From: a virus
IMG/VR virus record: IMGVR_UViG_3300020220_004354
Coordinates: 1 to 64,000 of that record
Direction: 5' to 3' (one strand)
DNA length: 64,000 nucleotides
Position numbers and translations under genes: made by a program. A model generated the notes under the pieces. That model had not been told where the DNA came from and ran no database searches. It worked only from the letters and a program-made list of their open reading frames with translations. Positions 1 through 64,000 of this stretch are shown in pieces. Every line of letters begins with the position of its first letter. The stretch's first letter is position 1.

Positions 1-1059
1 GCTGTCCGTTGACCTGACCACCCTTGCCCCGAAACTGCCCGCAGTCGTGTAAGTCGTTAGCAGTGAGTTCCAGACCGCTGCCGCTGTCCCTGCCGTGTTC
101 AGTGGTGCCGTGTAGCTCGCTGCCAGCAGTGCATCGTCAGTACCTCTCATATCACTGTTTGCCGTCGTTGTATCGACCAGCACAACACGCGAAACGTGAC
201 CACTAGCATTGATGCCAAGGGCTGCAAAGTTGCTCGGGAACGTCACTCCGGAAATGCTGCCAACCGACCCGACGACGTTGCCGCCGACATTGCCTGTCAC
301 GCTTGCTACAGCACCGCCAGCAAAACTGCTGACCGTTGCGGGAAATGTCGCCGCAAGAAAACCAGTCGGCTGCACATAGGTGGGCATCGGCATTCCTGTT
401 ACAGTCACGCCGTTCCATTGATCCGTATTTGCCGTGACTCTGTTTGTCACGCTGCCTACAGCCCCCGTCACGCTTCCTACGGCCCCCGTCACGCTGCCCA
501 CGGAGCCGCTCACGTTGCCTGTGATGTTTGCCGTCTGATTACCGAGTCCGGTTACTGCAATCAGTGCGTAGCCGGTTTTGTCGTTGTTTGTGCTTACTGT
601 GACGCCTGCAGTCACCGACGCTACAGCACCACCGGCAAATGTTGATCGCGTTGAGACTGCTACGTCGATGCGACCTAATTCGGTTGCCAATTCCGTTCTG
701 ACTGCCGTTGCATTCGTTGCCGCTGTCGGTGGTGTTGTATAGCCCGAGGTTGCGAGCCTGCTGCTCACTGTTGCATCAAGATAGTCAGCGTTTGGGGTTT
801 CATATGCGATGTAAGTGCCATCGGCATTCGCTAATCTGACCCACCACTGAGCGAGCAGCGTTCCGGCTGGGTTTGTAGCGACTAATCGATACACGCCTGC
901 GAGTGTGCTCGTCACCGTTGCGACGTACACGCCCGTGGCATTTGTTCTGGCTGTGACGCTGCCTGCTGTTGCCTCAATCGTATCAGACCCCGCAGCGAAT
1001 AGTTTTGCTGTGATTGTCTGGCCGGATGGGGCTGCAAATTCGATTGTCTGCGTTGCCAT
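1..1059 (-). CDS. Tail fibre-like protein, 3' end outside window
   Basis: Open minus-strand frame of 353 codons from an ATG at 1059 to the window edge, with no stop, so the C-terminus is missing. Residues 1-60 read like a small beta-sandwich (MATQTIEFAAPSGQTIT, then VYVATVTSTLAGVYRLVATN). The rest is Ala/Thr/Val/Gly-rich with short repeats of the SVTGAVGSVTGNVGG type and segments such as DDALLAASYTAPL, as seen in fibrous phage tail proteins. It is the last visible gene of the fibre operon, starting 3 nt after the stop of the 125-aa gene. The fibre role is inferred from composition, repeats and position; no receptor-binding domain is visible. Confidence 0.7.
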   Translation of the reverse strand, partial: MATQTIEFAAPSGQTITAKLFAAGSDTIEATAGSVTARTNATGVYVATVTSTLAGVYRLVATNPAGTLLAQWWVRLANADGTYIAYETPNADYLDATVSSRLATSGYTTPPTAATNATAVRTELATELGRIDVAVSTRSTFAGGAVASVTAGVTVSTNNDKTGYALIAVTGLGNQTANITGNVSGSVGSVTGAVGSVTGAVGSVTNRVTANTDQWNGVTVTGMPMPTYVQPTGFLAATFPATVSSFAGGAVASVTGNVGGNVVGSVGSISGVTFPSNFAALGINASGHVSRVVLVDTTTANSDMRGTDDALLAASYTAPLNTAGTAAAVWNSLLTTYTTAGSFGARVVRSTDS

Positions 1060-1062
1060 TGA

Positions 1063-1440
1063 TTACGTCGCCTCTGTTGATGCCGATTGCCATAATGGCA
1101 GTAGTTCACCGATCACGATTCTGTCGTCTTGACCCATTTCATACGACCAAGCTGCTTTTTGATATTCGACGGGCAAAACTGTGCCGTAGGTTGATACAAA
1201 TTGCCGACCCATACCGAGCAACAGTAACACTGTAGTCGGTGGCATTGCATCGATGATGTCTTGCATTTGCTGGCGAGTATGAATGCTGCCGCCACCGAGT
1301 TGATTCACGCCCCAAGTGTGCTGATACGCGGCAATGAATTCGTTAATAACATTTTCCTCAGCCTGATTGGCTCGGATAATGATGTTTTCGGCATACTCTG
1401 CCGCTCTGTTTTTTGGTATTGCTGGTACTGGTAATGGCAT
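1063..1440 (-). CDS. Conserved-looking small protein in tail-fibre operon
   Basis: 125 aa, soluble, no signal peptide or membrane segment. The N-terminal half is alpha-helical (about residues 10-45, AAEYAENIIIRANQAEE) and the middle contains a hydrophobic PPTTVLLLLGMG stretch. The start ATG overlaps the TAA of the upstream 510-aa fibre gene (TAATG), so translation is probably coupled. Lying between two fibre genes, it could be a fibre-associated structural protein or chaperone. I do not recognise the family. Confidence 0.6.
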   Translation of the reverse strand: MPLPVPAIPKNRAAEYAENIIIRANQAEENVINEFIAAYQHTWGVNQLGGGSIHTRQQMQDIIDAMPPTTVLLLLGMGRQFVSTYGTVLPVEYQKAAWSYEMGQDDRIVIGELLPLWQSASTEAT

Positions 1441-2972
1441 TATGCAAGAACTCCAATGTTGCGCAGGGCTTTGACCACTTGCGCGATTGTGTAGCCGTCG
1501 AAAGTGTCAGCATCGCTGAGCGCGTTGCCAGCAAATAGCTCATGGCTGGCCGAGTCCACCGCTGTCGTCGGTTGCTCAATCGGTGTCGCACCATACATAC
1601 CGACCAATGCTGACGCAGACCCGCCGATGCGTAGACCTCGCAGCGTGCCGCCTGCAGAGCCTTTGTCAGTCTCAATGGTGCAGATGTTGGATGCCCACGC
1701 AATGTTCAGCCGCTCATGGCTGGTAGCACTGGTGTAGGTATTATAGACACGCAAGGTATGTGCTGTTGTAGACGCTCGCAGACCGACCAGCCCTGCACCG
1801 CCATCACGCACCAGCCCAGTGTCATGTGTTGATGTTCCGGTCACCGCAGCTGATGCCCAACCAATTGTAGCACCAGACCACGCGACAGCATGGAACGCAC
1901 TGTTCAGTGTCCAACTGCCGCTCCCAAATACAGGACGACCCGCCGAATCAATGACACCGACAGACACACCGGCACTTGTGCGCCAAATTTGCTGATTGAC
2001 CGATTGCCCGCTTGCCGGTGTGATGTCGATTTGCGTGAGATTGCTCGAACCAACAACATGCACCTCGCTCAGTGTTTTTCGGCCTGCAAGAGTCTGCGTG
2101 CCTGTAGTAATGACTCCTCTTGCGGATGCCGATGCGTCGGGAATGTTCAGGGTGTGAACTCCAGACGCCGACGAAAACGCAACATTGGTACCCGTCGTGC
2201 CGACCGCAAATGTTTGCGTCGCGGTCGTCAGCGAATTCAAGCTTGTAATACCGCCGCCGCCACCACTTGGCACTGCCCACGTCTGATCACCACGCAAAAA
2301 CGTCGTCGCGTCAGCCGTGCCACTAGCGAGTCTCGGCGTAGCAATCGTGCCGCTGGTAATGTCTGATGCTGCGTGCGTGTGACTTGTGGCTGCTGCTCCG
2401 ATGTCGGCTGCGGTCAGTGCATCGCTGCCGCCTGTTTCGTGATTTGTTTTGTGTGCTGTCGGCGTGCGTGAATCCGATAGCCTGCTGTCGTTGCCCTGAC
2501 AGAATGTGCCGGACGTTGTGCCGAATGCCCCCGCCGTTAAAACACCAGACGCCCCGGTAATGATTGGCAGGCTTGCTGTTGCGCCAATTGCTCCTGCATT
2601 TGTGATGTTGCCGTGCGTGTGGCTCGACGGCGTGAACGTCGCAGGAACCCCGCTCAAATCCCCGTAAGCTCCGCTAAACGACGATGTGCCTGCACCAATT
2701 GCTGTTCGAGTCGCCGGCCCGTCTGCTAGCGTCAGTAGTGATCGGCCAAATGCGGTAGTCGTCAGGGCTGCGATTGCCGTCAGATCGCTGTCAAGCGGTT
2801 GATATGCCGCTAGCAATGTATCCACCTGTGCCGACGTGTAGACACTCAGCAGCGTCCGCACCTGCGTTGCCGTCAGTGCGATAGCTGCTGCAGCACTGCC
2901 CGTATTGTTCCCAAGCAGCGTGTTTGCCGACACGTCGAGGACCGCGCTAAAGGGAAATGCTGTGATTGCCAT
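1440..2972 (-). CDS. Tail fibre / receptor-binding protein
   Basis: 510 aa. Residues 1-130 have the T4-like collar style (ALTATQVRTLL, YQPLDSDLTAIAAL, FGRSLLTLADGPATR), followed by repeats around SHTHGNITNAG, SHTHAASDITSGTI and LRGDQTWAVPSGGGGG that are typical of phage tail-fibre shafts. Residues 250-510 hold a beta-rich distal part with no chaperone-type autocleavage motif that I can see, ending in a helical ADTFDGYTIAQVVKALRNIG, a segment seen at the end of many fibres. It is in one operon with the preceding sugar cassette and is the most likely adhesin of this region. Host-receptor specificity cannot be read from the sequence. Confidence 0.85.
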   Translation of the reverse strand: MAITAFPFSAVLDVSANTLLGNNTGSAAAAIALTATQVRTLLSVYTSAQVDTLLAAYQPLDSDLTAIAALTTTAFGRSLLTLADGPATRTAIGAGTSSFSGAYGDLSGVPATFTPSSHTHGNITNAGAIGATASLPIITGASGVLTAGAFGTTSGTFCQGNDSRLSDSRTPTAHKTNHETGGSDALTAADIGAAATSHTHAASDITSGTIATPRLASGTADATTFLRGDQTWAVPSGGGGGITSLNSLTTATQTFAVGTTGTNVAFSSASGVHTLNIPDASASARGVITTGTQTLAGRKTLSEVHVVGSSNLTQIDITPASGQSVNQQIWRTSAGVSVGVIDSAGRPVFGSGSWTLNSAFHAVAWSGATIGWASAAVTGTSTHDTGLVRDGGAGLVGLRASTTAHTLRVYNTYTSATSHERLNIAWASNICTIETDKGSAGGTLRGLRIGGSASALVGMYGATPIEQPTTAVDSASHELFAGNALSDADTFDGYTIAQVVKALRNIGVLA

Positions 2973-3126
2973 ATTTAATATCCCGACTGCACGATTTGTG
3001 CACGCTGTTGATGATCAGTCCACATGCCCAAGCAATCACTGCGTAGAATTCTGTCATCGCGTTAATTATGATCGCAATGGAGAGAGCAAACATGCCATCC
3101 ACGATTGGCCAGTGAATCCCAGGCAT
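2947..3126 (-). CDS. Small single-pass membrane protein (candidate)
   Basis: 59 codons, starting one base after the TGA of the 180-aa gene (TGAGATG) and ending 26 nt inside the start of the fibre gene. This is the tight packing expected of a real coupled gene. One hydrophobic segment lies at about residues 10-37 (MFALSIAIIINAMTEFYAV), followed by a basic tail (HKSCSRDIKYG). No strong Shine-Dalgarno is visible, so expression would depend on coupling. It could also be a spacer with a chance reading frame. Confidence 0.4.
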   Translation of the reverse strand: MPGIHWPIVDGMFALSIAIIINAMTEFYAVIAWACGLIINSVHKSCSRDIKYGNHSISL

Positions 3127-3127
3127 C

Positions 3128-3670
3128 TCAAAATGCACCACGTGGCTCTTTAGACATTGTGCTGCCAATTGACCCGCCCCCGGCACTTAACTTTGCCTGT
3201 GCTGCCGCGCTGCGTTTGATCTTAGGCATCGCAACCACAGAACGCTTGCATACACCCAAAACTTTCGTTTCTGGCTTCACCGTCACATTGAGCTTGCTAA
3301 TCGCTTCTTCGACATCCTCTTGAACTGTAACCGGGCTAGTATCAATTACTAGCAATCGACCATTGACATTGGTATCGCTGGGCATTCCCTGAAGACTGAT
3401 CTTAAGAACCCCATTTTCATAAAGTACAATATCGCGGCTTTGGAACGATACCGCAGACTGTCCGGCCTCGACTAATACTTTTCGATCCGGAACGACCAAA
3501 CGATTGTCAATTCGCAGCTTCGCCGCATATTCCCCGCCAGACGTGGATATGTTGTCAACATTGACCATGACAATCAATGCAACATTTTGCCCCGTCACAG
3601 TGAACTGAGCTAGTTCCTGTTCGGTCACAATGTTGAGATTAGCAAATGTGTCGTCGTATAAAGTTCGCAT
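3128..3670 (-). CDS. Unknown protein between sugar cassette and fibre genes
   Basis: 180 aa. Residues 1-120 appear beta-rich (FTVTGQNVALIVMVNVDNI, IDNRLVVPDRKVLVEAGQ, DIVLYENGVLKISLQGMP), like a small virion beta-sandwich. The C-terminus is basic and low in complexity (MPKIKRSAAAQAKLSAGGGS). It starts 13 nt after the methyltransferase stop and no good ribosome-binding site is visible. It could be a fibre accessory or the acceptor of the modification made by the upstream cassette; this is inference from position only. Confidence 0.65.
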   Translation of the reverse strand: MRTLYDDTFANLNIVTEQELAQFTVTGQNVALIVMVNVDNISTSGGEYAAKLRIDNRLVVPDRKVLVEAGQSAVSFQSRDIVLYENGVLKISLQGMPSDTNVNGRLLVIDTSPVTVQEDVEEAISKLNVTVKPETKVLGVCKRSVVAMPKIKRSAAAQAKLSAGGGSIGSTMSKEPRGAF

Positions 3671-3682
3671 ACGATATATTTG

Positions 3683-4426
3683 TCAAGCCGCTCGTGCAGC
3701 GATCATCATATGCCAAGAATCAAAATCGGGTTCTTCAAATATATTCGGACATTGCCCAATCTTCAGAACATGGAAACCACTTAACTTCAACATGTGAGTA
3801 ATCTCCATTGGGAAGAAGAATCGCATATAATGGTCTTCCACAAATTCATTGCCATGATTGTCCCAAATCTGGTATCGAACATGGCACACATTCTCATTCT
3901 GATGTAATGTGCCTTTTGATAGCCGCAAAAATTTTACGCCATCACCCTCAATTCGTTTAATGCGTTCTCCGACTCCGGTCTGCAAGACAGTCGGGCCATA
4001 CCAAACGTCGAACAGATACAATCCACCGGGTCTTACATGCTTCCGAGCACATCGGAACGCATTCATTATTCCTTCGTTGCTGTTTTGATACCCCAAGACC
4101 GCCGCCATCGTCAACATTACATCGAAGGTCTCGTGTAAATCAAAGTCTGCGATATCTCCTTCTACGAACCGCATGCCCGGAATTTTCTTCTTAGCGTTAT
4201 CAAGCATTCCTGCGGATCTATCCAATCCGACCACCGAATATCTGCTGTTGTTCGACAGAAATACACTATGATTACCAGTACCACAACCAGCATCTAAAAT
4301 TTCAACAGCGGCTGGGTCTGCCAAATATTTAGAAATAAGTGCATCTATAGTTTCTACTTCCTGTTCATACGGTTTATCCGTGTAAAGCAAGTCATACAAA
4401 TCAGCATAGTTGCGACCGAAAATCAT
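3683..4426 (-). CDS. SAM-dependent methyltransferase, class I
   Basis: 247 aa from ATG 4426. Motif I is clear (VEILDAGCGTGNHSVFL), followed by the acidic end of beta 2 (YSVVGLDRSAGML), motif II (GDIADFDLHETFDVMLTM) and the post-II region (KHVRPGGLYLFDVWYG). The start overlaps the aminotransferase stop as ATGA; an ATG eight codons upstream is possible but would overlap more. It is the last member of a glycosyltransferase-cupin-aminotransferase-methyltransferase cassette, so an O- or N-methyl step on a sugar is the likely job. Its N-terminus (NYADLYDLLYTD) resembles methyltransferases of polysaccharide clusters. The substrate is unknown. Confidence 0.88.
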   Translation of the reverse strand: MIFGRNYADLYDLLYTDKPYEQEVETIDALISKYLADPAAVEILDAGCGTGNHSVFLSNNSRYSVVGLDRSAGMLDNAKKKIPGMRFVEGDIADFDLHETFDVMLTMAAVLGYQNSNEGIMNAFRCARKHVRPGGLYLFDVWYGPTVLQTGVGERIKRIEGDGVKFLRLSKGTLHQNENVCHVRYQIWDNHGNEFVEDHYMRFFFPMEITHMLKLSGFHVLKIGQCPNIFEEPDFDSWHMMIAARAA

Positions 4427-5526
4427 GCGAGTTCCCTCAACGCTGAGCACACGGAAACAAGTTCAGAAATCGTTAATCCAACACCGGATGGGATATAAAA
4501 GCCTTGCTTCGACAATTTATCGCAGACTGGAAACTCACCACCAACGCCTATCGGTTGACGATGTAATCCGGTGAAAAATGGGCGAGATTCAACCCCGCGA
4601 TCTCGTAATTGCTTGATGAAGTACGACGCCGGACGCTGTGGATCACAGCTAATCAGCCCAAACATCCAATAGACATTGATCGCGTCTGGCGACTCTGGGG
4701 GCAATTGGTATACCCCAAGATCCTTAAGTTGTTGGCGGTAAAATGTGCCGACGAATTGTTTCTGTCGCAATATGTCAGAAATACGAGATACTTGCCCAAG
4801 CCCTATCGCGGCTTGAATATTCGTCATTCTGAAATTATTACCAATTCCTACATGCGTAAATCGATTCTCACCTTCGCCAAAACACAGATTTCGAATTGAC
4901 CGCATGCGATCAGCCAATGTCTTGTCATTGGTGATCACCATACCACCTTCGCCAGTGGTTATTATTTTATTGCCATAAAAACTAAAACATCCGACATGCC
5001 CTATGCTCCCGCAACGTTTCCACGTTTTTTCTTGCCGCACCAAGCATTCCGCACCATGGGCTTCGGCGGCATCTTCGATGATTTTTAGATTGTGCTTTGC
5101 GGCCAACGTGAGAATACTGTCCATATCGACAGGGTAGCCATAAATATGCACAACCATAATAGCTGATGTGTTGGGCGTAATCGCGGCTTCGATGGCGTCG
5201 GTGTCTATGCACCACGTATATGGATGAGCATCTACGAGAACCGGTTTCAGTCCATTTCTAATTGCGGCAAGTGCACACGAAATGATGGTGAGGCTCGGAA
5301 TGATTATTTCACTGCCTTTGGGCAATTGAAGGGCGGCTATAGCAAGTTCTAAAGCATGGGTACCATTGGTTACGGCAATACCATGTTCACACCCACAATA
5401 ATTGGCCCATGATTTTTCAAATTCTGGAACGAAGCGGCCCACCGATGATATCCAGCCGCTTTCCATGCATTGAGCGACATATTCTTTCTCAGGATGCCCA
5501 ATCACTGGTGTATTAACTGGAATCAT
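4423..5526 (-). CDS. DegT/DnrJ/EryC1/StrS sugar aminotransferase
   Basis: 367 aa, the usual family length. PLP-binding features are present: VTNGTHALELA for the phosphate, EDAAEAHGAE with Asp152 contacting the pyridine nitrogen, and the internal aldimine Lys187 in FSFYGNKIITTGEGG. The family transfers an amino group from glutamate to a nucleotide-linked keto-sugar, as in perosamine or 3-amino-3,6-dideoxyhexose synthesis. The ATG overlaps the TAA of the cupin gene (TAATG), and the end overlaps the methyltransferase start. Phage copies usually support glycan decoration; here the nearest downstream products are tail fibres. The exact sugar cannot be assigned. Confidence 0.93.
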   Translation of the reverse strand: MIPVNTPVIGHPEKEYVAQCMESGWISSVGRFVPEFEKSWANYCGCEHGIAVTNGTHALELAIAALQLPKGSEIIIPSLTIISCALAAIRNGLKPVLVDAHPYTWCIDTDAIEAAITPNTSAIMVVHIYGYPVDMDSILTLAAKHNLKIIEDAAEAHGAECLVRQEKTWKRCGSIGHVGCFSFYGNKIITTGEGGMVITNDKTLADRMRSIRNLCFGEGENRFTHVGIGNNFRMTNIQAAIGLGQVSRISDILRQKQFVGTFYRQQLKDLGVYQLPPESPDAINVYWMFGLISCDPQRPASYFIKQLRDRGVESRPFFTGLHRQPIGVGGEFPVCDKLSKQGFYIPSGVGLTISELVSVCSALRELA

Positions 5527-5915
5527 TAAAATCGAACCTTCTCTTGAAGCCCGGTATATGGTCCTTGTTTGACCTCGAACAGGACCAAATCATCAGTTAC
5601 GCGGAATCCATGGCCGCCATTTACTATGATAAGTACATTTCCAGCATGCAACTGACGGCTGAATACAAATTCTTGATCTTGATAAAAATCAACGAAGCAC
5701 GAACCTTTGAGAACTAACAGTACCTCGGTAGTCGTGTGTAAGTGGCGTTCTACTGGGTTGTGATAGTGTTTTTGTATCTCCGAACCCTTCGGATAGACGA
5801 TATATCCAGATTGTTGCTGACATTCATTTGGTGTGATAAATGTGGTCTGGTCCGGCACGTTTCCAGTATAGATGTATCCAAAAAAGACTCCGTCGTGCAT
5901 TAGATTCTCGACCAT
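5526..5915 (-). CDS. Cupin-fold protein of sugar cassette
   Basis: 129 aa single-domain cupin. Metal-ligand type residues are in IQKHYHNPVERHLHTTTEVL, and the second cupin motif is HAGNVLIIVNGGHGFRV. The segment FEVKQGPYTGLQEKVRF at the C-terminus is a signature I associate with cupins found beside DegT aminotransferases and glycosyltransferases in surface-polysaccharide clusters. Whether it is an isomerase (as FdtA is), an epimerase or a regulator is open. It starts right after the glycosyltransferase and overlaps the aminotransferase by one base. Confidence 0.8.
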   Translation of the reverse strand: MVENLMHDGVFFGYIYTGNVPDQTTFITPNECQQQSGYIVYPKGSEIQKHYHNPVERHLHTTTEVLLVLKGSCFVDFYQDQEFVFSRQLHAGNVLIIVNGGHGFRVTDDLVLFEVKQGPYTGLQEKVRF

Positions 5916-5917
5916 GA

Positions 5918-6631
5918 TTATCTCTCATGTCTCTCGTGGTTTGTCGGAACAATTGTACCATGTCGTGGGTGGGTTGCTTCCACCAACGGATCAACGAAAA
6001 TCTTGAATCCAAGTCCTCTTATTGAGCGGCACAGGTCTACGATTTCTTCATTACCAAATCGTGCTCCGGCCTTAATCACATTCGCGTTGATCAACGGCAG
6101 TCCGACACTATCGACTTCAAATAATTCATTATTGCGATACGTCTTGCAATATGGATATCGATTTGTGAATAATGTTTCGCCTACTCGGTATCCCCATGTG
6201 TCGCGAAAATAACAGCTCTTTTCAAAGAAGAACATCGGAGCGACGACATCTTTATTATGAGCAAGTAATCGTGGAATATAATCTTTTGGTAGAGTAACAT
6301 CAGAATCAAGCCATAAAATATATGATGGATTTTCTTCCATCGCTCGTTCTAAGGCGATATTCGATAATTGCCCAAGTGTTATTAAGCGATCTGTGATAGC
6401 ATGGCTAGGATAATGGGGTTTGCCAGTGTCTTTTTTGATTAAAACAATATTGAAATTTTTTTGATATTGCTCTAAAGTTTCGTAGGTCGCGTCGGTACTG
6501 TCGCCTTCGAGACACACATGAACTATGTCATATTTATTGCCCAATTGTTGCTTCCAAGCCCCGCGTTGGCGAAAGGCATGGAGCACATCATTTACACAAT
6601 TTCGAAATAATGTACAGACCGCGATTTTCAT
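5918..6631 (-). CDS. Glycosyltransferase, GT-A type
   Basis: 237 aa from the ATG at 6631 (MKIAVCTLFRN); a GTG eight codons upstream is possible but less likely. GT-A features: the N-terminal nucleotide-sugar strand, ALERAMEENPSYILWLDSDVTLPKDYI with a DSD motif in the DXD position, and VVAPMFF. The C-terminal HPRHGTIVPTNHERHER is basic. First gene of the four-gene sugar cassette and probably transcribed through to the fibres. It most likely attaches the amino sugar made by its neighbours to a phage protein or host glycan. TATATA just upstream could be part of a promoter. Confidence 0.85.
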   Translation of the reverse strand: MKIAVCTLFRNCVNDVLHAFRQRGAWKQQLGNKYDIVHVCLEGDSTDATYETLEQYQKNFNIVLIKKDTGKPHYPSHAITDRLITLGQLSNIALERAMEENPSYILWLDSDVTLPKDYIPRLLAHNKDVVAPMFFFEKSCYFRDTWGYRVGETLFTNRYPYCKTYRNNELFEVDSVGLPLINANVIKAGARFGNEEIVDLCRSIRGLGFKIFVDPLVEATHPRHGTIVPTNHERHER

Positions 6632-6737
6632 GGGTCTATATATGGTTTGCAGCACGCTTTACGTGCCCCAAACCCTTGACTATCACATCATTCGGTCGAT
6701 AATTTGAGACCTTTCACCCAGACATGTCCGAGTTGTT

Positions 6738-6758
6738 GACAATGTAGCACACATTGTC
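6738..6758. promoter_or_regulatory. Inverted repeat, operator-like
   Basis: Perfect 8-bp inverted repeat GACAATGT-agcac-ACATTGTC, overlapping a TTGACA hexamer that could be a plus-strand -35 box. It lies in the 200-bp gap upstream of the glycosyltransferase. A dimeric repressor site is the natural reading; a weak transcript hairpin is the alternative. No second copy was noticed. Confidence 0.4.
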
Positions 6759-6833
6759 GATCTATTACAAACGCATTGCTGCGGTATTCGCCGCCTCAAA
6801 ACCTATATATCTAAACCAACCTACGAAATCGGC

Positions 6834-7304
6834 TTAGGATTCTAGATCGTCCAATTCGTCGTCTGGGATCTCGAACATCTTCTTGGCCTTGCTCGTCATA
6901 TGGTTTAAGATCCCCATGTATCGCACAGAATGTACGACGACTTGTTGCCCAATAATATGGTACATCCCTTCACCATCATGATCATTGAATTCGGTGTTGA
7001 GGTGATCTGATTTGAGTTGAGCGACAATATCCTCAACATCAACGCCAACCATGTAAGCCCGATCAACCTCAACTACAACATGCTTGACGCCTGCGGAATC
7101 GACACCATATACTCGAAACGCGATGCGATAAATCTTTGGGTACGCATCGAACCCGGAACCCACCATGTAATCGCAGTGCTTTTCTTTCGGCTCTGCCGGT
7201 TCTGACTTCTCTGTCGATTCTGACTTCTCTGTCGATTCTGACTCCTCTGTCGATTCTGAATCATTGGTCGGAGCGTCGTCGTCCATTCCATTATCATCGT
7301 ACAT
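6834..7304 (-). CDS. Unknown acidic-repeat protein
   Basis: 156 aa. The N-terminal 45 residues are a low-complexity acidic tail with three imperfect copies of ESTEKS, encoded by a 21-bp-scale tandem repeat near 7200-7260. Residues 47-150 form a compact domain (IYRIAFRVYGVDSAG, HVVVEVDRAYMVGVDVEDIVAQL) that I do not recognise. The start has a Shine-Dalgarno-like AAGGA. It is a monocistronic gene divergent from the SLOG gene at 7416. Charged N-terminal tails of this kind are seen in DNA mimics and scaffold proteins, but that is speculation. Confidence 0.7.
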   Translation of the reverse strand: MYDDNGMDDDAPTNDSESTEESESTEKSESTEKSEPAEPKEKHCDYMVGSGFDAYPKIYRIAFRVYGVDSAGVKHVVVEVDRAYMVGVDVEDIVAQLKSDHLNTEFNDHDGEGMYHIIGQQVVVHSVRYMGILNHMTSKAKKMFEIPDDELDDLES

Positions 7305-7415
7305 GCTTGTTCCTTAGTGGGAGACGGCAGATTCTGACTACCACATCTTCATTCAGAAATAGACTGTATTTAACAATAAAGGTAAACAATGCAACAACAC
7401 TAACGGAGGTCCCAC

Positions 7416-7976
7416 ATGTTAACCAAAGTGATTTCTGGAGGGCAGACCGGAGCCGACCGAGCGGGATTGGACGCGGCTATTACAGCCGGGTTAAAGACCG
7501 GTGGATGGATGCCGAAAGGCTTCAAGGCACACGACGGGTCTCATCCAGAGTTCGCTTACCAATACGGCATCAAAGAACACGAAAGCCCTGAATACCCACC
7601 ACGCACCGCTCTAAATGTGAAAGAATCAGATGGGACTATACGGTTCGCGTCGAATTTCGTGTCACCGGGAGAACAACTCACCGCGAAAATGATTCGGCAA
7701 TATGGCAAACCGAGCCTGTCGATTGACGTTAGACGTGAAACCACGACGCCTGAAGATGTGTCGAACTGGATCATCGAGAACGATATCAAAATCCTGAACA
7801 TAGCAGGAAATTCTGACAAGACTAGCCCTGGTATTGGAGATTTCGTACAGGCATTCCTACTTCAAGTCTTTACCCTATTGAACCAACATGTACAGCCACC
7901 GATTCCCCGACATGCCACGAACCAACACAGAGAAGGCTATAATCACAGGGCTGCTGGCAAAAATCGGACTCTATGA
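7416..7976 (+). CDS. YpsA/SLOG-fold protein (putative Moco-carrier family)
   Basis: 186 aa. The N-terminus ISGGQTGADRAGLDAA and GGWMPKGFKAHDG, the middle YPPRTALNVKESDGT, and GNSDKTSPGIGDFVQAFL match the family annotated as putative molybdenum carrier proteins (cpYpsA, Rossmann-like SLOG superfamily). SLOG proteins bind nucleotide-derived ligands, and several act in nucleotide-signalling defence. The homologous part ends near residue 150; the last 35 residues look unlike the family and overlap another frame (7888-8028). A good ribosome-binding site, GGAGG, lies 8 nt before the ATG. Confidence 0.88.
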   Translation: MLTKVISGGQTGADRAGLDAAITAGLKTGGWMPKGFKAHDGSHPEFAYQYGIKEHESPEYPPRTALNVKESDGTIRFASNFVSPGEQLTAKMIRQYGKPSLSIDVRRETTTPEDVSNWIIENDIKILNIAGNSDKTSPGIGDFVQAFLLQVFTLLNQHVQPPIPRHATNQHREGYNHRAAGKNRTL

Positions 7977-8028
7977 TGATCGCTATTCACAGTCATCAGT
8001 AATCTCGGCGGTTCAGAATTCACGGTAG
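7888..8028 (+). CDS. Small overlapping ORF, 46 aa (candidate)
   Basis: The +1 frame over the odd C-terminus of the SLOG gene reads like real protein (MPRTNTEKAIITGLLAKIGL, YDDRYSQSSVISAVQNSR). It starts at ATG 7888, or at the internal ATG 7912. It ends in TAG inside the first copy of the 29-bp repeat. It may be a separate small gene, or the true C-terminus of the SLOG protein restored by a +1 frameshift. No Shine-Dalgarno is evident. Confidence 0.4.
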   Translation: MYSHRFPDMPRTNTEKAIITGLLAKIGLYDDRYSQSSVISAVQNSR

Positions 8029-8065
8029 GAATCTCGGCGGTTCAGAATTCACGGTAGGAATCTCG
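8001..8065. repeat. 29-bp tandem repeat, two copies
   Basis: Two exact copies of a 29-bp unit beginning AATCTCGGCGG and ending CACGGTAGG (8001-8029 and 8030-8058), plus 7 bp of a third. The first copy encodes the end of the 46-aa ORF, so the second is probably a recent tandem duplication. Confidence 0.9.
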
Positions 8066-8080
8066 TATGTGCGCACATAC
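8065..8080. promoter_or_regulatory. 16-bp perfect palindrome
   Basis: GTATGTGCGCACATAC is a perfect palindrome with no spacer, directly after the 29-bp repeat and 85 bp before the end of the phosphoribosyltransferase gene. With no loop it suits a dimeric DNA-binding protein better than a terminator. Function unknown. Confidence 0.5.
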
Positions 8081-8164
8081 GGTCGATCTAAATCCGAACA
8101 GCCTCGATGAATTACAATCATGGCTTACCAATATGGTATTATGGTTTGCCGATGAATAACCTGC

Positions 8165-9595
8165 CTAGAACTTTCCGAAATAAAACGGAACAAAGACGGT
8201 TATACTCTGTGGAGACGCTTCATTCACTAATTTGTGGAGCGTTTCCATGGTTCCGCCATACTGAATATTATCATCTACAATTAAGACATTTTTCCCTCGT
8301 AGCTGATCATCCGAATTATATTGGGATACTCCGGCACTTTTCCCAAATAATTGTACGTATCGCCGTTTAGATCCCATGCTGCCGGATGGTCCGGCAAGTG
8401 ATTTATAAGTTGGCTGTAGACCAACCGGCGTACGTTCTAGCCCCTTCTGAAGCTTCGCAAATTCTTTGTCAGCCCACAACTTAGGCCATCTAGGATCAGT
8501 TGGGAGTATCGTTTCGTTGTATCGAACTGCCCCCAAATATTTTAATTGTGTCTTCCTGGTAATTTGCCTTTTTTTCGCTAACGCCGGACCTGGCGGCGTC
8601 GTTAAGTATTTGTTATGTATAGTATTTGCAAATCGCTGAAGCGCAGCACGATCAATAGTCGATTCGAAGTAATCGGTGGTGTCTTCTCTGGGCCGTTTGG
8701 CAATTTCAATTACCGGAACACCACCATATGCTTCAGAGATGCGATTCGCGAATTCCTGATTGAAACTTTGAGTCTCACCAGCACGAACAGTCGAAGTTGG
8801 GTATGCAATAATGTCCGGGAAAACATCGTGCCCATCGCCCCACTGTCCGATTACATTGACTTTGTTAATAATCTGATCCAATATAGTAGTACGCAGTTGA
8901 GCTTCATGTGCATTGCGTGGATGTTTAATAATATGCCCAAGAGCATTTTTAAGAGCCGGTAACAGTTTTTTCTTGCCTGTATTATATCGGCGAGTTGATT
9001 TAGCAAGTATTTTTCTCAGGCCATCGACTGATTCCACTCCATTTGTCTTCAGCAGTCCTTCGACTTGTTTTATGACATCAATGTCACCCTGCAATTCACC
9101 GTGTACTTGTGCACGGTGGGCATCGTTGTGATATTGAACCGATTTACTATTTAGGTCTCTCAATAATTCTTGGTGTTTTGCTGACAGAGAATCAAGATTA
9201 TTCAATCTTCTGAATTTTCCTCGTGGTGGAGAAATAGCACTAAGGGCTCGTAAAATCGGCGGTTCTTGTTTTGCTTTGTAGAAATCGAGGTCGATGTCTG
9301 CGGGATCAGCCACACGATATGCATAGTATATCCGTGCCCCTTGAAATGATTCTAGGGCTTCAGGGTCGGTAGGAGCTATATTGAGATTAACAGATTTTTG
9401 AAATGGTTCAATCTTGATAATATCATTTGGAGAATCTTGCGGTTGGAATACAAACGTACCATTAGCCTCAAGAAATTGCATCAAATCAATTTGATTGACC
9501 TTTGCCTCACCCTGGAGTCGTTGCTCAATTTGAGCAAGATCGACTCCAGAATTTGGTAAGTACGATATACCTTCGGTAATGAGTTTCAGCTTCAT
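8165..9595 (-). CDS. Phosphoribosyltransferase-like protein with capsid-targeting N-terminus
   Basis: 476 aa. The C-terminal 100 residues carry a type I PRTase signature: KNVLIVDDNIQYGGTMETL is the PRPP loop (V-D-D-x(3)-[TY]-G-x-T), and an N-terminal part of that domain contains KRRYVQLFGKSAG. Residues 1-370 are unrecognised, helical and charged. The N-terminus MKLKLITE fits M-[KR]-L-x-x-I-x-E, shared with three other proteins here, and ends in a gp21-type cleavage site, so packaging in the head is proposed. It is a monocistronic gene divergent from the one at 9643 and ends in TAG. It could modify a host base, nucleotide or NAD-related metabolite; the substrate is not visible. Confidence 0.8.
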   Translation of the reverse strand: MKLKLITEGISYLPNSGVDLAQIEQRLQGEAKVNQIDLMQFLEANGTFVFQPQDSPNDIIKIEPFQKSVNLNIAPTDPEALESFQGARIYYAYRVADPADIDLDFYKAKQEPPILRALSAISPPRGKFRRLNNLDSLSAKHQELLRDLNSKSVQYHNDAHRAQVHGELQGDIDVIKQVEGLLKTNGVESVDGLRKILAKSTRRYNTGKKKLLPALKNALGHIIKHPRNAHEAQLRTTILDQIINKVNVIGQWGDGHDVFPDIIAYPTSTVRAGETQSFNQEFANRISEAYGGVPVIEIAKRPREDTTDYFESTIDRAALQRFANTIHNKYLTTPPGPALAKKRQITRKTQLKYLGAVRYNETILPTDPRWPKLWADKEFAKLQKGLERTPVGLQPTYKSLAGPSGSMGSKRRYVQLFGKSAGVSQYNSDDQLRGKNVLIVDDNIQYGGTMETLHKLVNEASPQSITVFVPFYFGKF

Positions 9596-9642
9596 ACACT
9601 ATGTTTACCTAGACGCAAAAATATTAAAACTAGGAGATCGCT

Positions 9643-10125
9643 ATGCCAAAGCCAGTTGAAAAAAATGTGGTGGATCTAGTGGCAAGTATGCTCACCTATG
9701 ATCCAGACATCTTGATCGAAAGTGCTCCTGTCGTCAACGAGATGGGAAGATACGGTAACAAACGAACTCACACTGGCGGCGGCGAAGGGACTTACGAAGA
9801 TGAAGAAGTCCCGTTAGACGCATCGGGGACTACCGGCCACGTTATTTATACCTATGAGGTACACATCAGCGGCGGCTGGTATCCAGCCACATATGAAACA
9901 CCCGCCGAAAGTCCCGATGTGCAAATCGGCAAAATCACCAATATGGATGTCGTCGGATACGATGAAGACGGCAATGAAATCCAACCGACTCTAGAACAAT
10001 TGGAAATCTGGAAAAAGTCAGCCGTAGCCTACTTCCATGAAAAATTGGAAGCGACAGTTATCGAGAAAGAATATGATAAGCTGTCTGGCGGCGATTATGA
10101 TTATGAACCAGATTATGATTATTAA
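9643..10125 (+). CDS. Unknown protein with Asp/Tyr tail
   Basis: 160 aa, starting after AGGAG with 8-nt spacing. The central part is beta-rich (GHVIYTYEVHISGGWYPAT, IGKITNMDVVGYDEDGNEI), the following helix is LEIWKKSAVAYFHEKLEATV, and the C-terminus is the repeat DYDYEPDYDY. The DNA after the stop repeats the same tail (gattattaaccagattataa), so the tail length probably varies by slippage. Family not recognised. Divergent from the phosphoribosyltransferase gene with a 47-bp shared promoter region. Confidence 0.75.
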   Translation: MPKPVEKNVVDLVASMLTYDPDILIESAPVVNEMGRYGNKRTHTGGGEGTYEDEEVPLDASGTTGHVIYTYEVHISGGWYPATYETPAESPDVQIGKITNMDVVGYDEDGNEIQPTLEQLEIWKKSAVAYFHEKLEATVIEKEYDKLSGGDYDYEPDYDY

Positions 10126-10347
10126 CCAGATTATAATGAGGACCGTCGCCCTCTGGATCGCCTAGACGATAATTAATTTTTGGTAGCCCGACCCCATTTC
10201 TTCTAATGACTTGCTGTTTATTCGCCTCTGTGTAGAATATATAGACATAACAGATATATATTATAGATCACGAGGTGACGAAATGACAGAACTCGCGATA
10301 AATCGATGTGGAACGTGTACTGCCGTGTACTGCTTGTAGTACGCTTT

Positions 10348-10375
10348 CAGCTTCCTAACCATTCAGATACCCTCC
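10348..10375 (-). pseudogene. tRNA-Ser 5' remnant
   Basis: Minus strand reads GGAGGGTATCTGAATGG then TTAGGAAGCTG, which matches the first 28 nt of the intact tRNA-Ser(CGA) at 11108-11189 with few changes. The flanking bases (CAGATTCAGTG versus the TACAGTG flank) are similar too. No anticodon arm or T-arm follows, so it is the stub of a duplicated and partly deleted tRNA unit. The 220 bp before it (10126-10347) hold no convincing gene. Confidence 0.6.
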
Positions 10376-10383
10376 AGATTCAG

Positions 10384-10468
10384 TGACCGGAGAGGGAGTC
10401 GAACCCTCACGCCCGTTACAGAGCAAGGGATTTTAAGTCCCTAGTGTCTACCATTCCACCATCCGGTC
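10384..10468 (-). tRNA. tRNA-Leu (UAA)
   Basis: 85 nt. Acceptor GACCGGA pairs with TCCGGTC, discriminator A73. The D-arm TGGTGGAATGGTAGACAC is class II Leu-like, the anticodon loop is CTTAAAA (UAA) on a GGGA/TCCC-type stem, a long variable arm follows, and the T-loop is TTCGACT. No encoded CCA. Very close to bacterial tRNA-Leu(UAA). Confidence 0.95.
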
Positions 10469-10567
10469 ATAATCACGAAATATATTCAAGAGGCAATCGC
10501 CATTTCAATACTATCGAAGATCGCAATGAACCATCTGTCGGATTGACCGACTAATTCTCGACATCTC

Positions 10568-10720
10568 TTATATAATTCCGTGTTTTTTGATGTCGTCCCC
10601 GTATAAACAGACCGATTCTTCGCCGGTTTCGACTCGTTCCTTCCAATACGCGAGTTCTTCTGGCGGCAAGAAATCATCAAAGATCGTCAGATTTGGGAAG
10701 CTCTGGTCGTGTTTTACCAT
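10568..10720 (-). CDS. Small protein, 50 aa (candidate)
   Basis: ATG at 10720, TAA at 10568. The translation is protein-like: MVKHDQSFPNLTIFDDFLPP then EELAYWKERVETGEESVCLY and GDDIKKHGII. It overlaps the 3' end of the 138-aa gene by 44 nt in another frame, and competes with a less protein-like 64-aa frame starting at 10680. The Shine-Dalgarno is weak (GTGAGA). Soluble, no recognised domain. Confidence 0.5.
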   Translation of the reverse strand: MVKHDQSFPNLTIFDDFLPPEELAYWKERVETGEESVCLYGDDIKKHGII

Positions 10721-11093
10721 GGATATGTCTCACATCTACTCGGCCAGCGAATTCGTGAACTTCAAAGCTCACCAATAAATCTTTATTTCCAATGATTTTC
10801 CGAGGCCATTGGAATATGTCTAATATCCATCCACGTGCTTTGATTGCTTCAATGTCTTCTCGTGTCAGAAATACCGATCCACGCAGCCATCCTTTTTTCT
10901 CCATTTGAGAAGTCACGTTGCGCCTCGCGAACCGATAGGCTGAGTCCTTATTATCAAATAGGACTAGTCTGGGTAGACCTCCTGGATCATCAATTGGACG
11001 ATATACCATTAAGGGCACCCATCGTTCATGCCCACATTCAGCGTGAATATCAGCGATTTTTAATTGAGCATCATTGTATAATATTGCGTACAT
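10677..11093 (-). CDS. Unknown small protein
   Basis: 138 aa from ATG 11093, chosen over a GTG two codons upstream because AGGTG lies at the right distance. Pattern: MYAILYNDAQLKIADIHAE, a middle with LVLFDNKDSAYRFARRN, then KKGWLRGSVFLTREDIEAI. The layout of an MYxI start, a helix of the AYRFARRN kind and a GWxxGxFVL ending recurs in the 63-aa protein at 17525-17716, so the two may be related. It lies inside the tRNA cluster. Function unknown. Confidence 0.7.
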   Translation of the reverse strand: MYAILYNDAQLKIADIHAECGHERWVPLMVYRPIDDPGGLPRLVLFDNKDSAYRFARRNVTSQMEKKGWLRGSVFLTREDIEAIKARGWILDIFQWPRKIIGNKDLLVSFEVHEFAGRVDVRHIHGKTRPELPKSDDL

Positions 11094-11107
11094 ATTCACC
11101 TATCAAG

Positions 11108-11189
11108 CGGAGGACAAGGGATTCGAACCCTAAAAGCCTTTCGACCCGGCTGTTTTCGAAACGGCTTCCTGATCATTCGGATACCCTCC
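11108..11189 (-). tRNA. tRNA-Ser (CGA)
   Basis: 82 nt, class II. Acceptor GGAGGGT pairs with GTCCTCC through two G-U pairs, discriminator G73 as expected for Ser. The anticodon loop is TTCGAAA (CGA). The anticodon stem GCCGT/ACAGC has one C-A mismatch. T-loop TTCGAAT on a GGG/CCC stem. Read as tRNA-Ser for UCG codons; the mismatch suggests some decay. Confidence 0.85.
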
Positions 11190-11200
11190 GTAAAATACAG

Positions 11201-11274
11201 TGGGCATTACTGGAGTAGAACCAGTGCACCTTCTGCGTGTCGAGCAGATGCTCTACCAACTGAGCTAAACGCCC
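11201..11274 (-). tRNA. tRNA-Val (GAC), unusual C33
   Basis: 74 nt. Acceptor GGGCGTT/AATGCCC with one G-T pair, discriminator A73, D-arm TAGCTCAGTTGGTAGAGCA, anticodon stem TCTGC/GCAGA. The seven-base loop TCGACAC puts GAC at 34-36 but gives C at position 33 instead of the near-universal U33. It is otherwise a normal class I tRNA. Confidence 0.85.
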
Positions 11275-11279
11275 TATAA

Positions 11280-11362
11280 TAGTCAAGGAGGGAGTTAAAC
11301 CCTCACGATCTTACGATCAGCGGCTTTTGAGACCCCCGTGTCTATCATTCCACCACACGACC
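11280..11362 (-). tRNA. tRNA-Leu (CAA), partly degenerate
   Basis: 83 nt, class II with a Leu-type D-arm TGGTGGAATGATAGACAC and loop CTCAAAA (CAA). The acceptor GGTCGTG/CTTGACT has one mismatch and two G-U pairs, and the anticodon stem has one G-G mismatch. Discriminator A73. Probably a decaying or edited tRNA. Confidence 0.72.
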
Positions 11363-11453
11363 ATTATGAGCCTTTAGTAAGGACTGTGGCTACGATCATC
11401 GCCTTCGTGATATTTCCACGATGGTAGCCTTGCGGCTGACGGTACTTAAATAG

Positions 11454-11534
11454 TGTGGACGGAGGGACTCGGACCCTCACACCTTACGGCACTGGCTCCT
11501 AAGACCAGCGTGTCTACCATTCCACCACATGTAC
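11454..11534 (-). tRNA. tRNA-Leu (UAG), acceptor mismatches
   Basis: 81 nt, class II. D-arm TGGTGGAATGGTAGACAC, anticodon stem CTGGT/GCCAG, loop CTTAGGA (UAG, reading CUA). The 5' acceptor strand GTACATG pairs imperfectly with CGTCCAC, with two mismatches. The 5' end lies 34 nt before the start of the plus-strand Pro/Glu-rich gene. Between this gene and 11362 lies an imperfect hairpin (GGCTAC...GTAGCC, 11388-11430) with no other feature. Confidence 0.78.
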
Positions 11535-11567
11535 ATGGGCAAATCTATTATACAGGAGAAGGAATTA

Positions 11568-12071
11568 ATGGACGAAACCAAGAAACCTACTGAAAAATCT
11601 TCCGATAAGCCAGCTACTAAGGCCGAAAAGCCCGTCGTGGCCGAACAACCGGCTACCGAAAAGCTCGTCGAGGCTTCTCCGAAGTCCGAAAAGCCTGTCG
11701 TGGCCGAACAACCGGCTACCGAAAAGCTCGTCGAGGCTTCTCCGAAGTCCGAAAAGCCACTTAAGACCGAAGAGGCCCAGAAGCCCGTCGATCCCGTTCT
11801 GACGCAAGAGAAGCCACAAGAAGTGGCAGAAACACGAACTCCCCCACCAGAGCCAAAGGGCGAACCAGAGCCTGAATTGCCTCCCGCCGAAGAACCGGTT
11901 AGTAGAATTCCCCCTACTGAAGCTCCAGCCGCAGTTGAGCCGGTTGTTGAATCACCCGTAATGCAGTCTGAAGTCGTGGAATCCCAAACCCCCGGTCCTC
12001 ATGGCTTGAAGTTCGGGAAGAAGAAGCCACGACCTAAAACTAAGCATCTTCCACGGCGTAAAACCATCTAG
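11568..12071 (+). CDS. Pro/Glu/Lys-rich low-complexity protein
   Basis: 167 aa from ATG 11568 (MDETKKPTEKSSDKPATK), chosen because AGGAGAAGG precedes it; the longer frame begins inside a tRNA. The protein is almost wholly disordered: two exact 21-residue repeats (EKPVVAEQPATEKLVEASPKS), then a Pro/Glu section (PPPEPKGEPEPELPPAEEP), and a strongly basic C-terminus KKKPRPKTKHLPRRKTI. Disordered acidic proteins with a basic end occur as nucleoid-associated or head-core proteins; I cannot say which applies. It sits between tRNA genes of opposite strand and ends in TAG. Confidence 0.75.
   Translation: MDETKKPTEKSSDKPATKAEKPVVAEQPATEKLVEASPKSEKPVVAEQPATEKLVEASPKSEKPLKTEEAQKPVDPVLTQEKPQEVAETRTPPPEPKGEPEPELPPAEEPVSRIPPTEAPAAVEPVVESPVMQSEVVESQTPGPHGLKFGKKKPRPKTKHLPRRKTI
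11625..11750 (+). repeat. 63-bp in-frame tandem repeat, two copies
   Basis: Two near-identical 63-bp units, starting GAAAAGCC at 11625 and 11688, encode 21 residues each, with a partial third start at 11751. Near identity at the DNA level suggests a recent duplication. Confidence 0.9.
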
Positions 12072-12142
12072 TGCGACTGGTCCGGATCGAACGACCCCCG
12101 TCTTATCAAGGCGGTGCTCTAATACCGCTGAGTTGCAGTCAC
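12072..12142 (-). tRNA. tRNA-Ile (GAU), short variable region
   Basis: Acceptor GTGACTG/CAGTCGC, discriminator A73, D-arm CAACTCAGCGGTATTAGAGCA, loop TTGATAA (GAU) on the stem CCGCC/GACGG with one C-A mismatch, and T-loop TTCGATC. Only 71 nt, because the variable region is reduced to about one base and the T-stem has a mismatch. Possibly non-functional or folded unusually. It starts one base after the last base of the Pro/Glu-rich gene, on the other strand. Confidence 0.65.
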
Positions 12143-12145
12143 GTA

Positions 12146-12219
12146 TACCGCTATGGTGATTCGAACCCACCGTTACCCGGCTTAGAACCGGGTAGCCTTG
12201 GTTTCTAGCTGATAGCGGC
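12146..12219 (-). tRNA. Candidate amber-suppressor tRNA (CUA anticodon)
   Basis: 74 nt. Acceptor GCCGCTA/TAGCGGT, discriminator A73. The anticodon arm is a perfect 7-bp stem TACCCGG/CCGGGTA closing the loop TTCTAAG, which places CUA at 34-36 with U33 and A37. The arm resembles that of the E. coli supE (glutamine-type) suppressor. Weak points: the D-loop lacks GG, and the T-stem GGTGG/TCACC pairs only when the loop is shifted by one base. It lies 3 nt from tRNA-Ile. A tRNA-Arg(UCU) reading would break the stem. Confidence 0.6.
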
Positions 12220-12255
12220 ATAAGTGTGACCGCCCAGGATAGGAAACGGGCCAGT

Positions 12256-12711
12256 ATGCGACTACGAATAATAGATGAAAATAGGCTTCGAAGTCAAGTG
12301 TTAGATGGAAGAACAATCGTATATGAAATTCTAAATTCGTTTCCAGACGGAGAAAGATTGCAACGAGCCCTATCGGCTGCCACAGGTGATTCTCCGAAAT
12401 GGTTCGATGTTCATGCATTTAGAGATCACAGCGGCAAGCTTGTAGGAGTGGCTAGTCTCTGGAAAGCACCAGATCATGGAGACTCTGAAGGGATGCCCAA
12501 GGGCGATTATTTAAGAATAGGAAGTTTAGCAACCGCCCATCCTGGAATTGGATCAGAAGTCATAAGAGGTTTAAAGTCCGTAGCCGCAGACCATGGGGCT
12601 GGATTGTACCTATCTTCGACGGAAGGGTCTGCCCAAATCTATAAAAAGCACGGATTTCGTGAGGGTTTCGGAGCTACCTATTATTTGACTGATGAAGACG
12701 TTTCGTTATAA
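12256..12711 (+). CDS. GNAT acetyltransferase with capsid-targeting N-terminus
   Basis: 151 aa from ATG 12256. The GNAT core is in the C-terminal half: YLRIGSLATAHPGIGSEVIR (motif A, acetyl-CoA pyrophosphate loop reduced to HPGIGS), GLYLSSTEGSAQIYKKHGFR (motif B). It would acetylate an unknown amine. The N-terminus MRLRIIDE is one of four in this window fitting M-[KR]-L-x-x-I-x-E; T4-type gp21 proteases cut after (I/L)xE. The first four codons are identical to those of the next gene (12716). No strong Shine-Dalgarno at normal spacing. Confidence 0.82.
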   Translation: MRLRIIDENRLRSQVLDGRTIVYEILNSFPDGERLQRALSAATGDSPKWFDVHAFRDHSGKLVGVASLWKAPDHGDSEGMPKGDYLRIGSLATAHPGIGSEVIRGLKSVAADHGAGLYLSSTEGSAQIYKKHGFREGFGATYYLTDEDVSL

Positions 12712-12715
12712 GCTT

Positions 12716-12850
12716 ATGCGACTACGTAAATTCGATCCCGAACAACTTCGAATGAGAATCGAAACCAAATTAGAACAGACATCAGACAGCAGAGTCGCCA
12801 AAGAAATCGCGAAAGATCATCTCAAAGAAAATCCGAAAGATTTATACTAA
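12716..12850 (+). CDS. Mini protein, 44 aa, DUF5661-like
   Basis: MRLRKFDPEQLRMRIETKLE then QTSDSRVAKEIAKDHLKENP and KDLY. The pattern FDPEQL...E.T.D..VAKEIA.DHL.E.P is what I know from small phage and archaeal DUF5661-type segments. The start copies that of the GNAT gene 4 nt upstream (ATGCGACTACG in both), suggesting that the two N-termini share an origin. Ends 4 nt into the 3' end of the convergent gene. It lacks the Glu8 of the targeting motif. Confidence 0.65.
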   Translation: MRLRKFDPEQLRMRIETKLEQTSDSRVAKEIAKDHLKENPKDLY

Positions 12851-13455
12851 GTTGCGGAAGATGGAAAAGAAGTAAGATTTGCCCTTACACCATCCGTAAA
12901 CCATTCTGGTACATTACCCAATCGCCATTTAGCAAATCGTACCTTGTATCTCACATAATATTCACGATATGCAGTAACAATGTCGGAATTGTAGCAATCT
13001 TCTGCTACCGCTTGGCGAAAAGGCGTTCTGTCAACAGACTGGATCGGTGGTTCATTCTTCGCGAACCACTCCATAATTGGTCGGGTCTGATGATGCAGTA
13101 AACCCTTCTTACGCAATGTGTGTGCATAGCGACGTTCATATTCGTCACAAAGTGCCAGACCATGCTGCCCTGTCCAACGATAATTTTCAAGACTCGTGCG
13201 GACCCAGACACTAACATGATTGTTATTCTGACTCTGGGGGCGATACCGCCAAACGCACCGATGGGTGCCCTTGTCATTGACAACCATTCGAGATTCTCTA
13301 AGAATCTGCGGGGCTTGTGCGATGCGTGGAAAATCGAAGTGCCAATGAGCTAAACACAACATATCGGCGGCTTCGAGGATAATCTTACAAACATGCTTAT
13401 CGCAGTTCTCGATAGCCGCTTGACGTGGATCAACATTCAGTATGAAAAGGTTCAT
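12847..13455 (-). CDS. Conserved phage protein of unknown function
   Basis: 202 aa from ATG 13455, which has AGGAG five bases upstream. The N-terminus MNLFILNVDPRQAAIENCDK HVCKIILEAADMLC and the middle HRCVWRYRP...WVRTSLENYRWTGQHGLALCDEY match a family found in large phages and nucleocytoplasmic viruses with invariant CDKHV.K.ILE and C..W...S..NY.W..... motifs. No function is established that I can recall. Cys/His placement suggests metal binding. It is convergent with the mini gene and alone on its strand. Confidence 0.85.
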   Translation of the reverse strand: MNLFILNVDPRQAAIENCDKHVCKIILEAADMLCLAHWHFDFPRIAQAPQILRESRMVVNDKGTHRCVWRYRPQSQNNNHVSVWVRTSLENYRWTGQHGLALCDEYERRYAHTLRKKGLLHHQTRPIMEWFAKNEPPIQSVDRTPFRQAVAEDCYNSDIVTAYREYYVRYKVRFAKWRLGNVPEWFTDGVRANLTSFPSSAT

Positions 13456-13522
13456 ATACGCTCCTAACACGTGGAGCGAGTATGTTAAAACAAGTGCCCA
13501 CTGGTTCATATGTCAAAGAGAC

Positions 13523-14245
13523 TCATCTCTGACCTATGAAATAGCCATTATCACTACGCTCAAAAAGCATCCTGAAATTCTTTTTGAATTCGTCAACAAT
13601 CGCTTTGCAAATCCGAATGGGGTGCCCGATACAATATAATCTCGTAGGATCGAAGTCGTCGTAAATTCGCTCCCCAAAAATCAATATTCCGCCCGGCTTC
13701 AGTGCCGCGAGCATATGTTGAAGACACACTTTCACGTCCATGGTGTGCTCCAAAACATTGATACACACCACAGTATCGAATTCTTCCGGTGGTGTGAAAT
13801 ACTCAAGCATCATTGGGACTAACGTCACCGGAATATCATGCAATCGGCGATTGGTATAACTACAATGCCGATGATGAAGATAGTCGTTAATCAACGGATC
13901 TTGTAGAGTAATCGAAGTTGCAGAGCGGGCAGATAAGATCGTCCGCGTTTGAGTGAACGGACCACAGCCAACTTCTAATATGTTACCAAGATTTGGTGGA
14001 ACTGCATTATAGCCATCAAACAATTGGTGGTGCTCGCGGCTGCGATCATCAGAATCAGAGGCCCATGCGTTCATCCAGCCTTGTCGTTCGAACTTTTGGG
14101 CGGCTTCCCATCTATTTCTATCAACTTGAATGATACCTTGACCATCGACCCAGCGATCGACGTCACTTTGTTCTTTGATAGCCGCTAATGCAGCTTCGCC
14201 ATGTCGAATATCGTCGAGAGAACCGACCCATATGGGATCTGACAT
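13523..14245 (-). CDS. SAM-dependent methyltransferase
   Basis: 240 aa. Motif I NILEVGCGPFTQTRTIL; acidic loop TSITLQDPLINDYL; motif II region PEEFDTVVCINVLEHTMDVK with the VLEH typical of Methyltransf_11 proteins; post-II LAALKPGGILIFGERIYDDF. The N-terminal 70 residues (WVDGQGIIQVDRNRWEAAQKFE) are a helical cap often found in methyltransferases of glycan clusters. The substrate is unknown. One of four methyltransferase genes in this window, in a short minus-strand run ending 68 bp from the CDKHV gene. Confidence 0.88.
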   Translation of the reverse strand: MSDPIWVGSLDDIRHGEAALAAIKEQSDVDRWVDGQGIIQVDRNRWEAAQKFERQGWMNAWASDSDDRSREHHQLFDGYNAVPPNLGNILEVGCGPFTQTRTILSARSATSITLQDPLINDYLHHRHCSYTNRRLHDIPVTLVPMMLEYFTPPEEFDTVVCINVLEHTMDVKVCLQHMLAALKPGGILIFGERIYDDFDPTRLYCIGHPIRICKAIVDEFKKNFRMLFERSDNGYFIGQR

Positions 14246-14358
14246 AATTATCCTTCATGAACATCGGCCCATTTGTGCATCTCTGGTAGCCAAAGCGATT
14301 CAGGGTTGTTCGAGACCAACAACGAATCGCTCTTTGAATGTCATAGTAACCTCCAATG

Positions 14359-14586
14359 CTATGTTTGACATTCCTGCGTCTGACCACCTGATTTCTTGAT
14401 ATTAAATGTCAGATTTTGGTAAACCCTGATCTGGTCAGTAGTGTAGTGTCTAACTATTCCGCCATCACAATGGACGACGCACCACACATCATTCTCAAAC
14501 ATGCCTGAAGATTGGACATAAATTGCATAACCTGTTTTGTTACCTTCAACGACTACAGGTATTGGCTTGTTGAACTCGTGGATCAT
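14359..14586 (-). CDS. Small conserved phage protein
   Basis: 75 aa, compact beta protein: NKPIPVVVEGNKTGYAIYVQ, SSGMFENDVWCVVHCDGGIV, RHYTTDQIRVYQNLTFNIKK. The layout is one I associate with small T4-like phage genes of unknown role that look like SH3-type barrels. Codons 40-46 (GGCGGAATAGTTAGACAC) resemble a tRNA-Leu D-arm, probably by chance. It lies 42 nt after the methyltransferase fragment. Confidence 0.72.
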   Translation of the reverse strand: MIHEFNKPIPVVVEGNKTGYAIYVQSSGMFENDVWCVVHCDGGIVRHYTTDQIRVYQNLTFNIKKSGGQTQECQT

Positions 14587-14628
14587 GATTTCTGTAAATC
14601 TAACAAGAGTCGAACAATTTCTATATAC

Positions 14629-14874
14629 TCAGGTGTCTAATGAATCACTTTCGTTATTCTTGGTTATATCAATAACCGTTTTTGATATATCAATTCCATG
14701 TACTTTCCTGAATGCTTCTTTGGCATGAATAGTCAGCCTTCCTATTCCGCAGCCGAAGTCTAGACATACTTGTTCACTGACTTCTCCAACGCCCTTCAGC
14801 AGAATATCCAGGTCTTTGTTGCCGGTCTGCCAATATCGAATAGTGTCCTTATAACCGTCGCTGGTCCAACACAT
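14629..14874 (-). pseudogene. Truncated methyltransferase fragment
   Basis: 81 codons covering only the N-terminal half of a class I methyltransferase: WTSDGYKDTIRYWQTGNKDL, then motif I VCLDFGCGIGRLTIHA and the next strand KVHGIDISKTVIDI. The stop follows the second strand, so motifs II-III and the whole C-terminal half are missing. The preceding in-frame sequence (ARFKHDP) continues the homology-like region without a start codon, and an N-terminal-looking stretch (FNRKLATIGKQDSSM) lies in another frame. Best read as a decayed gene beside tRNA-Ile/Met. Confidence 0.6.
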
Positions 14875-14945
14875 TGGATCATGCTTGAATCTTGCTTACC
14901 AATCGTTGCTAGTTTTCGATTAAATTGAACGAATGATTCCTCAAG

Positions 14946-15018
<73 letters not shown>

Positions 15019-15095
15019 TTAATTTTGTGCCAGATTGTTAATCCAACCCAAAACTAAAGAAAGTTGCGACAATGTCGCGTCATGGAGGATAAACA

Positions 15096-16421
15096 ATGGC
15101 CGAACGTGCCAATAAGTTGACAGATCAGGAGTTGTATTCGCTAGCTTTAGCTAATAAAGGCAATCTAGCAGAAACCGCAAGACAGATGAACGTCTCGCGT
15201 GGTTGTGTGTTTTATAAACTAAAAGAGTCGGGACTTCTTGATCGATTGCGAAAAGACTTGCAGTCGGGCAACACTGTTTCGGCAAAAGAGAAAGTAAACA
15301 TCAAAGAAAAAGGTGCTGTCACTGAGATTGAATATTTTGGTGAACAGATTCACACCTACGAAGAATTGATTTTAAAATCCGGAATTGATCTCGCACTTTT
15401 TGAGATTGATCAAGTCATTACTAACGTCTGGGAACAAGCCGGAGGAAAATCAGACGGCGGTATCTACAAAACTGGCTTGCGGCAGATTAAAGTTCTTTTG
15501 CGTCGCAAGCGAGACGAAAAGATCGCGGTAGAGCGTTTGCTCGACAAGTTGTCTAAGCACGGACCGTTCTGCGCACGCATTAAGTATCCTAAAGGACGTT
15601 CATCCAAAACGCGGCGTGCTTTAGAAGTTTCTTTGATGGACCCGCACCTTGGCATGCTTTGTTTTAAGGGTGAAAGCGATCACTCTTGGGATTTATCGCA
15701 GTGTTCTAAGCTTTGTATGTGGACTGTCGATCGGTTGCTTGAACGTGCAGCTAGTTATGGTGATTTTGAAGAAATTGTCTTTCCATTTGGCAATGACTTT
15801 ATGCACCACGACAATCTAATGCACACGACAACGAAAGGAACACTACAGCCGGAAGGCGTGTCGTACTTTACGGTGTACGAGAAAGCTATTGAGCTTGGAA
15901 TCGCGATCGTGGAACGTCTTTCTGAGGTAGCTCCTGTTCGCGTAATTCAAATTAGCGGAAACCATGATCAGGTTTCTTCTTTTAGTTTAGGACATGTTTT
16001 GCGGGCATACTACCGACAGAACAGCAATGTCAGCGTGATTGTGGATTCGTCGCCGTACAAGTTTTGGCATTACGGGGTAAACTTGGTAGGTTTCGACCAT
16101 GGACATCACATTAAACCAATTCGCTTAGCCGGACTAATGGCTCACGAAGCTAAAAACCAATGGGCTAAGACTTGTTTTCGTGAATGGCACTTGGGTGACC
16201 AGCACCGTAAAGGTTCAGGTAGTCCGGTAATTATGGAGGAGCAAGGTGTCAGCGTAGAATACCTACCCTCACTGACGCCACCTAATGCCTGGCACAGAAT
16301 CAAAGCGTTTAACTGGCAACAGCGAGGCGCAATGGCTTTTGTTTGGGATCACAGTGAGGGACCTATTGCAAGAATGCAGGTGAACATCAACAGTTACACC
16401 GGGAGACCTCTCGGAAATTAA
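15096..16421 (+). CDS. Phage metallophosphoesterase with N-terminal HTH
   Basis: 441 aa. Residues 8-50 form a helix-turn-helix of resolvase style (GNLAETARQMNVSRGCVFYK). Residues 175-420 are a calcineurin-like phosphoesterase: MDPHLG (Asp182, His184), PFGNDFMHHDN (Asn233, Asp234), SGNHD (His290), GFDHGHH, all metal ligands in order. Phage proteins of this architecture are annotated as DNA-acting phosphoesterases, but their substrate is not firmly known. Ribosome-binding site GGAGG. It forms a plus-strand pair with the SprT-like gene 24 bp downstream; by eye the codon choice (more CTT, GCT, TTA) differs from its neighbours. Confidence 0.9.
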   Translation: MAERANKLTDQELYSLALANKGNLAETARQMNVSRGCVFYKLKESGLLDRLRKDLQSGNTVSAKEKVNIKEKGAVTEIEYFGEQIHTYEELILKSGIDLALFEIDQVITNVWEQAGGKSDGGIYKTGLRQIKVLLRRKRDEKIAVERLLDKLSKHGPFCARIKYPKGRSSKTRRALEVSLMDPHLGMLCFKGESDHSWDLSQCSKLCMWTVDRLLERAASYGDFEEIVFPFGNDFMHHDNLMHTTTKGTLQPEGVSYFTVYEKAIELGIAIVERLSEVAPVRVIQISGNHDQVSSFSLGHVLRAYYRQNSNVSVIVDSSPYKFWHYGVNLVGFDHGHHIKPIRLAGLMAHEAKNQWAKTCFREWHLGDQHRKGSGSPVIMEEQGVSVEYLPSLTPPNAWHRIKAFNWQQRGAMAFVWDHSEGPIARMQVNINSYTGRPLGN

Positions 16422-16445
16422 ACAAGCCATACCAAGGAGGGTACT

Positions 16446-16784
16446 ATGGCACGCAATATGCAAAACAATTTTAAAACACTTGCTCGAAAGTTGCGGCGTG
16501 AGTTTCCGTTGTCACGTCCTTTGCGAATTGTGTGTAAAAAACTGAATAAGCAAAAAATCTGTGGGAGTTGTATCACATATCTCGACAACGATGGATCTAT
16601 AATTCGTTTTGTTATTGAAGTAGATACACACTTGTCGGCATTGTCTGCGATTGACACGTTACTCCACGAGTACGCGCACGCACTCGATCAAGAGCTTAAC
16701 GGCGTAGCGGTTGAAGCGCATCGCGCAAGCTGGGGCGTTTGCTATGCGCAAATTTGGAGATTTTATGTGACACATTTCACTTGA
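16446..16784 (+). CDS. SprT-like zinc metalloprotease domain protein
   Basis: 112 aa. The zinc motif is HEYAHALD (His74, Glu75, His78), with a likely third ligand in EAHRASWG (His92), the spacing used by SprT/Spartan-type proteases. No C-terminal zinc ribbon, so this is the minimal catalytic domain. Cellular SprT-family members digest proteins crosslinked to DNA. Ribosome-binding site GGAGGG. Expressed with the metallophosphoesterase; a joint role in clearing DNA-bound protein or damaged ends is inference. Confidence 0.82.
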   Translation: MARNMQNNFKTLARKLRREFPLSRPLRIVCKKLNKQKICGSCITYLDNDGSIIRFVIEVDTHLSALSAIDTLLHEYAHALDQELNGVAVEAHRASWGVCYAQIWRFYVTHFT

Positions 16785-16811
16785 CCTTGTCACCATTTTT
16801 AGGGCACATAC

Positions 16812-17525
16812 TCACATGAGAATCCTGCCGCATCGTTTCGAAGCGACAATAGTCACACGCGGGCCAGGATCAACCATATGCCGATGTTCGTGTAAAATCT
16901 TGAATCGCAAATTATTAAGAACACGATGAATCTCAGCCAAATTAGGCCAAAAACTAGTACCACAAACTCCACTCAACGCATCATCCCAGTCACCATCAGG
17001 GAAATTTTTGCCATAATATATCTCATCATTGTACACTTCATATGATGGCGTCAAATGAGGACGGTCCTCGTCGCCAATATGGGTATCGAGGCAGATAGTA
17101 TGACATTTTGGCAACACATGGTATAAATGCTTGATCGGGAATGACAAATGATATAAAACCCCGATATGAACTAGAACGTCACAGTTAAATTCAAATGATT
17201 GAACATCGGATAAAACTACATCAACATTATTAATGCCCAACAATTTTAGCCTCAATAGGGCAAATGCGACATTGGTGGGGCGGGCATCGACGGCAATCAC
17301 ATGCCGAAACTTTCTGGATAGCGTGGCGGTATGCCAACCATGCCATGATCCGAATTCAACAGCAGTTAATTGATTGCATTCAATATTATCAAGGAGATAT
17401 CGAAGACGATGATCAGTAGGAAATTCTAAGCTACCGCCAAGTATCTGTAATGTCCGCTCCTTGATCGATTGCCTGAGTTGGTCGGCAGACGGTTCCCATC
17501 GTTCGTTTCGTTTGTGTTGGAGCAT
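16812..17525 (-). CDS. SAM-dependent methyltransferase, CmoB-like fold
   Basis: 237 aa from ATG 17525, which overlaps the TGA of the upstream gene (TGATG); a TTG one codon earlier is not preferred. Motif I is AVEFGSWHGWHTATLS, strand 2 HVIAVDARPTNVAF, then DVLVHIGVLYHLSFPIKHLY, a GVLYHxxxPxxHL element shared with CmoB-type (DUF1698) methyltransferases. The C-terminus returns VTIVASKR. An RNA or small-molecule substrate is possible. Convergent with the SprT-like gene. Confidence 0.85.
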   Translation of the reverse strand: MLQHKRNERWEPSADQLRQSIKERTLQILGGSLEFPTDHRLRYLLDNIECNQLTAVEFGSWHGWHTATLSRKFRHVIAVDARPTNVAFALLRLKLLGINNVDVVLSDVQSFEFNCDVLVHIGVLYHLSFPIKHLYHVLPKCHTICLDTHIGDEDRPHLTPSYEVYNDEIYYGKNFPDGDWDDALSGVCGTSFWPNLAEIHRVLNNLRFKILHEHRHMVDPGPRVTIVASKRCGRILM

Positions 17526-17716
17526 CAATTATCTATTGAATCGTAGTCAATCAACACGAATTCGCCTTTGATCCATCCACGAGCAACATGCATATTCATC
17601 GATTCAGCTAATTCTTCAGCACGAAGTTTAGTTTGCTGAAGAGCTAGCTTCAATGCAGCATTCCAACCATTACCGGTATAATATTTCCCGGTTAGATTAT
17701 CAAAAATTACATACAT
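17525..17716 (-). CDS. Small unknown protein
   Basis: 63 aa, one helical segment (GWNAALKLALQQTKLRAEEL) flanked by beta strands MYVIFDNLTGKYY and GEFVLIDYDSIDN. Shares its general plan with the 138-aa protein at 10677-11093. Good ribosome-binding site GGAGAGG. Coupled to the methyltransferase downstream. Divergent from purB with a 52-bp shared promoter region. Confidence 0.65.
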   Translation of the reverse strand: MYVIFDNLTGKYYTGNGWNAALKLALQQTKLRAEELAESMNMHVARGWIKGEFVLIDYDSIDN

Positions 17717-17768
17717 TCAACTGACCTCTCCAAAGTTTTAAAGCTAGAAAAAGTTATCGGAGAAGAAA

Positions 17769-18818
17769 ATGTTACCACGATACGATCACCCAAAAATCTC
17801 AGAAATTTGGTCCATTGGCAATAAATACCTTGTATGGACGCAAATTGAATTATCATTTCTGTCAGAACTAAAAGCCGTCTCCATTCTCGCCCCTGATCAT
17901 TTCGAGTCATCGTGGATCGATGACATCCAATCGAGAGAAATGCAAACGAAACACGATGTAGTCGCATTCGTTGAGTGGCTCGAATCGAAAGTACACGAAA
18001 CTGATCCATTATTCAGCCGATTCGTGCATTATGGTTTGACTTCATCGGACATTGTTGACACCGCTTTTTCTATGATGATCCGTGCCAGCAATGAAGTTAT
18101 CACTGATCTCTTGCGAGCACTCGTATCTATACTCAAGCAGAAAATCTCTGAGTGTGATGGAATTATGATCGTGGGACGAACTCATGGGCAGGCCGCAGAA
18201 CTAATGCCACTCAGCCAAAAGTTCGATACATATTTGCACACAATTCTCAGGTACGGAACATTCAAATGTGCTTATTACGGACGATTGGCGGATAGTGTAG
18301 GATCACTAAAGTATGTCAATCGTGCTGTCGTTATAAACACGCTGTCTAAACTGAATCTCGTCGAAGGCTTGTATGATGGGCAGATCATCCACCGTGGCAT
18401 CTATGCAGAACGCATGAATGAATGGGCATTATTGGCAAGTGCAATCGCGAAAATTGCAACCGATATTCGGCTATTATCACAAAGCGGAATAGAAGAAATG
18501 GCAGAAGGATTTGAAGAAAACCAAGTCGGATCATCCAGCATGCCGCACAAGCGAAATCCTATACAATGTGAGAATATTTGTGGTCTAGCCAGAGTAATTA
18601 GAGGATATCAAACCACAGTAATGCAGAATATTGAACTGTGGAACGAGCTAGATATCAGCCATTCAAGTGCCGAAAGGATCGTTTTTCCAGACGCGGCAGT
18701 ATTATTGGGATTTATGATTGAACGAATGACAAATATTATCACAAATCTGAGAATCGACAAAGACAAGATCGCTCGAAATACACAAACGCCCGGATTATCC
18801 GTGATAAATCATATGTAA
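17769..18818 (+). CDS. purB: Adenylosuccinate lyase, C-terminally truncated
   Basis: 349 aa against about 430 in cellular PurB. Catalytic regions are intact: TKHDVVAF (His62), TSSDIVDT, GRTHGQ (His139, general acid), SVGSLKYVN, and the fumarase-superfamily loop GSSSMPHKRNP at 254-264 holding the catalytic serine. The last 80 residues (ADSL_C domain) are absent; the frame ends in VINHM and overlaps the convergent GNAT gene by 24 nt. It would split succinyl-AMP or SAICAR. As ADSL_C closes over the active site, activity is uncertain. Ribosome-binding site GGAGAAG. Phage PurB is unusual. Confidence 0.9.
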   Translation: MLPRYDHPKISEIWSIGNKYLVWTQIELSFLSELKAVSILAPDHFESSWIDDIQSREMQTKHDVVAFVEWLESKVHETDPLFSRFVHYGLTSSDIVDTAFSMMIRASNEVITDLLRALVSILKQKISECDGIMIVGRTHGQAAELMPLSQKFDTYLHTILRYGTFKCAYYGRLADSVGSLKYVNRAVVINTLSKLNLVEGLYDGQIIHRGIYAERMNEWALLASAIAKIATDIRLLSQSGIEEMAEGFEENQVGSSSMPHKRNPIQCENICGLARVIRGYQTTVMQNIELWNELDISHSSAERIVFPDAAVLLGFMIERMTNIITNLRIDKDKIARNTQTPGLSVINHM

Positions 18819-19280
18819 ACTATCTTGAGACCATCCACGTCCTTCCGGTTCAAATCCGTAACGTCGTTCCAGATAACCGGCTAATTTCGGATTCACAACA
18901 TACACACGGATGTAGGCATTTCCAAATTCAGATTTCAGTGAGCGGTAGTGGTCTAAAGCAGCATCAATAAGTTTTGGCCCAATCCGAGCAGACGCCATGC
19001 CCATAGCTCGCGATTTTGGATCAACTGCAACGTCAAAATCGAAGCGGTATACATCCTCTCCGTATTCTTGACTTGCTTCATCGTCACGTTCGAACGCTGA
19101 CCAAACCGCCCCGACAACTTCGCCACCTACTTGTGCGACTAGTGTTAACTCTTTATTCCGAGATATTCTAATTCCCGAATTGCTAGCAATACGGTCTGCC
19201 TGATCAGCAGCCTCCCAATCTTCGGGATCTGCCGCATTAATCTCAGGTTCTACGAATTCGAGTATAGTGCGAAGTTTCAT
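18795..19280 (-). CDS. GNAT acetyltransferase with capsid-targeting N-terminus
   Basis: 161 aa. GNAT pattern: TLVAQVGGEVVGAVWSAF, strand 4 YRFDFDVAVDPKSRAMGMAS (acetyl-CoA loop region), LIDAALDHYRSLKSE, and AYIRVYVVNPKLAGYLERRY ending in GFEPEGRGW. The N-terminus MKLRTILE ends in an (I/L)xE gp21-type cut site; residues 9-45 are an acidic linker. Only seven bases separate the ATG from a 29-bp hairpin and no Shine-Dalgarno is visible, so translation may depend on hairpin processing. Only general fold similarity to the GNAT at 12256. Confidence 0.82.
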   Translation of the reverse strand: MKLRTILEFVEPEINAADPEDWEAADQADRIASNSGIRISRNKELTLVAQVGGEVVGAVWSAFERDDEASQEYGEDVYRFDFDVAVDPKSRAMGMASARIGPKLIDAALDHYRSLKSEFGNAYIRVYVVNPKLAGYLERRYGFEPEGRGWSQDSLHMIYHG

Positions 19281-19285
19281 GCACT

Positions 19286-19355
19286 ATATTTTAATGAGCC
19301 GACATAGAAGAAGGTCGTGAAAGCGGCCTTCTTCTATGTCGGCTCATTAAAATAT
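19286..19355. repeat. 29-bp perfect inverted repeat (long hairpin)
   Basis: Arms 19286-19314 and 19327-19355 are exact reverse complements (29 of 29), with a 12-nt centre that pairs three more positions. One arm encodes the last residues and TAG of the nuclease gene (19334); the other sits in the leader of the GNAT gene. In the minus-strand mRNA this makes a hairpin directly before the GNAT start. It is not followed by a T-run, so an RNase III type processing site or a translation block fits better than a simple terminator. Confidence 0.9.
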
Positions 19356-20233
19356 TGCTGGCCACGCTTTAACAACTTCGCCGCTTTCAATAACAATTTT
19401 TTGCGAGATTGCGGCGACAGAATTCGAAGAATATCATCATCGAATTGATCCAGAGATTTAGCCACTCGCAAGGCTTTCTTGTCGCCCTCTGGATCGCCTA
19501 GACGCCCTTCTGCCCGCATTTTAAGCAGCCACGTTTCAAGACGTTCTCGCAAATCGATTACATTGTAAAGATTGTGTTGATATTCGGCAGGGAGATGTAG
19601 AATAAATCCATTGAATAATCGCTCATCGGTATTTCGTTCGATAATCAAGCGATATAGGCTCAACTGAATACTATATTTAATTTCTTCACAACATGGAAGA
19701 TCATCAAATGGCGGAAGCATCGTTTCACGAGCATACTTCCGAACCATGAATTTCCCAGTCTTCCAGTCGAACAAGCATCGCTTTTCTTCGGATTCAATAA
19801 CGATCCGTAAAATAGCATCCACTCGCCCAGCAACACCTAATTCAGCATCACCAACAGTCCACTCCTTACGATCAAATTTCGCTGACAATCTGGAGCACAT
19901 ACGCCCCCAGGCGATGTCAAATTGTTTCATTTCATGTAAATGGTCGTTGACAGAAAGCAATAAACGCGGATCACGTCCTTCAAGAACATTCTCGATATAA
20001 TTGTGGACCCGCGTACCTTTGTCTAATCCAATATCACGCTTCGAATCCCATTCGGCTTGGATATCCGCTTTCGATCTTCCAGATGTGGCGGCTTTTGTTT
20101 CCAACATTTCGTCACTACGGAATTCTGGAGTCAACCATTTCACAATGGACGTAACAGGAATCAGAGCCTGATTACCAAGCCTATAGGTATGCGATTGTGC
20201 GTCGAACGTAATATCATCAAAATTGGTAGCCAT
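19334..20233 (-). CDS. PD-(D/E)XK nuclease, RecB/Cas4-like
   Basis: 299 aa. Family motifs in order: GTRVHNYIE (His77), ELGVAGRVDAI (Glu131, Asp139), CLFDWKTGK (Asp156, Lys158) and SIQLSLYRLI (Gln190, Tyr194). This is the arrangement of RecB-type and phage exonucleases that bind one or two metal ions. No 4Fe-4S cysteines of Cas4 are visible. The C-terminal 90 residues are helical and basic. Likely roles are recombination or host-DNA degradation. It is upstream of the GNAT gene and linked to it by the hairpin. Confidence 0.87.
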   Translation of the reverse strand: MATNFDDITFDAQSHTYRLGNQALIPVTSIVKWLTPEFRSDEMLETKAATSGRSKADIQAEWDSKRDIGLDKGTRVHNYIENVLEGRDPRLLLSVNDHLHEMKQFDIAWGRMCSRLSAKFDRKEWTVGDAELGVAGRVDAILRIVIESEEKRCLFDWKTGKFMVRKYARETMLPPFDDLPCCEEIKYSIQLSLYRLIIERNTDERLFNGFILHLPAEYQHNLYNVIDLRERLETWLLKMRAEGRLGDPEGDKKALRVAKSLDQFDDDILRILSPQSRKKLLLKAAKLLKRGQQYFNEPT

Positions 20234-20246
20234 AGTACCTTATATA

Positions 20247-20744
20247 TCAATTCATATTCGGGTCGAAGATCAGCCCACGTTCTTCGAATTTCTGTTTCAT
20301 CTCAGCTTCGGTTAGTCCCCAGAAGATAATGACTTCAATAGAAGTCGTACTACCCTCAACGGAACGTGATCGAAAAGTGAGAAATACCTTATCTCGAAGC
20401 TTTTGGTAAGATATATCATCGAGTATGATTACATACAGAATCCGCCCATCAGATTTACTCAAAACAGCGACATAGAAACTATTATCAATGTACATGACTG
20501 GAACAGATGCATCCGTCATAACAGGGACACGTGATAGTATTGTGTCTAATTCATTCTGAATTGCTTCTCGATCTTTCACAGCGAGAATGACGAAATCACA
20601 CCCAGGTGGGGGAAGTTTAACACGGTCATTAGCAACAGCGATGGGGCGGGATTTCCGCAATTCAACAAGATTGTCTTCAGAAAGACCAAATCCTACTACA
20701 TATGCTTCACGTTCTTGCTTATATCCGGCAGATACTGTTATCAT
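20247..20744 (-). CDS. Unknown protein
   Basis: 165 aa from ATG 20744 (MITVSAGYKQEREAYVVGFG), preferred because the longer frame upstream is the antisense shadow of the repeats at 20930-21010. Mixed alpha/beta: GCDFVILAVKDREAIQNELD, VPVMYIDNSFYVAVLSKSDG, RILYVIILDDISYQKLRDKV, then IIFWGLTEAEMKQKFEERGL. No membrane segment and no family recognised. It stops 14 bp before the nuclease start, so the two are probably one operon. Confidence 0.7.
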   Translation of the reverse strand: MITVSAGYKQEREAYVVGFGLSEDNLVELRKSRPIAVANDRVKLPPPGCDFVILAVKDREAIQNELDTILSRVPVMTDASVPVMYIDNSFYVAVLSKSDGRILYVIILDDISYQKLRDKVFLTFRSRSVEGSTTSIEVIIFWGLTEAEMKQKFEERGLIFDPNMN

Positions 20745-20818
20745 AACTTGATCCGTGTGGCACTCGATTGGACTCTCGCATGATTTTAAATACTTCCAAA
20801 CGATGCCTAAATACAGTA

Positions 20819-20843
20819 AGACCCGGCATTTTAGGCCGGGTCT
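20819..20843 (-). terminator. Terminator hairpin after secreted repeat protein
   Basis: Stem AGACCCGGC/GCCGGGTCT, 9 bp, seven-base A/T loop. On the minus strand it follows the stop of the 120-aa secreted protein by 38 bp and is followed by TTACTGTATTT, a weak U-tract. Confidence 0.75.
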
Positions 20844-20880
20844 CACGTCAGTGCTGTCACTCTTCACGTCGGACGAAGGC

Positions 20881-21243
20881 TTAAAAGCCTCTGATGACCG
20901 ATCGTTGGCGAATGACTCGCCGTGTAACCACCGGAGCCGCGACGAATCGCTGTTGAACGAAAACCGGAGCCGCGACGAATCGCTGTTGAACGAAAACCGG
21001 AGCCGCGACGATTTTATGCTGGACCATCGGAGCCGCGAGATATTGCTGTTGAACCACCGGAGCAGCAACGAATACCTGTGACACGAATGATCGCATCACA
21101 AACGGGCTTGCCACAAATTGCTGCTGCACAACAACTGGTGAAGTGCACCCACCGGTCACAAACTGAACGTCGCTCGCGGTTGCAATACCCGCAAGGCTAG
21201 CACAGCCCACTAGGGCTAACAGTGCTACAAGCCAATTCTTCAT
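20881..21243 (-). CDS. Secreted Val/Gln/Ala repeat protein
   Basis: 120 aa. A signal peptide is clear: MKNWLVALLALVGC with a lipobox-like LVGC, or signal peptidase I cleavage after SLAGIATA. The mature part is built of repeats of the type VAAPVFVQQRF and VVQQQYL, with 10-11-residue periodicity and a basic end TRRVIRQRSVIRGF; the repeat DNA is nearly exact at 20930-21010. VVQQQ/AAPVV proteins of this kind are frequent in planctomycetes, which suggests the host or a gene taken from it. Ribosome-binding site GGAG; flanked by its own terminator, so an independent unit. Confidence 0.8.
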   Translation of the reverse strand: MKNWLVALLALVGCASLAGIATASDVQFVTGGCTSPVVVQQQFVASPFVMRSFVSQVFVAAPVVQQQYLAAPMVQHKIVAAPVFVQQRFVAAPVFVQQRFVAAPVVTRRVIRQRSVIRGF

Positions 21244-21362
21244 GCATCATCTCCATACGGGTAACAGGTCGTATTTTCAGGATGTCACGCAACATCCAAG
21301 ATAAATTTGCGTGAATAATTCTCAAGGGAATTGCCCCTCGCTTTTCAATACATATAAACGAA

Positions 21363-21392
21363 AGTGGCCCGGTTGTTGTCAACCGGGCCACT
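21363..21392 (-). terminator. Terminator after major capsid gene
   Basis: 13-bp perfect stem AGTGGCCCGGTTG/CAACCGGGCCACT with a TTGT loop, 29 bp after the capsid stop on the minus strand and followed by TTTCGTTT. Intrinsic terminator closing the head-gene transcript. Confidence 0.85.
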
Positions 21393-21420
21393 CGAATTGA
21401 TGCGGATCGAATGGTCTCGA

Positions 21421-23040
21421 TTAGAGGTTAGAGACCGTGATGGTTGCGTAGTACAGACCACCGTCTTCGATGAGCTTCTTGCCGTATCGGGTCATGATAC
21501 CCTTGTTCGGCGTGAAGCTGTTTGGATCGAGAACGGTCGGCGTGCTGAGCAACGGAATGTATGGGGCGTAGAAGTAGCCCGCATCCAGAACGCTGCTGCC
21601 CTTAAATCCGAGCAGGATCTTGCAATTCGGGAAGAGCGGATCTTTGTAAATCCGCATCTTGCCTTGGATCGTGCCGACGTTCATGATGCCGACATCCACA
21701 CCTTCTGTAGTGAAGGCGTCCGATGCACGGAAGTCATTCAACTGCTCGAACTTCGAGCAGATGTCAGCACTCATCACCATCCAGTTCGCCGGACCACGGA
21801 GAGTGGTGCGGTGGATGATGTTGGCGACTTCGAGCGTCTTGTACATCAACGCGATGTTGCGGTCTGTGAAGTTGACCGATGCACCGGCTGCCGTCGCGAA
21901 GTTGTGATCAGCACGAATCGAGGCGGAAATGATCAAGTCGTTGATGATTTCGCGGTCGATTTCGGCGACCATTTCGTCGGCCATCAAGTCCGTCAAGGTG
22001 CTCTCGGCATCGATGTTGTGCACCGACTTCAGGTCTTGAGCGGCTTCCAGCGACCAAGAGGTCTTCAGCTTGCGGGTGATAGCAGCGACCGAATCGCTGT
22101 CGATGCTCAACGTAACTTCCGGCTGGAACGGGTTGGCTTCGAGATCGTACTCGTAGTTCACCCGTGCGACAGCTCCACCCGGGAAAACACCGGCACTCAG
22201 AGTGATCTGAACTGCACCGGTTGTGTGGTTGAAGGTTGTCGCACCAGCAGTAACCGTATCAACAGAGATGTTAGCGGTGAACTCAGTGCAGTCACCAACC
22301 AACACGGTATCGGGACTGCCGTCCGCATCGAAGGTAACTCGCAAGCAAGGCACTGCGTCATCGCAGTTCGGGCCTGCATCGGCTTCGCTGGCGAATGCTT
22401 CGACCACGACCGTTCCAGCGAGAACCGGGCGATGGGCCAGAGTCGCTGAAATCACTGTGCCACCGACAATCGTCGCGTCTTCGCCACGAACTTCTTGCGA
22501 AGAGTAATACGGGTCAAGTGCCCAACCGTTCTGACGGGCAGAGCCTTGAGCGGTGTTCTGACGCATGATCTGCGTTCCGGCAACCGTCTGTCCCTTCGTG
22601 AGAGCGTAACGATATCGGATGTAGAAGATCAAGCTGGCTGGCTGGCTCATCGGTTGAACGCCGACGAGATTGTCAGCAATCAACTTCGGATAGGACTTCC
22701 GGATGAGCGGAAGAGCGAACCGAGTAAAATCGGCGATGTTCGCGGTTGTCGTCTGGTCTTCGAAGATGACCGAGCGATTTTCCGGATTGTTGTGCTTGTA
22801 CTGGTTTTCGAGAATTGCCGCCATCAAGCCGAATTTCTGCGGCGTGACTTCACGGCACTTGCTGAGCACCGGGGACCACTTCTTGACGAGTGCATTCTTC
22901 TTGGACTCGTGAAAAACTGATGCCTTGTGCAAATCGGTTTCTTCCGTAATTGGACGGCGACCGGCTCCCGCACCTTCAACCAGATGACGGCGGCGAGCGT
23001 TGCCAGACACCGCAGTACGGCTGCTTCGCGTTGGTAACAT
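21421..23040 (-). CDS. Major capsid protein, T4 gp23-like
   Basis: 539 aa. HK97-fold T4-type features: FALPLIRKSYPKLIADNLVG then VQPMSQPASLIFYIRYRYAL, the conserved gp23 P-domain start; EVTLSIDSDSVAAITRKLKT; ADEMVAEIDREIINDLI; NWMVMSADICSKFEQL; and KDPLFPNCKILLGFKGSS. Residues 1-40 are an Arg-rich propeptide with candidate gp21 cut sites HLVE and PITE (near residues 22 and 34). A cysteine-bearing insertion around residues 215-300 corresponds to the position of an external insertion domain. Ribosome-binding site AAGGAG. Last gene of the head cluster. Confidence 0.96.
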   Translation of the reverse strand: MLPTRSSRTAVSGNARRRHLVEGAGAGRRPITEETDLHKASVFHESKKNALVKKWSPVLSKCREVTPQKFGLMAAILENQYKHNNPENRSVIFEDQTTTANIADFTRFALPLIRKSYPKLIADNLVGVQPMSQPASLIFYIRYRYALTKGQTVAGTQIMRQNTAQGSARQNGWALDPYYSSQEVRGEDATIVGGTVISATLAHRPVLAGTVVVEAFASEADAGPNCDDAVPCLRVTFDADGSPDTVLVGDCTEFTANISVDTVTAGATTFNHTTGAVQITLSAGVFPGGAVARVNYEYDLEANPFQPEVTLSIDSDSVAAITRKLKTSWSLEAAQDLKSVHNIDAESTLTDLMADEMVAEIDREIINDLIISASIRADHNFATAAGASVNFTDRNIALMYKTLEVANIIHRTTLRGPANWMVMSADICSKFEQLNDFRASDAFTTEGVDVGIMNVGTIQGKMRIYKDPLFPNCKILLGFKGSSVLDAGYFYAPYIPLLSTPTVLDPNSFTPNKGIMTRYGKKLIEDGGLYYATITVSNL

Positions 23041-23083
23041 ATGCTAAAACTCCTTATTGGTTAGTATTCGATTCAGGTACAGG

Positions 23084-23803
23084 TTAGATCAGGTCTTCGT
23101 CCATACCCTCGGCAATGTCACCAATGTTAAACCCACGTTGTGGTTGGGTTTGAACAGGCGAAGCCTTGCGTTGTGGCTGGCGTCGGTCCTGATTTTCGAG
23201 GAGCGTCTGACGAGTCGTTACCGGGTGAGTGGCAGTACGGCTTACGTCAATTCTCTTTCGTCCGCCTTGTGTTTGGCGTGACTCAGAGACCGTACCCAAG
23301 CGTTGCTTGAGTTGTGCGTTCTCTGCGGCCAACCGTCGATTCTCCTTGAGAGCTTTCTCGGAGATCGCTACTTGGCGATTGGCAACTTCGACTGCACGAG
23401 TGCGTTCCTCGTTGACCTGCTGGATCTTGAGCTTTGCCTTGTCCAACGCGGCTGTAGCTTGTCCATTTGGCTCACCATTCGGCTCGATGCCCTCAAGGAG
23501 GGACATAACGTTCTTAAGCCTGGTAACAGCCTCGGACTCACTAAGGGCCGACTGCTTAGCAAGCTGTGCCTCAATCGCAGCAGCTTTCGTCTCACAGAAG
23601 ATCTGAACTCGACGAGCGAGTTCTCTCTTGTGTGCTTCCGTCTCTTCGATGCAGACTTTCTTAGCCTGCTCGATACGATTCTGGTAGTCAGAATCGTATT
23701 GCTCACGAAGAGTTGTCTTGTAGTCCTCAAGGGCCTCGCAGATGCTGCCAACCAAGTCCTGGTTGCAACCTGCCTTTTCCAAGAGTGTCTTGATCTTGTT
23801 CAT
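23084..23803 (-). CDS. Prohead core scaffold, gp22-like
   Basis: 239 aa, almost entirely helical and charged: long heptad-like segments EDYKTTLREQYDSDYQNRIEQ and AALDKAKLKIQQVNEERTRA, then a disordered basic/Gln region (QDRRQPQRKASP) and an acidic end NIGDIAEGMDEDLI. It lies between protease and capsid, exactly where T4 gene 22 lies. The assembled core is expected to be degraded by the gp21 homologue; (I/L)xE sites such as LLE and CIEE are present. Ribosome-binding site GAGGAG. Confidence 0.85.
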   Translation of the reverse strand: MNKIKTLLEKAGCNQDLVGSICEALEDYKTTLREQYDSDYQNRIEQAKKVCIEETEAHKRELARRVQIFCETKAAAIEAQLAKQSALSESEAVTRLKNVMSLLEGIEPNGEPNGQATAALDKAKLKIQQVNEERTRAVEVANRQVAISEKALKENRRLAAENAQLKQRLGTVSESRQTQGGRKRIDVSRTATHPVTTRQTLLENQDRRQPQRKASPVQTQPQRGFNIGDIAEGMDEDLI

Positions 23804-23865
23804 AACAATCTACTCCTCACGAGCTTGCTGAAAGTTATTTTTGCTCGAATATAGAAAACTTAGTG

Positions 23866-24648
23866 TTATCTCCGAGACCGGCTCGGAATCTTTGGTCCAC
23901 GCTTGTCCAAACCGAAGTAACTTTCAATCTCTTGAACCAAGAGATTTTGGTATGCTTGCGGACTGAATCGATTGCGGGATTCCTTAATTGGTTTCAACCG
24001 CCGACTCAGGCTTTCTTGGATTTGCAGAATTGCCCCATTCACTGACGGTTCCGCCACAGCGTCCCACGTCACAAATGAATATCCAGGCATCACGCGATAA
24101 ATCTGATGTCCATGGTGTTCCGCGACTTCCATATCACCCACACCACGGGATGAAATACCAACTCGAACTTTATGTTCAAACAACCCGCGAAGGTATGAAC
24201 CGCAAGGCAGTTTGTGAAGCACTTCAGCTTCACCGAATACCTTCTTCCCATCCATCCACACTTTCGTGATCAGATGGCTTACGCGGTCGAGATGGATTTT
24301 GGCATCGGCTGGGTGGTCAAATTCACCCATCACGGCTCGATGAGAAACGTCTTCTTGAATTCCCCGAACAGCAGGAGCAAGAACATCATTGCTTGGATAG
24401 AAGCGTTGATTGGCGTTCTCTTTGTCGCCCATTTGGAAAAGCCCAGTGACTCGCATCACTGGAACTTCTTTGCCGTTAACGTCTTCCGTTACTGTTTCTT
24501 TCCGATCAATAATTTCGAATGGGAAAACATCACGGATAAGCTGCATACCGGTAGGAATAACACCAGTTTCAGCGATTAATCCCCGATTGATGGCAGGGAA
24601 ACCACGCTCTTCCATAAGCGTGGCATATGATCGACGGCTAGGCAACAT
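23866..24648 (-). CDS. Prohead maturation protease, gp21-like
   Basis: 260 aa. Serine protease of the herpes-assemblin-like fold used by T4 gp21: AVMGEFDHPADAKIHLDRVS has the catalytic His112, GISSRGVGDM the catalytic Ser (166 or 167), with GLFQMGDKENANQRFYPSND at the substrate side. The N-terminus has LME and the C-terminal tail EIESYFGLDKRGPK could be auto-processed. Its expected specificity (I/L)xE matches the N-termini of the four capsid-targeting candidates and the capsid propeptide. Confidence 0.93.
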   Translation of the reverse strand: MLPSRRSYATLMEERGFPAINRGLIAETGVIPTGMQLIRDVFPFEIIDRKETVTEDVNGKEVPVMRVTGLFQMGDKENANQRFYPSNDVLAPAVRGIQEDVSHRAVMGEFDHPADAKIHLDRVSHLITKVWMDGKKVFGEAEVLHKLPCGSYLRGLFEHKVRVGISSRGVGDMEVAEHHGHQIYRVMPGYSFVTWDAVAEPSVNGAILQIQESLSRRLKPIKESRNRFSPQAYQNLLVQEIESYFGLDKRGPKIPSRSRR

Positions 24649-24651
24649 TCA

Positions 24652-27600
24652 CTAATCTCCCTTTTTCGCCGTTGGCGGCTTGGTTCCGGTGCCATCATCC
24701 TTCTTGACGGTCGGACCAATGTCCTCTAACTCGTCGTCAGTGGCCTTCGGCAACTTCGGAGTTGGCATATCACGTAAATTATCCTTTACGTGCTTGGTAT
24801 ATTTGGCATTCGATGGACTGGTCACATCCTGATCTTCGACCATTCCTTCGGTTTCGTCCTCTTCCTCCACTTCCTCCTCTTCCTCCTCGTCCTCCTCGTC
24901 TCCCATTTCTGGTGGACCAGCGACTTCTCCATCCATCGAATCTTCGCCATTTTCGAAGTCTGGCATGGCATCATCATCGCCACCCATGTCTCCAGCATCA
25001 TCTCCGGGAGCATTGATAGAATCGACCGGCGACATTCCGGAAGTATCATCACCGGCATCGCCCATATCATCCATGGAGTCGCCCATGTCGGCGATCATAC
25101 CATCATCGCCGCCTTCACCACCGGCTCCAAGTTTTCCAACATCGATATCATCAGAGACTTCGACGGATATCGTTCCATCCGGACCGGTCGTGATTTTCGC
25201 CATGGCCTCGTTTAAGGCATTGTCTTCACCGTCATCAATTGGACGCAATTGCTCAATCGATTCACTGATCCATTTGGTGAATGCACGCGGATCGCCGTAG
25301 CTCATCTTCGCAGCGGCAAACGCGCTTTCATAAAGTGCTTTCGGAATTGGAATTTCAACCGATCCGTCTTCACTCAAGATGACAGGAGTGAGAGATTCAT
25401 CAGAGCCACCATGGTCGAAGATGAATCGAACTCCCGCATATTCACCAAGAACAGCATCTTTCTGTGCCTGTCCCCATCTAATGCGGCTTTCCTTGGTCGT
25501 CTTCCCAACGCTGGCACGGCCATATCCGCGTGGAGTAATTCGTGGGCTTCGGTACTGATCTTCGGCCACACCCTCATCGTCCGAATCATCTGATTCCCAT
25601 GGCTTCTCGGAATCGCCGGAATCGCCAGAATCATCACAAACAAAATCGTCCGAACCACTCTTCTTGAACGGCGGAGCGGCACCAGGGAATGGACCACCCT
25701 TATCGTCGTCACTTTCCAAAAAGCACGTTACAACCTGTTCCAGTGCTCTCGACATCTTGCCTTCTGGGATTCGCATTCCCAAGGCTTTCAACGAGGCTTT
25801 CGCCATGCTGGGAAGGCTTTGTTCGAGAAGCTTACCAGACAGACGATTTTCGGTCGCCAAACGCTGCATGATTCTGATGATCTTTTCGAGGTCTCCTTCA
25901 TCAGTGATTACCGGCGTGCCGTAATCAGTGATATGAACACCTTCTGAGAGATCGATTCCTTCATCACGCCGAATAGCATATGGATCTAAGCCTTCCTCAA
26001 TCTCATCGTCATCGCACGGCATATCGTCATCTTCGTCCTTCTTCATCTCATAATGAACAGGACGGGATTCTGATAGTGGTTTTTTCTTCTTGTACTTGCC
26101 TTCCATCGGCGGAGCACCGCCCGGAGCCGGAGGAGCACCCGGAGCAGGAGCAGCAGGAGCAGCAGGAGCAGCAGCAGGGGCCGGAGCTGGAGGAGCACCA
26201 CCGCCAGCACCCAACAGGGCATCCAGATCTTCGTCACCACCGGCTGGCGAAGGCGGAGGGACTTCTCCAGCGGCTCCAGCACCCGGTTTACCGGCACCAC
26301 CGCCAGAACTCTGACCACCAATTTGAATCAGCGGAGAGTTGATATTGATGACAGGAGCACCACCGCCGCCCCCAAGATCGCCACTAAGATCGAGAGCATC
26401 ACTTCCAGCCGGACCACCTCCAGGTGGCATTTGATCGAATCCCTGAAGTGTGTCGGCGGCAGCAAGCTCTTCTTGAATTGTCGCGATCAAATCCTCGGCT
26501 TCATAGATCGCAGCATCGTCGAAGTTTTTGTCCTTCAACCGCGTGATCAAGCTGCTCAACTTGCTCGACAATTCGTGCGACTCCCGAATTTTCGGAGTCT
26601 TGTTTCGCAAGACATCCAAAGTCGTGGCCAAAGCTTCGGCGGCGACTTCTCGGTTTGAAATTGTTTCGAAAATCAATGCCAAGAATTTCTGGTATGCACT
26701 CTCGAAATTCTTCGATTCTTCGAGAATCCGCACATTTTCCATCAACGCCGGATGTTCCGACTTCTTGGCAATATTTCTCCATTCATCGATAATCTTACGG
26801 CGGCTCAGCTTCATATTGGTTCTGAAGAAGAGCGTAGCGGTGTCATCACACAGTTGCTGGTTGAAAATCGCTTTCGAAGCCAATGCGTTCTCAACCAATG
26901 TCTGGAATTGAGCACGATTGAGGAGTGTGAATTCCTCCATCGATTCTAAGAATGGTGTCACAGCCTGAACAGCGTCGTCGATTTTCGCTTCAGACACCAA
27001 TCTGGCAGCGTGATAGACGCGGTTTTGGAATCCTTCGGACCAGTATGCATTCTTGGCGGCTTCCATCATCCGTCGAGCGACCAGCTTTCGTGCCGCCCAT
27101 TTCGTGACAGGCAACGAGATCGGTTCTCCATCGCCGAATGAACCGGAGACGACTGTTCCGTTCTCGACAAGAACGCGATCTCGCAGATTCTCGACAATCA
27201 CAGCGACCAGTTTTGACCGCACATTGTTTTCGAGACTGACATTGTTCGGTTGAATACTGATGCGTCGCAGAACACCATCTCGGCATCGAACAGCACCAGA
27301 GTAAGGAACAGCCCGACCTGAGAATCGCTGGGCTTTCATGCGGTCAAATGAAACCTGCATGCCCTTTTGGTCGTTTTCTTCAATTGCCGAAACCAATTTC
27401 TCGCAGGTTTCAGCAAACAGACCTTGCTTTTCTTCTTCAACAATTTCGAGAGGTCTAATATTAGTGATTGTGACCTTGCCATGGGCCTCGCGGACGTGTT
27501 CTGCAATGAAGAATTGTTGCGCATTCACATCTTCAATATAAAGTTGCTTGGCGTGAAGAGCAGCTAGTCTCCACTGTTTACCAGCAGAGCGGCCCATTTG

Positions 27601-27708
27601 TTCGATCCGCTCTTCGAAAACGGCAACTTTTGCCTGAGCAGAATCGTTCAATGCACCAAGGAATTTGCGACTGTCAATTCGTACCGGGCCGGTTGTATTC
27701 GATGTCAT
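24652..27708 (-). CDS. Giant acidic prohead-core candidate
   Basis: 1018 aa, lying between portal and protease where T4 has the small core genes 67 and 68. Residues 1-420 are helical and folded (KQWRLAALHAKQLYIEDVNA; MKLSRRKIIDEWRNIAKKSE). Residues 425-560 are Gly/Pro/Ala low complexity. Residues 590-830 form a second folded part, and 860-1018 are a strongly acidic tail with runs of Asp/Glu (EEDEEEEEEVEEEDE). Several (I/L)xE sites occur in the linkers. A processed core or genome-condensing internal protein is inferred; no family is recognised. Confidence 0.75.
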   Translation of the reverse strand: MTSNTTGPVRIDSRKFLGALNDSAQAKVAVFEERIEQMGRSAGKQWRLAALHAKQLYIEDVNAQQFFIAEHVREAHGKVTITNIRPLEIVEEEKQGLFAETCEKLVSAIEENDQKGMQVSFDRMKAQRFSGRAVPYSGAVRCRDGVLRRISIQPNNVSLENNVRSKLVAVIVENLRDRVLVENGTVVSGSFGDGEPISLPVTKWAARKLVARRMMEAAKNAYWSEGFQNRVYHAARLVSEAKIDDAVQAVTPFLESMEEFTLLNRAQFQTLVENALASKAIFNQQLCDDTATLFFRTNMKLSRRKIIDEWRNIAKKSEHPALMENVRILEESKNFESAYQKFLALIFETISNREVAAEALATTLDVLRNKTPKIRESHELSSKLSSLITRLKDKNFDDAAIYEAEDLIATIQEELAAADTLQGFDQMPPGGGPAGSDALDLSGDLGGGGGAPVININSPLIQIGGQSSGGGAGKPGAGAAGEVPPPSPAGGDEDLDALLGAGGGAPPAPAPAAAPAAPAAPAPGAPPAPGGAPPMEGKYKKKKPLSESRPVHYEMKKDEDDDMPCDDDEIEEGLDPYAIRRDEGIDLSEGVHITDYGTPVITDEGDLEKIIRIMQRLATENRLSGKLLEQSLPSMAKASLKALGMRIPEGKMSRALEQVVTCFLESDDDKGGPFPGAAPPFKKSGSDDFVCDDSGDSGDSEKPWESDDSDDEGVAEDQYRSPRITPRGYGRASVGKTTKESRIRWGQAQKDAVLGEYAGVRFIFDHGGSDESLTPVILSEDGSVEIPIPKALYESAFAAAKMSYGDPRAFTKWISESIEQLRPIDDGEDNALNEAMAKITTGPDGTISVEVSDDIDVGKLGAGGEGGDDGMIADMGDSMDDMGDAGDDTSGMSPVDSINAPGDDAGDMGGDDDAMPDFENGEDSMDGEVAGPPEMGDEEDEEEEEEVEEEDETEGMVEDQDVTSPSNAKYTKHVKDNLRDMPTPKLPKATDDELEDIGPTVKKDDGTGTKPPTAKKGD

Positions 27709-27830
27709 CTAATTCGCTCCTAGATCAGCACGTTGCCTTAATATAGTAGATTTTGATTCTACTGGTTCAGCAGCGTTTCTTGCTTAACTATTACTAATTT
27801 TGACCAAATGCGTGTGGGCTAGTCTTAATC

Positions 27831-29810
27831 CTAAAGGCCACTAACGGCAACTGACGGAAGATCGCTTTCGGTAACTTCAGTTACTTCCTCTTCGGATTCT
27901 ACTAGCGATCCATCCATCAGAACGTCGTAAATCTCTTTGATTGCGTCATTGCGAGTGTCTTCGTCAACAGACCATTCGACGAGTAACTCTTTATCTTTGT
28001 TTGGGTTGTAAATTTCTTCCAAAATCGTAGAGGGTGATTTCCCATTACCTTCATGACGAAGGGTAGGAGGAGATCCCGATAACCCATCGAGTTCTTTGGA
28101 AGCCAAAATGTAATCGTAGCCGCTACTATGTTCAATCAGAGGTTTTTCTGCTGATCGACCTATCCGAGCCGCCCATCGCTCCACGATAACTTTGGCTTCA
28201 TTCATGCGACCTTGTTTACGGAGTTCAAGTATCAAGCGTTTCTCAGCAGCATAATCGAATCCTTCAATTGGCGGAGGAGTGTCTCCACCAGCTTCAGCCC
28301 CCAGAGCACCCGCTGCGTCTTCTAGAGCACCACCAGCCGCATCCGTGGGAATATCAGCCGCATCAGTTGGTGGGGTTGGTGCTTCATCACCAACTCCAAG
28401 ATCCAAGCCACCACCACTGCTGCCACTTTGCGTAGCAGTCTGCTCCATATCCTTCAATTCTTGAATTTCATCGGGAGACAAGTCGGTAAAGTGAGTCACA
28501 ATCCATTCTTTCGGAAACCATCCCAAATCCTTGAGATCGGCCATCACAGCTACGCGAGTTTGCCATGTTTCGATTCTATACAATTCTTCCATCGCAGAAG
28601 TTGCAGTAAGAGCAACTTCAAATCCACGCAGATCTTCGACACGATATCCACGTAACGCGAGGTGAATGATAGCAATTTTGGTTAATCCGGTGGCAACTTC
28701 ACGTTGTATCCATTGAACAGCTTTCGAAAATTCCGAGTGTGATTGTGAGAGCGATTTTTCACTGGCTTCGCCAGCCCCCTCCCCAATTCCAACCCGTGCG
28801 AACGGGATTTTCATTGGAGACACCATTTTCTTCTTGAAATATTCGATATCCTTAATTTGGTCGAGGTTCTCAGCACCCGGCAAAACGTCAACATCCGGAC
28901 CAGTTCCGTCTGGACGACGCGGCAAGAAGAAGTCATCTTCTTGAATAAGTGGAGAATATCGCTCGTCGAACGTGCCGGTAGTTGGATTATAGAATCGCTG
29001 GCGTTTGAAATTCCGTGCGATCATCTGCATATATTCCGGCACTTCTTTTGGCGGAATCATGCCGACAGGAATAGTGAATTTACGTTTCTCCGGTGCACGA
29101 GTAATTCTGTAAATCAACGCAGCATCTTCCATCAGCCGCAATTGTTTGAATGCCTTGCGTCCGCCATCTAACACTGAACGACCATATGGATGGTAGATGT
29201 TTTCAAAGCTGGTCAACCGCAAATGCATTACTTGCCACGGATGAAGAAACATTGGACGCGGCCAAATTGCATCCATATAAAAGAATCCAACAAGATCACC
29301 ATATCGTGTTTCAATTCTGGTGAAATTGTAGACGTTCATGAATTTAAGAGCAGAGACGCCGGAACGATTAGCGTCCAGAATTACCTCGAACGGAGAATCA
29401 CCATATTTGCATAGGTATCGGACTGTGGGACGGCAGAATGTGTCCCAACGAAGCGTATTGAAGAATAAATCTTCAAGCTCGTGCTTCAGCCGCCGATTGC
29501 GTGCTCGAATAATCAATGTGTGTTTTCGTTCAGGATCGACTAAACTAGCTTCATCGGCATATAAATCTAAACCAAGGCTGATTTCGCCAGTCTGATCCAT
29601 TTGTTCATAATCTTTATACCTCTCCAATCTATTAATCTGTAGATTGGTCTGATCGAGGATAGCGGCTTGTTGATTAAAGTCAAGAAATTCGCCGCCAGCA
29701 GTTAAACGATCAAGATGTGCTTGATCTTGATATACTCGTTCTGCTTGATAAATACGGTGCTGCCGGGTAAGTGCACGTATTCTGTCGAAAACTAGCCAGT
29801 TACTCGGCAT
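27831..29810 (-). CDS. Portal protein, gp20-like
   Basis: 659 aa. T4-type portal pattern: QMDQTGEISLGLDLYADEAS, the wing region, FENIYHPYGRSVLDGGRKAF, RITRAPEKRKFTIPVGMIPP, and the crown IEYFKKKMVSPMKIPFARVG followed by EKSLSQSHSEFSKAVQWIQR. The C-terminal 180 residues (GGGLDLGVGDEAPTPP onward) are a low-complexity plus helical extension not found in T4. Ends in TAG, which shows that amber is a real stop in a late gene. Divergent from the CAP-domain gene. Confidence 0.94.
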   Translation of the reverse strand: MPSNWLVFDRIRALTRQHRIYQAERVYQDQAHLDRLTAGGEFLDFNQQAAILDQTNLQINRLERYKDYEQMDQTGEISLGLDLYADEASLVDPERKHTLIIRARNRRLKHELEDLFFNTLRWDTFCRPTVRYLCKYGDSPFEVILDANRSGVSALKFMNVYNFTRIETRYGDLVGFFYMDAIWPRPMFLHPWQVMHLRLTSFENIYHPYGRSVLDGGRKAFKQLRLMEDAALIYRITRAPEKRKFTIPVGMIPPKEVPEYMQMIARNFKRQRFYNPTTGTFDERYSPLIQEDDFFLPRRPDGTGPDVDVLPGAENLDQIKDIEYFKKKMVSPMKIPFARVGIGEGAGEASEKSLSQSHSEFSKAVQWIQREVATGLTKIAIIHLALRGYRVEDLRGFEVALTATSAMEELYRIETWQTRVAVMADLKDLGWFPKEWIVTHFTDLSPDEIQELKDMEQTATQSGSSGGGLDLGVGDEAPTPPTDAADIPTDAAGGALEDAAGALGAEAGGDTPPPIEGFDYAAEKRLILELRKQGRMNEAKVIVERWAARIGRSAEKPLIEHSSGYDYILASKELDGLSGSPPTLRHEGNGKSPSTILEEIYNPNKDKELLVEWSVDEDTRNDAIKEIYDVLMDGSLVESEEEVTEVTESDLPSVAVSGL

Positions 29811-29870
29811 ATGTGGTCCTCAAAATCTATTCTATATTTACTGAAATTGGTGCCATTGAGGGTAAAAACA

Positions 29871-30395
29871 ATGAGCGATTTTTGGTACTGGCTCCGAGAC
29901 ATATTTAGACGAAACCGACCTACTCCGCCACAACCCCCATTGCCACCACCTACACCAACGTCCGTTGCTGGAGAATTGTTAGTCGCTCACAACAATGAAC
30001 GTACAAAAGCGGGTGTAAGTATATTAACTCTCGATAGTAAGTTAGTTACAGCCGCAGAGAAGCATGCAAAATGGATGGCCGATAACGAATTGTTGTCGCA
30101 CAGAGGATCACGTGGTTCGAACGTTGCTAGCAGAATCAGGGATGAAGGACATCGTCCACAAGCAATGGGAGAGAATATCGCACGTGGTTATAGCACAGTC
30201 ACGTCAGTCATGCAAGGTTGGATGTCATCTTCCGGACATCGTAGACACATTCTAGCCAGAAAATATAAAAATTGTGGGTTCGCGAAAGTTGGGCGTTATT
30301 GGTGTGCAGTCTTTGTAACATCATTAAGCCGACAGTTGGTTTTCACTAAATCCGTAAGCCACGAACCAGAACCGCTCTATGGTACGGAAGAATAG
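29871..30395 (+). CDS. CAP/SCP-domain protein
   Basis: 174 aa from ATG 29871, with GAGGG upstream. Residues 1-35 have an amphipathic MSDFWYWLRDIFRRN and a Pro-rich linker. Then the CAP fold: LLVAHNNERTKAGVSILTLD, AAEKHAKWMADNELLSHRGS, GENIARGYSTVTSVMQGWMS, SGHRRHILARKYKNCGFAKV. The His/Glu positions of the CAP cavity are kept. No classical signal peptide. Bacterial CAP proteins are usually secreted and of uncertain function. A plus-strand insertion between terminase and portal genes, hence probably a later acquisition. Confidence 0.87.
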   Translation: MSDFWYWLRDIFRRNRPTPPQPPLPPPTPTSVAGELLVAHNNERTKAGVSILTLDSKLVTAAEKHAKWMADNELLSHRGSRGSNVASRIRDEGHRPQAMGENIARGYSTVTSVMQGWMSSSGHRRHILARKYKNCGFAKVGRYWCAVFVTSLSRQLVFTKSVSHEPEPLYGTEE

Positions 30396-30415
30396 CTACC
30401 ACCACCGTTGATACA

Positions 30416-32392
30416 TCAACCTTTACGCTCGTAGAAATATTTAGGCGGCGTGACAAGCGGGCGACCCTGGCTGATGGGAATGCCGCCAAGTTGAAGCGTA
30501 TAAGAATCGAGGTGTCGCTGTGCTACAATTTCTGGGAAGTCTGTCGGAGCTAAAGCCATAGGCATTAATAACGCAGCCCCGCCTTTCCCCGCCCAATCTT
30601 CTTGCACATGTGCAGATTGTTCATCCGACAGAATGGTCGGGCCAGTTTGACTCTTAAATGTAGAATTACCACCAAACGGAGTCAGATTGCCCGCATCAAC
30701 TACAAATGCATCCGATGTACCTAACAGAGCCAATGCAGTAGCGATTACCAAGTCATCGAAGTTTCCTGCACCTTCTTCAGCTTCTGTCTTAGAAGTATCG
30801 TGACCTAATCTATCACGCTTTCTAACATACGTGTTAAATTCCTTCAGTAATCTCTTGCTATAAATTGTATATCCATCTTCGTTATTATCACGAATGCAGT
30901 TTAATAGAAACTGATTCAACGTTGGTTTACTTGCCTGCGATGTTGAAAACCCATATGGGCTGACTTTCAACGGGCGTGCACGCCTCCTACCACGACCTTG
31001 AGGTTGCGGCTTATCATTAATTTCTTTGCGTCGCCACAACCGTGGATACATTACAGTATATCGCAGTTCGTCGATGATAATATCACCACCATTATTACGC
31101 TCGACGACCGCCAATGCACAATTATACCATCTTCCAATTCGATCGATATACTTAATCAATTCTCGTGGCAAACATCGGGCCATAAACTCAGCCACTTGTT
31201 CACGAGTATAAACATCGAAGATTTCTATAGCATGATAGTCCTTCCCTTTGCCAGTTGCGGTATCGACACCCATCACATATGGATGTGCAGGTGAACTATG
31301 CTCAATAATCTCATTGCCGCGACGTTTTTCAGGGCGAGCCACCACCGGTTTGGCCCAAATCCATAATCCTTCATCAGGTTCATTAAAGTCGAAGCTGAGT
31401 TCTTCAACATTACCCGTCACCGGATGCACGTATGTCTGCATCCCTCTGACACGCTGAACCGGCTCACGAACTGTTGTAGCAAGATGTGCCAATACTTCTT
31501 TTGGAAGTACCGTATTACCAGATCCGATAAACGATGCGAGAATTTCCTGTTCAAACTTCCACGACTCGCCACGAGCTTGCAATGCTCGGTACTGTTCCTC
31601 CAACCATGGAGACCAGTATTGTCCGTATTTGACAATCTCTTCTTTAGTCGTGCATTTCCGCAAGCCATCACGCGGAGCGATTCGTTTGTGTTCTTTCGAG
31701 ATTGGATCGAAATATTCGATAACCCAGTCCATATCCCACCAATTGATAACAATGGGATTGAACTGATTCGATCCGCTTTCCGCTTCGGTGCATGTTGCCC
31801 AATACCAGTTACCAACACCATTCGTAGTGCTGATGACTATAACATTACCACCGTGTTGCAGAGTAGGCCAACCACCAGCCCACATGGAATCCATTCCCTG
31901 AATAAACGCCGCTTCGTCAATAATATTCAATGACGATGCATTAGAACGAAGAACGTCCGGATGTGAGGTCAAGCTCTGGATTCTTGACCCATTGGGGAAC
32001 ATGATTTCATGCTCATTTTGCTTCACCGGTTTCCATAATTCCTTCATCCAGTCTGGCAAATGCCCGAATAGGAATACAATATGTTCTCGTAAAAACGACA
32101 TCGCGTCCTCATCACGACGCGAAACTATCAGAATAGTTTTATGATTGTGGAACATCGCAAACCATAATGCGAATGCTCCAGCAATTTTAGATGCACCAGC
32201 TTGGCGGCATTTGCGGAAAATATTGAGGCGATATTTTCTAAACGCTCGAATCGCGTTTCGTTGATATGAAAATGGGGTGAATGGGATAATACCGGCAGAC
32301 GGATGCTTTAATTTACCGTAGGTACGGAGAAACCATACCACGGAACTTTGGCATCTTTTGATGATCGCTCTATGTTGTGCAGTTACTGCCAT
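30416..32392 (-). CDS. Terminase large subunit, gp17-like
   Basis: 658 aa. ATPase: Walker A-like CRQAGASK (62-69, variant as in other T4-type terminases), SRRDEDAMSFL, Walker B SLNIIDEAAFI (Asp159, Glu160), coupling VIVISTTNGVGNWYW. Nuclease: YVMGVDTATGKGKDYHAIEI gives the first acidic ligand, CALAVVERNNGGDIIIDELR the second and EEGAGNFDDLVIATALAL the third. The start overlaps the TAA of the preceding gene. Convergent with the CAP gene, 21 bp apart. Confidence 0.96.
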   Translation of the reverse strand: MAVTAQHRAIIKRCQSSVVWFLRTYGKLKHPSAGIIPFTPFSYQRNAIRAFRKYRLNIFRKCRQAGASKIAGAFALWFAMFHNHKTILIVSRRDEDAMSFLREHIVFLFGHLPDWMKELWKPVKQNEHEIMFPNGSRIQSLTSHPDVLRSNASSLNIIDEAAFIQGMDSMWAGGWPTLQHGGNVIVISTTNGVGNWYWATCTEAESGSNQFNPIVINWWDMDWVIEYFDPISKEHKRIAPRDGLRKCTTKEEIVKYGQYWSPWLEEQYRALQARGESWKFEQEILASFIGSGNTVLPKEVLAHLATTVREPVQRVRGMQTYVHPVTGNVEELSFDFNEPDEGLWIWAKPVVARPEKRRGNEIIEHSSPAHPYVMGVDTATGKGKDYHAIEIFDVYTREQVAEFMARCLPRELIKYIDRIGRWYNCALAVVERNNGGDIIIDELRYTVMYPRLWRRKEINDKPQPQGRGRRRARPLKVSPYGFSTSQASKPTLNQFLLNCIRDNNEDGYTIYSKRLLKEFNTYVRKRDRLGHDTSKTEAEEGAGNFDDLVIATALALLGTSDAFVVDAGNLTPFGGNSTFKSQTGPTILSDEQSAHVQEDWAGKGGAALLMPMALAPTDFPEIVAQRHLDSYTLQLGGIPISQGRPLVTPPKYFYERKG

Positions 32393-33096
32393 TAAAACTC
32401 ATCATCTGCGTTCATAGGTTCGTCAAGAATTCGCTCCAAGTCGTGGTCATTGCCGGTCACACTTACATTTTGATTATTGACTTGGACGCTGGTAGTAGCT
32501 TTCATTGAAGCCAACATTTTCGCGTTAGCTTCCATCATTTTGACTGCCGTCATATTGATATTGGCTTTGACCTCGACTGCCTTAACCAATCCATCGATAA
32601 ACATGCGAGACGGAGCTTTACTTTGATTTAGTGCCTGCTCGATCTCCTGCCTGAACATCTGAATCACATCTTGTGCTTCCTGTCGATCTGACCGACAAGC
32701 ACCAAGAATTTCATCAGTAACACCATCAAGACGATTGAGATACTTCTGAAGATCGATAGATGGCACTGCCGGTGCCAGTGGAGTATCCATCAATGTTGCA
32801 AATGCAGTCGTCGAATCAGATCCAATATCATCTATATTTCTAACGTCCGTAGGAAATAAAATGGCATCATCGGGTTTGGATAAATCGGATTGAGATGGAT
32901 CGACAGATATCAATTCAGACGGGTCAATGACCCCTTCAATCCATGCTGCTCCACTATCACTCACTTCTTCATCTTCTTCAATCGGAGGTTGTGAAGAAGC
33001 CTTTGAAGCTTTGGGTGAAGTCTTGGGAGCGGCTTTTGAAATGACAGGAGTTTCTGGATCTAACTGATTTAACAAATGTTGTAAATCATCATCCAT
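32392..33096 (-). CDS. Putative small terminase (gp16 position)
   Basis: 234 aa directly upstream of gp17, overlapping by one base. Residues 1-115 are acidic and disordered. Residues 115-205 are helical: LQKYLNRLDGVTDEILGACR, DVIQMFRQEIEQALNQSKAP, VEVKANINMTAVKMMEANAK, followed by VQVNNQNVSVTG. Position and helical core suggest the ring-forming small terminase, but no HTH is obvious and similarity is not certain. Confidence 0.6.
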   Translation of the reverse strand: MDDDLQHLLNQLDPETPVISKAAPKTSPKASKASSQPPIEEDEEVSDSGAAWIEGVIDPSELISVDPSQSDLSKPDDAILFPTDVRNIDDIGSDSTTAFATLMDTPLAPAVPSIDLQKYLNRLDGVTDEILGACRSDRQEAQDVIQMFRQEIEQALNQSKAPSRMFIDGLVKAVEVKANINMTAVKMMEANAKMLASMKATTSVQVNNQNVSVTGNDHDLERILDEPMNADDEF

Positions 33097-33682
33097 GTTT
33101 CACTCCGATATGTGAACATAAATCCAACAACCAATCTCTATTTATGTTCGGAAGTGCCATCATTTTCCGTGACACCAATAATAATTGGCGACGGTTTATA
33201 TTGGACAAATCACATTCAGATAGATTCTTACCAATATTATACGCGATGAATTGGATTTCTTCATCGAACTTGCCCGGCATTGTTCGACGTTGCGTTCGGG
33301 CACTATGTGCATGTGCGATCTTACTGCGTCCGTGATTCTGTTGATGCTCCGGTTTTCGCTTTGGGGCTATTCTCTTCTTAAATTCTGGCAATTTCAGTTG
33401 TTGATGCCCGTCTTTGTCGATATGCGAACTCGTCGCATTCTTAACAGTTCGCCTGCGAATTCGATCGCGAATAGATTCAGGAGTGGTTTCCTGAATAAGT
33501 CGATTAAAGTCGTCACATGTGACAGTACCTTCATCGATTTTCTTCAAGATACCCTTGAGCAACTCATCCGACTCATTTTTTGGTGGCCCATGGCGTTCAC
33601 ACACTTCACACATGGACACGTCAGGATAAGGTTCGTCTTTCTCGAATCGTTTATTACAACCTGGGCAATTCTTTGTAGCCAT
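33089..33682 (-). CDS. Zinc-finger protein of terminase operon
   Basis: 197 aa from ATG 33682 (MATKNCPGCNKRFEKDEPYP), which follows GGAGGTGAGG; a TTG five codons upstream is not preferred. Treble-clef type CPGC...CEVC at residues 6-29. Middle basic, His/Arg-rich (QNHGRSKIAHAHSARTQRR). The C-terminal helix bundle (EEIQFIAYNIGKNLSECDLS) is unknown. Between the late sigma factor and small terminase, so a role in late transcription or packaging is possible but unproven. Confidence 0.7.
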   Translation of the reverse strand: MATKNCPGCNKRFEKDEPYPDVSMCEVCERHGPPKNESDELLKGILKKIDEGTVTCDDFNRLIQETTPESIRDRIRRRTVKNATSSHIDKDGHQQLKLPEFKKRIAPKRKPEHQQNHGRSKIAHAHSARTQRRTMPGKFDEEIQFIAYNIGKNLSECDLSNINRRQLLLVSRKMMALPNINRDWLLDLCSHIGVKHG

Positions 33683-33723
33683 AATCCTCACCTCCAAAAA
33701 AGCTACAATATTTTTGGTGAGGT

Positions 33724-34707
33724 CTACTCTTCATCAAAGTCCACATTCGATTTCCGATTGTCGATCTTAGGTTCGCCAATAGATCGATTCAGCATCGAAT
33801 CAGAGAGTTCGAAGCTACGTAGCTTCACAAGATGCAAAAAATTCGTCACAATCACCCGCGATAGACCAGACTGGTCAACCAATTTACCAATAAGACCATC
33901 ATATGGACGGTCATCATTCAGAACCAAGTATTCTAATGCATCAATGATTTTCAAATGATTATCGTCATACTGATTCAATTCTCTTATTTCTGATAAGAAT
34001 CTAGCCATCACTCCGCTGACGGGCTTCTGCTTATTTCCGAGATGACTAACATATGACCCAGAATTCTTTCGGTCACGACCTTCTTTTTTGATGTGGGCAA
34101 GAATCACTGTTCTGGCAATCTGAGACCACATATTAAAAACTTTTGACATCCCGCGATACAAAATGGTCTCAGAACCACCATATCGCCCTTGGACCGGTTC
34201 AATAATCGGGGTTGTGGTCAATTTGATTCCGCACTTTGGGCAATGCCGGTGCATCGCCACTACTTCATCTAATGTCTTGATTCCATATTCGAGATCGCCC
34301 GGTTGATACAATAACGATTCGGCTGGACGTTCCCAATTGAAGCACTTACGACAATGTGGGCGTGAACGATACTTGTACAAAGTTCGTTCAATTTGAACCC
34401 ATGCTGTCTGAAGAAGATCACCGAAAGACGATTCATCCTGGCCGGGATAGATGGTATGCAAGCCTTGCTTACGAATGATCTGGCGAATCAATTCGGTAGC
34501 ATGCGACATAATCATGTCGCGTAATCGAACTTGGGTGCAACCGGTCCATAAATATTGAGTAAGCTGCCATTCGACTATTTCATTAATGAAATACAGTTTC
34601 CGCAGCGGAACCTCAGGTGTTGAAGAGGGTTCGCTGGGCTGTTGTTGCTCTAGAGAAGAACTTTCGTTCGATTCTAAATCGTCGCTTTTCAACGAGTTCT
34701 CGGCCAT
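33724..34707 (-). CDS. Late sigma factor, gp55-like, with zinc insertion
   Basis: 327 aa from ATG 34707. Sigma-70 region 2-like helices: SSFGDLLQTAWVQIERTLYK and, after an insertion, MSKVFNMWSQIARTVILAHI KKEGRDRK. The insertion carries CRKC and CPKC pairs (Cys119/122 and Cys156/159), a zinc ribbon inside region 2. The C-terminal DGLIGKLVDQSGLSRVIVTNF resembles an HTH. T4 gp55 directs RNA polymerase to TATAAATA promoters, and one such site is at 36239. Overlaps the helicase 3' end by 95 nt. Confidence 0.75.
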   Translation of the reverse strand: MAENSLKSDDLESNESSSLEQQQPSEPSSTPEVPLRKLYFINEIVEWQLTQYLWTGCTQVRLRDMIMSHATELIRQIIRKQGLHTIYPGQDESSFGDLLQTAWVQIERTLYKYRSRPHCRKCFNWERPAESLLYQPGDLEYGIKTLDEVVAMHRHCPKCGIKLTTTPIIEPVQGRYGGSETILYRGMSKVFNMWSQIARTVILAHIKKEGRDRKNSGSYVSHLGNKQKPVSGVMARFLSEIRELNQYDDNHLKIIDALEYLVLNDDRPYDGLIGKLVDQSGLSRVIVTNFLHLVKLRSFELSDSMLNRSIGEPKIDNRKSNVDFDEE

Positions 34708-36232
34708 CAATGACACCACCGGGGAATATTACCTGAACGTCGAATCCGGCATTTACCATGGCTTTCAATCTGGATTTCGAGTGACTGTAGAGATATCTGT
34801 TGCATCGGAAGAAAAAATCAAAAATCCTGCTATATCCTTGTTGATTTCTTCGAAGGGCACGTCCGACTTTTTGTATCAAGTCGGATTGTAGTTTACCTCC
34901 TCCAGCAATTATCAGATTCTCACAGCCTCCTGCCAAATCGAGTCCACGATTGATAATTTTACCACCAATAAGTACGTTGAACTCTCGCTTTTCAAACTTC
35001 CGCAGTATCTCATCTCTGCGACGCTTTGGTGTCTCGCCATAAATGAAGTGAGCTTCCATTCCCTGACCGTTAATTGATTTCTCCAATGCGAATCCAAGAT
35101 CTTTACGATCCACAAGAATCAACGTTCCGTCTTCCCGATATTTCTTGCAGATACTAGTAATAAGCTGATGAAAGCGTTGGTTTTCGATTAACCATTCAAC
35201 ATACGCCATATCATAAGCCGAAGCTTCATCAATGTTTCCCTCTAGACCGAATGCCATCATTTTGTAATGGCATGGAATGATTCGGCCATGCTTCTGAACA
35301 TTATCGCGGGTTTCCTTCACGATAATCGATCCGAGATGCTCCTGCATCACCATCGCTTCCACTGGCTTATCCGGGTCGATAGGCGTTGCAGAAAATCCGT
35401 ACCGTCTTCGCCCCTTATAATAGTGTCTGAACAGTGATTTATAAGATTCCGAAGTGGCTTTGTCGCATTCATCGACAATTATCATCTCAGCCTTTCTGAC
35501 ATATGAATATAAGAATTTGACATTCTTCACCCTAGTCTGATGTGCTTTGTATGATTGATCCCATTTTTGCAGCCGTTTGTTTAATGCATTATCTGTTTCA
35601 TTAAGCTTTCGTATCGGAACATCTGGCGGCTTTTTTGGTGGATTCAATGATTGAATCAACCCAACTATGACCATCTCGCCGTTCGGTCGCTTGCCAGCAT
35701 AGAACAAACCAACTTCTTCAGCGATATCACGCAATTCAAGCCGTTTTTTCAACTGATCCACAACCACTCGTTGATCTGCCAGAATCAATGTGGGGCAGGG
35801 AATCGCTTTGCAAATGCCACAAATGACTTCACCCTTCCCACTTCCAGTGGGCATATCAATGATTCCGCACTCAGCCTTGCAACATTTCTGAATCGCCCGA
35901 ATTTGATAATCTTCGAGCTTAATACCTGGCAAGAAGTCTGGGGTTATATCTTCTGGCTTTGCAGCCTCGTATGCCCACTGCTGGCGACGATCTTGTATGA
36001 TCAACGGCAATCCGTGCTTCGTACACACTCCTCGAAGCATGCTCAATAGAGGTCGAGCCATTCGCTTTTTAGCCCGATTGTATTTGCGATAGATTCCATC
36101 CCAATTACCACGCATTGCTGGATCGATATAGACATTCGGCTTACAAACGCTAAATTCTTCCCATATTATCTGATCCTCAGGATCAGTAATATGATCAAGA
36201 TAAATCCATTGATTGTCAACGTAAGCTATCAT
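34613..36232 (-). CDS. SF2 helicase, UvsW-like
   Basis: 539 aa. Helicase motifs: IIDMPTGSGKGEV (Walker A, 128-134), IIVDECDKAT (DECD box, 254-257), YGFSATP (motif III), TLILVDRKDLGFAL (IV), NVLIGGKIINRGLDLAGG (V) and DLIQKVGRALRR (VI). The N-terminal 110 residues are the small UvsW-type domain. In T4, UvsW unwinds branched DNA and R-loops and moves the phage from origin- to recombination-dependent replication. Divergent from the Tat-motif gene with a 62-bp intergenic region. Confidence 0.9.
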   Translation of the reverse strand: MIAYVDNQWIYLDHITDPEDQIIWEEFSVCKPNVYIDPAMRGNWDGIYRKYNRAKKRMARPLLSMLRGVCTKHGLPLIIQDRRQQWAYEAAKPEDITPDFLPGIKLEDYQIRAIQKCCKAECGIIDMPTGSGKGEVICGICKAIPCPTLILADQRVVVDQLKKRLELRDIAEEVGLFYAGKRPNGEMVIVGLIQSLNPPKKPPDVPIRKLNETDNALNKRLQKWDQSYKAHQTRVKNVKFLYSYVRKAEMIIVDECDKATSESYKSLFRHYYKGRRRYGFSATPIDPDKPVEAMVMQEHLGSIIVKETRDNVQKHGRIIPCHYKMMAFGLEGNIDEASAYDMAYVEWLIENQRFHQLITSICKKYREDGTLILVDRKDLGFALEKSINGQGMEAHFIYGETPKRRRDEILRKFEKREFNVLIGGKIINRGLDLAGGCENLIIAGGGKLQSDLIQKVGRALRRNQQGYSRIFDFFFRCNRYLYSHSKSRLKAMVNAGFDVQVIFPGGVIDGRELVEKRRFRIERKFFSRATTAQRTLFNT

Positions 36233-36238
36233 AAGACA

Positions 36239-36246
36239 TATAAATA
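36239..36246 (+). promoter_or_regulatory. T4-type late promoter TATAAATA
   Basis: Exact consensus TATAAATA on the plus strand, 49 nt before the ATG of the Tat-motif gene. T4 late promoters need only this -10 element plus gp55. The leader then contains a GGGACCC palindrome before the ATG. Predicts late expression, in time for packaging into the head. Confidence 0.55.
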
Positions 36247-36294
36247 CGCAAATATAACATCAACCAAACCAACATTATACATGGGACCCATGGC

Positions 36295-37152
36295 ATGAAA
36301 TTATCACTGATAATTGAAGCTGAATTCACCAGACGAAATTTCTTAAAAAGTATGGCCGGTGCGGCAGCAGCACTTTCTGGAAATGCGCCAATAGCTCAAG
36401 CTGTGGCAAAAAATACTATTGGTGCTCAAGCTGTAAACAAGTTAATTCCACAGTGGGAACGATTCCGTGGCTTTCCCTGGGGCGTGTTTACAATTTTTAC
36501 TGGCACTGATGCTACCCGGTATGAACCAGCCTTAATAGATCAATTTAAATCTGTCGCTAGTGCGGCTAACATTGCCAAACAAATTGGATATGGTGACATA
36601 AAATTTGGAGTTGATAAGTGGGATGGTGATGCGATTTTCGTAAACAACCTTCTGCCTGATATATATTCTGAAATCGAAAGAAAAGCAAATGCCGGTGAAG
36701 ATATAAAAATCGCCGGAAAATTATATGATATAGTAGATGACGAAGATTCATTCTCACTTCACCCACGAGAAGGCGAACTGCAGGGCTGGATAAATATACC
36801 TAAATATGGTTCCGCCCCAAAAACCCACCACTTCAATACCGGCCAGCTCCGCCCGGTCGGTGACGATCCGATCAAAACATGGTGGGATAATTATGGTGTT
36901 CATATTGATGTTGAAATCGATGAAGCCGCCAAAGAAGTAATCAAAAATCACAATTTAGATACATCTAGACACGAGAAAAGATTTGCAGAATATGAACAAA
37001 AGCATCGAGAGCAACTAGAGCGAGAACAACAGCGAGAACGAGAAAAACTTAAACATGACAATGAAATGATGCGATGGGCTGACGACGGTGGCCGTGTGGC
37101 GGAAAGCTTCTTACGCCGCCTCAACCGTTCACTGCAAAAAATTCATAATTAA
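36295..37152 (+). CDS. Capsid-targeted protein with twin-arginine motif
   Basis: 285 aa. The N-terminus MKLSLIIE fits the shared capsid-targeting pattern. Directly after the predicted cut comes AEFTRRNFLKSMAGAAAALS GNAPIAQA, a twin-arginine signal (TRRNFLK, hydrophobic core, Ala-x-Ala). The following domain (residues 50-215) includes WERFRGFPWGVFTIFTGTDA and DGDAIFVNNLLPDIYSEIER, not recognised. Residues 220-270 are a charged single helix (REQLEREQQREREKLK). Expected path: into the prohead, cleavage by gp21, injection, then possible host Tat export. The last two steps are speculation. Confidence 0.75.
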   Translation: MKLSLIIEAEFTRRNFLKSMAGAAAALSGNAPIAQAVAKNTIGAQAVNKLIPQWERFRGFPWGVFTIFTGTDATRYEPALIDQFKSVASAANIAKQIGYGDIKFGVDKWDGDAIFVNNLLPDIYSEIERKANAGEDIKIAGKLYDIVDDEDSFSLHPREGELQGWINIPKYGSAPKTHHFNTGQLRPVGDDPIKTWWDNYGVHIDVEIDEAAKEVIKNHNLDTSRHEKRFAEYEQKHREQLEREQQREREKLKHDNEMMRWADDGGRVAESFLRRLNRSLQKIHN

Positions 37153-37171
37153 TCGCGGTGTTAACACTTCA

Positions 37172-39427
37172 TTACTTCTGTATTTCGCATTTTTCAGAAT
37201 CACAGAAGTAGCTTCCAGCCGCCTCCTGAATGTATGCACCGTAGTCTGCCTCTTTGATAGATGCGTTGTACGCTTCAACTTCTTCGGGCGTACACGGTTC
37301 ATACGGAGCTTGAGCGTATCCGTGGTCTTCCATCGGCAGGAAGCTGATTCCCTTCAACTGATCTTCGTAAGCTTCAAGGACGCGGGCAATGTCAGGTTTC
37401 TCACTGGCTTTGAATTTGATAGTACAAGAAACCTGATTGTCAGCCCAATATCGCTGATAATCAACAGTGTTTGCCATCTGTTCCCAGATAGAAACTTCTT
37501 GCACGGGACGAACACGCCGATCATCAACAGCGAATTTCACGACGACCGTGCGTTCCGGATCGCTAATCGTCGGTTCGATATGATATCCGGCGTCCCGGAG
37601 AATCTTCACCAAGACACTATCGCGAGCAATGCGAACCCGTCTCCAATAAGTCATGGCTTCCGGATGATGAATGCCAGGAGTGGCACCTACCACCAGCGAC
37701 ACGGTTCCACTCGGCTTAACGGACGTGACCTTGATCGAACGTTGGACACACAACCATTCAGCGTAAATTGAATCCCAACGGCGGATCTCGTTGTATCCGG
37801 TATCGCAGAAGTCTCTGAGAACCGCCCGGCGTCCAAATTTCGCAAACGCTTGGACGATCCCACTTTGAGATAAGCCAATACGACGATTTCTCAGAGTGAC
37901 TTGGTTGGTTCTCGGATTGTGAGTCGGAAGAAGTGTGACGGTCTTTGCGTAAAGATATGCGAATTTCAGAGTTCGCATGTAATCTTCAGCATTTTCATGA
38001 TTCGCAGGGAACGTCTCGACAAGATTGCAGAGTTCATAGCTCTCCAAGCTTTGTTCCATGCACGGATTTGCTCCAAGAACTCGCCCATCGATTCCCGGCT
38101 GTCGCCCATCAATCAATCGACTGAAATCTCGAACGTTATCCAGCCAGATAAGACCCGGCTCACCATTGACCGCGATTTGTTCAGCAACGTTGGTATAATC
38201 CATACCAACATGAGCGAATATCGAATTGTTCGATGCCCAACGATGATGATTCATCGCATTCCACGTCTCAATCGCCGGTGCAAGACGGTCATGCGGGATA
38301 CCGGTTTCGTCAAAATCATGCAACAACCCTTGTGGGCAGGCATTGTCTTTTGAGACTTTGAGAGCATCTGCCCACAGACGGCCAGTGACAGCCTCGAATT
38401 TCGAGATGTCCTCTGGCAAAAGCGTTGATTTGTAATTCTTCATCGATTGATATTCGGCATCATTGGCGTCTCCAAACGCGATTTCTGCCGTTCTACGAAC
38501 ATTTCCGGCCACAACGCAGCGACCGATATAATTCATCAGATCAGTGATATCAACGCTCGATAGTGTCTTGCCGATCTTTTTGTGCAGGTGAGCACGAATG
38601 ATCTTGTGCAGCTCCATCAAAATGCCGGGGCCAGACGCTTTTCCACCAAATCCCTTAATAGTGGACCCCGCTCGTCTGATTTGTGAATAATCAAATTCAA
38701 TTGACCCCTCATCAGCGGTGGTGGTATAAGAGCGAATCAAATGTCGAACTGAATCAACCCAGCCCTCGCGAGAGTCTGGGACGACATACACACGTCGCAT
38801 ATCGGCGGGCAGATGAATCAGAATCTTACCCGCTCCCTTGGTGTCGAAACCGACCCCTACACCAAGCATGGACATATCCATCAAGAAGCAGAATGGTTCC
38901 GCTGGGTCTGATTCGATCAGATCGTGCGTGCTAACGAATCCACAGTTGTTCAACGCGGCACTACCACGTTCCCACATGAACGGTGTGCCCATCATCCAAA
39001 GACCACGACCCGGAGGCGTGAATTTGAAATCCCAAATCCGCTGGAACATTTCATGGGCTGACATCAACGCCTTGGTATAATCCCACGGAATATGCAAGCG
39101 TTTGCAGTGCCGTCTCTGGATTTCGTAGCAACCTTCGACGACCCGACGCACCATGTCGCAGAAAGTTTCCTTGAGGTTGTCATCTTTGAGACGCGAGTAT
39201 GTCCGGTAGAAGACCAACTCGCCAAGACCGTTGAATCCGAAGTTCGGTTGGCGACCTTCGTAATTCGAAATAAATTCATCATCCAATTTGAATGCGTCAC
39301 TAGGATCTTCGTTTTTGATCCCAGCGAAGTATTGTGCCGAAATGTTCGGCACATCGAGAAGGTCGTGAGTATCAGCGTCACGTCCGTGCTTGCTTGAACC
39401 TGAATCTTTAATTATTGCCAAACTCAC
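37172..39427 (-). CDS. nrdJ: Adenosylcobalamin-dependent ribonucleotide reductase (class II)
   Basis: 751 aa, near the 739 aa of the monomeric Lactobacillus enzyme. Catalytic residues: Cys162 in LNNCGFV, NPCMEQSLESYELCNL with the radical Cys456, Glu458 and Cys467, and the C-terminal redox pair CDSEKC (742, 747). PPGRGLWMMGTPF and SVKPSGTVSLVVG are typical of the family. The start is a GTG overlapping the TGA of the upstream gene (GTGA). Makes deoxyribonucleotides from ribonucleotides without oxygen, but needs vitamin B12 from the host. Convergent with the Tat-motif gene. Confidence 0.95.
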   Translation of the reverse strand: MSLAIIKDSGSSKHGRDADTHDLLDVPNISAQYFAGIKNEDPSDAFKLDDEFISNYEGRQPNFGFNGLGELVFYRTYSRLKDDNLKETFCDMVRRVVEGCYEIQRRHCKRLHIPWDYTKALMSAHEMFQRIWDFKFTPPGRGLWMMGTPFMWERGSAALNNCGFVSTHDLIESDPAEPFCFLMDMSMLGVGVGFDTKGAGKILIHLPADMRRVYVVPDSREGWVDSVRHLIRSYTTTADEGSIEFDYSQIRRAGSTIKGFGGKASGPGILMELHKIIRAHLHKKIGKTLSSVDITDLMNYIGRCVVAGNVRRTAEIAFGDANDAEYQSMKNYKSTLLPEDISKFEAVTGRLWADALKVSKDNACPQGLLHDFDETGIPHDRLAPAIETWNAMNHHRWASNNSIFAHVGMDYTNVAEQIAVNGEPGLIWLDNVRDFSRLIDGRQPGIDGRVLGANPCMEQSLESYELCNLVETFPANHENAEDYMRTLKFAYLYAKTVTLLPTHNPRTNQVTLRNRRIGLSQSGIVQAFAKFGRRAVLRDFCDTGYNEIRRWDSIYAEWLCVQRSIKVTSVKPSGTVSLVVGATPGIHHPEAMTYWRRVRIARDSVLVKILRDAGYHIEPTISDPERTVVVKFAVDDRRVRPVQEVSIWEQMANTVDYQRYWADNQVSCTIKFKASEKPDIARVLEAYEDQLKGISFLPMEDHGYAQAPYEPCTPEEVEAYNASIKEADYGAYIQEAAGSYFCDSEKCEIQK

Positions 39428-40074
39428 GGTTTTCTCCAGTCAGTCCCAAACAGGGTTCTAGTTGTCTTCACGTTATGTTGTTCTGATAAAAACTCAGAAC
39501 GTAGCAAATACAGTGAAGTAGTTGAGGGAAGTAGACGACACTCGACTTCGTTGTGCAAATGAGACATCGCTCGGCCACATGCTCTCGATAATGCGAGAAA
39601 TAAATCCGACAATTTCGATGCTTGATACCATAGAATAATATTGGGCAATGTGTTTCGTTCGCGTCGACATAACAAAGTTTTGAGCGAATCTTCGTTTCCG
39701 ATTTGAGCATCAAACCAACGTTTCATCGATGATAAAGATGCGATCTGATCGACATTATCTTTTTGTTGCGAAGTTAGAATTTGATAACAAATATCTAGCA
39801 TGTTCGACTGATGGAGTGCCGCCAATCCCTTCCTCAATACTCCACGCTGTTTCGCTTGCCCCACTGCTATTGTTATAAACCGCTTAGCAGTATTGTCATC
39901 AAATCCCCACTCATTGAATTTCCTGGAGATCGATGAGGCAAATCGCCATTGATATGTTCGATGCGGGTCTGTATTGGCAGGAAATGAAATTCGCATCCCT
40001 TGCTGTAAATAGGCATCGGAACACCATCCCCATACAGTCATAACACGGTCAGCGACAACAGTTTCAGTGTTCAT
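39424..40074 (-). CDS. Unknown protein translationally coupled to nrdJ
   Basis: 216 aa from ATG 40074; longer frames would run over the divergent gene at 40100. Helical throughout: YQWRFASSISRKFNEWGFDD, KQRGVLRKGLAALHQSNMLD, SLSSMKRWFDAQIGNEDSLK, LSDLFLALSRACGRAMSHLH. It looks like a DNA- or protein-binding helical protein without recognisable family. The stop overlaps the nrdJ start. Confidence 0.7.
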   Translation of the reverse strand: MNTETVVADRVMTVWGWCSDAYLQQGMRISFPANTDPHRTYQWRFASSISRKFNEWGFDDNTAKRFITIAVGQAKQRGVLRKGLAALHQSNMLDICYQILTSQQKDNVDQIASLSSMKRWFDAQIGNEDSLKTLLCRRERNTLPNIILWYQASKLSDLFLALSRACGRAMSHLHNEVECRLLPSTTSLYLLRSEFLSEQHNVKTTRTLFGTDWRKP

Positions 40075-40099
40075 AAGACCGTCAATACAAGGAGATGAA

Positions 40100-40411
40100 A
40101 TGGCCGACAAACTTGCATCCTCTGCTACTGAACACAACCGAGAGCTATCACCCGAAGAGCAAAGACAAGCCATATTTGACGAGCGATTCGAATCTCTTAC
40201 GAATGGATTTGGGAAAGCATGTGAAGAGCACAAAGTACCAGTTGCAATCGCAATTGCAATTCACCCAGAGGAAAGCCATCCGATCGTTTTCGCTCGTGGA
40301 CATCAATACGATGTCGCATCACTACTAGCAAGTATATTGCGTGGATTGAAGCAAGAATTGATGTCTGGACTGAATGCCGAGCCAGAGATCGATTATCCAG
40401 AAGACCGCTAA
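40100..40411 (+). CDS. Unknown small protein
   Basis: 103 aa from ATG 40100, preceded by AGGAGATGAA. Acidic helical N-terminus (EHNRELSPEEQRQAIFDERF) and a short alpha/beta part (VPVAIAIAIHPEESHPIVFA, HQYDVASLLASILRGLKQEL). Plausibly a small regulator. Divergent from the nrdJ operon by 25 bp and convergent with the 119-aa gene, overlapping it by four bases. Confidence 0.7.
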   Translation: MADKLASSATEHNRELSPEEQRQAIFDERFESLTNGFGKACEEHKVPVAIAIAIHPEESHPIVFARGHQYDVASLLASILRGLKQELMSGLNAEPEIDYPEDR

Positions 40412-40767
40412 AAATTCTTAGTGAATAATTGGCGAATTCGCTTGCGTAGATCTAGATCTTCGATTTTATCATAACATTCACTAAGAATTGCATGGATAGG
40501 ACTAGTACGATCCAGAGACCATTTATAAACAACAATCTTTAAATTACCAAATTGAATCGGGATACATGAAGCATCTTCTAATTCGCTGATTTGCTGCACA
40601 CAATGCGATATCACATATTCAATCTGTGGGGTCTCATCAAGGACATAACTACGAATTGATCCGTCGATAGATGCTACTGCATTTTCGAATTTGTTAAAAC
40701 TATAGATTCGATCCGGATCAGCGTCATAGACAACCATCCAGATCGTTATCGAGTGATGCTTAAACAC
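40408..40767 (-). CDS. Unknown small protein
   Basis: 119 aa, alpha/beta: ITIWMVVYDADPDRIYSFNK, SIDGSIRSYVLDETPQIEYV, NLKIVVYKWSLDRTSPIHAI, then a basic C-terminal helix KIEDLDLRKRIRQLFTKNF. Ends in TAG. Nine bases after the cupin gene, so probably in the same operon. Family not recognised. Confidence 0.65.
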   Translation of the reverse strand: MFKHHSITIWMVVYDADPDRIYSFNKFENAVASIDGSIRSYVLDETPQIEYVISHCVQQISELEDASCIPIQFGNLKIVVYKWSLDRTSPIHAILSECYDKIEDLDLRKRIRQLFTKNF

Positions 40768-40776
40768 GATATACCC

Positions 40777-41184
40777 TCAGATCATGTTCTTAATTATATT
40801 CCACGGAAGCTTACTTAAGTCCGAGACATCCATCTTACCACCCTCAACAATGCGAATGATATCATCGCATAGCACTTGTCCGCCGCGATCTCCATAATAT
40901 TCTTCAATCATCGATCCGGCTTTGTGGACAACGAACATGTGCGTGACTAAGGATGGCACGTCATGTGTATTATCTGGACCGAGCAGTGTCCTAACGACAT
41001 GCGGCCCATACATCTCGATTATCTCAACTTGTCCGCTGACTACTAAAAATTTATTAGCACGGTGTTGGTGATAATGAAGGGAACAATATGTTTTCGCTAT
41101 TAATTGCAGTTCGTGTTTGGAATAGAATGGAGTATCAATTAATTCACGAGTTTTGCCCCAGACTTTGTTAGTCCACTGGATCAT
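40777..41184 (-). CDS. PMI-like cupin
   Basis: 135 aa. Cupin fold close to the C-terminal domain of type II phosphomannose isomerases: VWGKTRELIDTPFYSKHELQ, then CSLHYHQHRANKFLVVSGQV with the metal-binding His-x-His, and the second motif HKAGSMIEEYYGDRGGQ. It lacks the nucleotidyltransferase domain. T4-like phages often carry such a small gene beside baseplate genes; activity is unproven. Starts one base before the gp6-like stop region. Confidence 0.8.
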   Translation of the reverse strand: MIQWTNKVWGKTRELIDTPFYSKHELQLIAKTYCSLHYHQHRANKFLVVSGQVEIIEMYGPHVVRTLLGPDNTHDVPSLVTHMFVVHKAGSMIEEYYGDRGGQVLCDDIIRIVEGGKMDVSDLSKLPWNIIKNMI

Positions 41185-42807
41185 TTATAGCCGCCCCGTA
41201 CGAATGCCTCCAGGAGGTGGAGCTTTTTCGTAGTAGTAATTCGTTTTTCGCTTTCCTTCTATAATTACCTCGTTGAATCCGATTCCAGCAGAATTCGGGT
41301 CCTTAGGCACACCGGTTGGAATAATATTATCATATGGGAATAGTAAGTCAATATAAGCCACACCATCAATTGCTTCAATGGTTTCAATGAAATTCGAGAC
41401 ATAGAAGGCTTCACCCATGTCCCAACGTGTCAGATCGAAAAATTCAGTGATTACCGATTCTACCCGTTCACGCACCACCGATGCATCTGCGTTGCGATTG
41501 ATAATCACATTGAGTTCGATATCGACAGGCTTAATCTGACCATCCAGCACTACTATATGGTCAGTTAAGACATTAAGATCAGAGAAGTATGTAACCAACC
41601 CGGCTTTCAAACCAGCATTGGGGGCTGTCGGCAATTTGTCCGGACCTTCAGCCAGGACATACAATTCAACTCTGTTAGCGTTCAACCCTGTCCGCAGTGT
41701 AGCAATGGCTTTGCTAATCGAGCCGAAGACCGGATGAGCAAACGCAATAGCAGCCTGGGCGTAATCATCAGCGGTCACGATACTACGTTGTAACGAGAAG
41801 TCACGAGGAGCACGTCTCTTGGCCTGCTCGACGGTCTCTTTGTCAGTACCGCCTATGGACGGCGTGATGTTTCTGAAACGCACGGGAACGGCAGCGTTGG
41901 CCGGAGGAAGCGGTGTTACTTGACGAGCCGAATCGATTAGGCCGACGCCAATACGCCCACGCCGTCCACCACCACTTCTAAACCTAAATTCTATAAGTGA
42001 TCCAGATAATGGGGCCTGACCAGTAACATCATCACCAAACCTGAATATTGTTTGGTTATCAATAAAGTTTACTTCCACCACTTTATCAGTAGGTCCATAC
42101 CGCTCCAACGGATCTATTACAACTTTCCATTCTTCTTTGGTATTGCCCACCGTCACGAAAACAAAAATCGGTGACTCCAGCATCGTCGGTTCTTCGAGCG
42201 TAAACCGCTGGTTCGGACCACCGCTGCTTGTGACAGTCGTCGGATTGCCAAACTGCCCTTCCAATCCGTAAGCTATAACGCCACGCTTGCCTGCTGGAAT
42301 AACGATCTTACCGGTCCAATCGCCGGGGGCACGGAAGACTTCGTAAAACACCGATTGCCCATCGGTGCCGCTGGTTGAGAATAGTGTACCAGGATCAACT
42401 TCGATATCAGTGAATATTGGTTGGTCAACGGTGACTTCGATGTCGGTGACGGCTGGCGTCTGACGCTTCATTCTCTGATTGATCAGAGCCAAATGATTCA
42501 CTACAGCTTCTTCGGTGGTCGATGTTGGCAGTGTTCCTTCATTGGCCAAGATATCCGAACGCAGTGACAATTTCGCCACCACGCTGGACAAAATCTCGAT
42601 CAACATGATAATACCGTTACTGGCGATAAAATCATTAAAATCGTCTGGGAAATATGTTCGAATATATTCAATAATAGCTCTGCGGGCCGTAGGATAATCC
42701 AAACCGCTAAAGTCGATGCGACGAAGATTAGGCGGTGATAATACGACCCCAAACTCGTCTGGGACGAGTGGAAGTTCGAACAATGTTTCGCGAATGTCGT
42801 TTGCCAT
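41185..42807 (-). CDS. Baseplate wedge protein, gp6-like (baseplate J family)
   Basis: 540 aa. Baseplate-J features: DFSGLDYPTARRAIIEYIRT, ASNGIIMLIEILSSVVAKLS, SDILANEGTLPTSTTEEAVV, the beta-rich middle, and VTADDYAQAAIAFAHPVFGS plus VDIELNVIINRNADASVVRE. The C-terminus GVAYIDLLFPYDN is usual for gp6/J proteins. Forms the inner wedge ring. The start overlaps the gp25-like stop by one base, as in T4-type wedge operons. Confidence 0.93.
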   Translation of the reverse strand: MANDIRETLFELPLVPDEFGVVLSPPNLRRIDFSGLDYPTARRAIIEYIRTYFPDDFNDFIASNGIIMLIEILSSVVAKLSLRSDILANEGTLPTSTTEEAVVNHLALINQRMKRQTPAVTDIEVTVDQPIFTDIEVDPGTLFSTSGTDGQSVFYEVFRAPGDWTGKIVIPAGKRGVIAYGLEGQFGNPTTVTSSGGPNQRFTLEEPTMLESPIFVFVTVGNTKEEWKVVIDPLERYGPTDKVVEVNFIDNQTIFRFGDDVTGQAPLSGSLIEFRFRSGGGRRGRIGVGLIDSARQVTPLPPANAAVPVRFRNITPSIGGTDKETVEQAKRRAPRDFSLQRSIVTADDYAQAAIAFAHPVFGSISKAIATLRTGLNANRVELYVLAEGPDKLPTAPNAGLKAGLVTYFSDLNVLTDHIVVLDGQIKPVDIELNVIINRNADASVVRERVESVITEFFDLTRWDMGEAFYVSNFIETIEAIDGVAYIDLLFPYDNIIPTGVPKDPNSAGIGFNEVIIEGKRKTNYYYEKAPPPGGIRTGRL

Positions 42808-43211
42808 TATGTCGTTTGAATCCCTTGTATGAACTGTTCGATAGACAGTTGTTTCTTTGGATCTTTCTTGAGCGTTACAACTATCTTTATTTGTAGCCCA
42901 TTTTTATCTGGATCGGGAAGAAGATCAATAAATTCTAAATCTACTCGTGGCTCATATATTCTCAATTGCTCTTCGATATTCGATTGTAATATTGACAAGT
43001 CGGAACTAACCAAATTTTCAAACACGAAATTGCGTAGGTTTACCCCATATGTGGGCCGCATGACCCTTTCACCTGGAATGGTCAATAACAATTGCAAGAT
43101 GTCATTCTTAATGAGCCGATCGTCTTCCTGCCGAGACATAACGTTCTGTGCTCCACCAATAAATGGTGGATTGAATCCGAAAAACGTTGCTCGTGGTCTG
43201 AATTTTGCCAT
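42807..43211 (-). CDS. Baseplate wedge protein, gp25-like
   Basis: 134 aa, the usual size. GPW/gp25 pattern: SRQEDDRLIKNDILQLLLTI, PGERVMRPTYGVNLRNFVFE (the conserved RxxxxxYG), LQSNIEEQLRIYEPRVDLEF and the final beta strands KNGLQIKIVVTLK. It nucleates sheath attachment at the wedge. Overlaps its neighbours on both sides by one base. Confidence 0.95.
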   Translation of the reverse strand: MAKFRPRATFFGFNPPFIGGAQNVMSRQEDDRLIKNDILQLLLTIPGERVMRPTYGVNLRNFVFENLVSSDLSILQSNIEEQLRIYEPRVDLEFIDLLPDPDKNGLQIKIVVTLKKDPKKQLSIEQFIQGIQTT

Positions 43212-43963
43212 TATTTCACCAAAGTCCCAACAGTGCGTAATTGGTCAAGAACTTTGGTCGCCTCTTCTGCATACCGATTAGCATCCGCAACAGCTTGATT
43301 TCGGATCACAAACGCAGAATCTCGTTTGGCCTTCAATTTAACAAGCAACTGTTCGACAACCGAAGCCTCAGTTGATGCAGTGCCAGTTGTCGGTCCCTCT
43401 TCCAGAGTAACGGTCAGAGAGGTGATCGTCTTGGTCGTATCATTAATCAACTTCTGTTGAACGTTAATGACCTGTTCGGCATCTCCACGCAATTGTTTCA
43501 AATCATTCAAACGATTTGCAAGTTGATCCTGAGTCAACAACGACAACTCAGCAATTGCTTGCTCTTCCTCCGGTGTAAGTCCCATTTGCTCATAATCGAG
43601 AACATTCGTATCATGACGAATTTCGGTTACGGTCCCAACCAACATCAAATCAACAACTTGCCCGGAAGTATCATTGAAGTCTAATACTTGACCGATTTCA
43701 AATTGCCGAGCGTTGTTTCCCTCTTCCTTACGAGTAGATTTAGATATAGAAAATACTAAATTTCCAAATGTACTACGACGATTCACCAACACTACTTCTT
43801 TGGGCGGTTTCCGCTTTTCAACGATCCCAGTCGGTACCTTAGGAAACAATAGGTTGCTGCGTGGAGGAGTAGTGTTACTTATAAGGAATGTAACATTACC
43901 AGCATCTTCCGGCTTCGACGGAAGAGCTGTACTATATAATCCAGTTGGAAACTTTATAATCAT
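43211..43963 (-). CDS. Baseplate-associated protein with coiled coil
   Basis: 250 aa. Residues 1-115 are beta-rich (EVVLVNRRSTFGNLVFSISK; GQVVDLMLVGTVTEIRHDTN). Residues 125-250 are helical with heptads (DQLANRLNDLKQLRGDAEQV, VEQLLVKLKAKRDSAFVIRN). It lies between gp25- and gp5-like genes and overlaps both, so it is a structural baseplate component; no T4 counterpart is recognised. Confidence 0.65.
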   Translation of the reverse strand: MIIKFPTGLYSTALPSKPEDAGNVTFLISNTTPPRSNLLFPKVPTGIVEKRKPPKEVVLVNRRSTFGNLVFSISKSTRKEEGNNARQFEIGQVLDFNDTSGQVVDLMLVGTVTEIRHDTNVLDYEQMGLTPEEEQAIAELSLLTQDQLANRLNDLKQLRGDAEQVINVQQKLINDTTKTITSLTVTLEEGPTTGTASTEASVVEQLLVKLKAKRDSAFVIRNQAVADANRYAEEATKVLDQLRTVGTLVK

Positions 43964-46134
43964 TCGACAGGATGCTCCACTTCATCCTTCGGACATTCTT
44001 CAAATGGTTCATTGTAAGTTTTAGCCCGATCCGTTGGTTCAATTATATCTGGAATTTCTGGTGGTATAACGGGTTCCACTTGTGCGCCCGATGGATTCGC
44101 ACATCCAGCACCAGGACCCGGAAAGACACCACAGATAAAAGCTTGGACACGAGCAGCGTTTATGGTCGTGTTAGTAAGAATATTTCTACCGACGGTTAGT
44201 TTAGTACCACCGGCCTGCATCCGGATAGAACGCCCAGCCTTCATGAAAATATGCCCAGCGGCCTGCATATGAATATTGCGGTCTGAGACCACTTGAACAT
44301 CCGTGCTCGAATATATTATAATTTTTCCATTGCGATTAAAGATCACAATTTCACGCTTCTTCTCATCCATCCACATATACATCTTACGCTTTTTTCTGGC
44401 TCTCCAAATACCAAGTTTATAGCGTTTGGACCACCACATCCCGCGATGTTGACAGTCCACAATTTCGACCCAAGGTCCATCGCCCTTTTTACCGTCACGG
44501 GCTTCAAGCCCTTGGTTAATCTCAGATTTACCGACCCCAGATGGATTAGCTGGACGCTCTGGCTTTGGACCCTTGTTCGCTCGCGTTTTCAGTCGCAAGT
44601 ATTCGTTATCATGGTCTAATTTCAAATGATATGATGTCCGCTCTGGCTTGCGGATCATCATTGGTTTACGGCTAAATTCATTCTCTTTCAGATTCTGCCA
44701 TTTGCGAACCCAGCCTTTGCCCATTGACACCGCCATCATCATATATTGATAGCGGTCATTCAATTCTACCGATTGTCCAAGCGGCGATGCCCACATAGTG
44801 TGGTTAGCCGCATCATTTTCATTGAACTCCCAAACGAAACCACGCGGCTTTCCGCGAGCTTCTCGCATTTTAGCGGCTGGTGTGCGGCGTCCCTTAAAAA
44901 GAATCCCATTAGGACGTGGAAGTTCTCTCTTATGTGAACGCTTATCGTCGGTGCCCCGATCATCAAGGACTAGCTTCAACCCATGCCGGGTGACAATCCG
45001 AATCCATCGAGCATCTTTATTTTTCCAGTATTTGTGCTCTTCTTCGCTCAGATGCCCTTGTTCTTCGATCAAATTGCGTTTAATGAATATATCTTCGTCG
45101 GGGTGGAATCCCTTATCATAAGCCTGAAATAACATTCCACCTTTTGTACGAATCTTAATCCATCTGAAATCATTCTTTTCTTCTTTGGATAAAATCTTCC
45201 GTGGTCCATATTCTCCTTGACGAGATTTCGATTGGATTGGTCCTTGTTGTGCCCAACCGACATCACGGCATTCAATTCTATGCCCATACCGCGTCAACAT
45301 AGTCATTCGGCGTTGATCACCGAATGGCCTATCGGATCGCGGCTTATCCTCGTTCATCAGACGCTGAAGGTATAGCCATCGCTTTATCTCAAATTTTTCG
45401 TCCTCTTTGAATTTACCTTCGAATTCTCCTAATTCCCCATATTCGTCTTTCTTCCAATAATATCCCTGATCACCAAGTAATAGCATGTGGCCATACTTCG
45501 TAACCCTGGCCATATACTTCTTATCAGGATTATTAATCTCCGGCTTGCGACGCTGCTGATCAAAGTCAGCCTTTTGAACTGCATCGTGATCTGGGGGAGG
45601 TGGCTGACGATCATGTTCGTTCGGAAAGAAGCCAACAGCAGAGTGAATATCAAGACTGCCATAGCGGTCTTGCCATCCATGCATCATCGGACGCCCGTCT
45701 TTGGGCAGATACTCCTCATCGTAGTCTGATGGCTTGTCAGCCGGTCTTCCCTCTTCATTCACACTCAGTGGTGTGACCTGAAATACTTGTGGGTATGTGT
45801 ATAATTTCCGTCTTGTAGGACTAGCGAAGCCGACCCACACAGGAGCGTATGGATGTTGACGCTCAAACGTAATCCAGATCCAATCACCAATGCACGGATG
45901 TGTGAAACGACCTGCTCTATATCCACCAAGATCATGGGCTGGAACCGCATATGGACAATCTTCTGGCTTTAAGTCGAAATCATGTATATCAGGACATTTA
46001 AATCTCACTCGATATATGTTAAGTGGATCGTTGGTTTCTACAACCAACGCCCGATAATATCCAGGAAACCGTTCCCACAGTACACGGGTACGGTGCGAGA
46101 AAAATTTCGACCATACGACATGGATATTGTCCAT
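43960..46134 (-). CDS. Central spike / hub protein, gp5-like
   Basis: 724 aa. The N-terminal OB-type domain (PGYYRALVVETNDPLNIYRV, PCIGDWIWITFERQHPYAPV) matches gp5/VgrG spikes. The middle 180-620 has four repeated blocks of the form VTKYGHMLLLGDQG, LTRYGHRIECRDVG, RTKGGMLFQAYDKG, VTRHGLKLVLDDRG, as in long gp5-type proteins. The C-terminal beta-helix is seen in HMQAAGHIFMKAGRSIRMQA. No lysozyme domain is visible, unlike T4 gp5. The end is Pro-rich. Ends 4 nt inside the next gene. Confidence 0.85.
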   Translation of the reverse strand: MDNIHVVWSKFFSHRTRVLWERFPGYYRALVVETNDPLNIYRVRFKCPDIHDFDLKPEDCPYAVPAHDLGGYRAGRFTHPCIGDWIWITFERQHPYAPVWVGFASPTRRKLYTYPQVFQVTPLSVNEEGRPADKPSDYDEEYLPKDGRPMMHGWQDRYGSLDIHSAVGFFPNEHDRQPPPPDHDAVQKADFDQQRRKPEINNPDKKYMARVTKYGHMLLLGDQGYYWKKDEYGELGEFEGKFKEDEKFEIKRWLYLQRLMNEDKPRSDRPFGDQRRMTMLTRYGHRIECRDVGWAQQGPIQSKSRQGEYGPRKILSKEEKNDFRWIKIRTKGGMLFQAYDKGFHPDEDIFIKRNLIEEQGHLSEEEHKYWKNKDARWIRIVTRHGLKLVLDDRGTDDKRSHKRELPRPNGILFKGRRTPAAKMREARGKPRGFVWEFNENDAANHTMWASPLGQSVELNDRYQYMMMAVSMGKGWVRKWQNLKENEFSRKPMMIRKPERTSYHLKLDHDNEYLRLKTRANKGPKPERPANPSGVGKSEINQGLEARDGKKGDGPWVEIVDCQHRGMWWSKRYKLGIWRARKKRKMYMWMDEKKREIVIFNRNGKIIIYSSTDVQVVSDRNIHMQAAGHIFMKAGRSIRMQAGGTKLTVGRNILTNTTINAARVQAFICGVFPGPGAGCANPSGAQVEPVIPPEIPDIIEPTDRAKTYNEPFEECPKDEVEHPVE

Positions 46135-46473
46135 TTATTGAAGAACCTCCGGTACCACTATCGATTCAACCGGGTATTCTACCAAGTCACCCGCTCTTGG
46201 CCAATTCAACGCATTTCGAGCAGATTGATTGTCTATTGTATTATTGAAAGCGATTAATACCCAATCTAAGAGAGGCGTACCATATACTTGTTGAGAAATG
46301 AGGTCTGGACGACCTTCTACAGCAGATGTGACTCGAAAGACTCCAATATTTTCATCTGCCGGACGTTCTTTCAAAAATGAATATGACTTCCACCTACCGA
46401 ATGTTTCATGACCATCAGTGATGATCATTTCAGTCCGCGAGAATCTCGAAAAATCGTCTAATATTCCGGCCAT
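46135..46473 (-). CDS. Baseplate wedge protein, gp53-like
   Basis: 112 aa, shorter than T4 gp53. The signature is VEGRPDLISQQVYGTPLLDW VLIAFNNTID, the gp53 motif RPDxxxxxxYGxxxxxWxIxxxN, followed by PRAGDLVEYP. In T4 it links wedge to hub. Directly precedes the gp5-like gene with no gap. Confidence 0.85.
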   Translation of the reverse strand: MAGILDDFSRFSRTEMIITDGHETFGRWKSYSFLKERPADENIGVFRVTSAVEGRPDLISQQVYGTPLLDWVLIAFNNTIDNQSARNALNWPRAGDLVEYPVESIVVPEVLQ

Positions 46474-46474
46474 A

Positions 46475-47026
46475 TTAATACCACTCTGGAATCAATGTCT
46501 TTCGCAAGCCTTCAAGCGGTTGATCATCAACTTTAGCGGTTCCCTTTGTCCACGACGCCAGATCACACGTAATATCAGTGCGTAATGGATAAGCGTTTTC
46601 CGCTTTTCCTTTAAAAATCATTGTCTCGCTATATTTAACATCGCAAGATTTCATTCGAAAAGACATCGAAGATTCTCCTCCGATTGACCACAATTTCAAT
46701 AGGATAGCCAAATTTCTTTGCTGCTTCAGATCTTTAACTCGTTGAAAATATCCACGCAATAATCTAACTTGTGTTTTGATCTTATTAGAATCCCAATTTC
46801 CATCATATATATAAGTTATTTGCATCGTTACTTCACGAGGCCCGGACGATGCATAAACCATAATTGGTTCGACTTGACCAGCATACGTATTTTCTTTCCA
46901 CGTAGCTCTTCGATTATCACCTGTGATTTTGGGTGGAAACTGAAATTCCACTTTTGAGTTTTGTGGGAATTCAAATACGACTGCCGAAGCTAGTTTAGAG
47001 TCCGCAGGGATGAGGAGTGCTGGCAT
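46475..47026 (-). CDS. Baseplate/tail tube junction protein (candidate)
   Basis: 183 aa, beta-rich: LASAVVFEFPQNSKVEFQFP, TGDNRRATWKENTYAGQVEP, SSGPREVTMQITYIYDGNWD. The motif of Arg-Arg-x-x-Trp followed by Ser-Gly-Pro-Arg recurs in tail proteins that adapt tube to hub in contractile systems. The position between tape measure and gp53 supports this. Specific T4 equivalence (gp48/gp54) is not shown. Confidence 0.65.
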   Translation of the reverse strand: MPALLIPADSKLASAVVFEFPQNSKVEFQFPPKITGDNRRATWKENTYAGQVEPIMVYASSGPREVTMQITYIYDGNWDSNKIKTQVRLLRGYFQRVKDLKQQRNLAILLKLWSIGGESSMSFRMKSCDVKYSETMIFKGKAENAYPLRTDITCDLASWTKGTAKVDDQPLEGLRKTLIPEWY

Positions 47027-47027
47027 G

Positions 47028-50000
47028 CTACTTCGCCCAAGCGTTAAATTCTGTAGAAAGGCCCGTGTCTTTTCTAGCCATTGCTGGCAGGTATGCCTGC
47101 AATAAGCTCACAATATCTTGGATTGGACCAGATCGACTTGGTTGCAATCCTGCAACTGTCTCTTGCAGTGCTAATAACGCGACCAACTGAGCCGTACCAA
47201 TAGCAGCTAAATCAGTAGAGTCGTCCTCTCCACCTTCGGAATCAGTCATTACCTGTACTGTAGTAATCGCTTCGGAACGAACTGCTTCTTGTAATCCGGC
47301 CTGCTCAGCGGCACGCATTGCAGGAATCGCTCGTGTTTGAACAGCAGTTTCCATACGATCAGCCGCTCCCTCTAAGAGAGATGCGTATTGATCCAACATG
47401 TTCGCCAATTGGCCTACATCTTCAGCGAGAGATAATCCCTCTCCAAATTGAGAGATAGCAGTACCAAGTCGTTCTAAGACTTCAGCCAATTCATTCGCTG
47501 GGCCAGCGAATCTTCTGGTAGATTCAGCAAGCTTTCCAGACACCTGATCCAAACCAGTCGCGAGTGCATCAATATCCGGCAACGCATTCAATGCATCAGC
47601 GGCAACATCTTTCAATTTGCTGGCAGGAATGTCTTGAATCATCTTGAAGGCTGTTGCTAATTTGAGTATGCCCTCACCAACGATCTTAATTTGTTCAATG
47701 GTGTTAGCAAATCTTGACACAGCCATCTGTAGCAATGACAGACCGAGATATATCATATATGATCCAGGCAGGATGGCCATACCAGCCTTCAACATTTCAA
47801 GCGATGCTACAAATAGCCATGTCGAAGCTATAATTAACAACATCGATCCGTCAACAAGAACACTACCGGCAATCATCATCATTGTACCGGCCATGTACAA
47901 GTATGCCGCCGACGCCATTAGCATCAATCCGCCCGTGGTGAACAGCATACCAGCCATCACCATCAGTGTCCCAGCCATAACCATCATTAAACCGCCAACA
48001 TACATCAGTACCCCGACGCCCATCACCATTCCAGCGATCGGAACTAGCAATGCAATAGCGGTGCCCAACGCAATCGACGCGAGCAGCAATATGAAAGATA
48101 GACCGGTCATCAGAGCAACTGCCGCTAACATTGCGATCATACCAGCCAACATCATCAAGCCACCGACGCCGATCATGACCCCGGCAGTGAATACCATTGC
48201 AGCTACCGGTAACAGCAATGACACACCGACCGCCAGTAATGCAGCACCAATAGCAATCATGCTCGCTGCTATAAAGAATATAACACCAGCGAGCGATAAA
48301 ATTAACGACGCGACCAATAGTGCTAACGCTGCTGGGACAAGTATTATTGATGCTGCAAGCAATAATACTCCAGCAACGATCGCAATACCAGCAGCGGCTA
48401 TAAATATTAATGATGCTTGTAAGAATCCCGTAGCGACTTGAACAAGCTTAACCCCTGAAAGATTCTCCAAAGCAGTAGAAAGTAATACCAGTGCTGATGC
48501 AATTAACGTTAGCCCAAGACCAACGAACAACAACGCAACGCCGAGAAGCACCAAACCAGGAGCGGCAACCAATGCAGCCAAACCGAGAGCTATCAGACCA
48601 AGAGCCAGCGTCGGCAACTGCGTCACTAGTCCGACGCTGATAACTTGGGCCATGATTTGCAGGCCCTGTGCAGCCCACATAATCCCAAGGCCCATCAGCA
48701 TAGCAGCAAGGCCGACCAACAGAATTGCACCAGCAATTGCCAAAACACCGCCCGCAACAGGACCTGCAAGGTATCCCAAGCCAACTAACATAAGCCCTAG
48801 AAGACCAATGGCGACAAGCATACCCAAGGTAACCTTAATAGCTGCCTCACCCACTTCAGCGATTGTCTTGACAGCTTGTGCGAACATCCACGCCGCAGCA
48901 CCAACCATCATTAATGCTAATCCAAGTGCCAATAATGGCAGCATAACCGGCTGGACAGATCTCCCAAGGGCGGCCAATCCTTGACCGAGGCTTTGTAGTA
49001 TAATAACAATTGATTCACCGACTGCACGAGCGACAGACACCATCGCTTGAGCCATCGATGTCACTATATTAATCGCACCAGTGACTATTCCACTAGCCGA
49101 TCCCACCGCAAGTGCAAATATCGATATTCCACCAGCAGCAGCCAAGAAGACAGCACCGGCGACGACCAATACTGCTACGATGATTTTTAAATAGGTAATA
49201 TATCGTCCGAGTATCGGGATTTTTTCAAGTAAATTGATGAATTGTAAAACTTTGGTAATAACTACACTTATGGGATATAGAATTTTATTTAATGCCGATA
49301 TGAGATACATCAATCCATCAGCAACAAATTGTAATACACTACTTGACAGAGCACCAAAAGTATTCTTTAGACGTTCAAATTCGGCATATAATGCAGCCAT
49401 TGATTCTGCATATTGATTGTCCATACTATTGGACATAGTATCCATGACACGCTGGAAGTCGGCAGCCGAAGATGCCGCTCCACCAGCTTCCTTGCTGGCT
49501 TGTCTATACATATCAATTAAAGCTTTTCCCGAATCTTCATTAGCACCAATAGCCTCTAACAAGCCTATCATTGCCTTTTGTATTTGCATGCCTTGATTTG
49601 TCACAGCACCACCAGCAGCATCCATCTCAGCCTGCATAGTGCTTAATTGACTACCAATTTTCAGCAATGCAGCTTGGTAATCCTCCGCACCCTGAATCGC
49701 CATATCAGTCTGATTACCTAATGATATCCACTGCTCTGGGTTAGTCGCATTTTTTTGGAATTGGGCAATTTGTGATACCTCCCACCCATATTGTTTAGCC
49801 ATGCCGGATAAAGCGGCAAATGTCGCTTCGAATTTCTTAACTTCTTCTGTATTGCCACCAAATAGGTCTCTTAAGTCTGCGGCACTACTAGAAGTATTAT
49901 TCATCAGTCGGTTGACATCATCGGCTGTCAAGCCGAATTTTCTCATTTGTTCCGTCAATCTGGCGATATGCTGCTGCAATGGTCCAGCAGTCAAGCCAAG

Positions 50001-50873
50001 TGCCCGCATTCTGGCCGTATAAATCGCCAATGTCTGGATATTCGCACCCGTAGTGCGATTAGCCATCGCCACTACTTGTGCATACTTCTCAATTTCCTCT
50101 CGCGGTGTACGAACATCCGCAAGGGCTTTATAGGTCGCAATTGCAGTTTCAGCGGAAACACCAAGCTCAGTGGAAAGTTGTCGGGTTGACTGCAATAATA
50201 ATTGCTGTGACCCATACGCTCGATAATTTGTTTGGACGAACGCTTCAGTGCCTTGATCAACCTTCGCGTAATATGCAACAGTACCAGCAAGGGCAGCCGA
50301 CACACTATGCCACATATCCGCTATTGCCTTGACTGCATCTCGCTGACCACGAGCTAACTTATTACCGTGTTGTAATCCTTTGTTTCCAGCATCGATAAAC
50401 TTATTTTGATCATTGTGGCCTATATTCTTGGTAAGAATCGCTTGATGAATATCATCCAGCAATTTAACATCACGAGTATGCAACTTCAAATGTTGTTCAA
50501 GCGATTCTGTGACTTCAGCGTAAAAGTCTACGACTTCTTCCCAAAGATCCCGTTGTTTCAATAAATTATCAAGATCTTCTTCAGTTGTTTTTTGGCTATC
50601 CGTTGTCGATCGATTGATAGAATCTAGACTAGACGCTACTTTGACCGCACTCATATCCATCTGACCAATTAAATCGGTCACATGCGTCAAAGACGTTTCG
50701 ATCTGCTGAACGATATTGTTGATGTTATGAAGAGCTTTATCAGCGGCCTTTGCCATCTGCTCTTCGACAGCGGTAATAGACTCCCCAAACCGATCAAGAG
50801 TGGAGAAAGCCTCTTGAGAGTCTAATTGTAACTGAATACTCAGTGCGTATACGTTCGGGTCAACTGCTGGCAT
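47028..50873 (-). CDS. Tape measure protein with very long hydrophobic region
   Basis: 1281 aa. Residues 1-150 are coiled coil (KALHNINNIVQQIETSLTHV). Residues 200-480 show the tape-measure domain (YYAKVDQGTEAFVQTNYRAY, STELGVSAETAIATYKALAD). From about 540 to 1070 there is an almost unbroken series of hydrophobic helices rich in Ala, Gly, Met and Leu (TMMMIAGSVLVDGSMLLIIA), far more than usual. The C-terminus is helical. At 1.5 Angstrom per residue it predicts a tail of roughly 190 nm. Ribosome-binding site GAGGA; a TATAAAA lies upstream. Confidence 0.9.
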   Translation of the reverse strand: MPAVDPNVYALSIQLQLDSQEAFSTLDRFGESITAVEEQMAKAADKALHNINNIVQQIETSLTHVTDLIGQMDMSAVKVASSLDSINRSTTDSQKTTEEDLDNLLKQRDLWEEVVDFYAEVTESLEQHLKLHTRDVKLLDDIHQAILTKNIGHNDQNKFIDAGNKGLQHGNKLARGQRDAVKAIADMWHSVSAALAGTVAYYAKVDQGTEAFVQTNYRAYGSQQLLLQSTRQLSTELGVSAETAIATYKALADVRTPREEIEKYAQVVAMANRTTGANIQTLAIYTARMRALGLTAGPLQQHIARLTEQMRKFGLTADDVNRLMNNTSSSAADLRDLFGGNTEEVKKFEATFAALSGMAKQYGWEVSQIAQFQKNATNPEQWISLGNQTDMAIQGAEDYQAALLKIGSQLSTMQAEMDAAGGAVTNQGMQIQKAMIGLLEAIGANEDSGKALIDMYRQASKEAGGAASSAADFQRVMDTMSNSMDNQYAESMAALYAEFERLKNTFGALSSSVLQFVADGLMYLISALNKILYPISVVITKVLQFINLLEKIPILGRYITYLKIIVAVLVVAGAVFLAAAGGISIFALAVGSASGIVTGAINIVTSMAQAMVSVARAVGESIVIILQSLGQGLAALGRSVQPVMLPLLALGLALMMVGAAAWMFAQAVKTIAEVGEAAIKVTLGMLVAIGLLGLMLVGLGYLAGPVAGGVLAIAGAILLVGLAAMLMGLGIMWAAQGLQIMAQVISVGLVTQLPTLALGLIALGLAALVAAPGLVLLGVALLFVGLGLTLIASALVLLSTALENLSGVKLVQVATGFLQASLIFIAAAGIAIVAGVLLLAASIILVPAALALLVASLILSLAGVIFFIAASMIAIGAALLAVGVSLLLPVAAMVFTAGVMIGVGGLMMLAGMIAMLAAVALMTGLSFILLLASIALGTAIALLVPIAGMVMGVGVLMYVGGLMMVMAGTLMVMAGMLFTTGGLMLMASAAYLYMAGTMMMIAGSVLVDGSMLLIIASTWLFVASLEMLKAGMAILPGSYMIYLGLSLLQMAVSRFANTIEQIKIVGEGILKLATAFKMIQDIPASKLKDVAADALNALPDIDALATGLDQVSGKLAESTRRFAGPANELAEVLERLGTAISQFGEGLSLAEDVGQLANMLDQYASLLEGAADRMETAVQTRAIPAMRAAEQAGLQEAVRSEAITTVQVMTDSEGGEDDSTDLAAIGTAQLVALLALQETVAGLQPSRSGPIQDIVSLLQAYLPAMARKDTGLSTEFNAWAK

Positions 50874-51036
50874 TCAAATCCTCAGAAGGTTTTATAGGAT
50901 ATGTTTTCCTGTGCTCAGCACATAATAACATATCTACAATATCTGAGGAAAGTAATTAATTCAGCGTTCGTTCTTTAATATAACATGTTATCTGGCTGTC
51001 ATTGCCACAATTGAGTTTCAGGACATCCTTGATCGC

Positions 51037-51414
51037 TTACTTGCCGAGCAATCGGTGGACTTCGTCCAGATCAACCCCAACACGCATGCCGCTGGCAAGT
51101 TTTTCACCAATGAATGCGCCCAAAGCGATAGATCCGGCTATCCCTAAGATCTCTCGGAGAGGGTTAACAGTCTGTGAGGCTTCCAACGCTATCCTTTGCA
51201 ATTCGCGTTGCTGGTATAGAATAGCTTTTCGAATCACCACACTGTCATGCGATACATTGAAACCTGGTACCAACTCCAATCGTGTATTGAAATCAGTGAT
51301 GTGGTAATTCAACTGAGGTGAATTCGACGACAAAATCGCACGAAACCATTGATCTACTTCGGCTGAAGTGATGTTGTCGTTGATTTCAGGGCTAAAATAA
51401 GGTCTGAATACCAT
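51037..51414 (-). CDS. Small protein between hub and tape measure
   Basis: 125 aa from ATG 51414, after GGAGGAG. N-terminal alpha/beta part (PEINDNITSAEVDQWFRAIL, NTRLELVPGFNVSHDSVVIR), and a hydrophobic C-terminal helix ILGIAGSIALGAFIGEKLAS. Possibly a tail assembly or membrane-associated factor. The following 160 bp (50874-51036) hold the tape-measure leader with a 12-bp palindrome ATAACATGTTAT at 50980 and no gene. Confidence 0.65.
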   Translation of the reverse strand: MVFRPYFSPEINDNITSAEVDQWFRAILSSNSPQLNYHITDFNTRLELVPGFNVSHDSVVIRKAILYQQRELQRIALEASQTVNPLREILGIAGSIALGAFIGEKLASGMRVGVDLDEVHRLLGK

Positions 51415-51458
51415 CGTTATACTCCTCCACCACATTGTCTCAACTTACAATATATTGG

Positions 51459-52757
51459 TTAATTTCCTCCTCCGACCTTTGTAGCATCGGCGTTCCAGTC
51501 AAATCGAGCACAGTACAAATCGGTGGTCCAATCTTTTCGAGTGACGTGATGATGGAATCCGTATACTATCCAATTTCCCGTCATCCACCAGTGAGTATCA
51601 TTATCGAGTCCGCCTGGGCCTTGTGTCCATCGTATGAATATCGTGTCAACACCTAATCCATAACAATCAGACCATTCACCGTGACCAAGCACTTCAATTT
51701 TGGTCCGTAATAATCCATGGGTGAGATTTAACCACATCCCACGCGGGCGACCATCAATATATTCATCATATCGAAGTCCAAGATCCCCAGCAGTGTAAAT
51801 TTCCGGAATACTGGCAACAGACGACCATCCAACCAATGGTGGTCCCGCATCAGGAGGTTTTGTAAACGATTGCTGGTCTGTAACTCTTGCAATTTGTTTT
51901 GTCGATGTTCGTTGGTCTTTGACGAACACAGTTTCCTCTTGCTTGTCTGTGATTCTATCCAGGTAGTGTCCCGATAATGCAGCCGCTCCTTGAGCAAGTA
52001 ATTTAGTCTGCACAACTGATAATGCATTATCTGACAAGTAATCCCATTGATCAATATTCGAACGAGCTTCATCGGATCGTGATCGATAATAGGCTCTCTG
52101 ACGAGATACCCATTGAGCTTGCTCTTTAATAGCCAGATTATATCCGTCTGATGCAACTAACCACTGCGTCTTCTTTTGAGTAATCGATGATGACCAATCC
52201 ACGAACGATGACAAGAACGTCTTCGGATCTTGACGCATCATCCACCACTTATTTTGGTCAGAATCAGTGGTTTTTGATACTTCAACAGTCACCGCAGGAG
52301 CATATTTCTTAACAACATCTCTGATAACTTGATCAACACGGCCTTTCCATACCGTACCTGCCGCATCTCCCCTATTCAGAAACCAAGATGGTGGGTCCAT
52401 TGCAATGAACTCAAGATTCGCAGTGTCACCACTATCACCCCTTGCTTTCAAAGAAAGCATTATAGCATATTGGACTTTAGTAGCACGTTCAGGTGCTGTT
52501 GCCTCTGGACCCCATTTAATCTGGAATTCGACTACTACCGGTTCTTGTCTGGTCTCTTTGAAGTATCCAGCTTTTATCAACATACCATGAACGTTGAAGT
52601 GTGCATCAAACAATTCTGCCCTAATAATATACCCACCATTGATCATGGCCTTGAATTCAAACGATGAAAAGTAACTACCAAGATCAAGCTCCCCACCCGC
52701 CATGTGAAATTTAATGCGGATTTGCGGTTTGGCTTCAGCTTTTGGGATACCACCCAT
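51459..52757 (-). CDS. Baseplate hub protein, gp27-like
   Basis: 432 aa. Domain order as in gp27/GpD hubs: first tube-like domain (GSYFSSFEFKAMINGGYIIR), second (RATKVQYAIMLSLKARGDSG, LEFIAMDPPSWFLNRG), the helical insert TVWKGRVDQVIRDVVKKYAP, and QDPKTFLSSFVDWSSSITQK KTQWLVASDG. The C-terminus returns GNWIVYGFHHHVTRKDWTTD LYCARF. Sits at the centre of the baseplate above the spike. Its start codon overlaps that of the divergent small gene (CCATGG). Confidence 0.83.
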   Translation of the reverse strand: MGGIPKAEAKPQIRIKFHMAGGELDLGSYFSSFEFKAMINGGYIIRAELFDAHFNVHGMLIKAGYFKETRQEPVVVEFQIKWGPEATAPERATKVQYAIMLSLKARGDSGDTANLEFIAMDPPSWFLNRGDAAGTVWKGRVDQVIRDVVKKYAPAVTVEVSKTTDSDQNKWWMMRQDPKTFLSSFVDWSSSITQKKTQWLVASDGYNLAIKEQAQWVSRQRAYYRSRSDEARSNIDQWDYLSDNALSVVQTKLLAQGAAALSGHYLDRITDKQEETVFVKDQRTSTKQIARVTDQQSFTKPPDAGPPLVGWSSVASIPEIYTAGDLGLRYDEYIDGRPRGMWLNLTHGLLRTKIEVLGHGEWSDCYGLGVDTIFIRWTQGPGGLDNDTHWWMTGNWIVYGFHHHVTRKDWTTDLYCARFDWNADATKVGGGN

Positions 52758-53037
52758 GGAAATACTCCGAATTAACTATCACGCAAAAGGTAAGACCCCA
52801 CGGTACTTACTATTGCTATATTTGGGCCAACGCGAAGGTAAAATTTGTGGAATCGTAACAGATACCGTAGGAGACCCAGAAAAGCAAAAGATCATCGACA
52901 ACAAGGATAGATTATCTAGTTTGCCGCTCGACAGACAACTTATATGGATCAAGGATAATTGTCCAACAGCATACCGAAACGGCTACCGAGAAATTTTCAA
53001 TTCAAATCTGACTGTCGTCGAACGTCACTCGATATAA
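52756..53037 (+). CDS. Small unknown protein
   Basis: 93 aa from ATG 52756: MEILRINYHAKGKTPRYLLL, YLGQREGKICGIVTDTVGDP, LSSLPLDRQLIWIKDNCPTA YRNGYREIF. The last part looks like a conserved helix pair. The longer frame upstream is antisense to the hub gene and is left out. No Shine-Dalgarno visible, and the start codon shares bases with the hub start on the other strand. Function unknown. Confidence 0.6.
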   Translation: MEILRINYHAKGKTPRYLLLLYLGQREGKICGIVTDTVGDPEKQKIIDNKDRLSSLPLDRQLIWIKDNCPTAYRNGYREIFNSNLTVVERHSI

Positions 53038-53186
53038 CTCTTGATCAATTCGAGATCCGGATGCTTGCTAAAATAATATGGATTCCGAAAATAATTAAGT
53101 ATGTCATATCACTGTATTTAACCAATATAGAAGTCATCGTCACATAACATCGACGTTACCATCCTATGTTACCAGGAGGATTTACT

Positions 53187-53777
53187 ATGTGGGGAGACAA
53201 GTACAAAGACGAACAATTGTTCGTCCATCAAGGTACCGGCCACAACAAATTTTGGACGATTGTATACGACTTAGCAACCAAAACCGTCACACGACGATGG
53301 GGCCGGATCGGAACGAAGGGTCAAGCGAAAACTGAACCATTTGCCGCCGACTATTCAGCCGCTCGATTCGTCGAAACCAAAATCTCCGGGCAGCGGCGGG
53401 ACGGATACAAACCCATTGATCGAGCCACACTCGATAGAATGGCTATCGAGGCTGCTATTGTGGGTACGCAGAACAAGTGCCACAACTTCAAGTGGGTCGA
53501 ACTGCACCAAGACGCCCACGGAATCGGTCTTCACGGATTCAGTACCATCAGCGAAGACCGGTTGATGGACCCATCCTGCAATCCAGGATTGGTCGTTGAA
53601 ATCGAAACACGTAAAGAATATGGTGGACGAACCAAGTTCACCGTTCTTTTCGCTCTCGAGCAAGCCTACGAAGTTCGTACCCCACAGAATCTTTCTACCA
53701 TCAGAAAGACAGATCCGTTATACGAACTCACCGAAAAAGTGGAGGAAGCTGTCGGACGTTCAATGTCGGGCGATTAA
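53187..53777 (+). CDS. WGR-domain protein
   Basis: 196 aa from ATG 53187, after AGGAGG. Residues 1-75 are a WGR domain: NKFWTIVYDLATKTVTRRWG RIGTKGQ, then AADYSAARFVETKISGQRRD GY. WGR domains bind nucleic-acid ends in PARPs and occur in bacterial proteins. Residues 80-185 are an alpha/beta domain (NFKWVELHQDAHGIGLHGFS, NPGLVVEIETRKEYGGRTKF) without a catalytic motif I can name. Stand-alone plus-strand gene. A DNA-end or nick sensor is inference. The gap before it (53038-53186) shows nothing else. Confidence 0.85.
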   Translation: MWGDKYKDEQLFVHQGTGHNKFWTIVYDLATKTVTRRWGRIGTKGQAKTEPFAADYSAARFVETKISGQRRDGYKPIDRATLDRMAIEAAIVGTQNKCHNFKWVELHQDAHGIGLHGFSTISEDRLMDPSCNPGLVVEIETRKEYGGRTKFTVLFALEQAYEVRTPQNLSTIRKTDPLYELTEKVEEAVGRSMSGD

Positions 53778-53971
53778 TTCGGCTCTGATATTGAAATCAG
53801 TGATTAGATCAGGTATGGCAGGTAGCAATTAAATCACTATCGCTGTCATCCGCAGATTGGACTAACAAAACCAAAGGACCAACAATCAGCACAGCTTTTC
53901 TTCACTTCGGAACTCGCACGATGCCACCATTCCGAGAAAAATTCAAAGCCATCGATTGCGTAACAGCCGCA

Positions 53972-54211
53972 TCATTCCCCGTATGCGGCATTCGGTTCCA
54001 CTTCTATCGGCCCGTCCGGTATCAGCGGAACCGATATTAATGTTTTGTCCCCAAGCTTAACATTTGGGACAAACACCAGTGCCTCGCTGATACTTCCCTC
54101 AGCCTGTGACTGGGTGCGAACAATGCACCCAAGGTTAGGAATTTCACATACAGATATTATCGATCGCGTTTGATTATCTTCATGTTCAGTAACAGAAATT
54201 ATTTTAAACAT
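53972..54211 (-). CDS. Small unknown protein downstream of primase
   Basis: 79 aa, all-beta: MFKIISVTEHEDNQTRSIIS, LGCIVRTQSQAEGSISEALV, LGDKTLISVPLIPDGPIEVE. The start lies 13 nt inside the primase 3' end, so coupled. No family recognised. The 190 bp before the WGR stop (53778-53971) have no convincing gene. Confidence 0.6.
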   Translation of the reverse strand: MFKIISVTEHEDNQTRSIISVCEIPNLGCIVRTQSQAEGSISEALVFVPNVKLGDKTLISVPLIPDGPIEVEPNAAYGE

Positions 54212-55320
54212 GCGATCCGTTCATCTAATTCGACTAAGGCTTCTTCGGTAATCTTCCGAATTCCATCGTCATGCAGTTTACGTACCTTATCGAAGCTGGT
54301 AACAAATTGTCCTATTTCATTCCAATCTTTCGTATATCGTTTCTCGCCATCACGCTCGTATTCTAAGGATGGTGGAATGCTATAATAGGTATTGAATCCG
54401 TGTGATGATAGCAACTGATAATTTGAAATAACACTTTTCAGTCCAGCGACATCATTGTCTGGAGCCAGAATAATGCCATTACGCGGCCCCAAAATCTTCA
54501 GTTTCCCGATTTGTTTCGGGGTAAGAATTGCACCACCCGATGCTATCGTTTGGTCCCCAAGCGTATGCTTATCAAAAATCGCTTCAGTTATAATAACATA
54601 GCTAGCCGGTTCGACATCATCAAACCCATACAAAAAGTCTCCTTTGGTCCCATCGACCTGTCCGACGACTTTGCCGGATTCGTTGTACACATCCAAAGAT
54701 GGAAAATTGAACCGCTTATTAAGCCGAGACCGGCTTTGCCAGTACACGAGTGTGTCGAACTCATAGTATGGCCAATAAACATCCATTCCAAGATGGTGTA
54801 TATCATTCTTGGTGATGTCGTCTTTGGTATACCCTCTTGTACCTAACCAGTGGATCAAAAGCTTCGCTTGACGGTCCGTCGATGAAGCTAATTGTTCAAC
54901 GCCAGCAGGAAGGGCTACGGCGATCTTTTTCTTGGCCGTCTGATCGGTAAGCCGGTTTTCGGGCCTGAGATAGAAGCGAATGTCAACGGCGGTACCGAGA
55001 ACGTCCGAGACAGCTTCTGCATATCGGCATTTCTTGTATAATCTAACAAATTTTATAAATGAGCAATTGCGACGATTGGTTTCCGGATTTATAGGGCCAG
55101 CCCACTCATCGCCACGCCAATCATGGCATCGTGCTTTTTCCGGATTAATATTGAAATTATACCCAGTATCGTCATCGAACGGATTATTTATACAATATTC
55201 TGCTCCACCCTTTCGGGTCTTGAACTGGAAGTGTTTCGTAATCCATGCAATAATCTTCGCGGGTGGAATAGACACACCACCAACAGCATTGGAACGAAAT
55301 TGACTGAGGTCATATCGCAT
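54199..55320 (-). CDS. DNA primase, DnaG/gp61-type
   Basis: 373 aa. TOPRIM core: SYVIITEAIFDKHTLGDQTI gives the catalytic Glu, RNGIILAPDNDVAGLKSVIS the Asp-x-Asp. Upstream region DFLYGFDDVEP and the N-terminal RCHDWRGDEWAGPINPETNR suggest a reduced zinc-binding domain with only scattered cysteines. Length is close to T4 gp61 (342 aa). Makes RNA primers for lagging-strand synthesis with the phage helicase, which is outside the window. Confidence 0.85.
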   Translation of the reverse strand: MRYDLSQFRSNAVGGVSIPPAKIIAWITKHFQFKTRKGGAEYCINNPFDDDTGYNFNINPEKARCHDWRGDEWAGPINPETNRRNCSFIKFVRLYKKCRYAEAVSDVLGTAVDIRFYLRPENRLTDQTAKKKIAVALPAGVEQLASSTDRQAKLLIHWLGTRGYTKDDITKNDIHHLGMDVYWPYYEFDTLVYWQSRSRLNKRFNFPSLDVYNESGKVVGQVDGTKGDFLYGFDDVEPASYVIITEAIFDKHTLGDQTIASGGAILTPKQIGKLKILGPRNGIILAPDNDVAGLKSVISNYQLLSSHGFNTYYSIPPSLEYERDGEKRYTKDWNEIGQFVTSFDKVRKLHDDGIRKITEEALVELDERIACLK

Positions 55321-55335
55321 ACATCTTTAATACAG

Positions 55336-55758
55336 CTATTTGCCCCACACAAATTTCGCCACAAGTGAGGCTATCGCAATGGCAAGTCCGGCCAAGAAGC
55401 CAAAGAGTGCGGCTTTTGCCTTAATTACCTTAATTTCGGCTGATGCTTTGTGGTAAGAATCCTCCACTGCTTTGATCAGAGTCTTCAATTCGTCAATATC
55501 ATGCTTTTCTTTCGTCTCTAATTCAGCTTTGACATCTTCGACTATTCGTCTATGCCGATCTTCGATCATTTCTTTGAGAGTCTGTAATCTCTCAATCAGT
55601 TCGGTCTTGCATGCGGATAGAGTCTCAACCAGTTCTCTTTCATGTTCGAGATTGGTTTCAGCGAGTTTGCATACAGCGACATCAAGCCGTTCTAATTCAG
55701 CGAGAACCAGACGACGATACTCTGCCCACGTATCACCGGGTTTATCTGTGCTCGCCAT
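55336..55758 (-). CDS. Coiled-coil protein with C-terminal membrane anchor
   Basis: 140 aa from ATG 55758 (MASTDKPGDTWAEYRRLVLA), after GAGGTGG. A long coiled coil runs from residue 15 to 110 (ERELVETLSACKTELIERLQ, DRHRRIVEDVKAELETKEKH). One membrane helix follows, LFGFLAGLAIAIASLVAKFV, with a short basic end. Tail-anchored topology. It overlaps the PAS gene by 17 bp. Could be a lysis accessory (spanin- or holin-like), a membrane tether or a signalling partner of PAS. Confidence 0.7.
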   Translation of the reverse strand: MASTDKPGDTWAEYRRLVLAELERLDVAVCKLAETNLEHERELVETLSACKTELIERLQTLKEMIEDRHRRIVEDVKAELETKEKHDIDELKTLIKAVEDSYHKASAEIKVIKAKAALFGFLAGLAIAIASLVAKFVWGK

Positions 55759-56263
55759 GTGGTTCCACCTCAAAGCCGAACCGTGATGCCGCTTCGGGAC
55801 AGGTTAGGCATAAGGATGGAACAGGCCGTGCGACAGCGTAACATTTCCCATCACGCCACTGAGTCGCACTCCATTCCAAAGAGACATATCCGCCTGACTT
55901 CTTTCTGTACCGGTTGTGAAAGCGGAGTAACGTGTTGGTCGTCATATGTCCGATAACTTCTCGTGTCGGACGTACGTCGTTTGGATGGATAAAATCAAAC
56001 CACGAGGTTGATAATAATTCATCCTTTGTCCACCCCAGTACACTCGTCCATGAATCATTGATCTCTAGGAATCTTCCGTCCGTTGATGCCACAACGAACA
56101 TATCCGGAGATAAATTCCAGAAATTAATTAAACCTACTTCGCCGATCTCGCATTCAGTATCCAAACGTTCCGTGAGTTTTTTGATTTTCCTGAGGTTAGC
56201 ACGTCCTTCTTGTATCCCGCCAATAACCATCTGAAGCGACTGAGATCTCGCTGAATCTGACAT
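55742..56263 (-). CDS. Stand-alone PAS-domain protein
   Basis: 173 aa. Residues 1-45 form a coiled-coil signalling helix (NLRKIKKLTERLDTECEIGE). Residues 46-150 are a PAS fold: LINFWNLSPDMFVVASTDGR, NDSWTSVLGWTKDELLSTSW FDFIHPNDV, RYRKKSGGYVSLEWSATQWR. The final segment has CLTC and HGEH. No kinase, cyclase or DNA-binding domain follows. PAS domains bind small ligands or cofactors; here the coupled membrane-anchored coiled coil may be its output partner. Confidence 0.85.
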   Translation of the reverse strand: MSDSARSQSLQMVIGGIQEGRANLRKIKKLTERLDTECEIGEVGLINFWNLSPDMFVVASTDGRFLEINDSWTSVLGWTKDELLSTSWFDFIHPNDVRPTREVIGHMTTNTLLRFHNRYRKKSGGYVSLEWSATQWRDGKCYAVARPVPSLCLTCPEAASRFGFEVEPHGEHR

Positions 56264-56274
56264 TGATCTACTCC

Positions 56275-57141
56275 CTAAGCAACCGTAAAGATGAACTTAC
56301 GGCTGACACGAGTGCCACCGTTAGGTAATCTCAAGGTAATGTAGTATCGATACGTTCCCTTCAAAAATCTGGTAGTATCGAGATCGTACTGAATTACCCA
56401 AGGATTAGAACGATATGATCCCTGTCGCACACCAATGCGGCAAACGTCATTATCAACTAGTAACTCGTTGTGTTGTGTTTCAATCGTGATCGTCGGTTGC
56501 AAGAACGGAATCATCGGGTTGACTAAATTGAAATTATAGTCATATAGCGGAAGCGGCATTAACCCGATTTCTAACGGACGATATTCGGGCTGATGGAATT
56601 TCTGATCCAGCGGCTCAAAACCAAATCGTATGGTCTGTAATTTATCGTCGCACATCCACTCGTCTGGATAAATCCAGAATCGGTGGCAGCATTTCAACAA
56701 GAATTCGTCATATTGAGGATCATCGATATCACATTCGGTTCCGGACGTTCCTAACTCACCGCACGGATTATCCGCAAAGTAATACCAGACGTCAAAGTAA
56801 ACATCCGGCACACCGAAGTCTGTAGGAATCAGATATGGTAAGTGGTATTTGCCAGCAATGGGAATTGTGTCTGCTGTTGGTTCTGTGCAACACTCGCCAG
56901 TTTCAGCATCCTCATACTCTCGAATCACCGGAGCAGGGTACAACGGATCGGTCGGCAACATCAACGGAATCGTGGCGACCAGATTGTGCGGGACGACTTG
57001 CGTCTTATAGATCTCAATATGCCGGACCGCGAACGGATCAGCAAGCACTCCGGCATGTAGGAAGTCCACATTTAAATCCACAACCTGTCCGCGACGTGCT
57101 GATATTCGCGGAAACGCATTCGCAAGTTGTGTCGAACTCAT
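56275..57141 (-). CDS. Virion structural protein (candidate)
   Basis: 288 aa, beta-rich with many cysteines (GECCTEP, CGELGTSGTECDIDD, KCCHRFWIYPDEWMCDD). The N-terminal LNVDFLHAGVLADPFAVRHI EIYK and C-terminal KGTYRYYITLRLPNGGTRVS resemble immunoglobulin-like virion decoration folds. It lies in the tail operon between the gp26-like and PAS genes. The leader has TTTAAATATAC, similar to late promoters. Family not identified. Confidence 0.65.
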   Translation of the reverse strand: MSSTQLANAFPRISARRGQVVDLNVDFLHAGVLADPFAVRHIEIYKTQVVPHNLVATIPLMLPTDPLYPAPVIREYEDAETGECCTEPTADTIPIAGKYHLPYLIPTDFGVPDVYFDVWYYFADNPCGELGTSGTECDIDDPQYDEFLLKCCHRFWIYPDEWMCDDKLQTIRFGFEPLDQKFHQPEYRPLEIGLMPLPLYDYNFNLVNPMIPFLQPTITIETQHNELLVDNDVCRIGVRQGSYRSNPWVIQYDLDTTRFLKGTYRYYITLRLPNGGTRVSRKFIFTVA

Positions 57142-57209
57142 ATATGGTCTCTCCGTTATACCTATTTTTGTACTGGTACACCCAATCGACTATAATGTAT
57201 ATTTAAACG

Positions 57210-57467
57210 CTACCGACGCGGAATTGATGGGCGAGAAACGGTAGGTTTAGAAGGCATGCGAGGCCGTGGTGCAGAACCAACTTGCTTGTGTTCGCGTTCA
57301 GCCTTCTCTTTAAATTCGCGTTCAAGACGCTTTATCCACCATCCACGATCTTCAGCGACCATAGCCGCCTGTTCGAATAGACTCAGGTTTCCATGGTGCT
57401 TCAATTGGAACTGTTGTTCCATTAAGTTATAGTATGCTCTATCGTATTCCTCAGGCTTTTGACGGTC
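57210..57467 (-). CDS. Frameshift extension of gp26-like protein (gp51-like part)
   Basis: 85 codons in the +1 frame relative to the gp26-like gene, open past the slip site at 57469-57474. Protein-like sequence DRQKPEEYDRAYYNLMEQQF, then HHGNLSLFEQAAMVAEDRGW and a basic end (RPRMPSKPTVSRPSIPRR). No ATG occurs before residue 15 of this part (57422), and that one lacks a ribosome-binding site. Expected product: 337 residues of gp26-like protein fused to 85 more. A separately initiated protein from 57422 is the alternative. Confidence 0.6.
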   Translation of the reverse strand, partial: DRQKPEEYDRAYYNLMEQQFQLKHHGNLSLFEQAAMVAEDRGWWIKRLEREFKEKAEREHKQVGSAPRPRMPSKPTVSRPSIPRR

Positions 57468-58479
57468 GAAAAAAGGATTCCGTAATCGGAAGCTCCATCG
57501 TGAATTCTTGTGAACACTCTGGGCATTCAACGGTTACGGTATTATCAATACCTGGGGTGTTATCTCGTAGCCACTCACGGACGGCTGCGGTATCCTGCGC
57601 ATGCATCCTTTCAATGAATTGCCGAATCTGGAAGTGATCCGTAACTCCCATTACACTGACGATGATCTTGCCCATGTTTTCGGACACTGAGTCATCGATC
57701 TGTTGTGTTTGCTGTTGTTGGCGTCGAGGATCAACCGGCATTCCACCGCGTGTCCCCTTTGTCCGAACACCACCGGGGCGAGCGAACATCTTCTTGCGAG
57801 CTTTCCGCTTCGCCAAAATGTCATTGGCATCCGCACCTCTCAGGAAGCGGACCCCGACGTAGAAATCGCGATTCGTGGCTTTGCTGAGATAGGGTAACTT
57901 CACCTTGAATGGTTCAGTACCAAGTGCAGGATTGGCCCACACCACCGTGCGAGCCAGTTCGTTCAGATCATAAGTGTGAGTAGAAACGGCCCCGCAATCT
58001 GGGTTCGGACATGTGATCGCAAATTCGTACATGTTGCCGTGCGTGATACCACGAATATAGTATAGCAAGAATACACGATCGCCAAGCAACAGGTCGGCTG
58101 CATCAAATCCGTCTGGAAATTTGCAACATTCTCTGAACAAATAATCAATCGATTGTCCCGATTGAGCAAGCCGCTGTGTCGCCAACACCTTTTCGGCGGT
58201 CTGACCCATGGCTTTCACCATGATCGTACCGTCTGGCCAGCCATAATAAATACCACGACTCGGCAGATGGCATTCTTCCCACGGAATGAGCTTTTCTTCA
58301 GGGGCCTGAAGAATACGTGTGAGCAATTCCTCATTGGTGGCACCCGGCCCAACTAGACCAGATAAATCACCAACAGCAGTGTAAATCTGGTTGATTTCTT
58401 CCTGAGTGGTAGAGTCCCCAGAAGAAGGCTTGGGCGATGGGGCAATCGGATCGAGATTAATTTCTTCTTCGTTGGCCAT
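57451..58479 (-). CDS. Baseplate hub assembly chaperone, gp26-like
   Basis: 342 aa. T4 gp26-type core: CHLPSRGIYYGWPDGTIMVK, AMGQTAEKVLATQRLAQSGQ, DGFDAADLLLGDRVFLLYYI RGITHGNMYEF. A split zinc ribbon is added by CPNPDCG near residue 160 and CPECS near residue 325. The acidic N-terminus is disordered; residues 230-265 are basic and Gln-rich. Near the 3' end TCC TTT TTT CGA offers a +1 slip into the 57210 frame. It lies just downstream of the tube genes. Confidence 0.82.
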   Translation of the reverse strand: MANEEEINLDPIAPSPKPSSGDSTTQEEINQIYTAVGDLSGLVGPGATNEELLTRILQAPEEKLIPWEECHLPSRGIYYGWPDGTIMVKAMGQTAEKVLATQRLAQSGQSIDYLFRECCKFPDGFDAADLLLGDRVFLLYYIRGITHGNMYEFAITCPNPDCGAVSTHTYDLNELARTVVWANPALGTEPFKVKLPYLSKATNRDFYVGVRFLRGADANDILAKRKARKKMFARPGGVRTKGTRGGMPVDPRRQQQQTQQIDDSVSENMGKIIVSVMGVTDHFQIRQFIERMHAQDTAAVREWLRDNTPGIDNTVTVECPECSQEFTMELPITESFFRPSKA

Positions 58480-58606
58480 TTTGTTCGTCTTCCCATGCGG
58501 AATAGAATAGAAGTACCAGCGACTCTATATACATCGAAATCGCGAAGAAATGAAATTGCGTGTTAAACAAGATCAGGACGGTCTGGCTGTCCAACCTTTT
58601 CGCCAG

Positions 58607-59185
58607 TCAACCAAGAGGCACGCCGCCTCCGTCCAATGCCGGGCTCACGTACGGAGGTGGCTGTTGAGATGCTGCTGGCTGGAAGAAGATATCTTCCGCC
58701 CAATCATATGAAACAGTGACTTCGACGAGTTTCACATCACTGTTAGTATAGGTTAGATCACCACATCTAATTTGCGATGGCCAGCTACCATTCAATTTCC
58801 ATCCATATGTTCTCTTACCAGTAGGCAAGAAGCATTCCAATTCAGTGGTTTGTTTATATTCTGTGGCTGGCTTTAATCCGTCCTTCGGCGTCCAAACAGA
58901 TTCCCGCCAGCCTCTGATAATATCTATCAAGCCAACACTATCATACCATGTTAACTTGATATCTTCCCAAGTAATGCTCTTCGCATACTTGTATTCAAGA
59001 CTTGATCCAACGTAATTCTCTTTGTTCGCGGTGAATGTCGGGGTTGTCGCTTCCTTTAATAGCACTAATGGCGGACTTTGTGCACCGATGCCGAAAATTG
59101 TTGGCAGAGACCACGTATATGTGTAATAATATTGAATTGTTGATGGAACTGGCTTGCCTAATGTTTGGACTTGAAATCCTGGCAT
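58607..59185 (-). CDS. Tail tube protein paralogue 3, gp19-like
   Basis: 192 aa. Starts MPGFQVQTLG like its two upstream paralogues. Tube-fold segments: YYYTYTWSLPTIFG, SSLEYKYAKSITWEDIKLTW YDSVGLIDIIRGW, YGWKLNGSWPSQIRCGDLTY, and KLVEVTVSYDWAEDIFF. The C-terminal 20 residues are Pro/Gly-rich. Whether it forms part of the tube shaft or a terminator/initiator ring is not known. Confidence 0.82.
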   Translation of the reverse strand: MPGFQVQTLGKPVPSTIQYYYTYTWSLPTIFGIGAQSPPLVLLKEATTPTFTANKENYVGSSLEYKYAKSITWEDIKLTWYDSVGLIDIIRGWRESVWTPKDGLKPATEYKQTTELECFLPTGKRTYGWKLNGSWPSQIRCGDLTYTNSDVKLVEVTVSYDWAEDIFFQPAASQQPPPYVSPALDGGGVPLG

Positions 59186-59202
59186 ATTACTGCTCTCTAG
59201 CT

Positions 59203-59796
59203 TTATAGCTTCGGCGCATTGAACTCTTTAGCTTTATTGTAACGTAGAGTTACTGTGATTTCTGCTATATTACTATCTGCATAGTCTAAATCAGAAGGAG
59301 AAACTTTCAGCGGCCAACATTCGTATAATTGATATTCCCAAATGCCTATACCGCTTCCATCGAGCATTTGTAGGTTGCCATATTTCAGATAGTCATCCAG
59401 TTCTCCATGTCTTGATTCAGTGAGGTTTATCATTGATCTAGCCCACCAGTCGTAAATTCGTCTGGCTGTTTCGTCTTCAGTCGGTGGGCCATCACCAGTT
59501 CCGGGAGCCTTTTCATAAAACGTGAAATCTATTGGATACCAGCGATTCTTCCCTGGCCGATATATTACATCTTGTCCATGATGAATTTCAATTTCTTCGA
59601 TTTCTGGTGTCGGTCTCGTGCATTTATGAGCATAGAGCAATATACCGTTTTTTATGTCCCCAAATGGCTCGAGAAACTCTAATATCCATCGGTTCCGACG
59701 AGCATATTCCATGTTAGGATCAGGACCTTCATATACAGATTGACCCTTAAATCCTTCATTACATGGCTGCGTATTCGGAATTAAAAAGCCCGGCAT
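59203..59796 (-). CDS. Tail tube protein paralogue 2, gp19-like
   Basis: 197 aa from ATG 59796 (MPGFLIPNTQPCNEGFKG), after GTAGGT; the longer frame would run back over paralogue 1. Pattern: YARRNRWILEFLEPFG, EIEIHHGQDVIYRPGKNRWY PIDFTFYEK, RIYDWWARSMINLTES, then LDYADSNIAEITVTLRYNKA KEF. The block of His-His-Gly-Gln, Lys-Asn-Arg-Trp and Pro-Ile matches paralogue 1 at the same positions. Confidence 0.84.
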   Translation of the reverse strand: MPGFLIPNTQPCNEGFKGQSVYEGPDPNMEYARRNRWILEFLEPFGDIKNGILLYAHKCTRPTPEIEEIEIHHGQDVIYRPGKNRWYPIDFTFYEKAPGTGDGPPTEDETARRIYDWWARSMINLTESRHGELDDYLKYGNLQMLDGSGIGIWEYQLYECWPLKVSPSDLDYADSNIAEITVTLRYNKAKEFNAPKL

Positions 59797-59870
59797 AACA
59801 TACCTACAAAAACGGGACCATTGATGCAATCGCAGGTCCCATTGAGAATCGTAACGTGTTATTAGGAAGC

Positions 59871-60458
59871 TTAGCTCCCTTGTGGGCAGTTCGGCGAAAT
59901 CGGTTGCGGGCCTGGAGCCTGAAGGCACGTCCGGACCGCACGATCATATCGCATTGTGGTTTCGCAGGTCATCAGGTCCGTCGAAGTGTAATCGAGTTCC
60001 TGCCAGTTGATCGTTACTGGCCACGTACCAAACATTTGCCATTGTTCCGTGGTTTGTCCAGTACCGTCGAGCAGAATAAGCGAAGCGGTTCTCTTGTAGA
60101 ATCGCGGGTGTGCTACCGCGATGCTTTGCATGTTCACCACGGTTTCTAACCAGTGGTAAATACCACGCGAAATATCGGGTGACTGTTCAACGTCGTACCA
60201 CACCATGGTAACTGGGTCCCAGTTCTGCTTACCAGCAAACCATACCTGTTCTTGGTTATGGTGCATGTCCGTTTCTTCAAACTTGAAGCTTGGCCGGGAC
60301 GCCGATTGTAGCACCAACAGTTCAGCTTGGGAGAAGGTGCTCGTACCGCGACCGAGGGTTTCGAAAACCCAACGGTGCTTACGCCGCACTTCAACCGTAT
60401 TCGACGGTCCTTCGGCAGAATAACCACCGCCGAATGGTTGAACGTTAAATCCTGGCAT
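59871..60458 (-). CDS. Tail tube protein paralogue 1, gp19-like
   Basis: 195 aa: MPGFNVQPFGGGYSAEG, VRRKHRWVFETLGRG, FEETDMHHNQEQVWFAGKQN WDPVTMVWYD, GIYHWLETVVNM, WPVTINWQELDYTSTDLMTC ETTMRYDRA. It follows the sheath gene immediately, as tail-tube genes normally do, and has a strong AGGAG, so this is the best candidate for the main tube subunit. It is coupled to two paralogues. Confidence 0.88.
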   Translation of the reverse strand: MPGFNVQPFGGGYSAEGPSNTVEVRRKHRWVFETLGRGTSTFSQAELLVLQSASRPSFKFEETDMHHNQEQVWFAGKQNWDPVTMVWYDVEQSPDISRGIYHWLETVVNMQSIAVAHPRFYKRTASLILLDGTGQTTEQWQMFGTWPVTINWQELDYTSTDLMTCETTMRYDRAVRTCLQAPGPQPISPNCPQGS

Positions 60459-60502
60459 CTTTTACTCCTACGTTCGATTTAGTCTTTCAATCGACCGTTA
60501 AA

Positions 60503-63361
60503 TTATACGGCTGTTGCCGAAGTCACAATGCCGCCAGCAGCCAAGACCTCTTCAGCAGAGAAGCTCGCTCCTGTTCGGAGAACCACAAGGTTCAGCACGA
60601 TAAATTCAACGGCTCGCGTTGGCTTCAGGAAGACCGAAACCCACAACTCGTTCCGGTCAATTCTTTCCGGCGTGTTGTTCGTTTCGTCCACGACGACATT
60701 GAAAGCCGTCAGACCACGACGAGCTTGGATGTCAGAAAGGAATGGGTCAACCGTCGCCTTGACCTGTCTCCAAAGAATTCTGTCGTTTGGCTCAAAGATG
60801 AAGTTTCTGAGCAAGCGAACCAAATTCTTCTTCACATAGATCAAGAGCATTCTGACGTTTACACGATTTAGAGCCGACTGAGATCTTTGGAGAGTTCTCT
60901 GACCCCAGACCGTGATTCCGTCTTGCGGGAACTTTACAATCGGGTTAACCGAATTGCCAGAACCGTATAGCAAGTCGCGTTCGCCCTGTGTCGGTGAGTA
61001 TTCGACATCGAGTGCGGTGAGCAATCGACCACGGCGAAGACCGGCAGGAGCGAACCATTGCTCTGCTTCGCGAGCGGTTCGCGAGAAGACCGCCGAAATG
61101 TGTCCAGACGGCGGAATCCAAAGTTCATCGGCAGTGAACTGATCGAACACCCGAATCCAGCCCCAGTACAATGCACCGTAGCTGCTGTTGATCGCTGCTT
61201 GGAGATCAGAAAGGAGCATACCGTTGTGCCAATCGACAACTTGTTGCGGTCGGAGGCCGAACGGTGGGTCAACGATGTAAAGCACGTCACCACGGCTTTC
61301 GCACATTTGCAATGCCGTTCCGATGACAGCCCCAGTTGAGAATCCGGGTGTGAGCAACAGGTTGATATCCAGCGTTTCAGGATTCTGAAATGCGTAGATT
61401 CCAGAACTGATGGCGGGATTACCAATCACCGCAGCATCCAATTCGCTAGAAAATGCTGGATCGGTCGGAATACCGTTTTCCTGACCTTGGTATTCTTTCT
61501 CATTGAGTTGCGACGGCTGCCGCACTTCAAATGTTGAGAGATCATTGACGTTGTTGTTCAAGAACGCCGGACGTTCTTCCCAGTTCATGTAGGCGTTACC
61601 GTTGGTTCCGCCATATTCAGTTCCTGCATTGATGACGTTGGCGATGTACCGATCGATTCGTTTATCGAATGACAGGTCTTCAACAATATCAACAACTTGC
61701 TTGTTCGCGTCTTTGATGGTCAGCTTGTACCGACCAGCGGAGTCACCCAATCCTTCGGTGAACAGTTCCAAGGTGGCAGAGGCACCCTCGACCCATGTTC
61801 CGGGGCTAGGAGCGACCAGCCATCCTACGATATTCTGGAAGTAGGCTGTATCAGCCGCACAATCAGCACCAAATGGATCAGTTTCGCAGGACAATGGCGT
61901 TGCGGCGGTAACTTCGCCAGAATTTGGTAAGGTCAACCGATTGTCGTTGAAGCCACGGTAGGCCCGCTTGTACGGATATGGAATGTTCAATTCTTCCGCA
62001 AACCGCAATGTTTTGAGGTTAGAGAAGCTGGCCTGCATATGGAGTGTATCAAACTGATGCCCCGGTGATGTGACAATCACTACGTGGGTGTTGCCGCCCG
62101 GAACGGTCAATTCAAACGAATCCCAAATAACGTCGCCTGCGACGATACCAGCCAGATCAATGACATTCGCAATGGCAGCAGCAGTCTGGCCCAGACCAAC
62201 AGGCACATTGAATTCGATGGTCTTTGTTGCGGATTGGCCAATAGCATTGATCTTGACGCGGTTATTTTGCGTGGTGATCGCATATAGGCCAGCATCGAGA
62301 CCAAGCAAGTACGAGCGGGGAATATCCCATGCATATTGTTGACTTCCGACTTCCTGCGCCCACGCACTGGTAGTTATAATTTGAATGCGTTCGCCAGCGG
62401 TGGTCGTTCGCAATTGCGGGATAACGGTATCGCCGTCTTCCAGCGTGTATTCGACCATCAAGTAATCTTCACCACCAGCAACAATCACCGCATTGAACGC
62501 GGCAACAAAGTCGTCAACTGTGGTGTACGATGCAATCGGCATCTGGTAGACAGTCGCCGAACCACCTTCAACGGACACCGAGAACGAACGGTTATTTGGC
62601 TGCACCGTGAAAGTGAAGGTGTCGTTTTCGTCCAAAACGCCAGATGTGACGTTCACTCGAACCGACAAACCATCACCAATCGGAATCCATTCAGAGATTC
62701 CATCATCGTTGCCGTCTTCGAGCGTGCCTTCGGCAACAACCTCACCGTCACTATTTCGAATAACTTGGAATGCGGCACCTTGAACTGATGCAAATGCCGA
62801 AGCGTCGGGTGCCGACGCGATAATCATGACGTAAGAGTCATCGATCTCGCCGGTATAGGTCCCAAGGGTGTTGAGAGTGGCGTTAGTTGGACCGTGTGTG
62901 CCGGACACATCAACATCGTTGTATTCGATATTAGCTACGTCAGCGTTATGGAACGTTACGGGGCTATCCGCAGAAATTTGGCGAAGATTGATACGACCGT
63001 AATCAATGCCAGTGAAAAGAGGAATTCGTCCCCAGCCTTTCCCACGACCGCCAGAGGTGTCGATACAGATGTCAGATAGTTCATCTGGTTGCCCGTCTTC
63101 ACATTCAACACCGACCCGCATAACGTAGCACTGATTACCTTCTTCCAAGAAGGCAAGCACTGCGTACATCAAATAACTTTCGGGGAACGGTTCGCCGAAT
63201 GTTTCGAGGGCTTGTTGAGAATTGGATATAAACAACGGCTGATTCATTGCCCCTTTCTTGGCAGTACCAATGAATGCTGGCCGAAGTGGACCCACTGCCG
63301 TTGGCAACACGCTCAGATCGATTTCTCGCGGGAAAACGCCCGGACTTAAGTATACTGGCAT
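60503..63361 (-). CDS. Tail sheath protein, gp18-like
   Basis: 952 aa, larger than T4 gp18 (659 aa). The N-terminal MPVYLSPGVFPREIDLSVLP is the sheath linker arm. The C-terminal third has the conserved sheath fold: RDLLYGSGNSVNPIVKFPQD GITVWGQRTLQ, RVNVRMLLIYVKKNLVRLLR NFIFEPND and WVSVFLKPTRAVEFIVLNLV. Residues 130-600 are large beta-rich insertions that would face outward (SFSVSVEGGSATVYQMPIAS). It has its own leader after the 82-aa gene. Confidence 0.95.
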   Translation of the reverse strand: MPVYLSPGVFPREIDLSVLPTAVGPLRPAFIGTAKKGAMNQPLFISNSQQALETFGEPFPESYLMYAVLAFLEEGNQCYVMRVGVECEDGQPDELSDICIDTSGGRGKGWGRIPLFTGIDYGRINLRQISADSPVTFHNADVANIEYNDVDVSGTHGPTNATLNTLGTYTGEIDDSYVMIIASAPDASAFASVQGAAFQVIRNSDGEVVAEGTLEDGNDDGISEWIPIGDGLSVRVNVTSGVLDENDTFTFTVQPNNRSFSVSVEGGSATVYQMPIASYTTVDDFVAAFNAVIVAGGEDYLMVEYTLEDGDTVIPQLRTTTAGERIQIITTSAWAQEVGSQQYAWDIPRSYLLGLDAGLYAITTQNNRVKINAIGQSATKTIEFNVPVGLGQTAAAIANVIDLAGIVAGDVIWDSFELTVPGGNTHVVIVTSPGHQFDTLHMQASFSNLKTLRFAEELNIPYPYKRAYRGFNDNRLTLPNSGEVTAATPLSCETDPFGADCAADTAYFQNIVGWLVAPSPGTWVEGASATLELFTEGLGDSAGRYKLTIKDANKQVVDIVEDLSFDKRIDRYIANVINAGTEYGGTNGNAYMNWEERPAFLNNNVNDLSTFEVRQPSQLNEKEYQGQENGIPTDPAFSSELDAAVIGNPAISSGIYAFQNPETLDINLLLTPGFSTGAVIGTALQMCESRGDVLYIVDPPFGLRPQQVVDWHNGMLLSDLQAAINSSYGALYWGWIRVFDQFTADELWIPPSGHISAVFSRTAREAEQWFAPAGLRRGRLLTALDVEYSPTQGERDLLYGSGNSVNPIVKFPQDGITVWGQRTLQRSQSALNRVNVRMLLIYVKKNLVRLLRNFIFEPNDRILWRQVKATVDPFLSDIQARRGLTAFNVVVDETNNTPERIDRNELWVSVFLKPTRAVEFIVLNLVVLRTGASFSAEEVLAAGGIVTSATAV

Positions 63362-63415
63362 CTGTCATACTCCATCTGTCGTTTATCGACTTTGACGTAT
63401 TTTTTCTCGGAGCGT

Positions 63416-63664
63416 TCAGGAAGCTACTAATTCTTCAGCAACTTCGCTGTCATAGACGACTTTGATCATCCCACGCTTCTGTAGGTTTTCAATTTGATCC
63501 CGCCGCAGATGGCTCTTTGGGAGAAGCACATCTTTACCAGGATCGAGTCGCACTTGTTGTTCACTTGTGAAAAAGTCAGCACCGGGTGCACGAGCCTGAA
63601 GCGGTATCATTTGCCGCGAATTGTTGTAAATTCGCACAACATGTGATTTTTTCTTAGGTGCCAT
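63416..63664 (-). CDS. Small virion-operon protein
   Basis: 82 aa: basic start MAPKKKSHVVRIYNNSRQMI, then APGADFFTSEQQVRLDPGKD VLLPKSHLRRDQIENLQKRG. Small proteins of this kind occur directly upstream of sheath genes in large myoviruses, and their role is unknown. It stops 55 bp before the sheath start. Confidence 0.72.
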   Translation of the reverse strand: MAPKKKSHVVRIYNNSRQMIPLQARAPGADFFTSEQQVRLDPGKDVLLPKSHLRRDQIENLQKRGMIKVVYDSEVAEELVAS

Positions 63665-63685
63665 TAGGTTGTCTCCGTGTATGTC

Positions 63686-64000
63686 TTATGGGGCTACGAT
63701 CTCACGTGCTTTGTTCGGATCTTGAATCGGTTCAAACCACTGATTACTGCTTGTTGAACTCCCAAGCCCTGCAAGTAGCACCTCACCTAATTTTTCCTTG
63801 AGTAAGGCTACTCTACCAAGCACGGTCGGAACAATCTTCTCCGGCAATGGCAACCAAGCTTCTGCCGTAGTTGATATTTCATAACGTACATTTGCATGCT
63901 GGTCAAATCCTGTTTCCTTATCACTCGCATCCGTACATCCACCATATCGTAGTTGCACGTTGCCCTCGATTTTCCCGTCGAACATCCTGAATTCAGCGAG
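63686..64000 (-). CDS. Neck/tail gene fragment, 5' end outside window
   Basis: The frame is open from the right edge (…LAEFRMFDGKIEGNVQLRYG) to a stop at 63686, 104 residues seen. An ATG exists at 63985 but has no spaced ribosome-binding site, and the preceding residues look like protein, so the gene probably begins beyond 64000. C-terminal helix KIVPTVLGRVALLKEKLGEV. Position upstream of the sheath suggests a neck or tail-completion protein; no family is recognised. Confidence 0.55.
   Translation of the reverse strand, partial: LAEFRMFDGKIEGNVQLRYGGCTDASDKETGFDQHANVRYEISTTAEAWLPLPEKIVPTVLGRVALLKEKLGEVLLAGLGSSTSSNQWFEPIQDPNKAREIVAP

What the first reader, a model, noticed from the sequence alone, without database searches (positions are those of the whole stretch)
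8165..37152. Four unrelated proteins share an 8-residue N-terminus ending in a prohead-protease site
Seen: MKLKLITE (9595, minus), MRLRIIDE (12256, plus), MKLRTILE (19280, minus) and MKLSLIIE (36295, plus) all fit M-[KR]-L-x-x-I-x-E with Glu at position 8. The domains that follow are unrelated (PRTase, GNAT, GNAT, Tat-motif protein). Known: T4 internal head proteins and Alt carry short capsid-targeting N-termini cut by gp21 after (I/L)xE, and a gp21 homologue is at 23866-24648. Inference: this is a capsid-targeting tag, and the four proteins form a cargo set delivered with the DNA, probably to reprogram the host.
Basis: partly seen in the sequence, partly recalled or inferred. Interest (0 to 1): 0.9.

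Follow-up and report, generated by a model that had tools for sequence, protein, structure and literature searches.

The report
Packaging tag on giant-phage cargo proteins
A family of uncultured giant phages puts the same eight-residue label on many unrelated enzymes, very likely so that they are loaded into the virus head, trimmed there and delivered to the next host with the DNA; the label therefore lets one predict injected proteins from sequence alone.

Summary
All four N-termini are in the sequence. The full 100-kb record holds two more (71248+, 99055+). In seven related giant-phage records M-[KR]-L-x-x-[IL]-x-E opens 35 of 1,698 genes. It matched 39 of 2,887 candidate ATG starts and 0 of 7,286 internal Met (p=4e-22), and only the spacing that puts Glu at residue 8 is enriched. 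Residue 9, not used in the search, is Ser/Ala/Gly in 24/35 tagged genes against 17% elsewhere (p=7e-11), as expected if a protease cuts after Glu8. The genome has a T4 gp21-type prohead protease (S77). Tags use diverse codons; 13/37 sit exactly 4 nt behind a promoter-like AAAnATA box. Cargo includes GNATs, SAM lyase, ADP-ribosyltransferase-like, 2H phosphoesterase, NUDIX and PRTase proteins. T4-like phages use a different tag (MKxFxxF[IL]xE) ending in the same site. In cyanophage S-CREM2, with published virion mass spectrometry, a strict T4-type DNA pattern hits only two genes; both encode virion-detected non-structural enzymes. One is a SAM hydrolase homologous to a tagged clade protein. Best reading: a lineage-specific variant of the T4 capsid-targeting sequence. 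Cleavage, packaging and injection are not shown for these proteins.

The parts
9572..9595 (-). 8-residue tag MKLKLITE (cut predicted after Glu8)
8165..9595 (-). tagged cargo, 476 aa, phosphoribosyltransferase PRPP motif at residues 428-471; rest unknown
9600..9606 (-). promoter-like box AAACATA, 4 nt before the ATG
   Evidence: sequence; statistics
12256..12279 (+). tag MRLRIIDE; internal ATG of a GTG-started ORF, no box; least certain of the four
12256..12711 (+). tagged cargo, 151 aa, GNAT acetyltransferase
19257..19280 (-). tag MKLRTILE; disordered in the model (residues 1-14)
18795..19280 (-). tagged cargo, 161 aa, GNAT; orthologues with tags in G019 and L317/L318
19285..19291 (-). promoter-like box AAATATA, 4 nt before the ATG
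   Evidence: sequence
19291..19350 (.). perfect 24-bp hairpin (-43 kcal/mol) separating the cargo gene from the upstream gene
36295..36318 (+). tag MKLSLIIE, followed at once by a Tat-like signal AEFTRRNFLKSMAG
36295..37152 (+). tagged cargo, 285 aa, Tat-type signal then unknown protein; lone + strand gene between two - strand genes
   Evidence: (no relatives outside this phage population)
23866..24648 (-). prohead core serine protease (Peptidase_S77, T4 gp21 type), presumed tag-cutting enzyme
23084..23803 (-). probable head scaffold (by position and sequence character); its N-terminal LLE is not conserved, so not counted as a tag
21421..23040 (-). major capsid protein (Gp23)
22759..22770 (-). 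putative capsid-protein maturation site VIFE (residues 91-94); [IL]xE or close variant in relatives

Best explanation
The eight residues are a capsid-targeting sequence, a clade-specific version of the one on T4 internal proteins. Proposed steps: (1) tag genes are expressed late, often from a box placed so close to the ATG that the mRNA would be leaderless (inferred). (2) M-K-L-x-x-[IL] brings the protein into the prohead core, presumably by binding the scaffold (inferred). (3) The gp21-type protease cuts after Glu8, usually leaving a mature protein that starts with Ser, Ala or Gly (supported by residue 9 statistics, not shown). (4) The freed enzyme stays in the head with the DNA and enters the next host at injection (inferred from T4). 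(5) There it acts before any phage gene is expressed: destroying SAM, acetylating or ADP-ribosylating host proteins, or removing signalling nucleotides (inferred from domains).
For: Tag at 39/2,887 candidate starts vs 0/7,286 internal Met; spacing k=2 gives 35 genes, every other k 0-3. 69 tagged proteins aligned share nothing but MKLxxIxE, M1 and E8 invariant. Residue 9 Ser/Ala/Gly 24/35 vs 212/1226, no enrichment at residues 10-20. Leu3 uses all six codons, so selection is on protein. S77 protease and gp23-type capsid in the genome; capsid site [IL]xE in relatives; T4 gp21 cuts after L/I-x-E and IPIII needs only 10 residues for packaging (PMC9026906). Orthologues keep a tag or carry variants ending in [IL]xE: GNAT MKLRTILE / MKLSILHE / MRLREIHICE; MKLRNIIE / MKLRNIMISE; MKLHCINE / MNISSILHE. 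T4-type tag found in T4 ipII and ipIII and in cyanophages, absent from ten searched records of this clade. In S-CREM2 the strict T4-type pattern hits only ORF6 and ORF154, both non-structural virion proteins by published MS; regex 3/52 virion genes vs 0/151 others. S-CREM2 ORF6 SAM hydrolase is homologous to tagged cargo of clade phage G007.
Against: No proteomics exists for this clade and no cultured close relative was found: the nearest GenBank phage capsid protein is 40% identical. The capsid-protein site has Asp/Glu/Asn at P1', unlike most tags. Scaffold Glu9 is not conserved, so the tag receptor is unknown. The motif can occur by chance or descent: T4 UvsY begins MRLEDLQE and is a false positive. 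Most tagged genes (24/40) lack the box. The authors of the S-CREM2 proteome warn of possible carry-over.
Confidence: 0.83

Rival explanations
1. The shared start is chance or compositional bias among many AT-rich N-termini.
For: The motif is short (few fixed positions) and natural look-alikes exist, e.g. UvsY.
Against: 0.12 expected vs 3 in the window; 39 vs 0 at internal Met, p=4e-22, one spacing only; unselected residue 9 bias.
Confidence: 0.01
2. The tag is a removable head-targeting peptide but the proteins are head-assembly or scaffold components degraded in the prohead, not delivered effectors.
For: In T4, core proteins such as gp22 and gp67 are also gp21 substrates (PMC9026906); many cargoes are of unknown function.
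Against: Cargo varies from phage to phage and includes enzymes with no assembly role (SAM lyase, GNAT, NUDIX, 2H phosphoesterase); genes lie scattered, often alone between opposite-strand genes; the SAM-hydrolase homologue is detected in mature S-CREM2 virions.
Confidence: 0.08
3. The N-terminus is an address for another place (for example a phage replication compartment or the membrane) and the [IL]xE ending is incidental.
For: Some giant phages sort proteins to a phage nucleus (general knowledge; PMC13282480 reviews such phages); not tested in this clade.
Against: Glu8 with small residue 9 is what a prohead protease site predicts; variant tags of other lengths keep [IL]xE; the T4-type counterpart agrees with virion content.
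Confidence: 0.05
4. The conserved start reflects gene expression (ATG-AAR and the upstream box), not a peptide function.
For: Box AAAnATA exactly 4 nt upstream in 13/37 tagged genes and few Shine-Dalgarno sites (6/40 vs 560/1222).
Against: Codons 3, 6 and 8 vary synonymously while the residues are kept; 24/40 tagged genes lack the box; some untagged genes have it.
Confidence: 0.02

Closest known systems
T4 capsid targeting sequence (IPI, IPII, IPIII, Alt) and prohead protease gp21
   Same: Short removable N-terminus on unrelated proteins, ending in L/I-x-E, in a genome with an S77 protease and a gp23-type capsid; T4 IPI inhibits GmrSD and IPIII is needed on strain ECOR17 (PMC9391042).
   Different: 8 residues M-K-L-x-x-I-x-E instead of the 10-residue MKTYQEFIAE type; the T4 pattern is absent from the ten clade records searched; a far larger and more varied cargo list.
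Virion-associated enzymes of cyanophage S-CREM2 (SAM hydrolase, APH/ChoK-like kinase, NMNAT-like)
   Same: Enzyme cargo found by mass spectrometry; these proteins begin MKDFDSFLE, MKRFDAFLTE, MKNFSSFLTE; the SAM hydrolase is homologous to tagged clade cargo.
   Different: Uses the T4-type tag; the passages read do not mention a targeting sequence.
Phage P1 DarB N-terminal capsid-targeting signal
   Same: N-terminal signal that loads a counter-restriction protein and can carry a reporter (PMC9024508).
   Different: Different signal; P1 appears to lack a separate scaffold system.
SPN3US and phiKZ ejection proteins
   Same: Giant phages with proteins packaged in the head, some processed by a prohead protease (PMC10052503).
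   Different: In SPN3US the protease cuts after A-x-E; no common short tag described in the passages read.

Membership tests
T4-type capsid targeting sequence | short N-terminal propeptide shared by otherwise unrelated proteins | tested here: met
T4-type capsid targeting sequence | ends in the gp21 site L/I-x-E | tested here: met
   site from PMC9026906
T4-type capsid targeting sequence | same genome encodes an S77 prohead protease and a gp23-type capsid | tested here: met
T4-type capsid targeting sequence | sequence of the T4 IP tag, MKx[FY]xxF[IL]xE | tested here: not met
   none in ten clade records; so it works like a T4 CTS but is not the same sequence family
T4-type capsid targeting sequence | cleavage after the Glu in the mature virion | not testable with these tools
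   indirect support only: residue 9 bias
T4-type capsid targeting sequence | tag necessary and sufficient for packaging; cargo injected | not testable with these tools
   no cultured member found
GNAT acetyltransferase (12256, 19280) | profile match and fold | tested here: met
   (above Pfam cut-off for PF00583); fold of 19280
Phosphoribosyltransferase (9595) | PRPP-binding motif and full domain | tested here: inconclusive
   only residues 428-471 match, at the cut-off
Tat signal peptide (36295) | RRxFLK motif and Pfam TAT_signal score | tested here: inconclusive
   22.5 bits vs cut-off 22.7; a second tagged protein with SRRDFLK in L011
T4 late promoter | TATAAATA at -13 to -6 of the transcription start, gp55 sigma | tested here: inconclusive
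   AAAnATA enriched at a fixed 4 nt before ATG; no gp55 match found for 33724-34719; no transcript data

The most novel reading that the evidence does not exclude
Some cargo carries two stacked addresses. In 36295 (MKLSLIIE|AEFTRRNFLKSMAG) and in the contig-truncated relative-phage protein L011:13459 (MKLSAIIE|VDSRRDFLKKSGAG) a Tat-type export signal starts right after the predicted cut. The capsid tag would load the protein into the head; its removal would expose a Tat signal, so that after injection the new host's Tat system exports it to the envelope, for instance to block later phages.
Probability: 0.15. Interest if true: 0.8.

Novelty: new variant of a known kind. Interest (0 to 1): 0.66.

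Why it matters
Which phage proteins enter the cell with the DNA is normally learned only by virion proteomics of cultured phages. Here a tag readable from sequence predicts injected effectors, most of unknown function, in uncultured phages with records up to 408 kb, and the cargo list reads like a first-strike counter-defence set. The comparison with T4-type tags suggests that each lineage keeps its own address while the protease site stays constant, and that cargo moves between lineages by taking the local tag. It also offers a new eight-residue candidate tag for loading proteins into phage heads.

Tried and rejected
Chance or composition: rejected. Scaffold N-terminus MNKIKTLLE as a tag: rejected, Glu9 varies among relatives. 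UvsY and an antisense ORF matching the motif (L189, L040): false positives; UvsY was still in the family survey but not in the statistics. Relatives of 8165, 12256 and 36295 were found only in the same phage population, so there is no orthologue test for them. AlphaFold of the Tat protein failed (pLDDT 42). NUDIX in bacterial genomes: no relative. gp55-like sigma for 33724-34719: no match. The SSLSR block of SAM lyases has Glu in front in all homologues read, including FNE in Campylobacter phages, so that Glu may belong to the domain. The relaxed S-CREM2 patterns were chosen after seeing the proteins; only the pattern was fixed beforehand.

Full report
OBSERVATION. The four N-termini are present as described. 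The window is part of a 100,391-base virus record. A six-frame scan of the whole record for M[KR][LFIVM]..[ILVMF].E returns six ORFs: the four, plus 71248+ MKLRTIAE and 99055+ MKLRQLSE. In the window the DNA pattern for MKL..[IL].E occurs three times against 0.12 expected; MRLRIIDE falls outside it because its Arg codon is CGA.

THE CLADE. The capsid protein finds 143 relatives in IMG/VR, 80 kept at 71-100% identity, on contigs up to 408 kb. The nearest GenBank record is an uncultured 595-kb phage at 40%. A degenerate pattern search of 22 records gave clear excess over the reversed-pattern control. I read seven relative records in full (one is the same phage as the window) and called genes with a simple hexamer scorer.

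STATISTICS. Including the window record, the strict motif opens 39 genes: 39 of 2,887 candidate ATG starts against 0 of 7,286 internal Met, p=4e-22. Leaving the window record out, 35 of 1,698 genes. Varying the spacer between MKL and [IL]xE gives 35 genes at the observed spacing and 0-3 at any other. 69 tagged proteins aligned together share only MKLxxIxE. Codons of the fixed residues vary freely. Residue 9 was not part of the search, yet it is Ser/Ala/Gly in 24 of 35 tagged genes against 212 of 1,226 others, with nothing at residues 10-20. This is the independent signature of a cleavage site between residues 8 and 9.

PROTEASE. 23866-24648 is Peptidase_S77, the T4 gp21 family, next to a Gp23 capsid gene. 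T4 gp21 cuts after L/I-x-E, and ten residues of IPIII are enough for packaging (PMC9026906). The capsid precursors of relatives carry an [IL]xE site (once MEE) before a conserved T-rich block, with Asp/Glu/Asn after it.

TAG AS A MODULE. The 19280 GNAT has orthologues starting MKLSILHE (38%) and MRLREIHICE (49%), the latter a ten-residue variant that keeps the upstream box. Other pairs: MKLRNIIE / MKLRNIMISE and MKLHCINE / MNISSILHE. The small 99055 protein has look-alikes MKLRQITE (G005) and MKLSMINE (G006) (similarity judged by eye). Conversely, DUF5662, NUDIX and RWPEGEE-repeat proteins occur with and without tag. The modelled GNAT has a disordered first 14 residues before the domain.

CARGO. 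Pfam finds GNAT (4), S-adenosylmethionine lyase, 2H phosphoesterase with a weak Acb1 match, ADP-ribosyltransferase-like, NUDIX, RNase T-like, DUF5662 and PRTase. Most cargo has no family. Tagged genes lie alone between two opposite-strand genes more often than others (29% vs 8%). In this record 36295 and 71248 lie so, and 19280 is separated from the upstream gene by a 24-bp hairpin.

UPSTREAM BOX. Tagged genes rarely have Shine-Dalgarno sites (6/40 vs 560/1,222). AAAnATA (first base A or G) sits exactly four bases before the ATG in 13 of 37 (0.09 expected per position) and before 25 of 1,224 untagged genes (2.5 expected). T4 late promoters lie at -13 to -6 (PMC1524935), so such transcripts would begin at or near the ATG. 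This is inferred; no transcript data exist and no gp55 was identified.

OTHER LINEAGES AND THE EXTERNAL CHECK. A pattern drawn from the T4 IP tag occurs in T4 (ipII, ipIII and gene 61.1), two cyanophages and Vibrio phage D479, and in none of ten clade records. The clade tag shows no such excess in T4-like phages (one of the two T4 hits is UvsY by its known start). Relatives of the clade's tagged SAM lyase led to Synechococcus phage S-CREM2, whose virion was analysed by mass spectrometry (PMC10665884). The T4-type pattern, fixed before this genome was seen, hits only two places: ORF6 SAM hydrolase (19 peptides) and ORF154 cytidylyltransferase (3 peptides), both non-structural virion proteins. 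A protein-level version finds 3 of 52 virion genes and 0 of 151 others, p=0.016. Looser patterns find five or six, but were chosen after the fact. So in a related lineage the presumed tag and virion content agree; the authors caution that carry-over cannot be excluded.

VERDICT. Shown: a non-random, protein-level, fixed-length N-terminal motif on unrelated proteins across a phage clade, with a statistical cleavage signature. Inferred: scaffold binding, cutting by the S77 protease, packaging, injection and action on host defences. Works like a T4 capsid-targeting sequence; differs from it in sequence, length and scale. The literature search covered open-access papers only, so an earlier description elsewhere cannot be excluded.

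Noticed in passing
L373 / OR473000 (S-CREM2), and NC_000866 18966-19130: Virion-detected non-structural proteins of S-CREM2 begin with a T4-type tag (ORF6, 14, 154; looser in 13, 15, 136). T4 gene 61.1 (MKTFKEFIKE) also fits and may be an unrecognised internal protein.
   Followed up: partly
L011:13459 and window 36295: Two tagged proteins have a Tat-type motif directly after the predicted cut (SRRDFLKK, TRRNFLKS); the L011 gene is cut off by the contig end.
   Followed up: partly
L364, L365 (Lak phages), L363, L371, L372, L374: SAM-lyase homologues in Lak, Microcystis, Campylobacter and Alishewanella phages start with different N-termini that end in xxE before a conserved SSLSR-type block.
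   Followed up: partly
L159 and other G006 stretches (G006 125288, 126023, 131738, 132301, 154648): Several genes of G006 share a longer N-terminus M[KT][IV]DP[KN][QK]IA[KR]MI[TS]EDPDEINPLD, possibly a second tag type.
   Followed up: no
L173, L146, L074: Repeat proteins with the unit IKGRWPEGEEAIKSDPEYAYRYAYDVI, in many copies in G019 (untagged) and tagged in G007 and L074; function unknown.
   Followed up: no
window 12140-12220 (-): Sequence looking like an additional tRNA (possible anticodon TCT, T-loop GGTTCGAATCACC) that ARAGORN did not list, just upstream of the 12256 cargo gene.
   Followed up: no
window 24652-27708 (-): 1,018-aa acidic protein between portal and protease genes with no family match and several [IL]xE sites; candidate core protein.
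   Followed up: no
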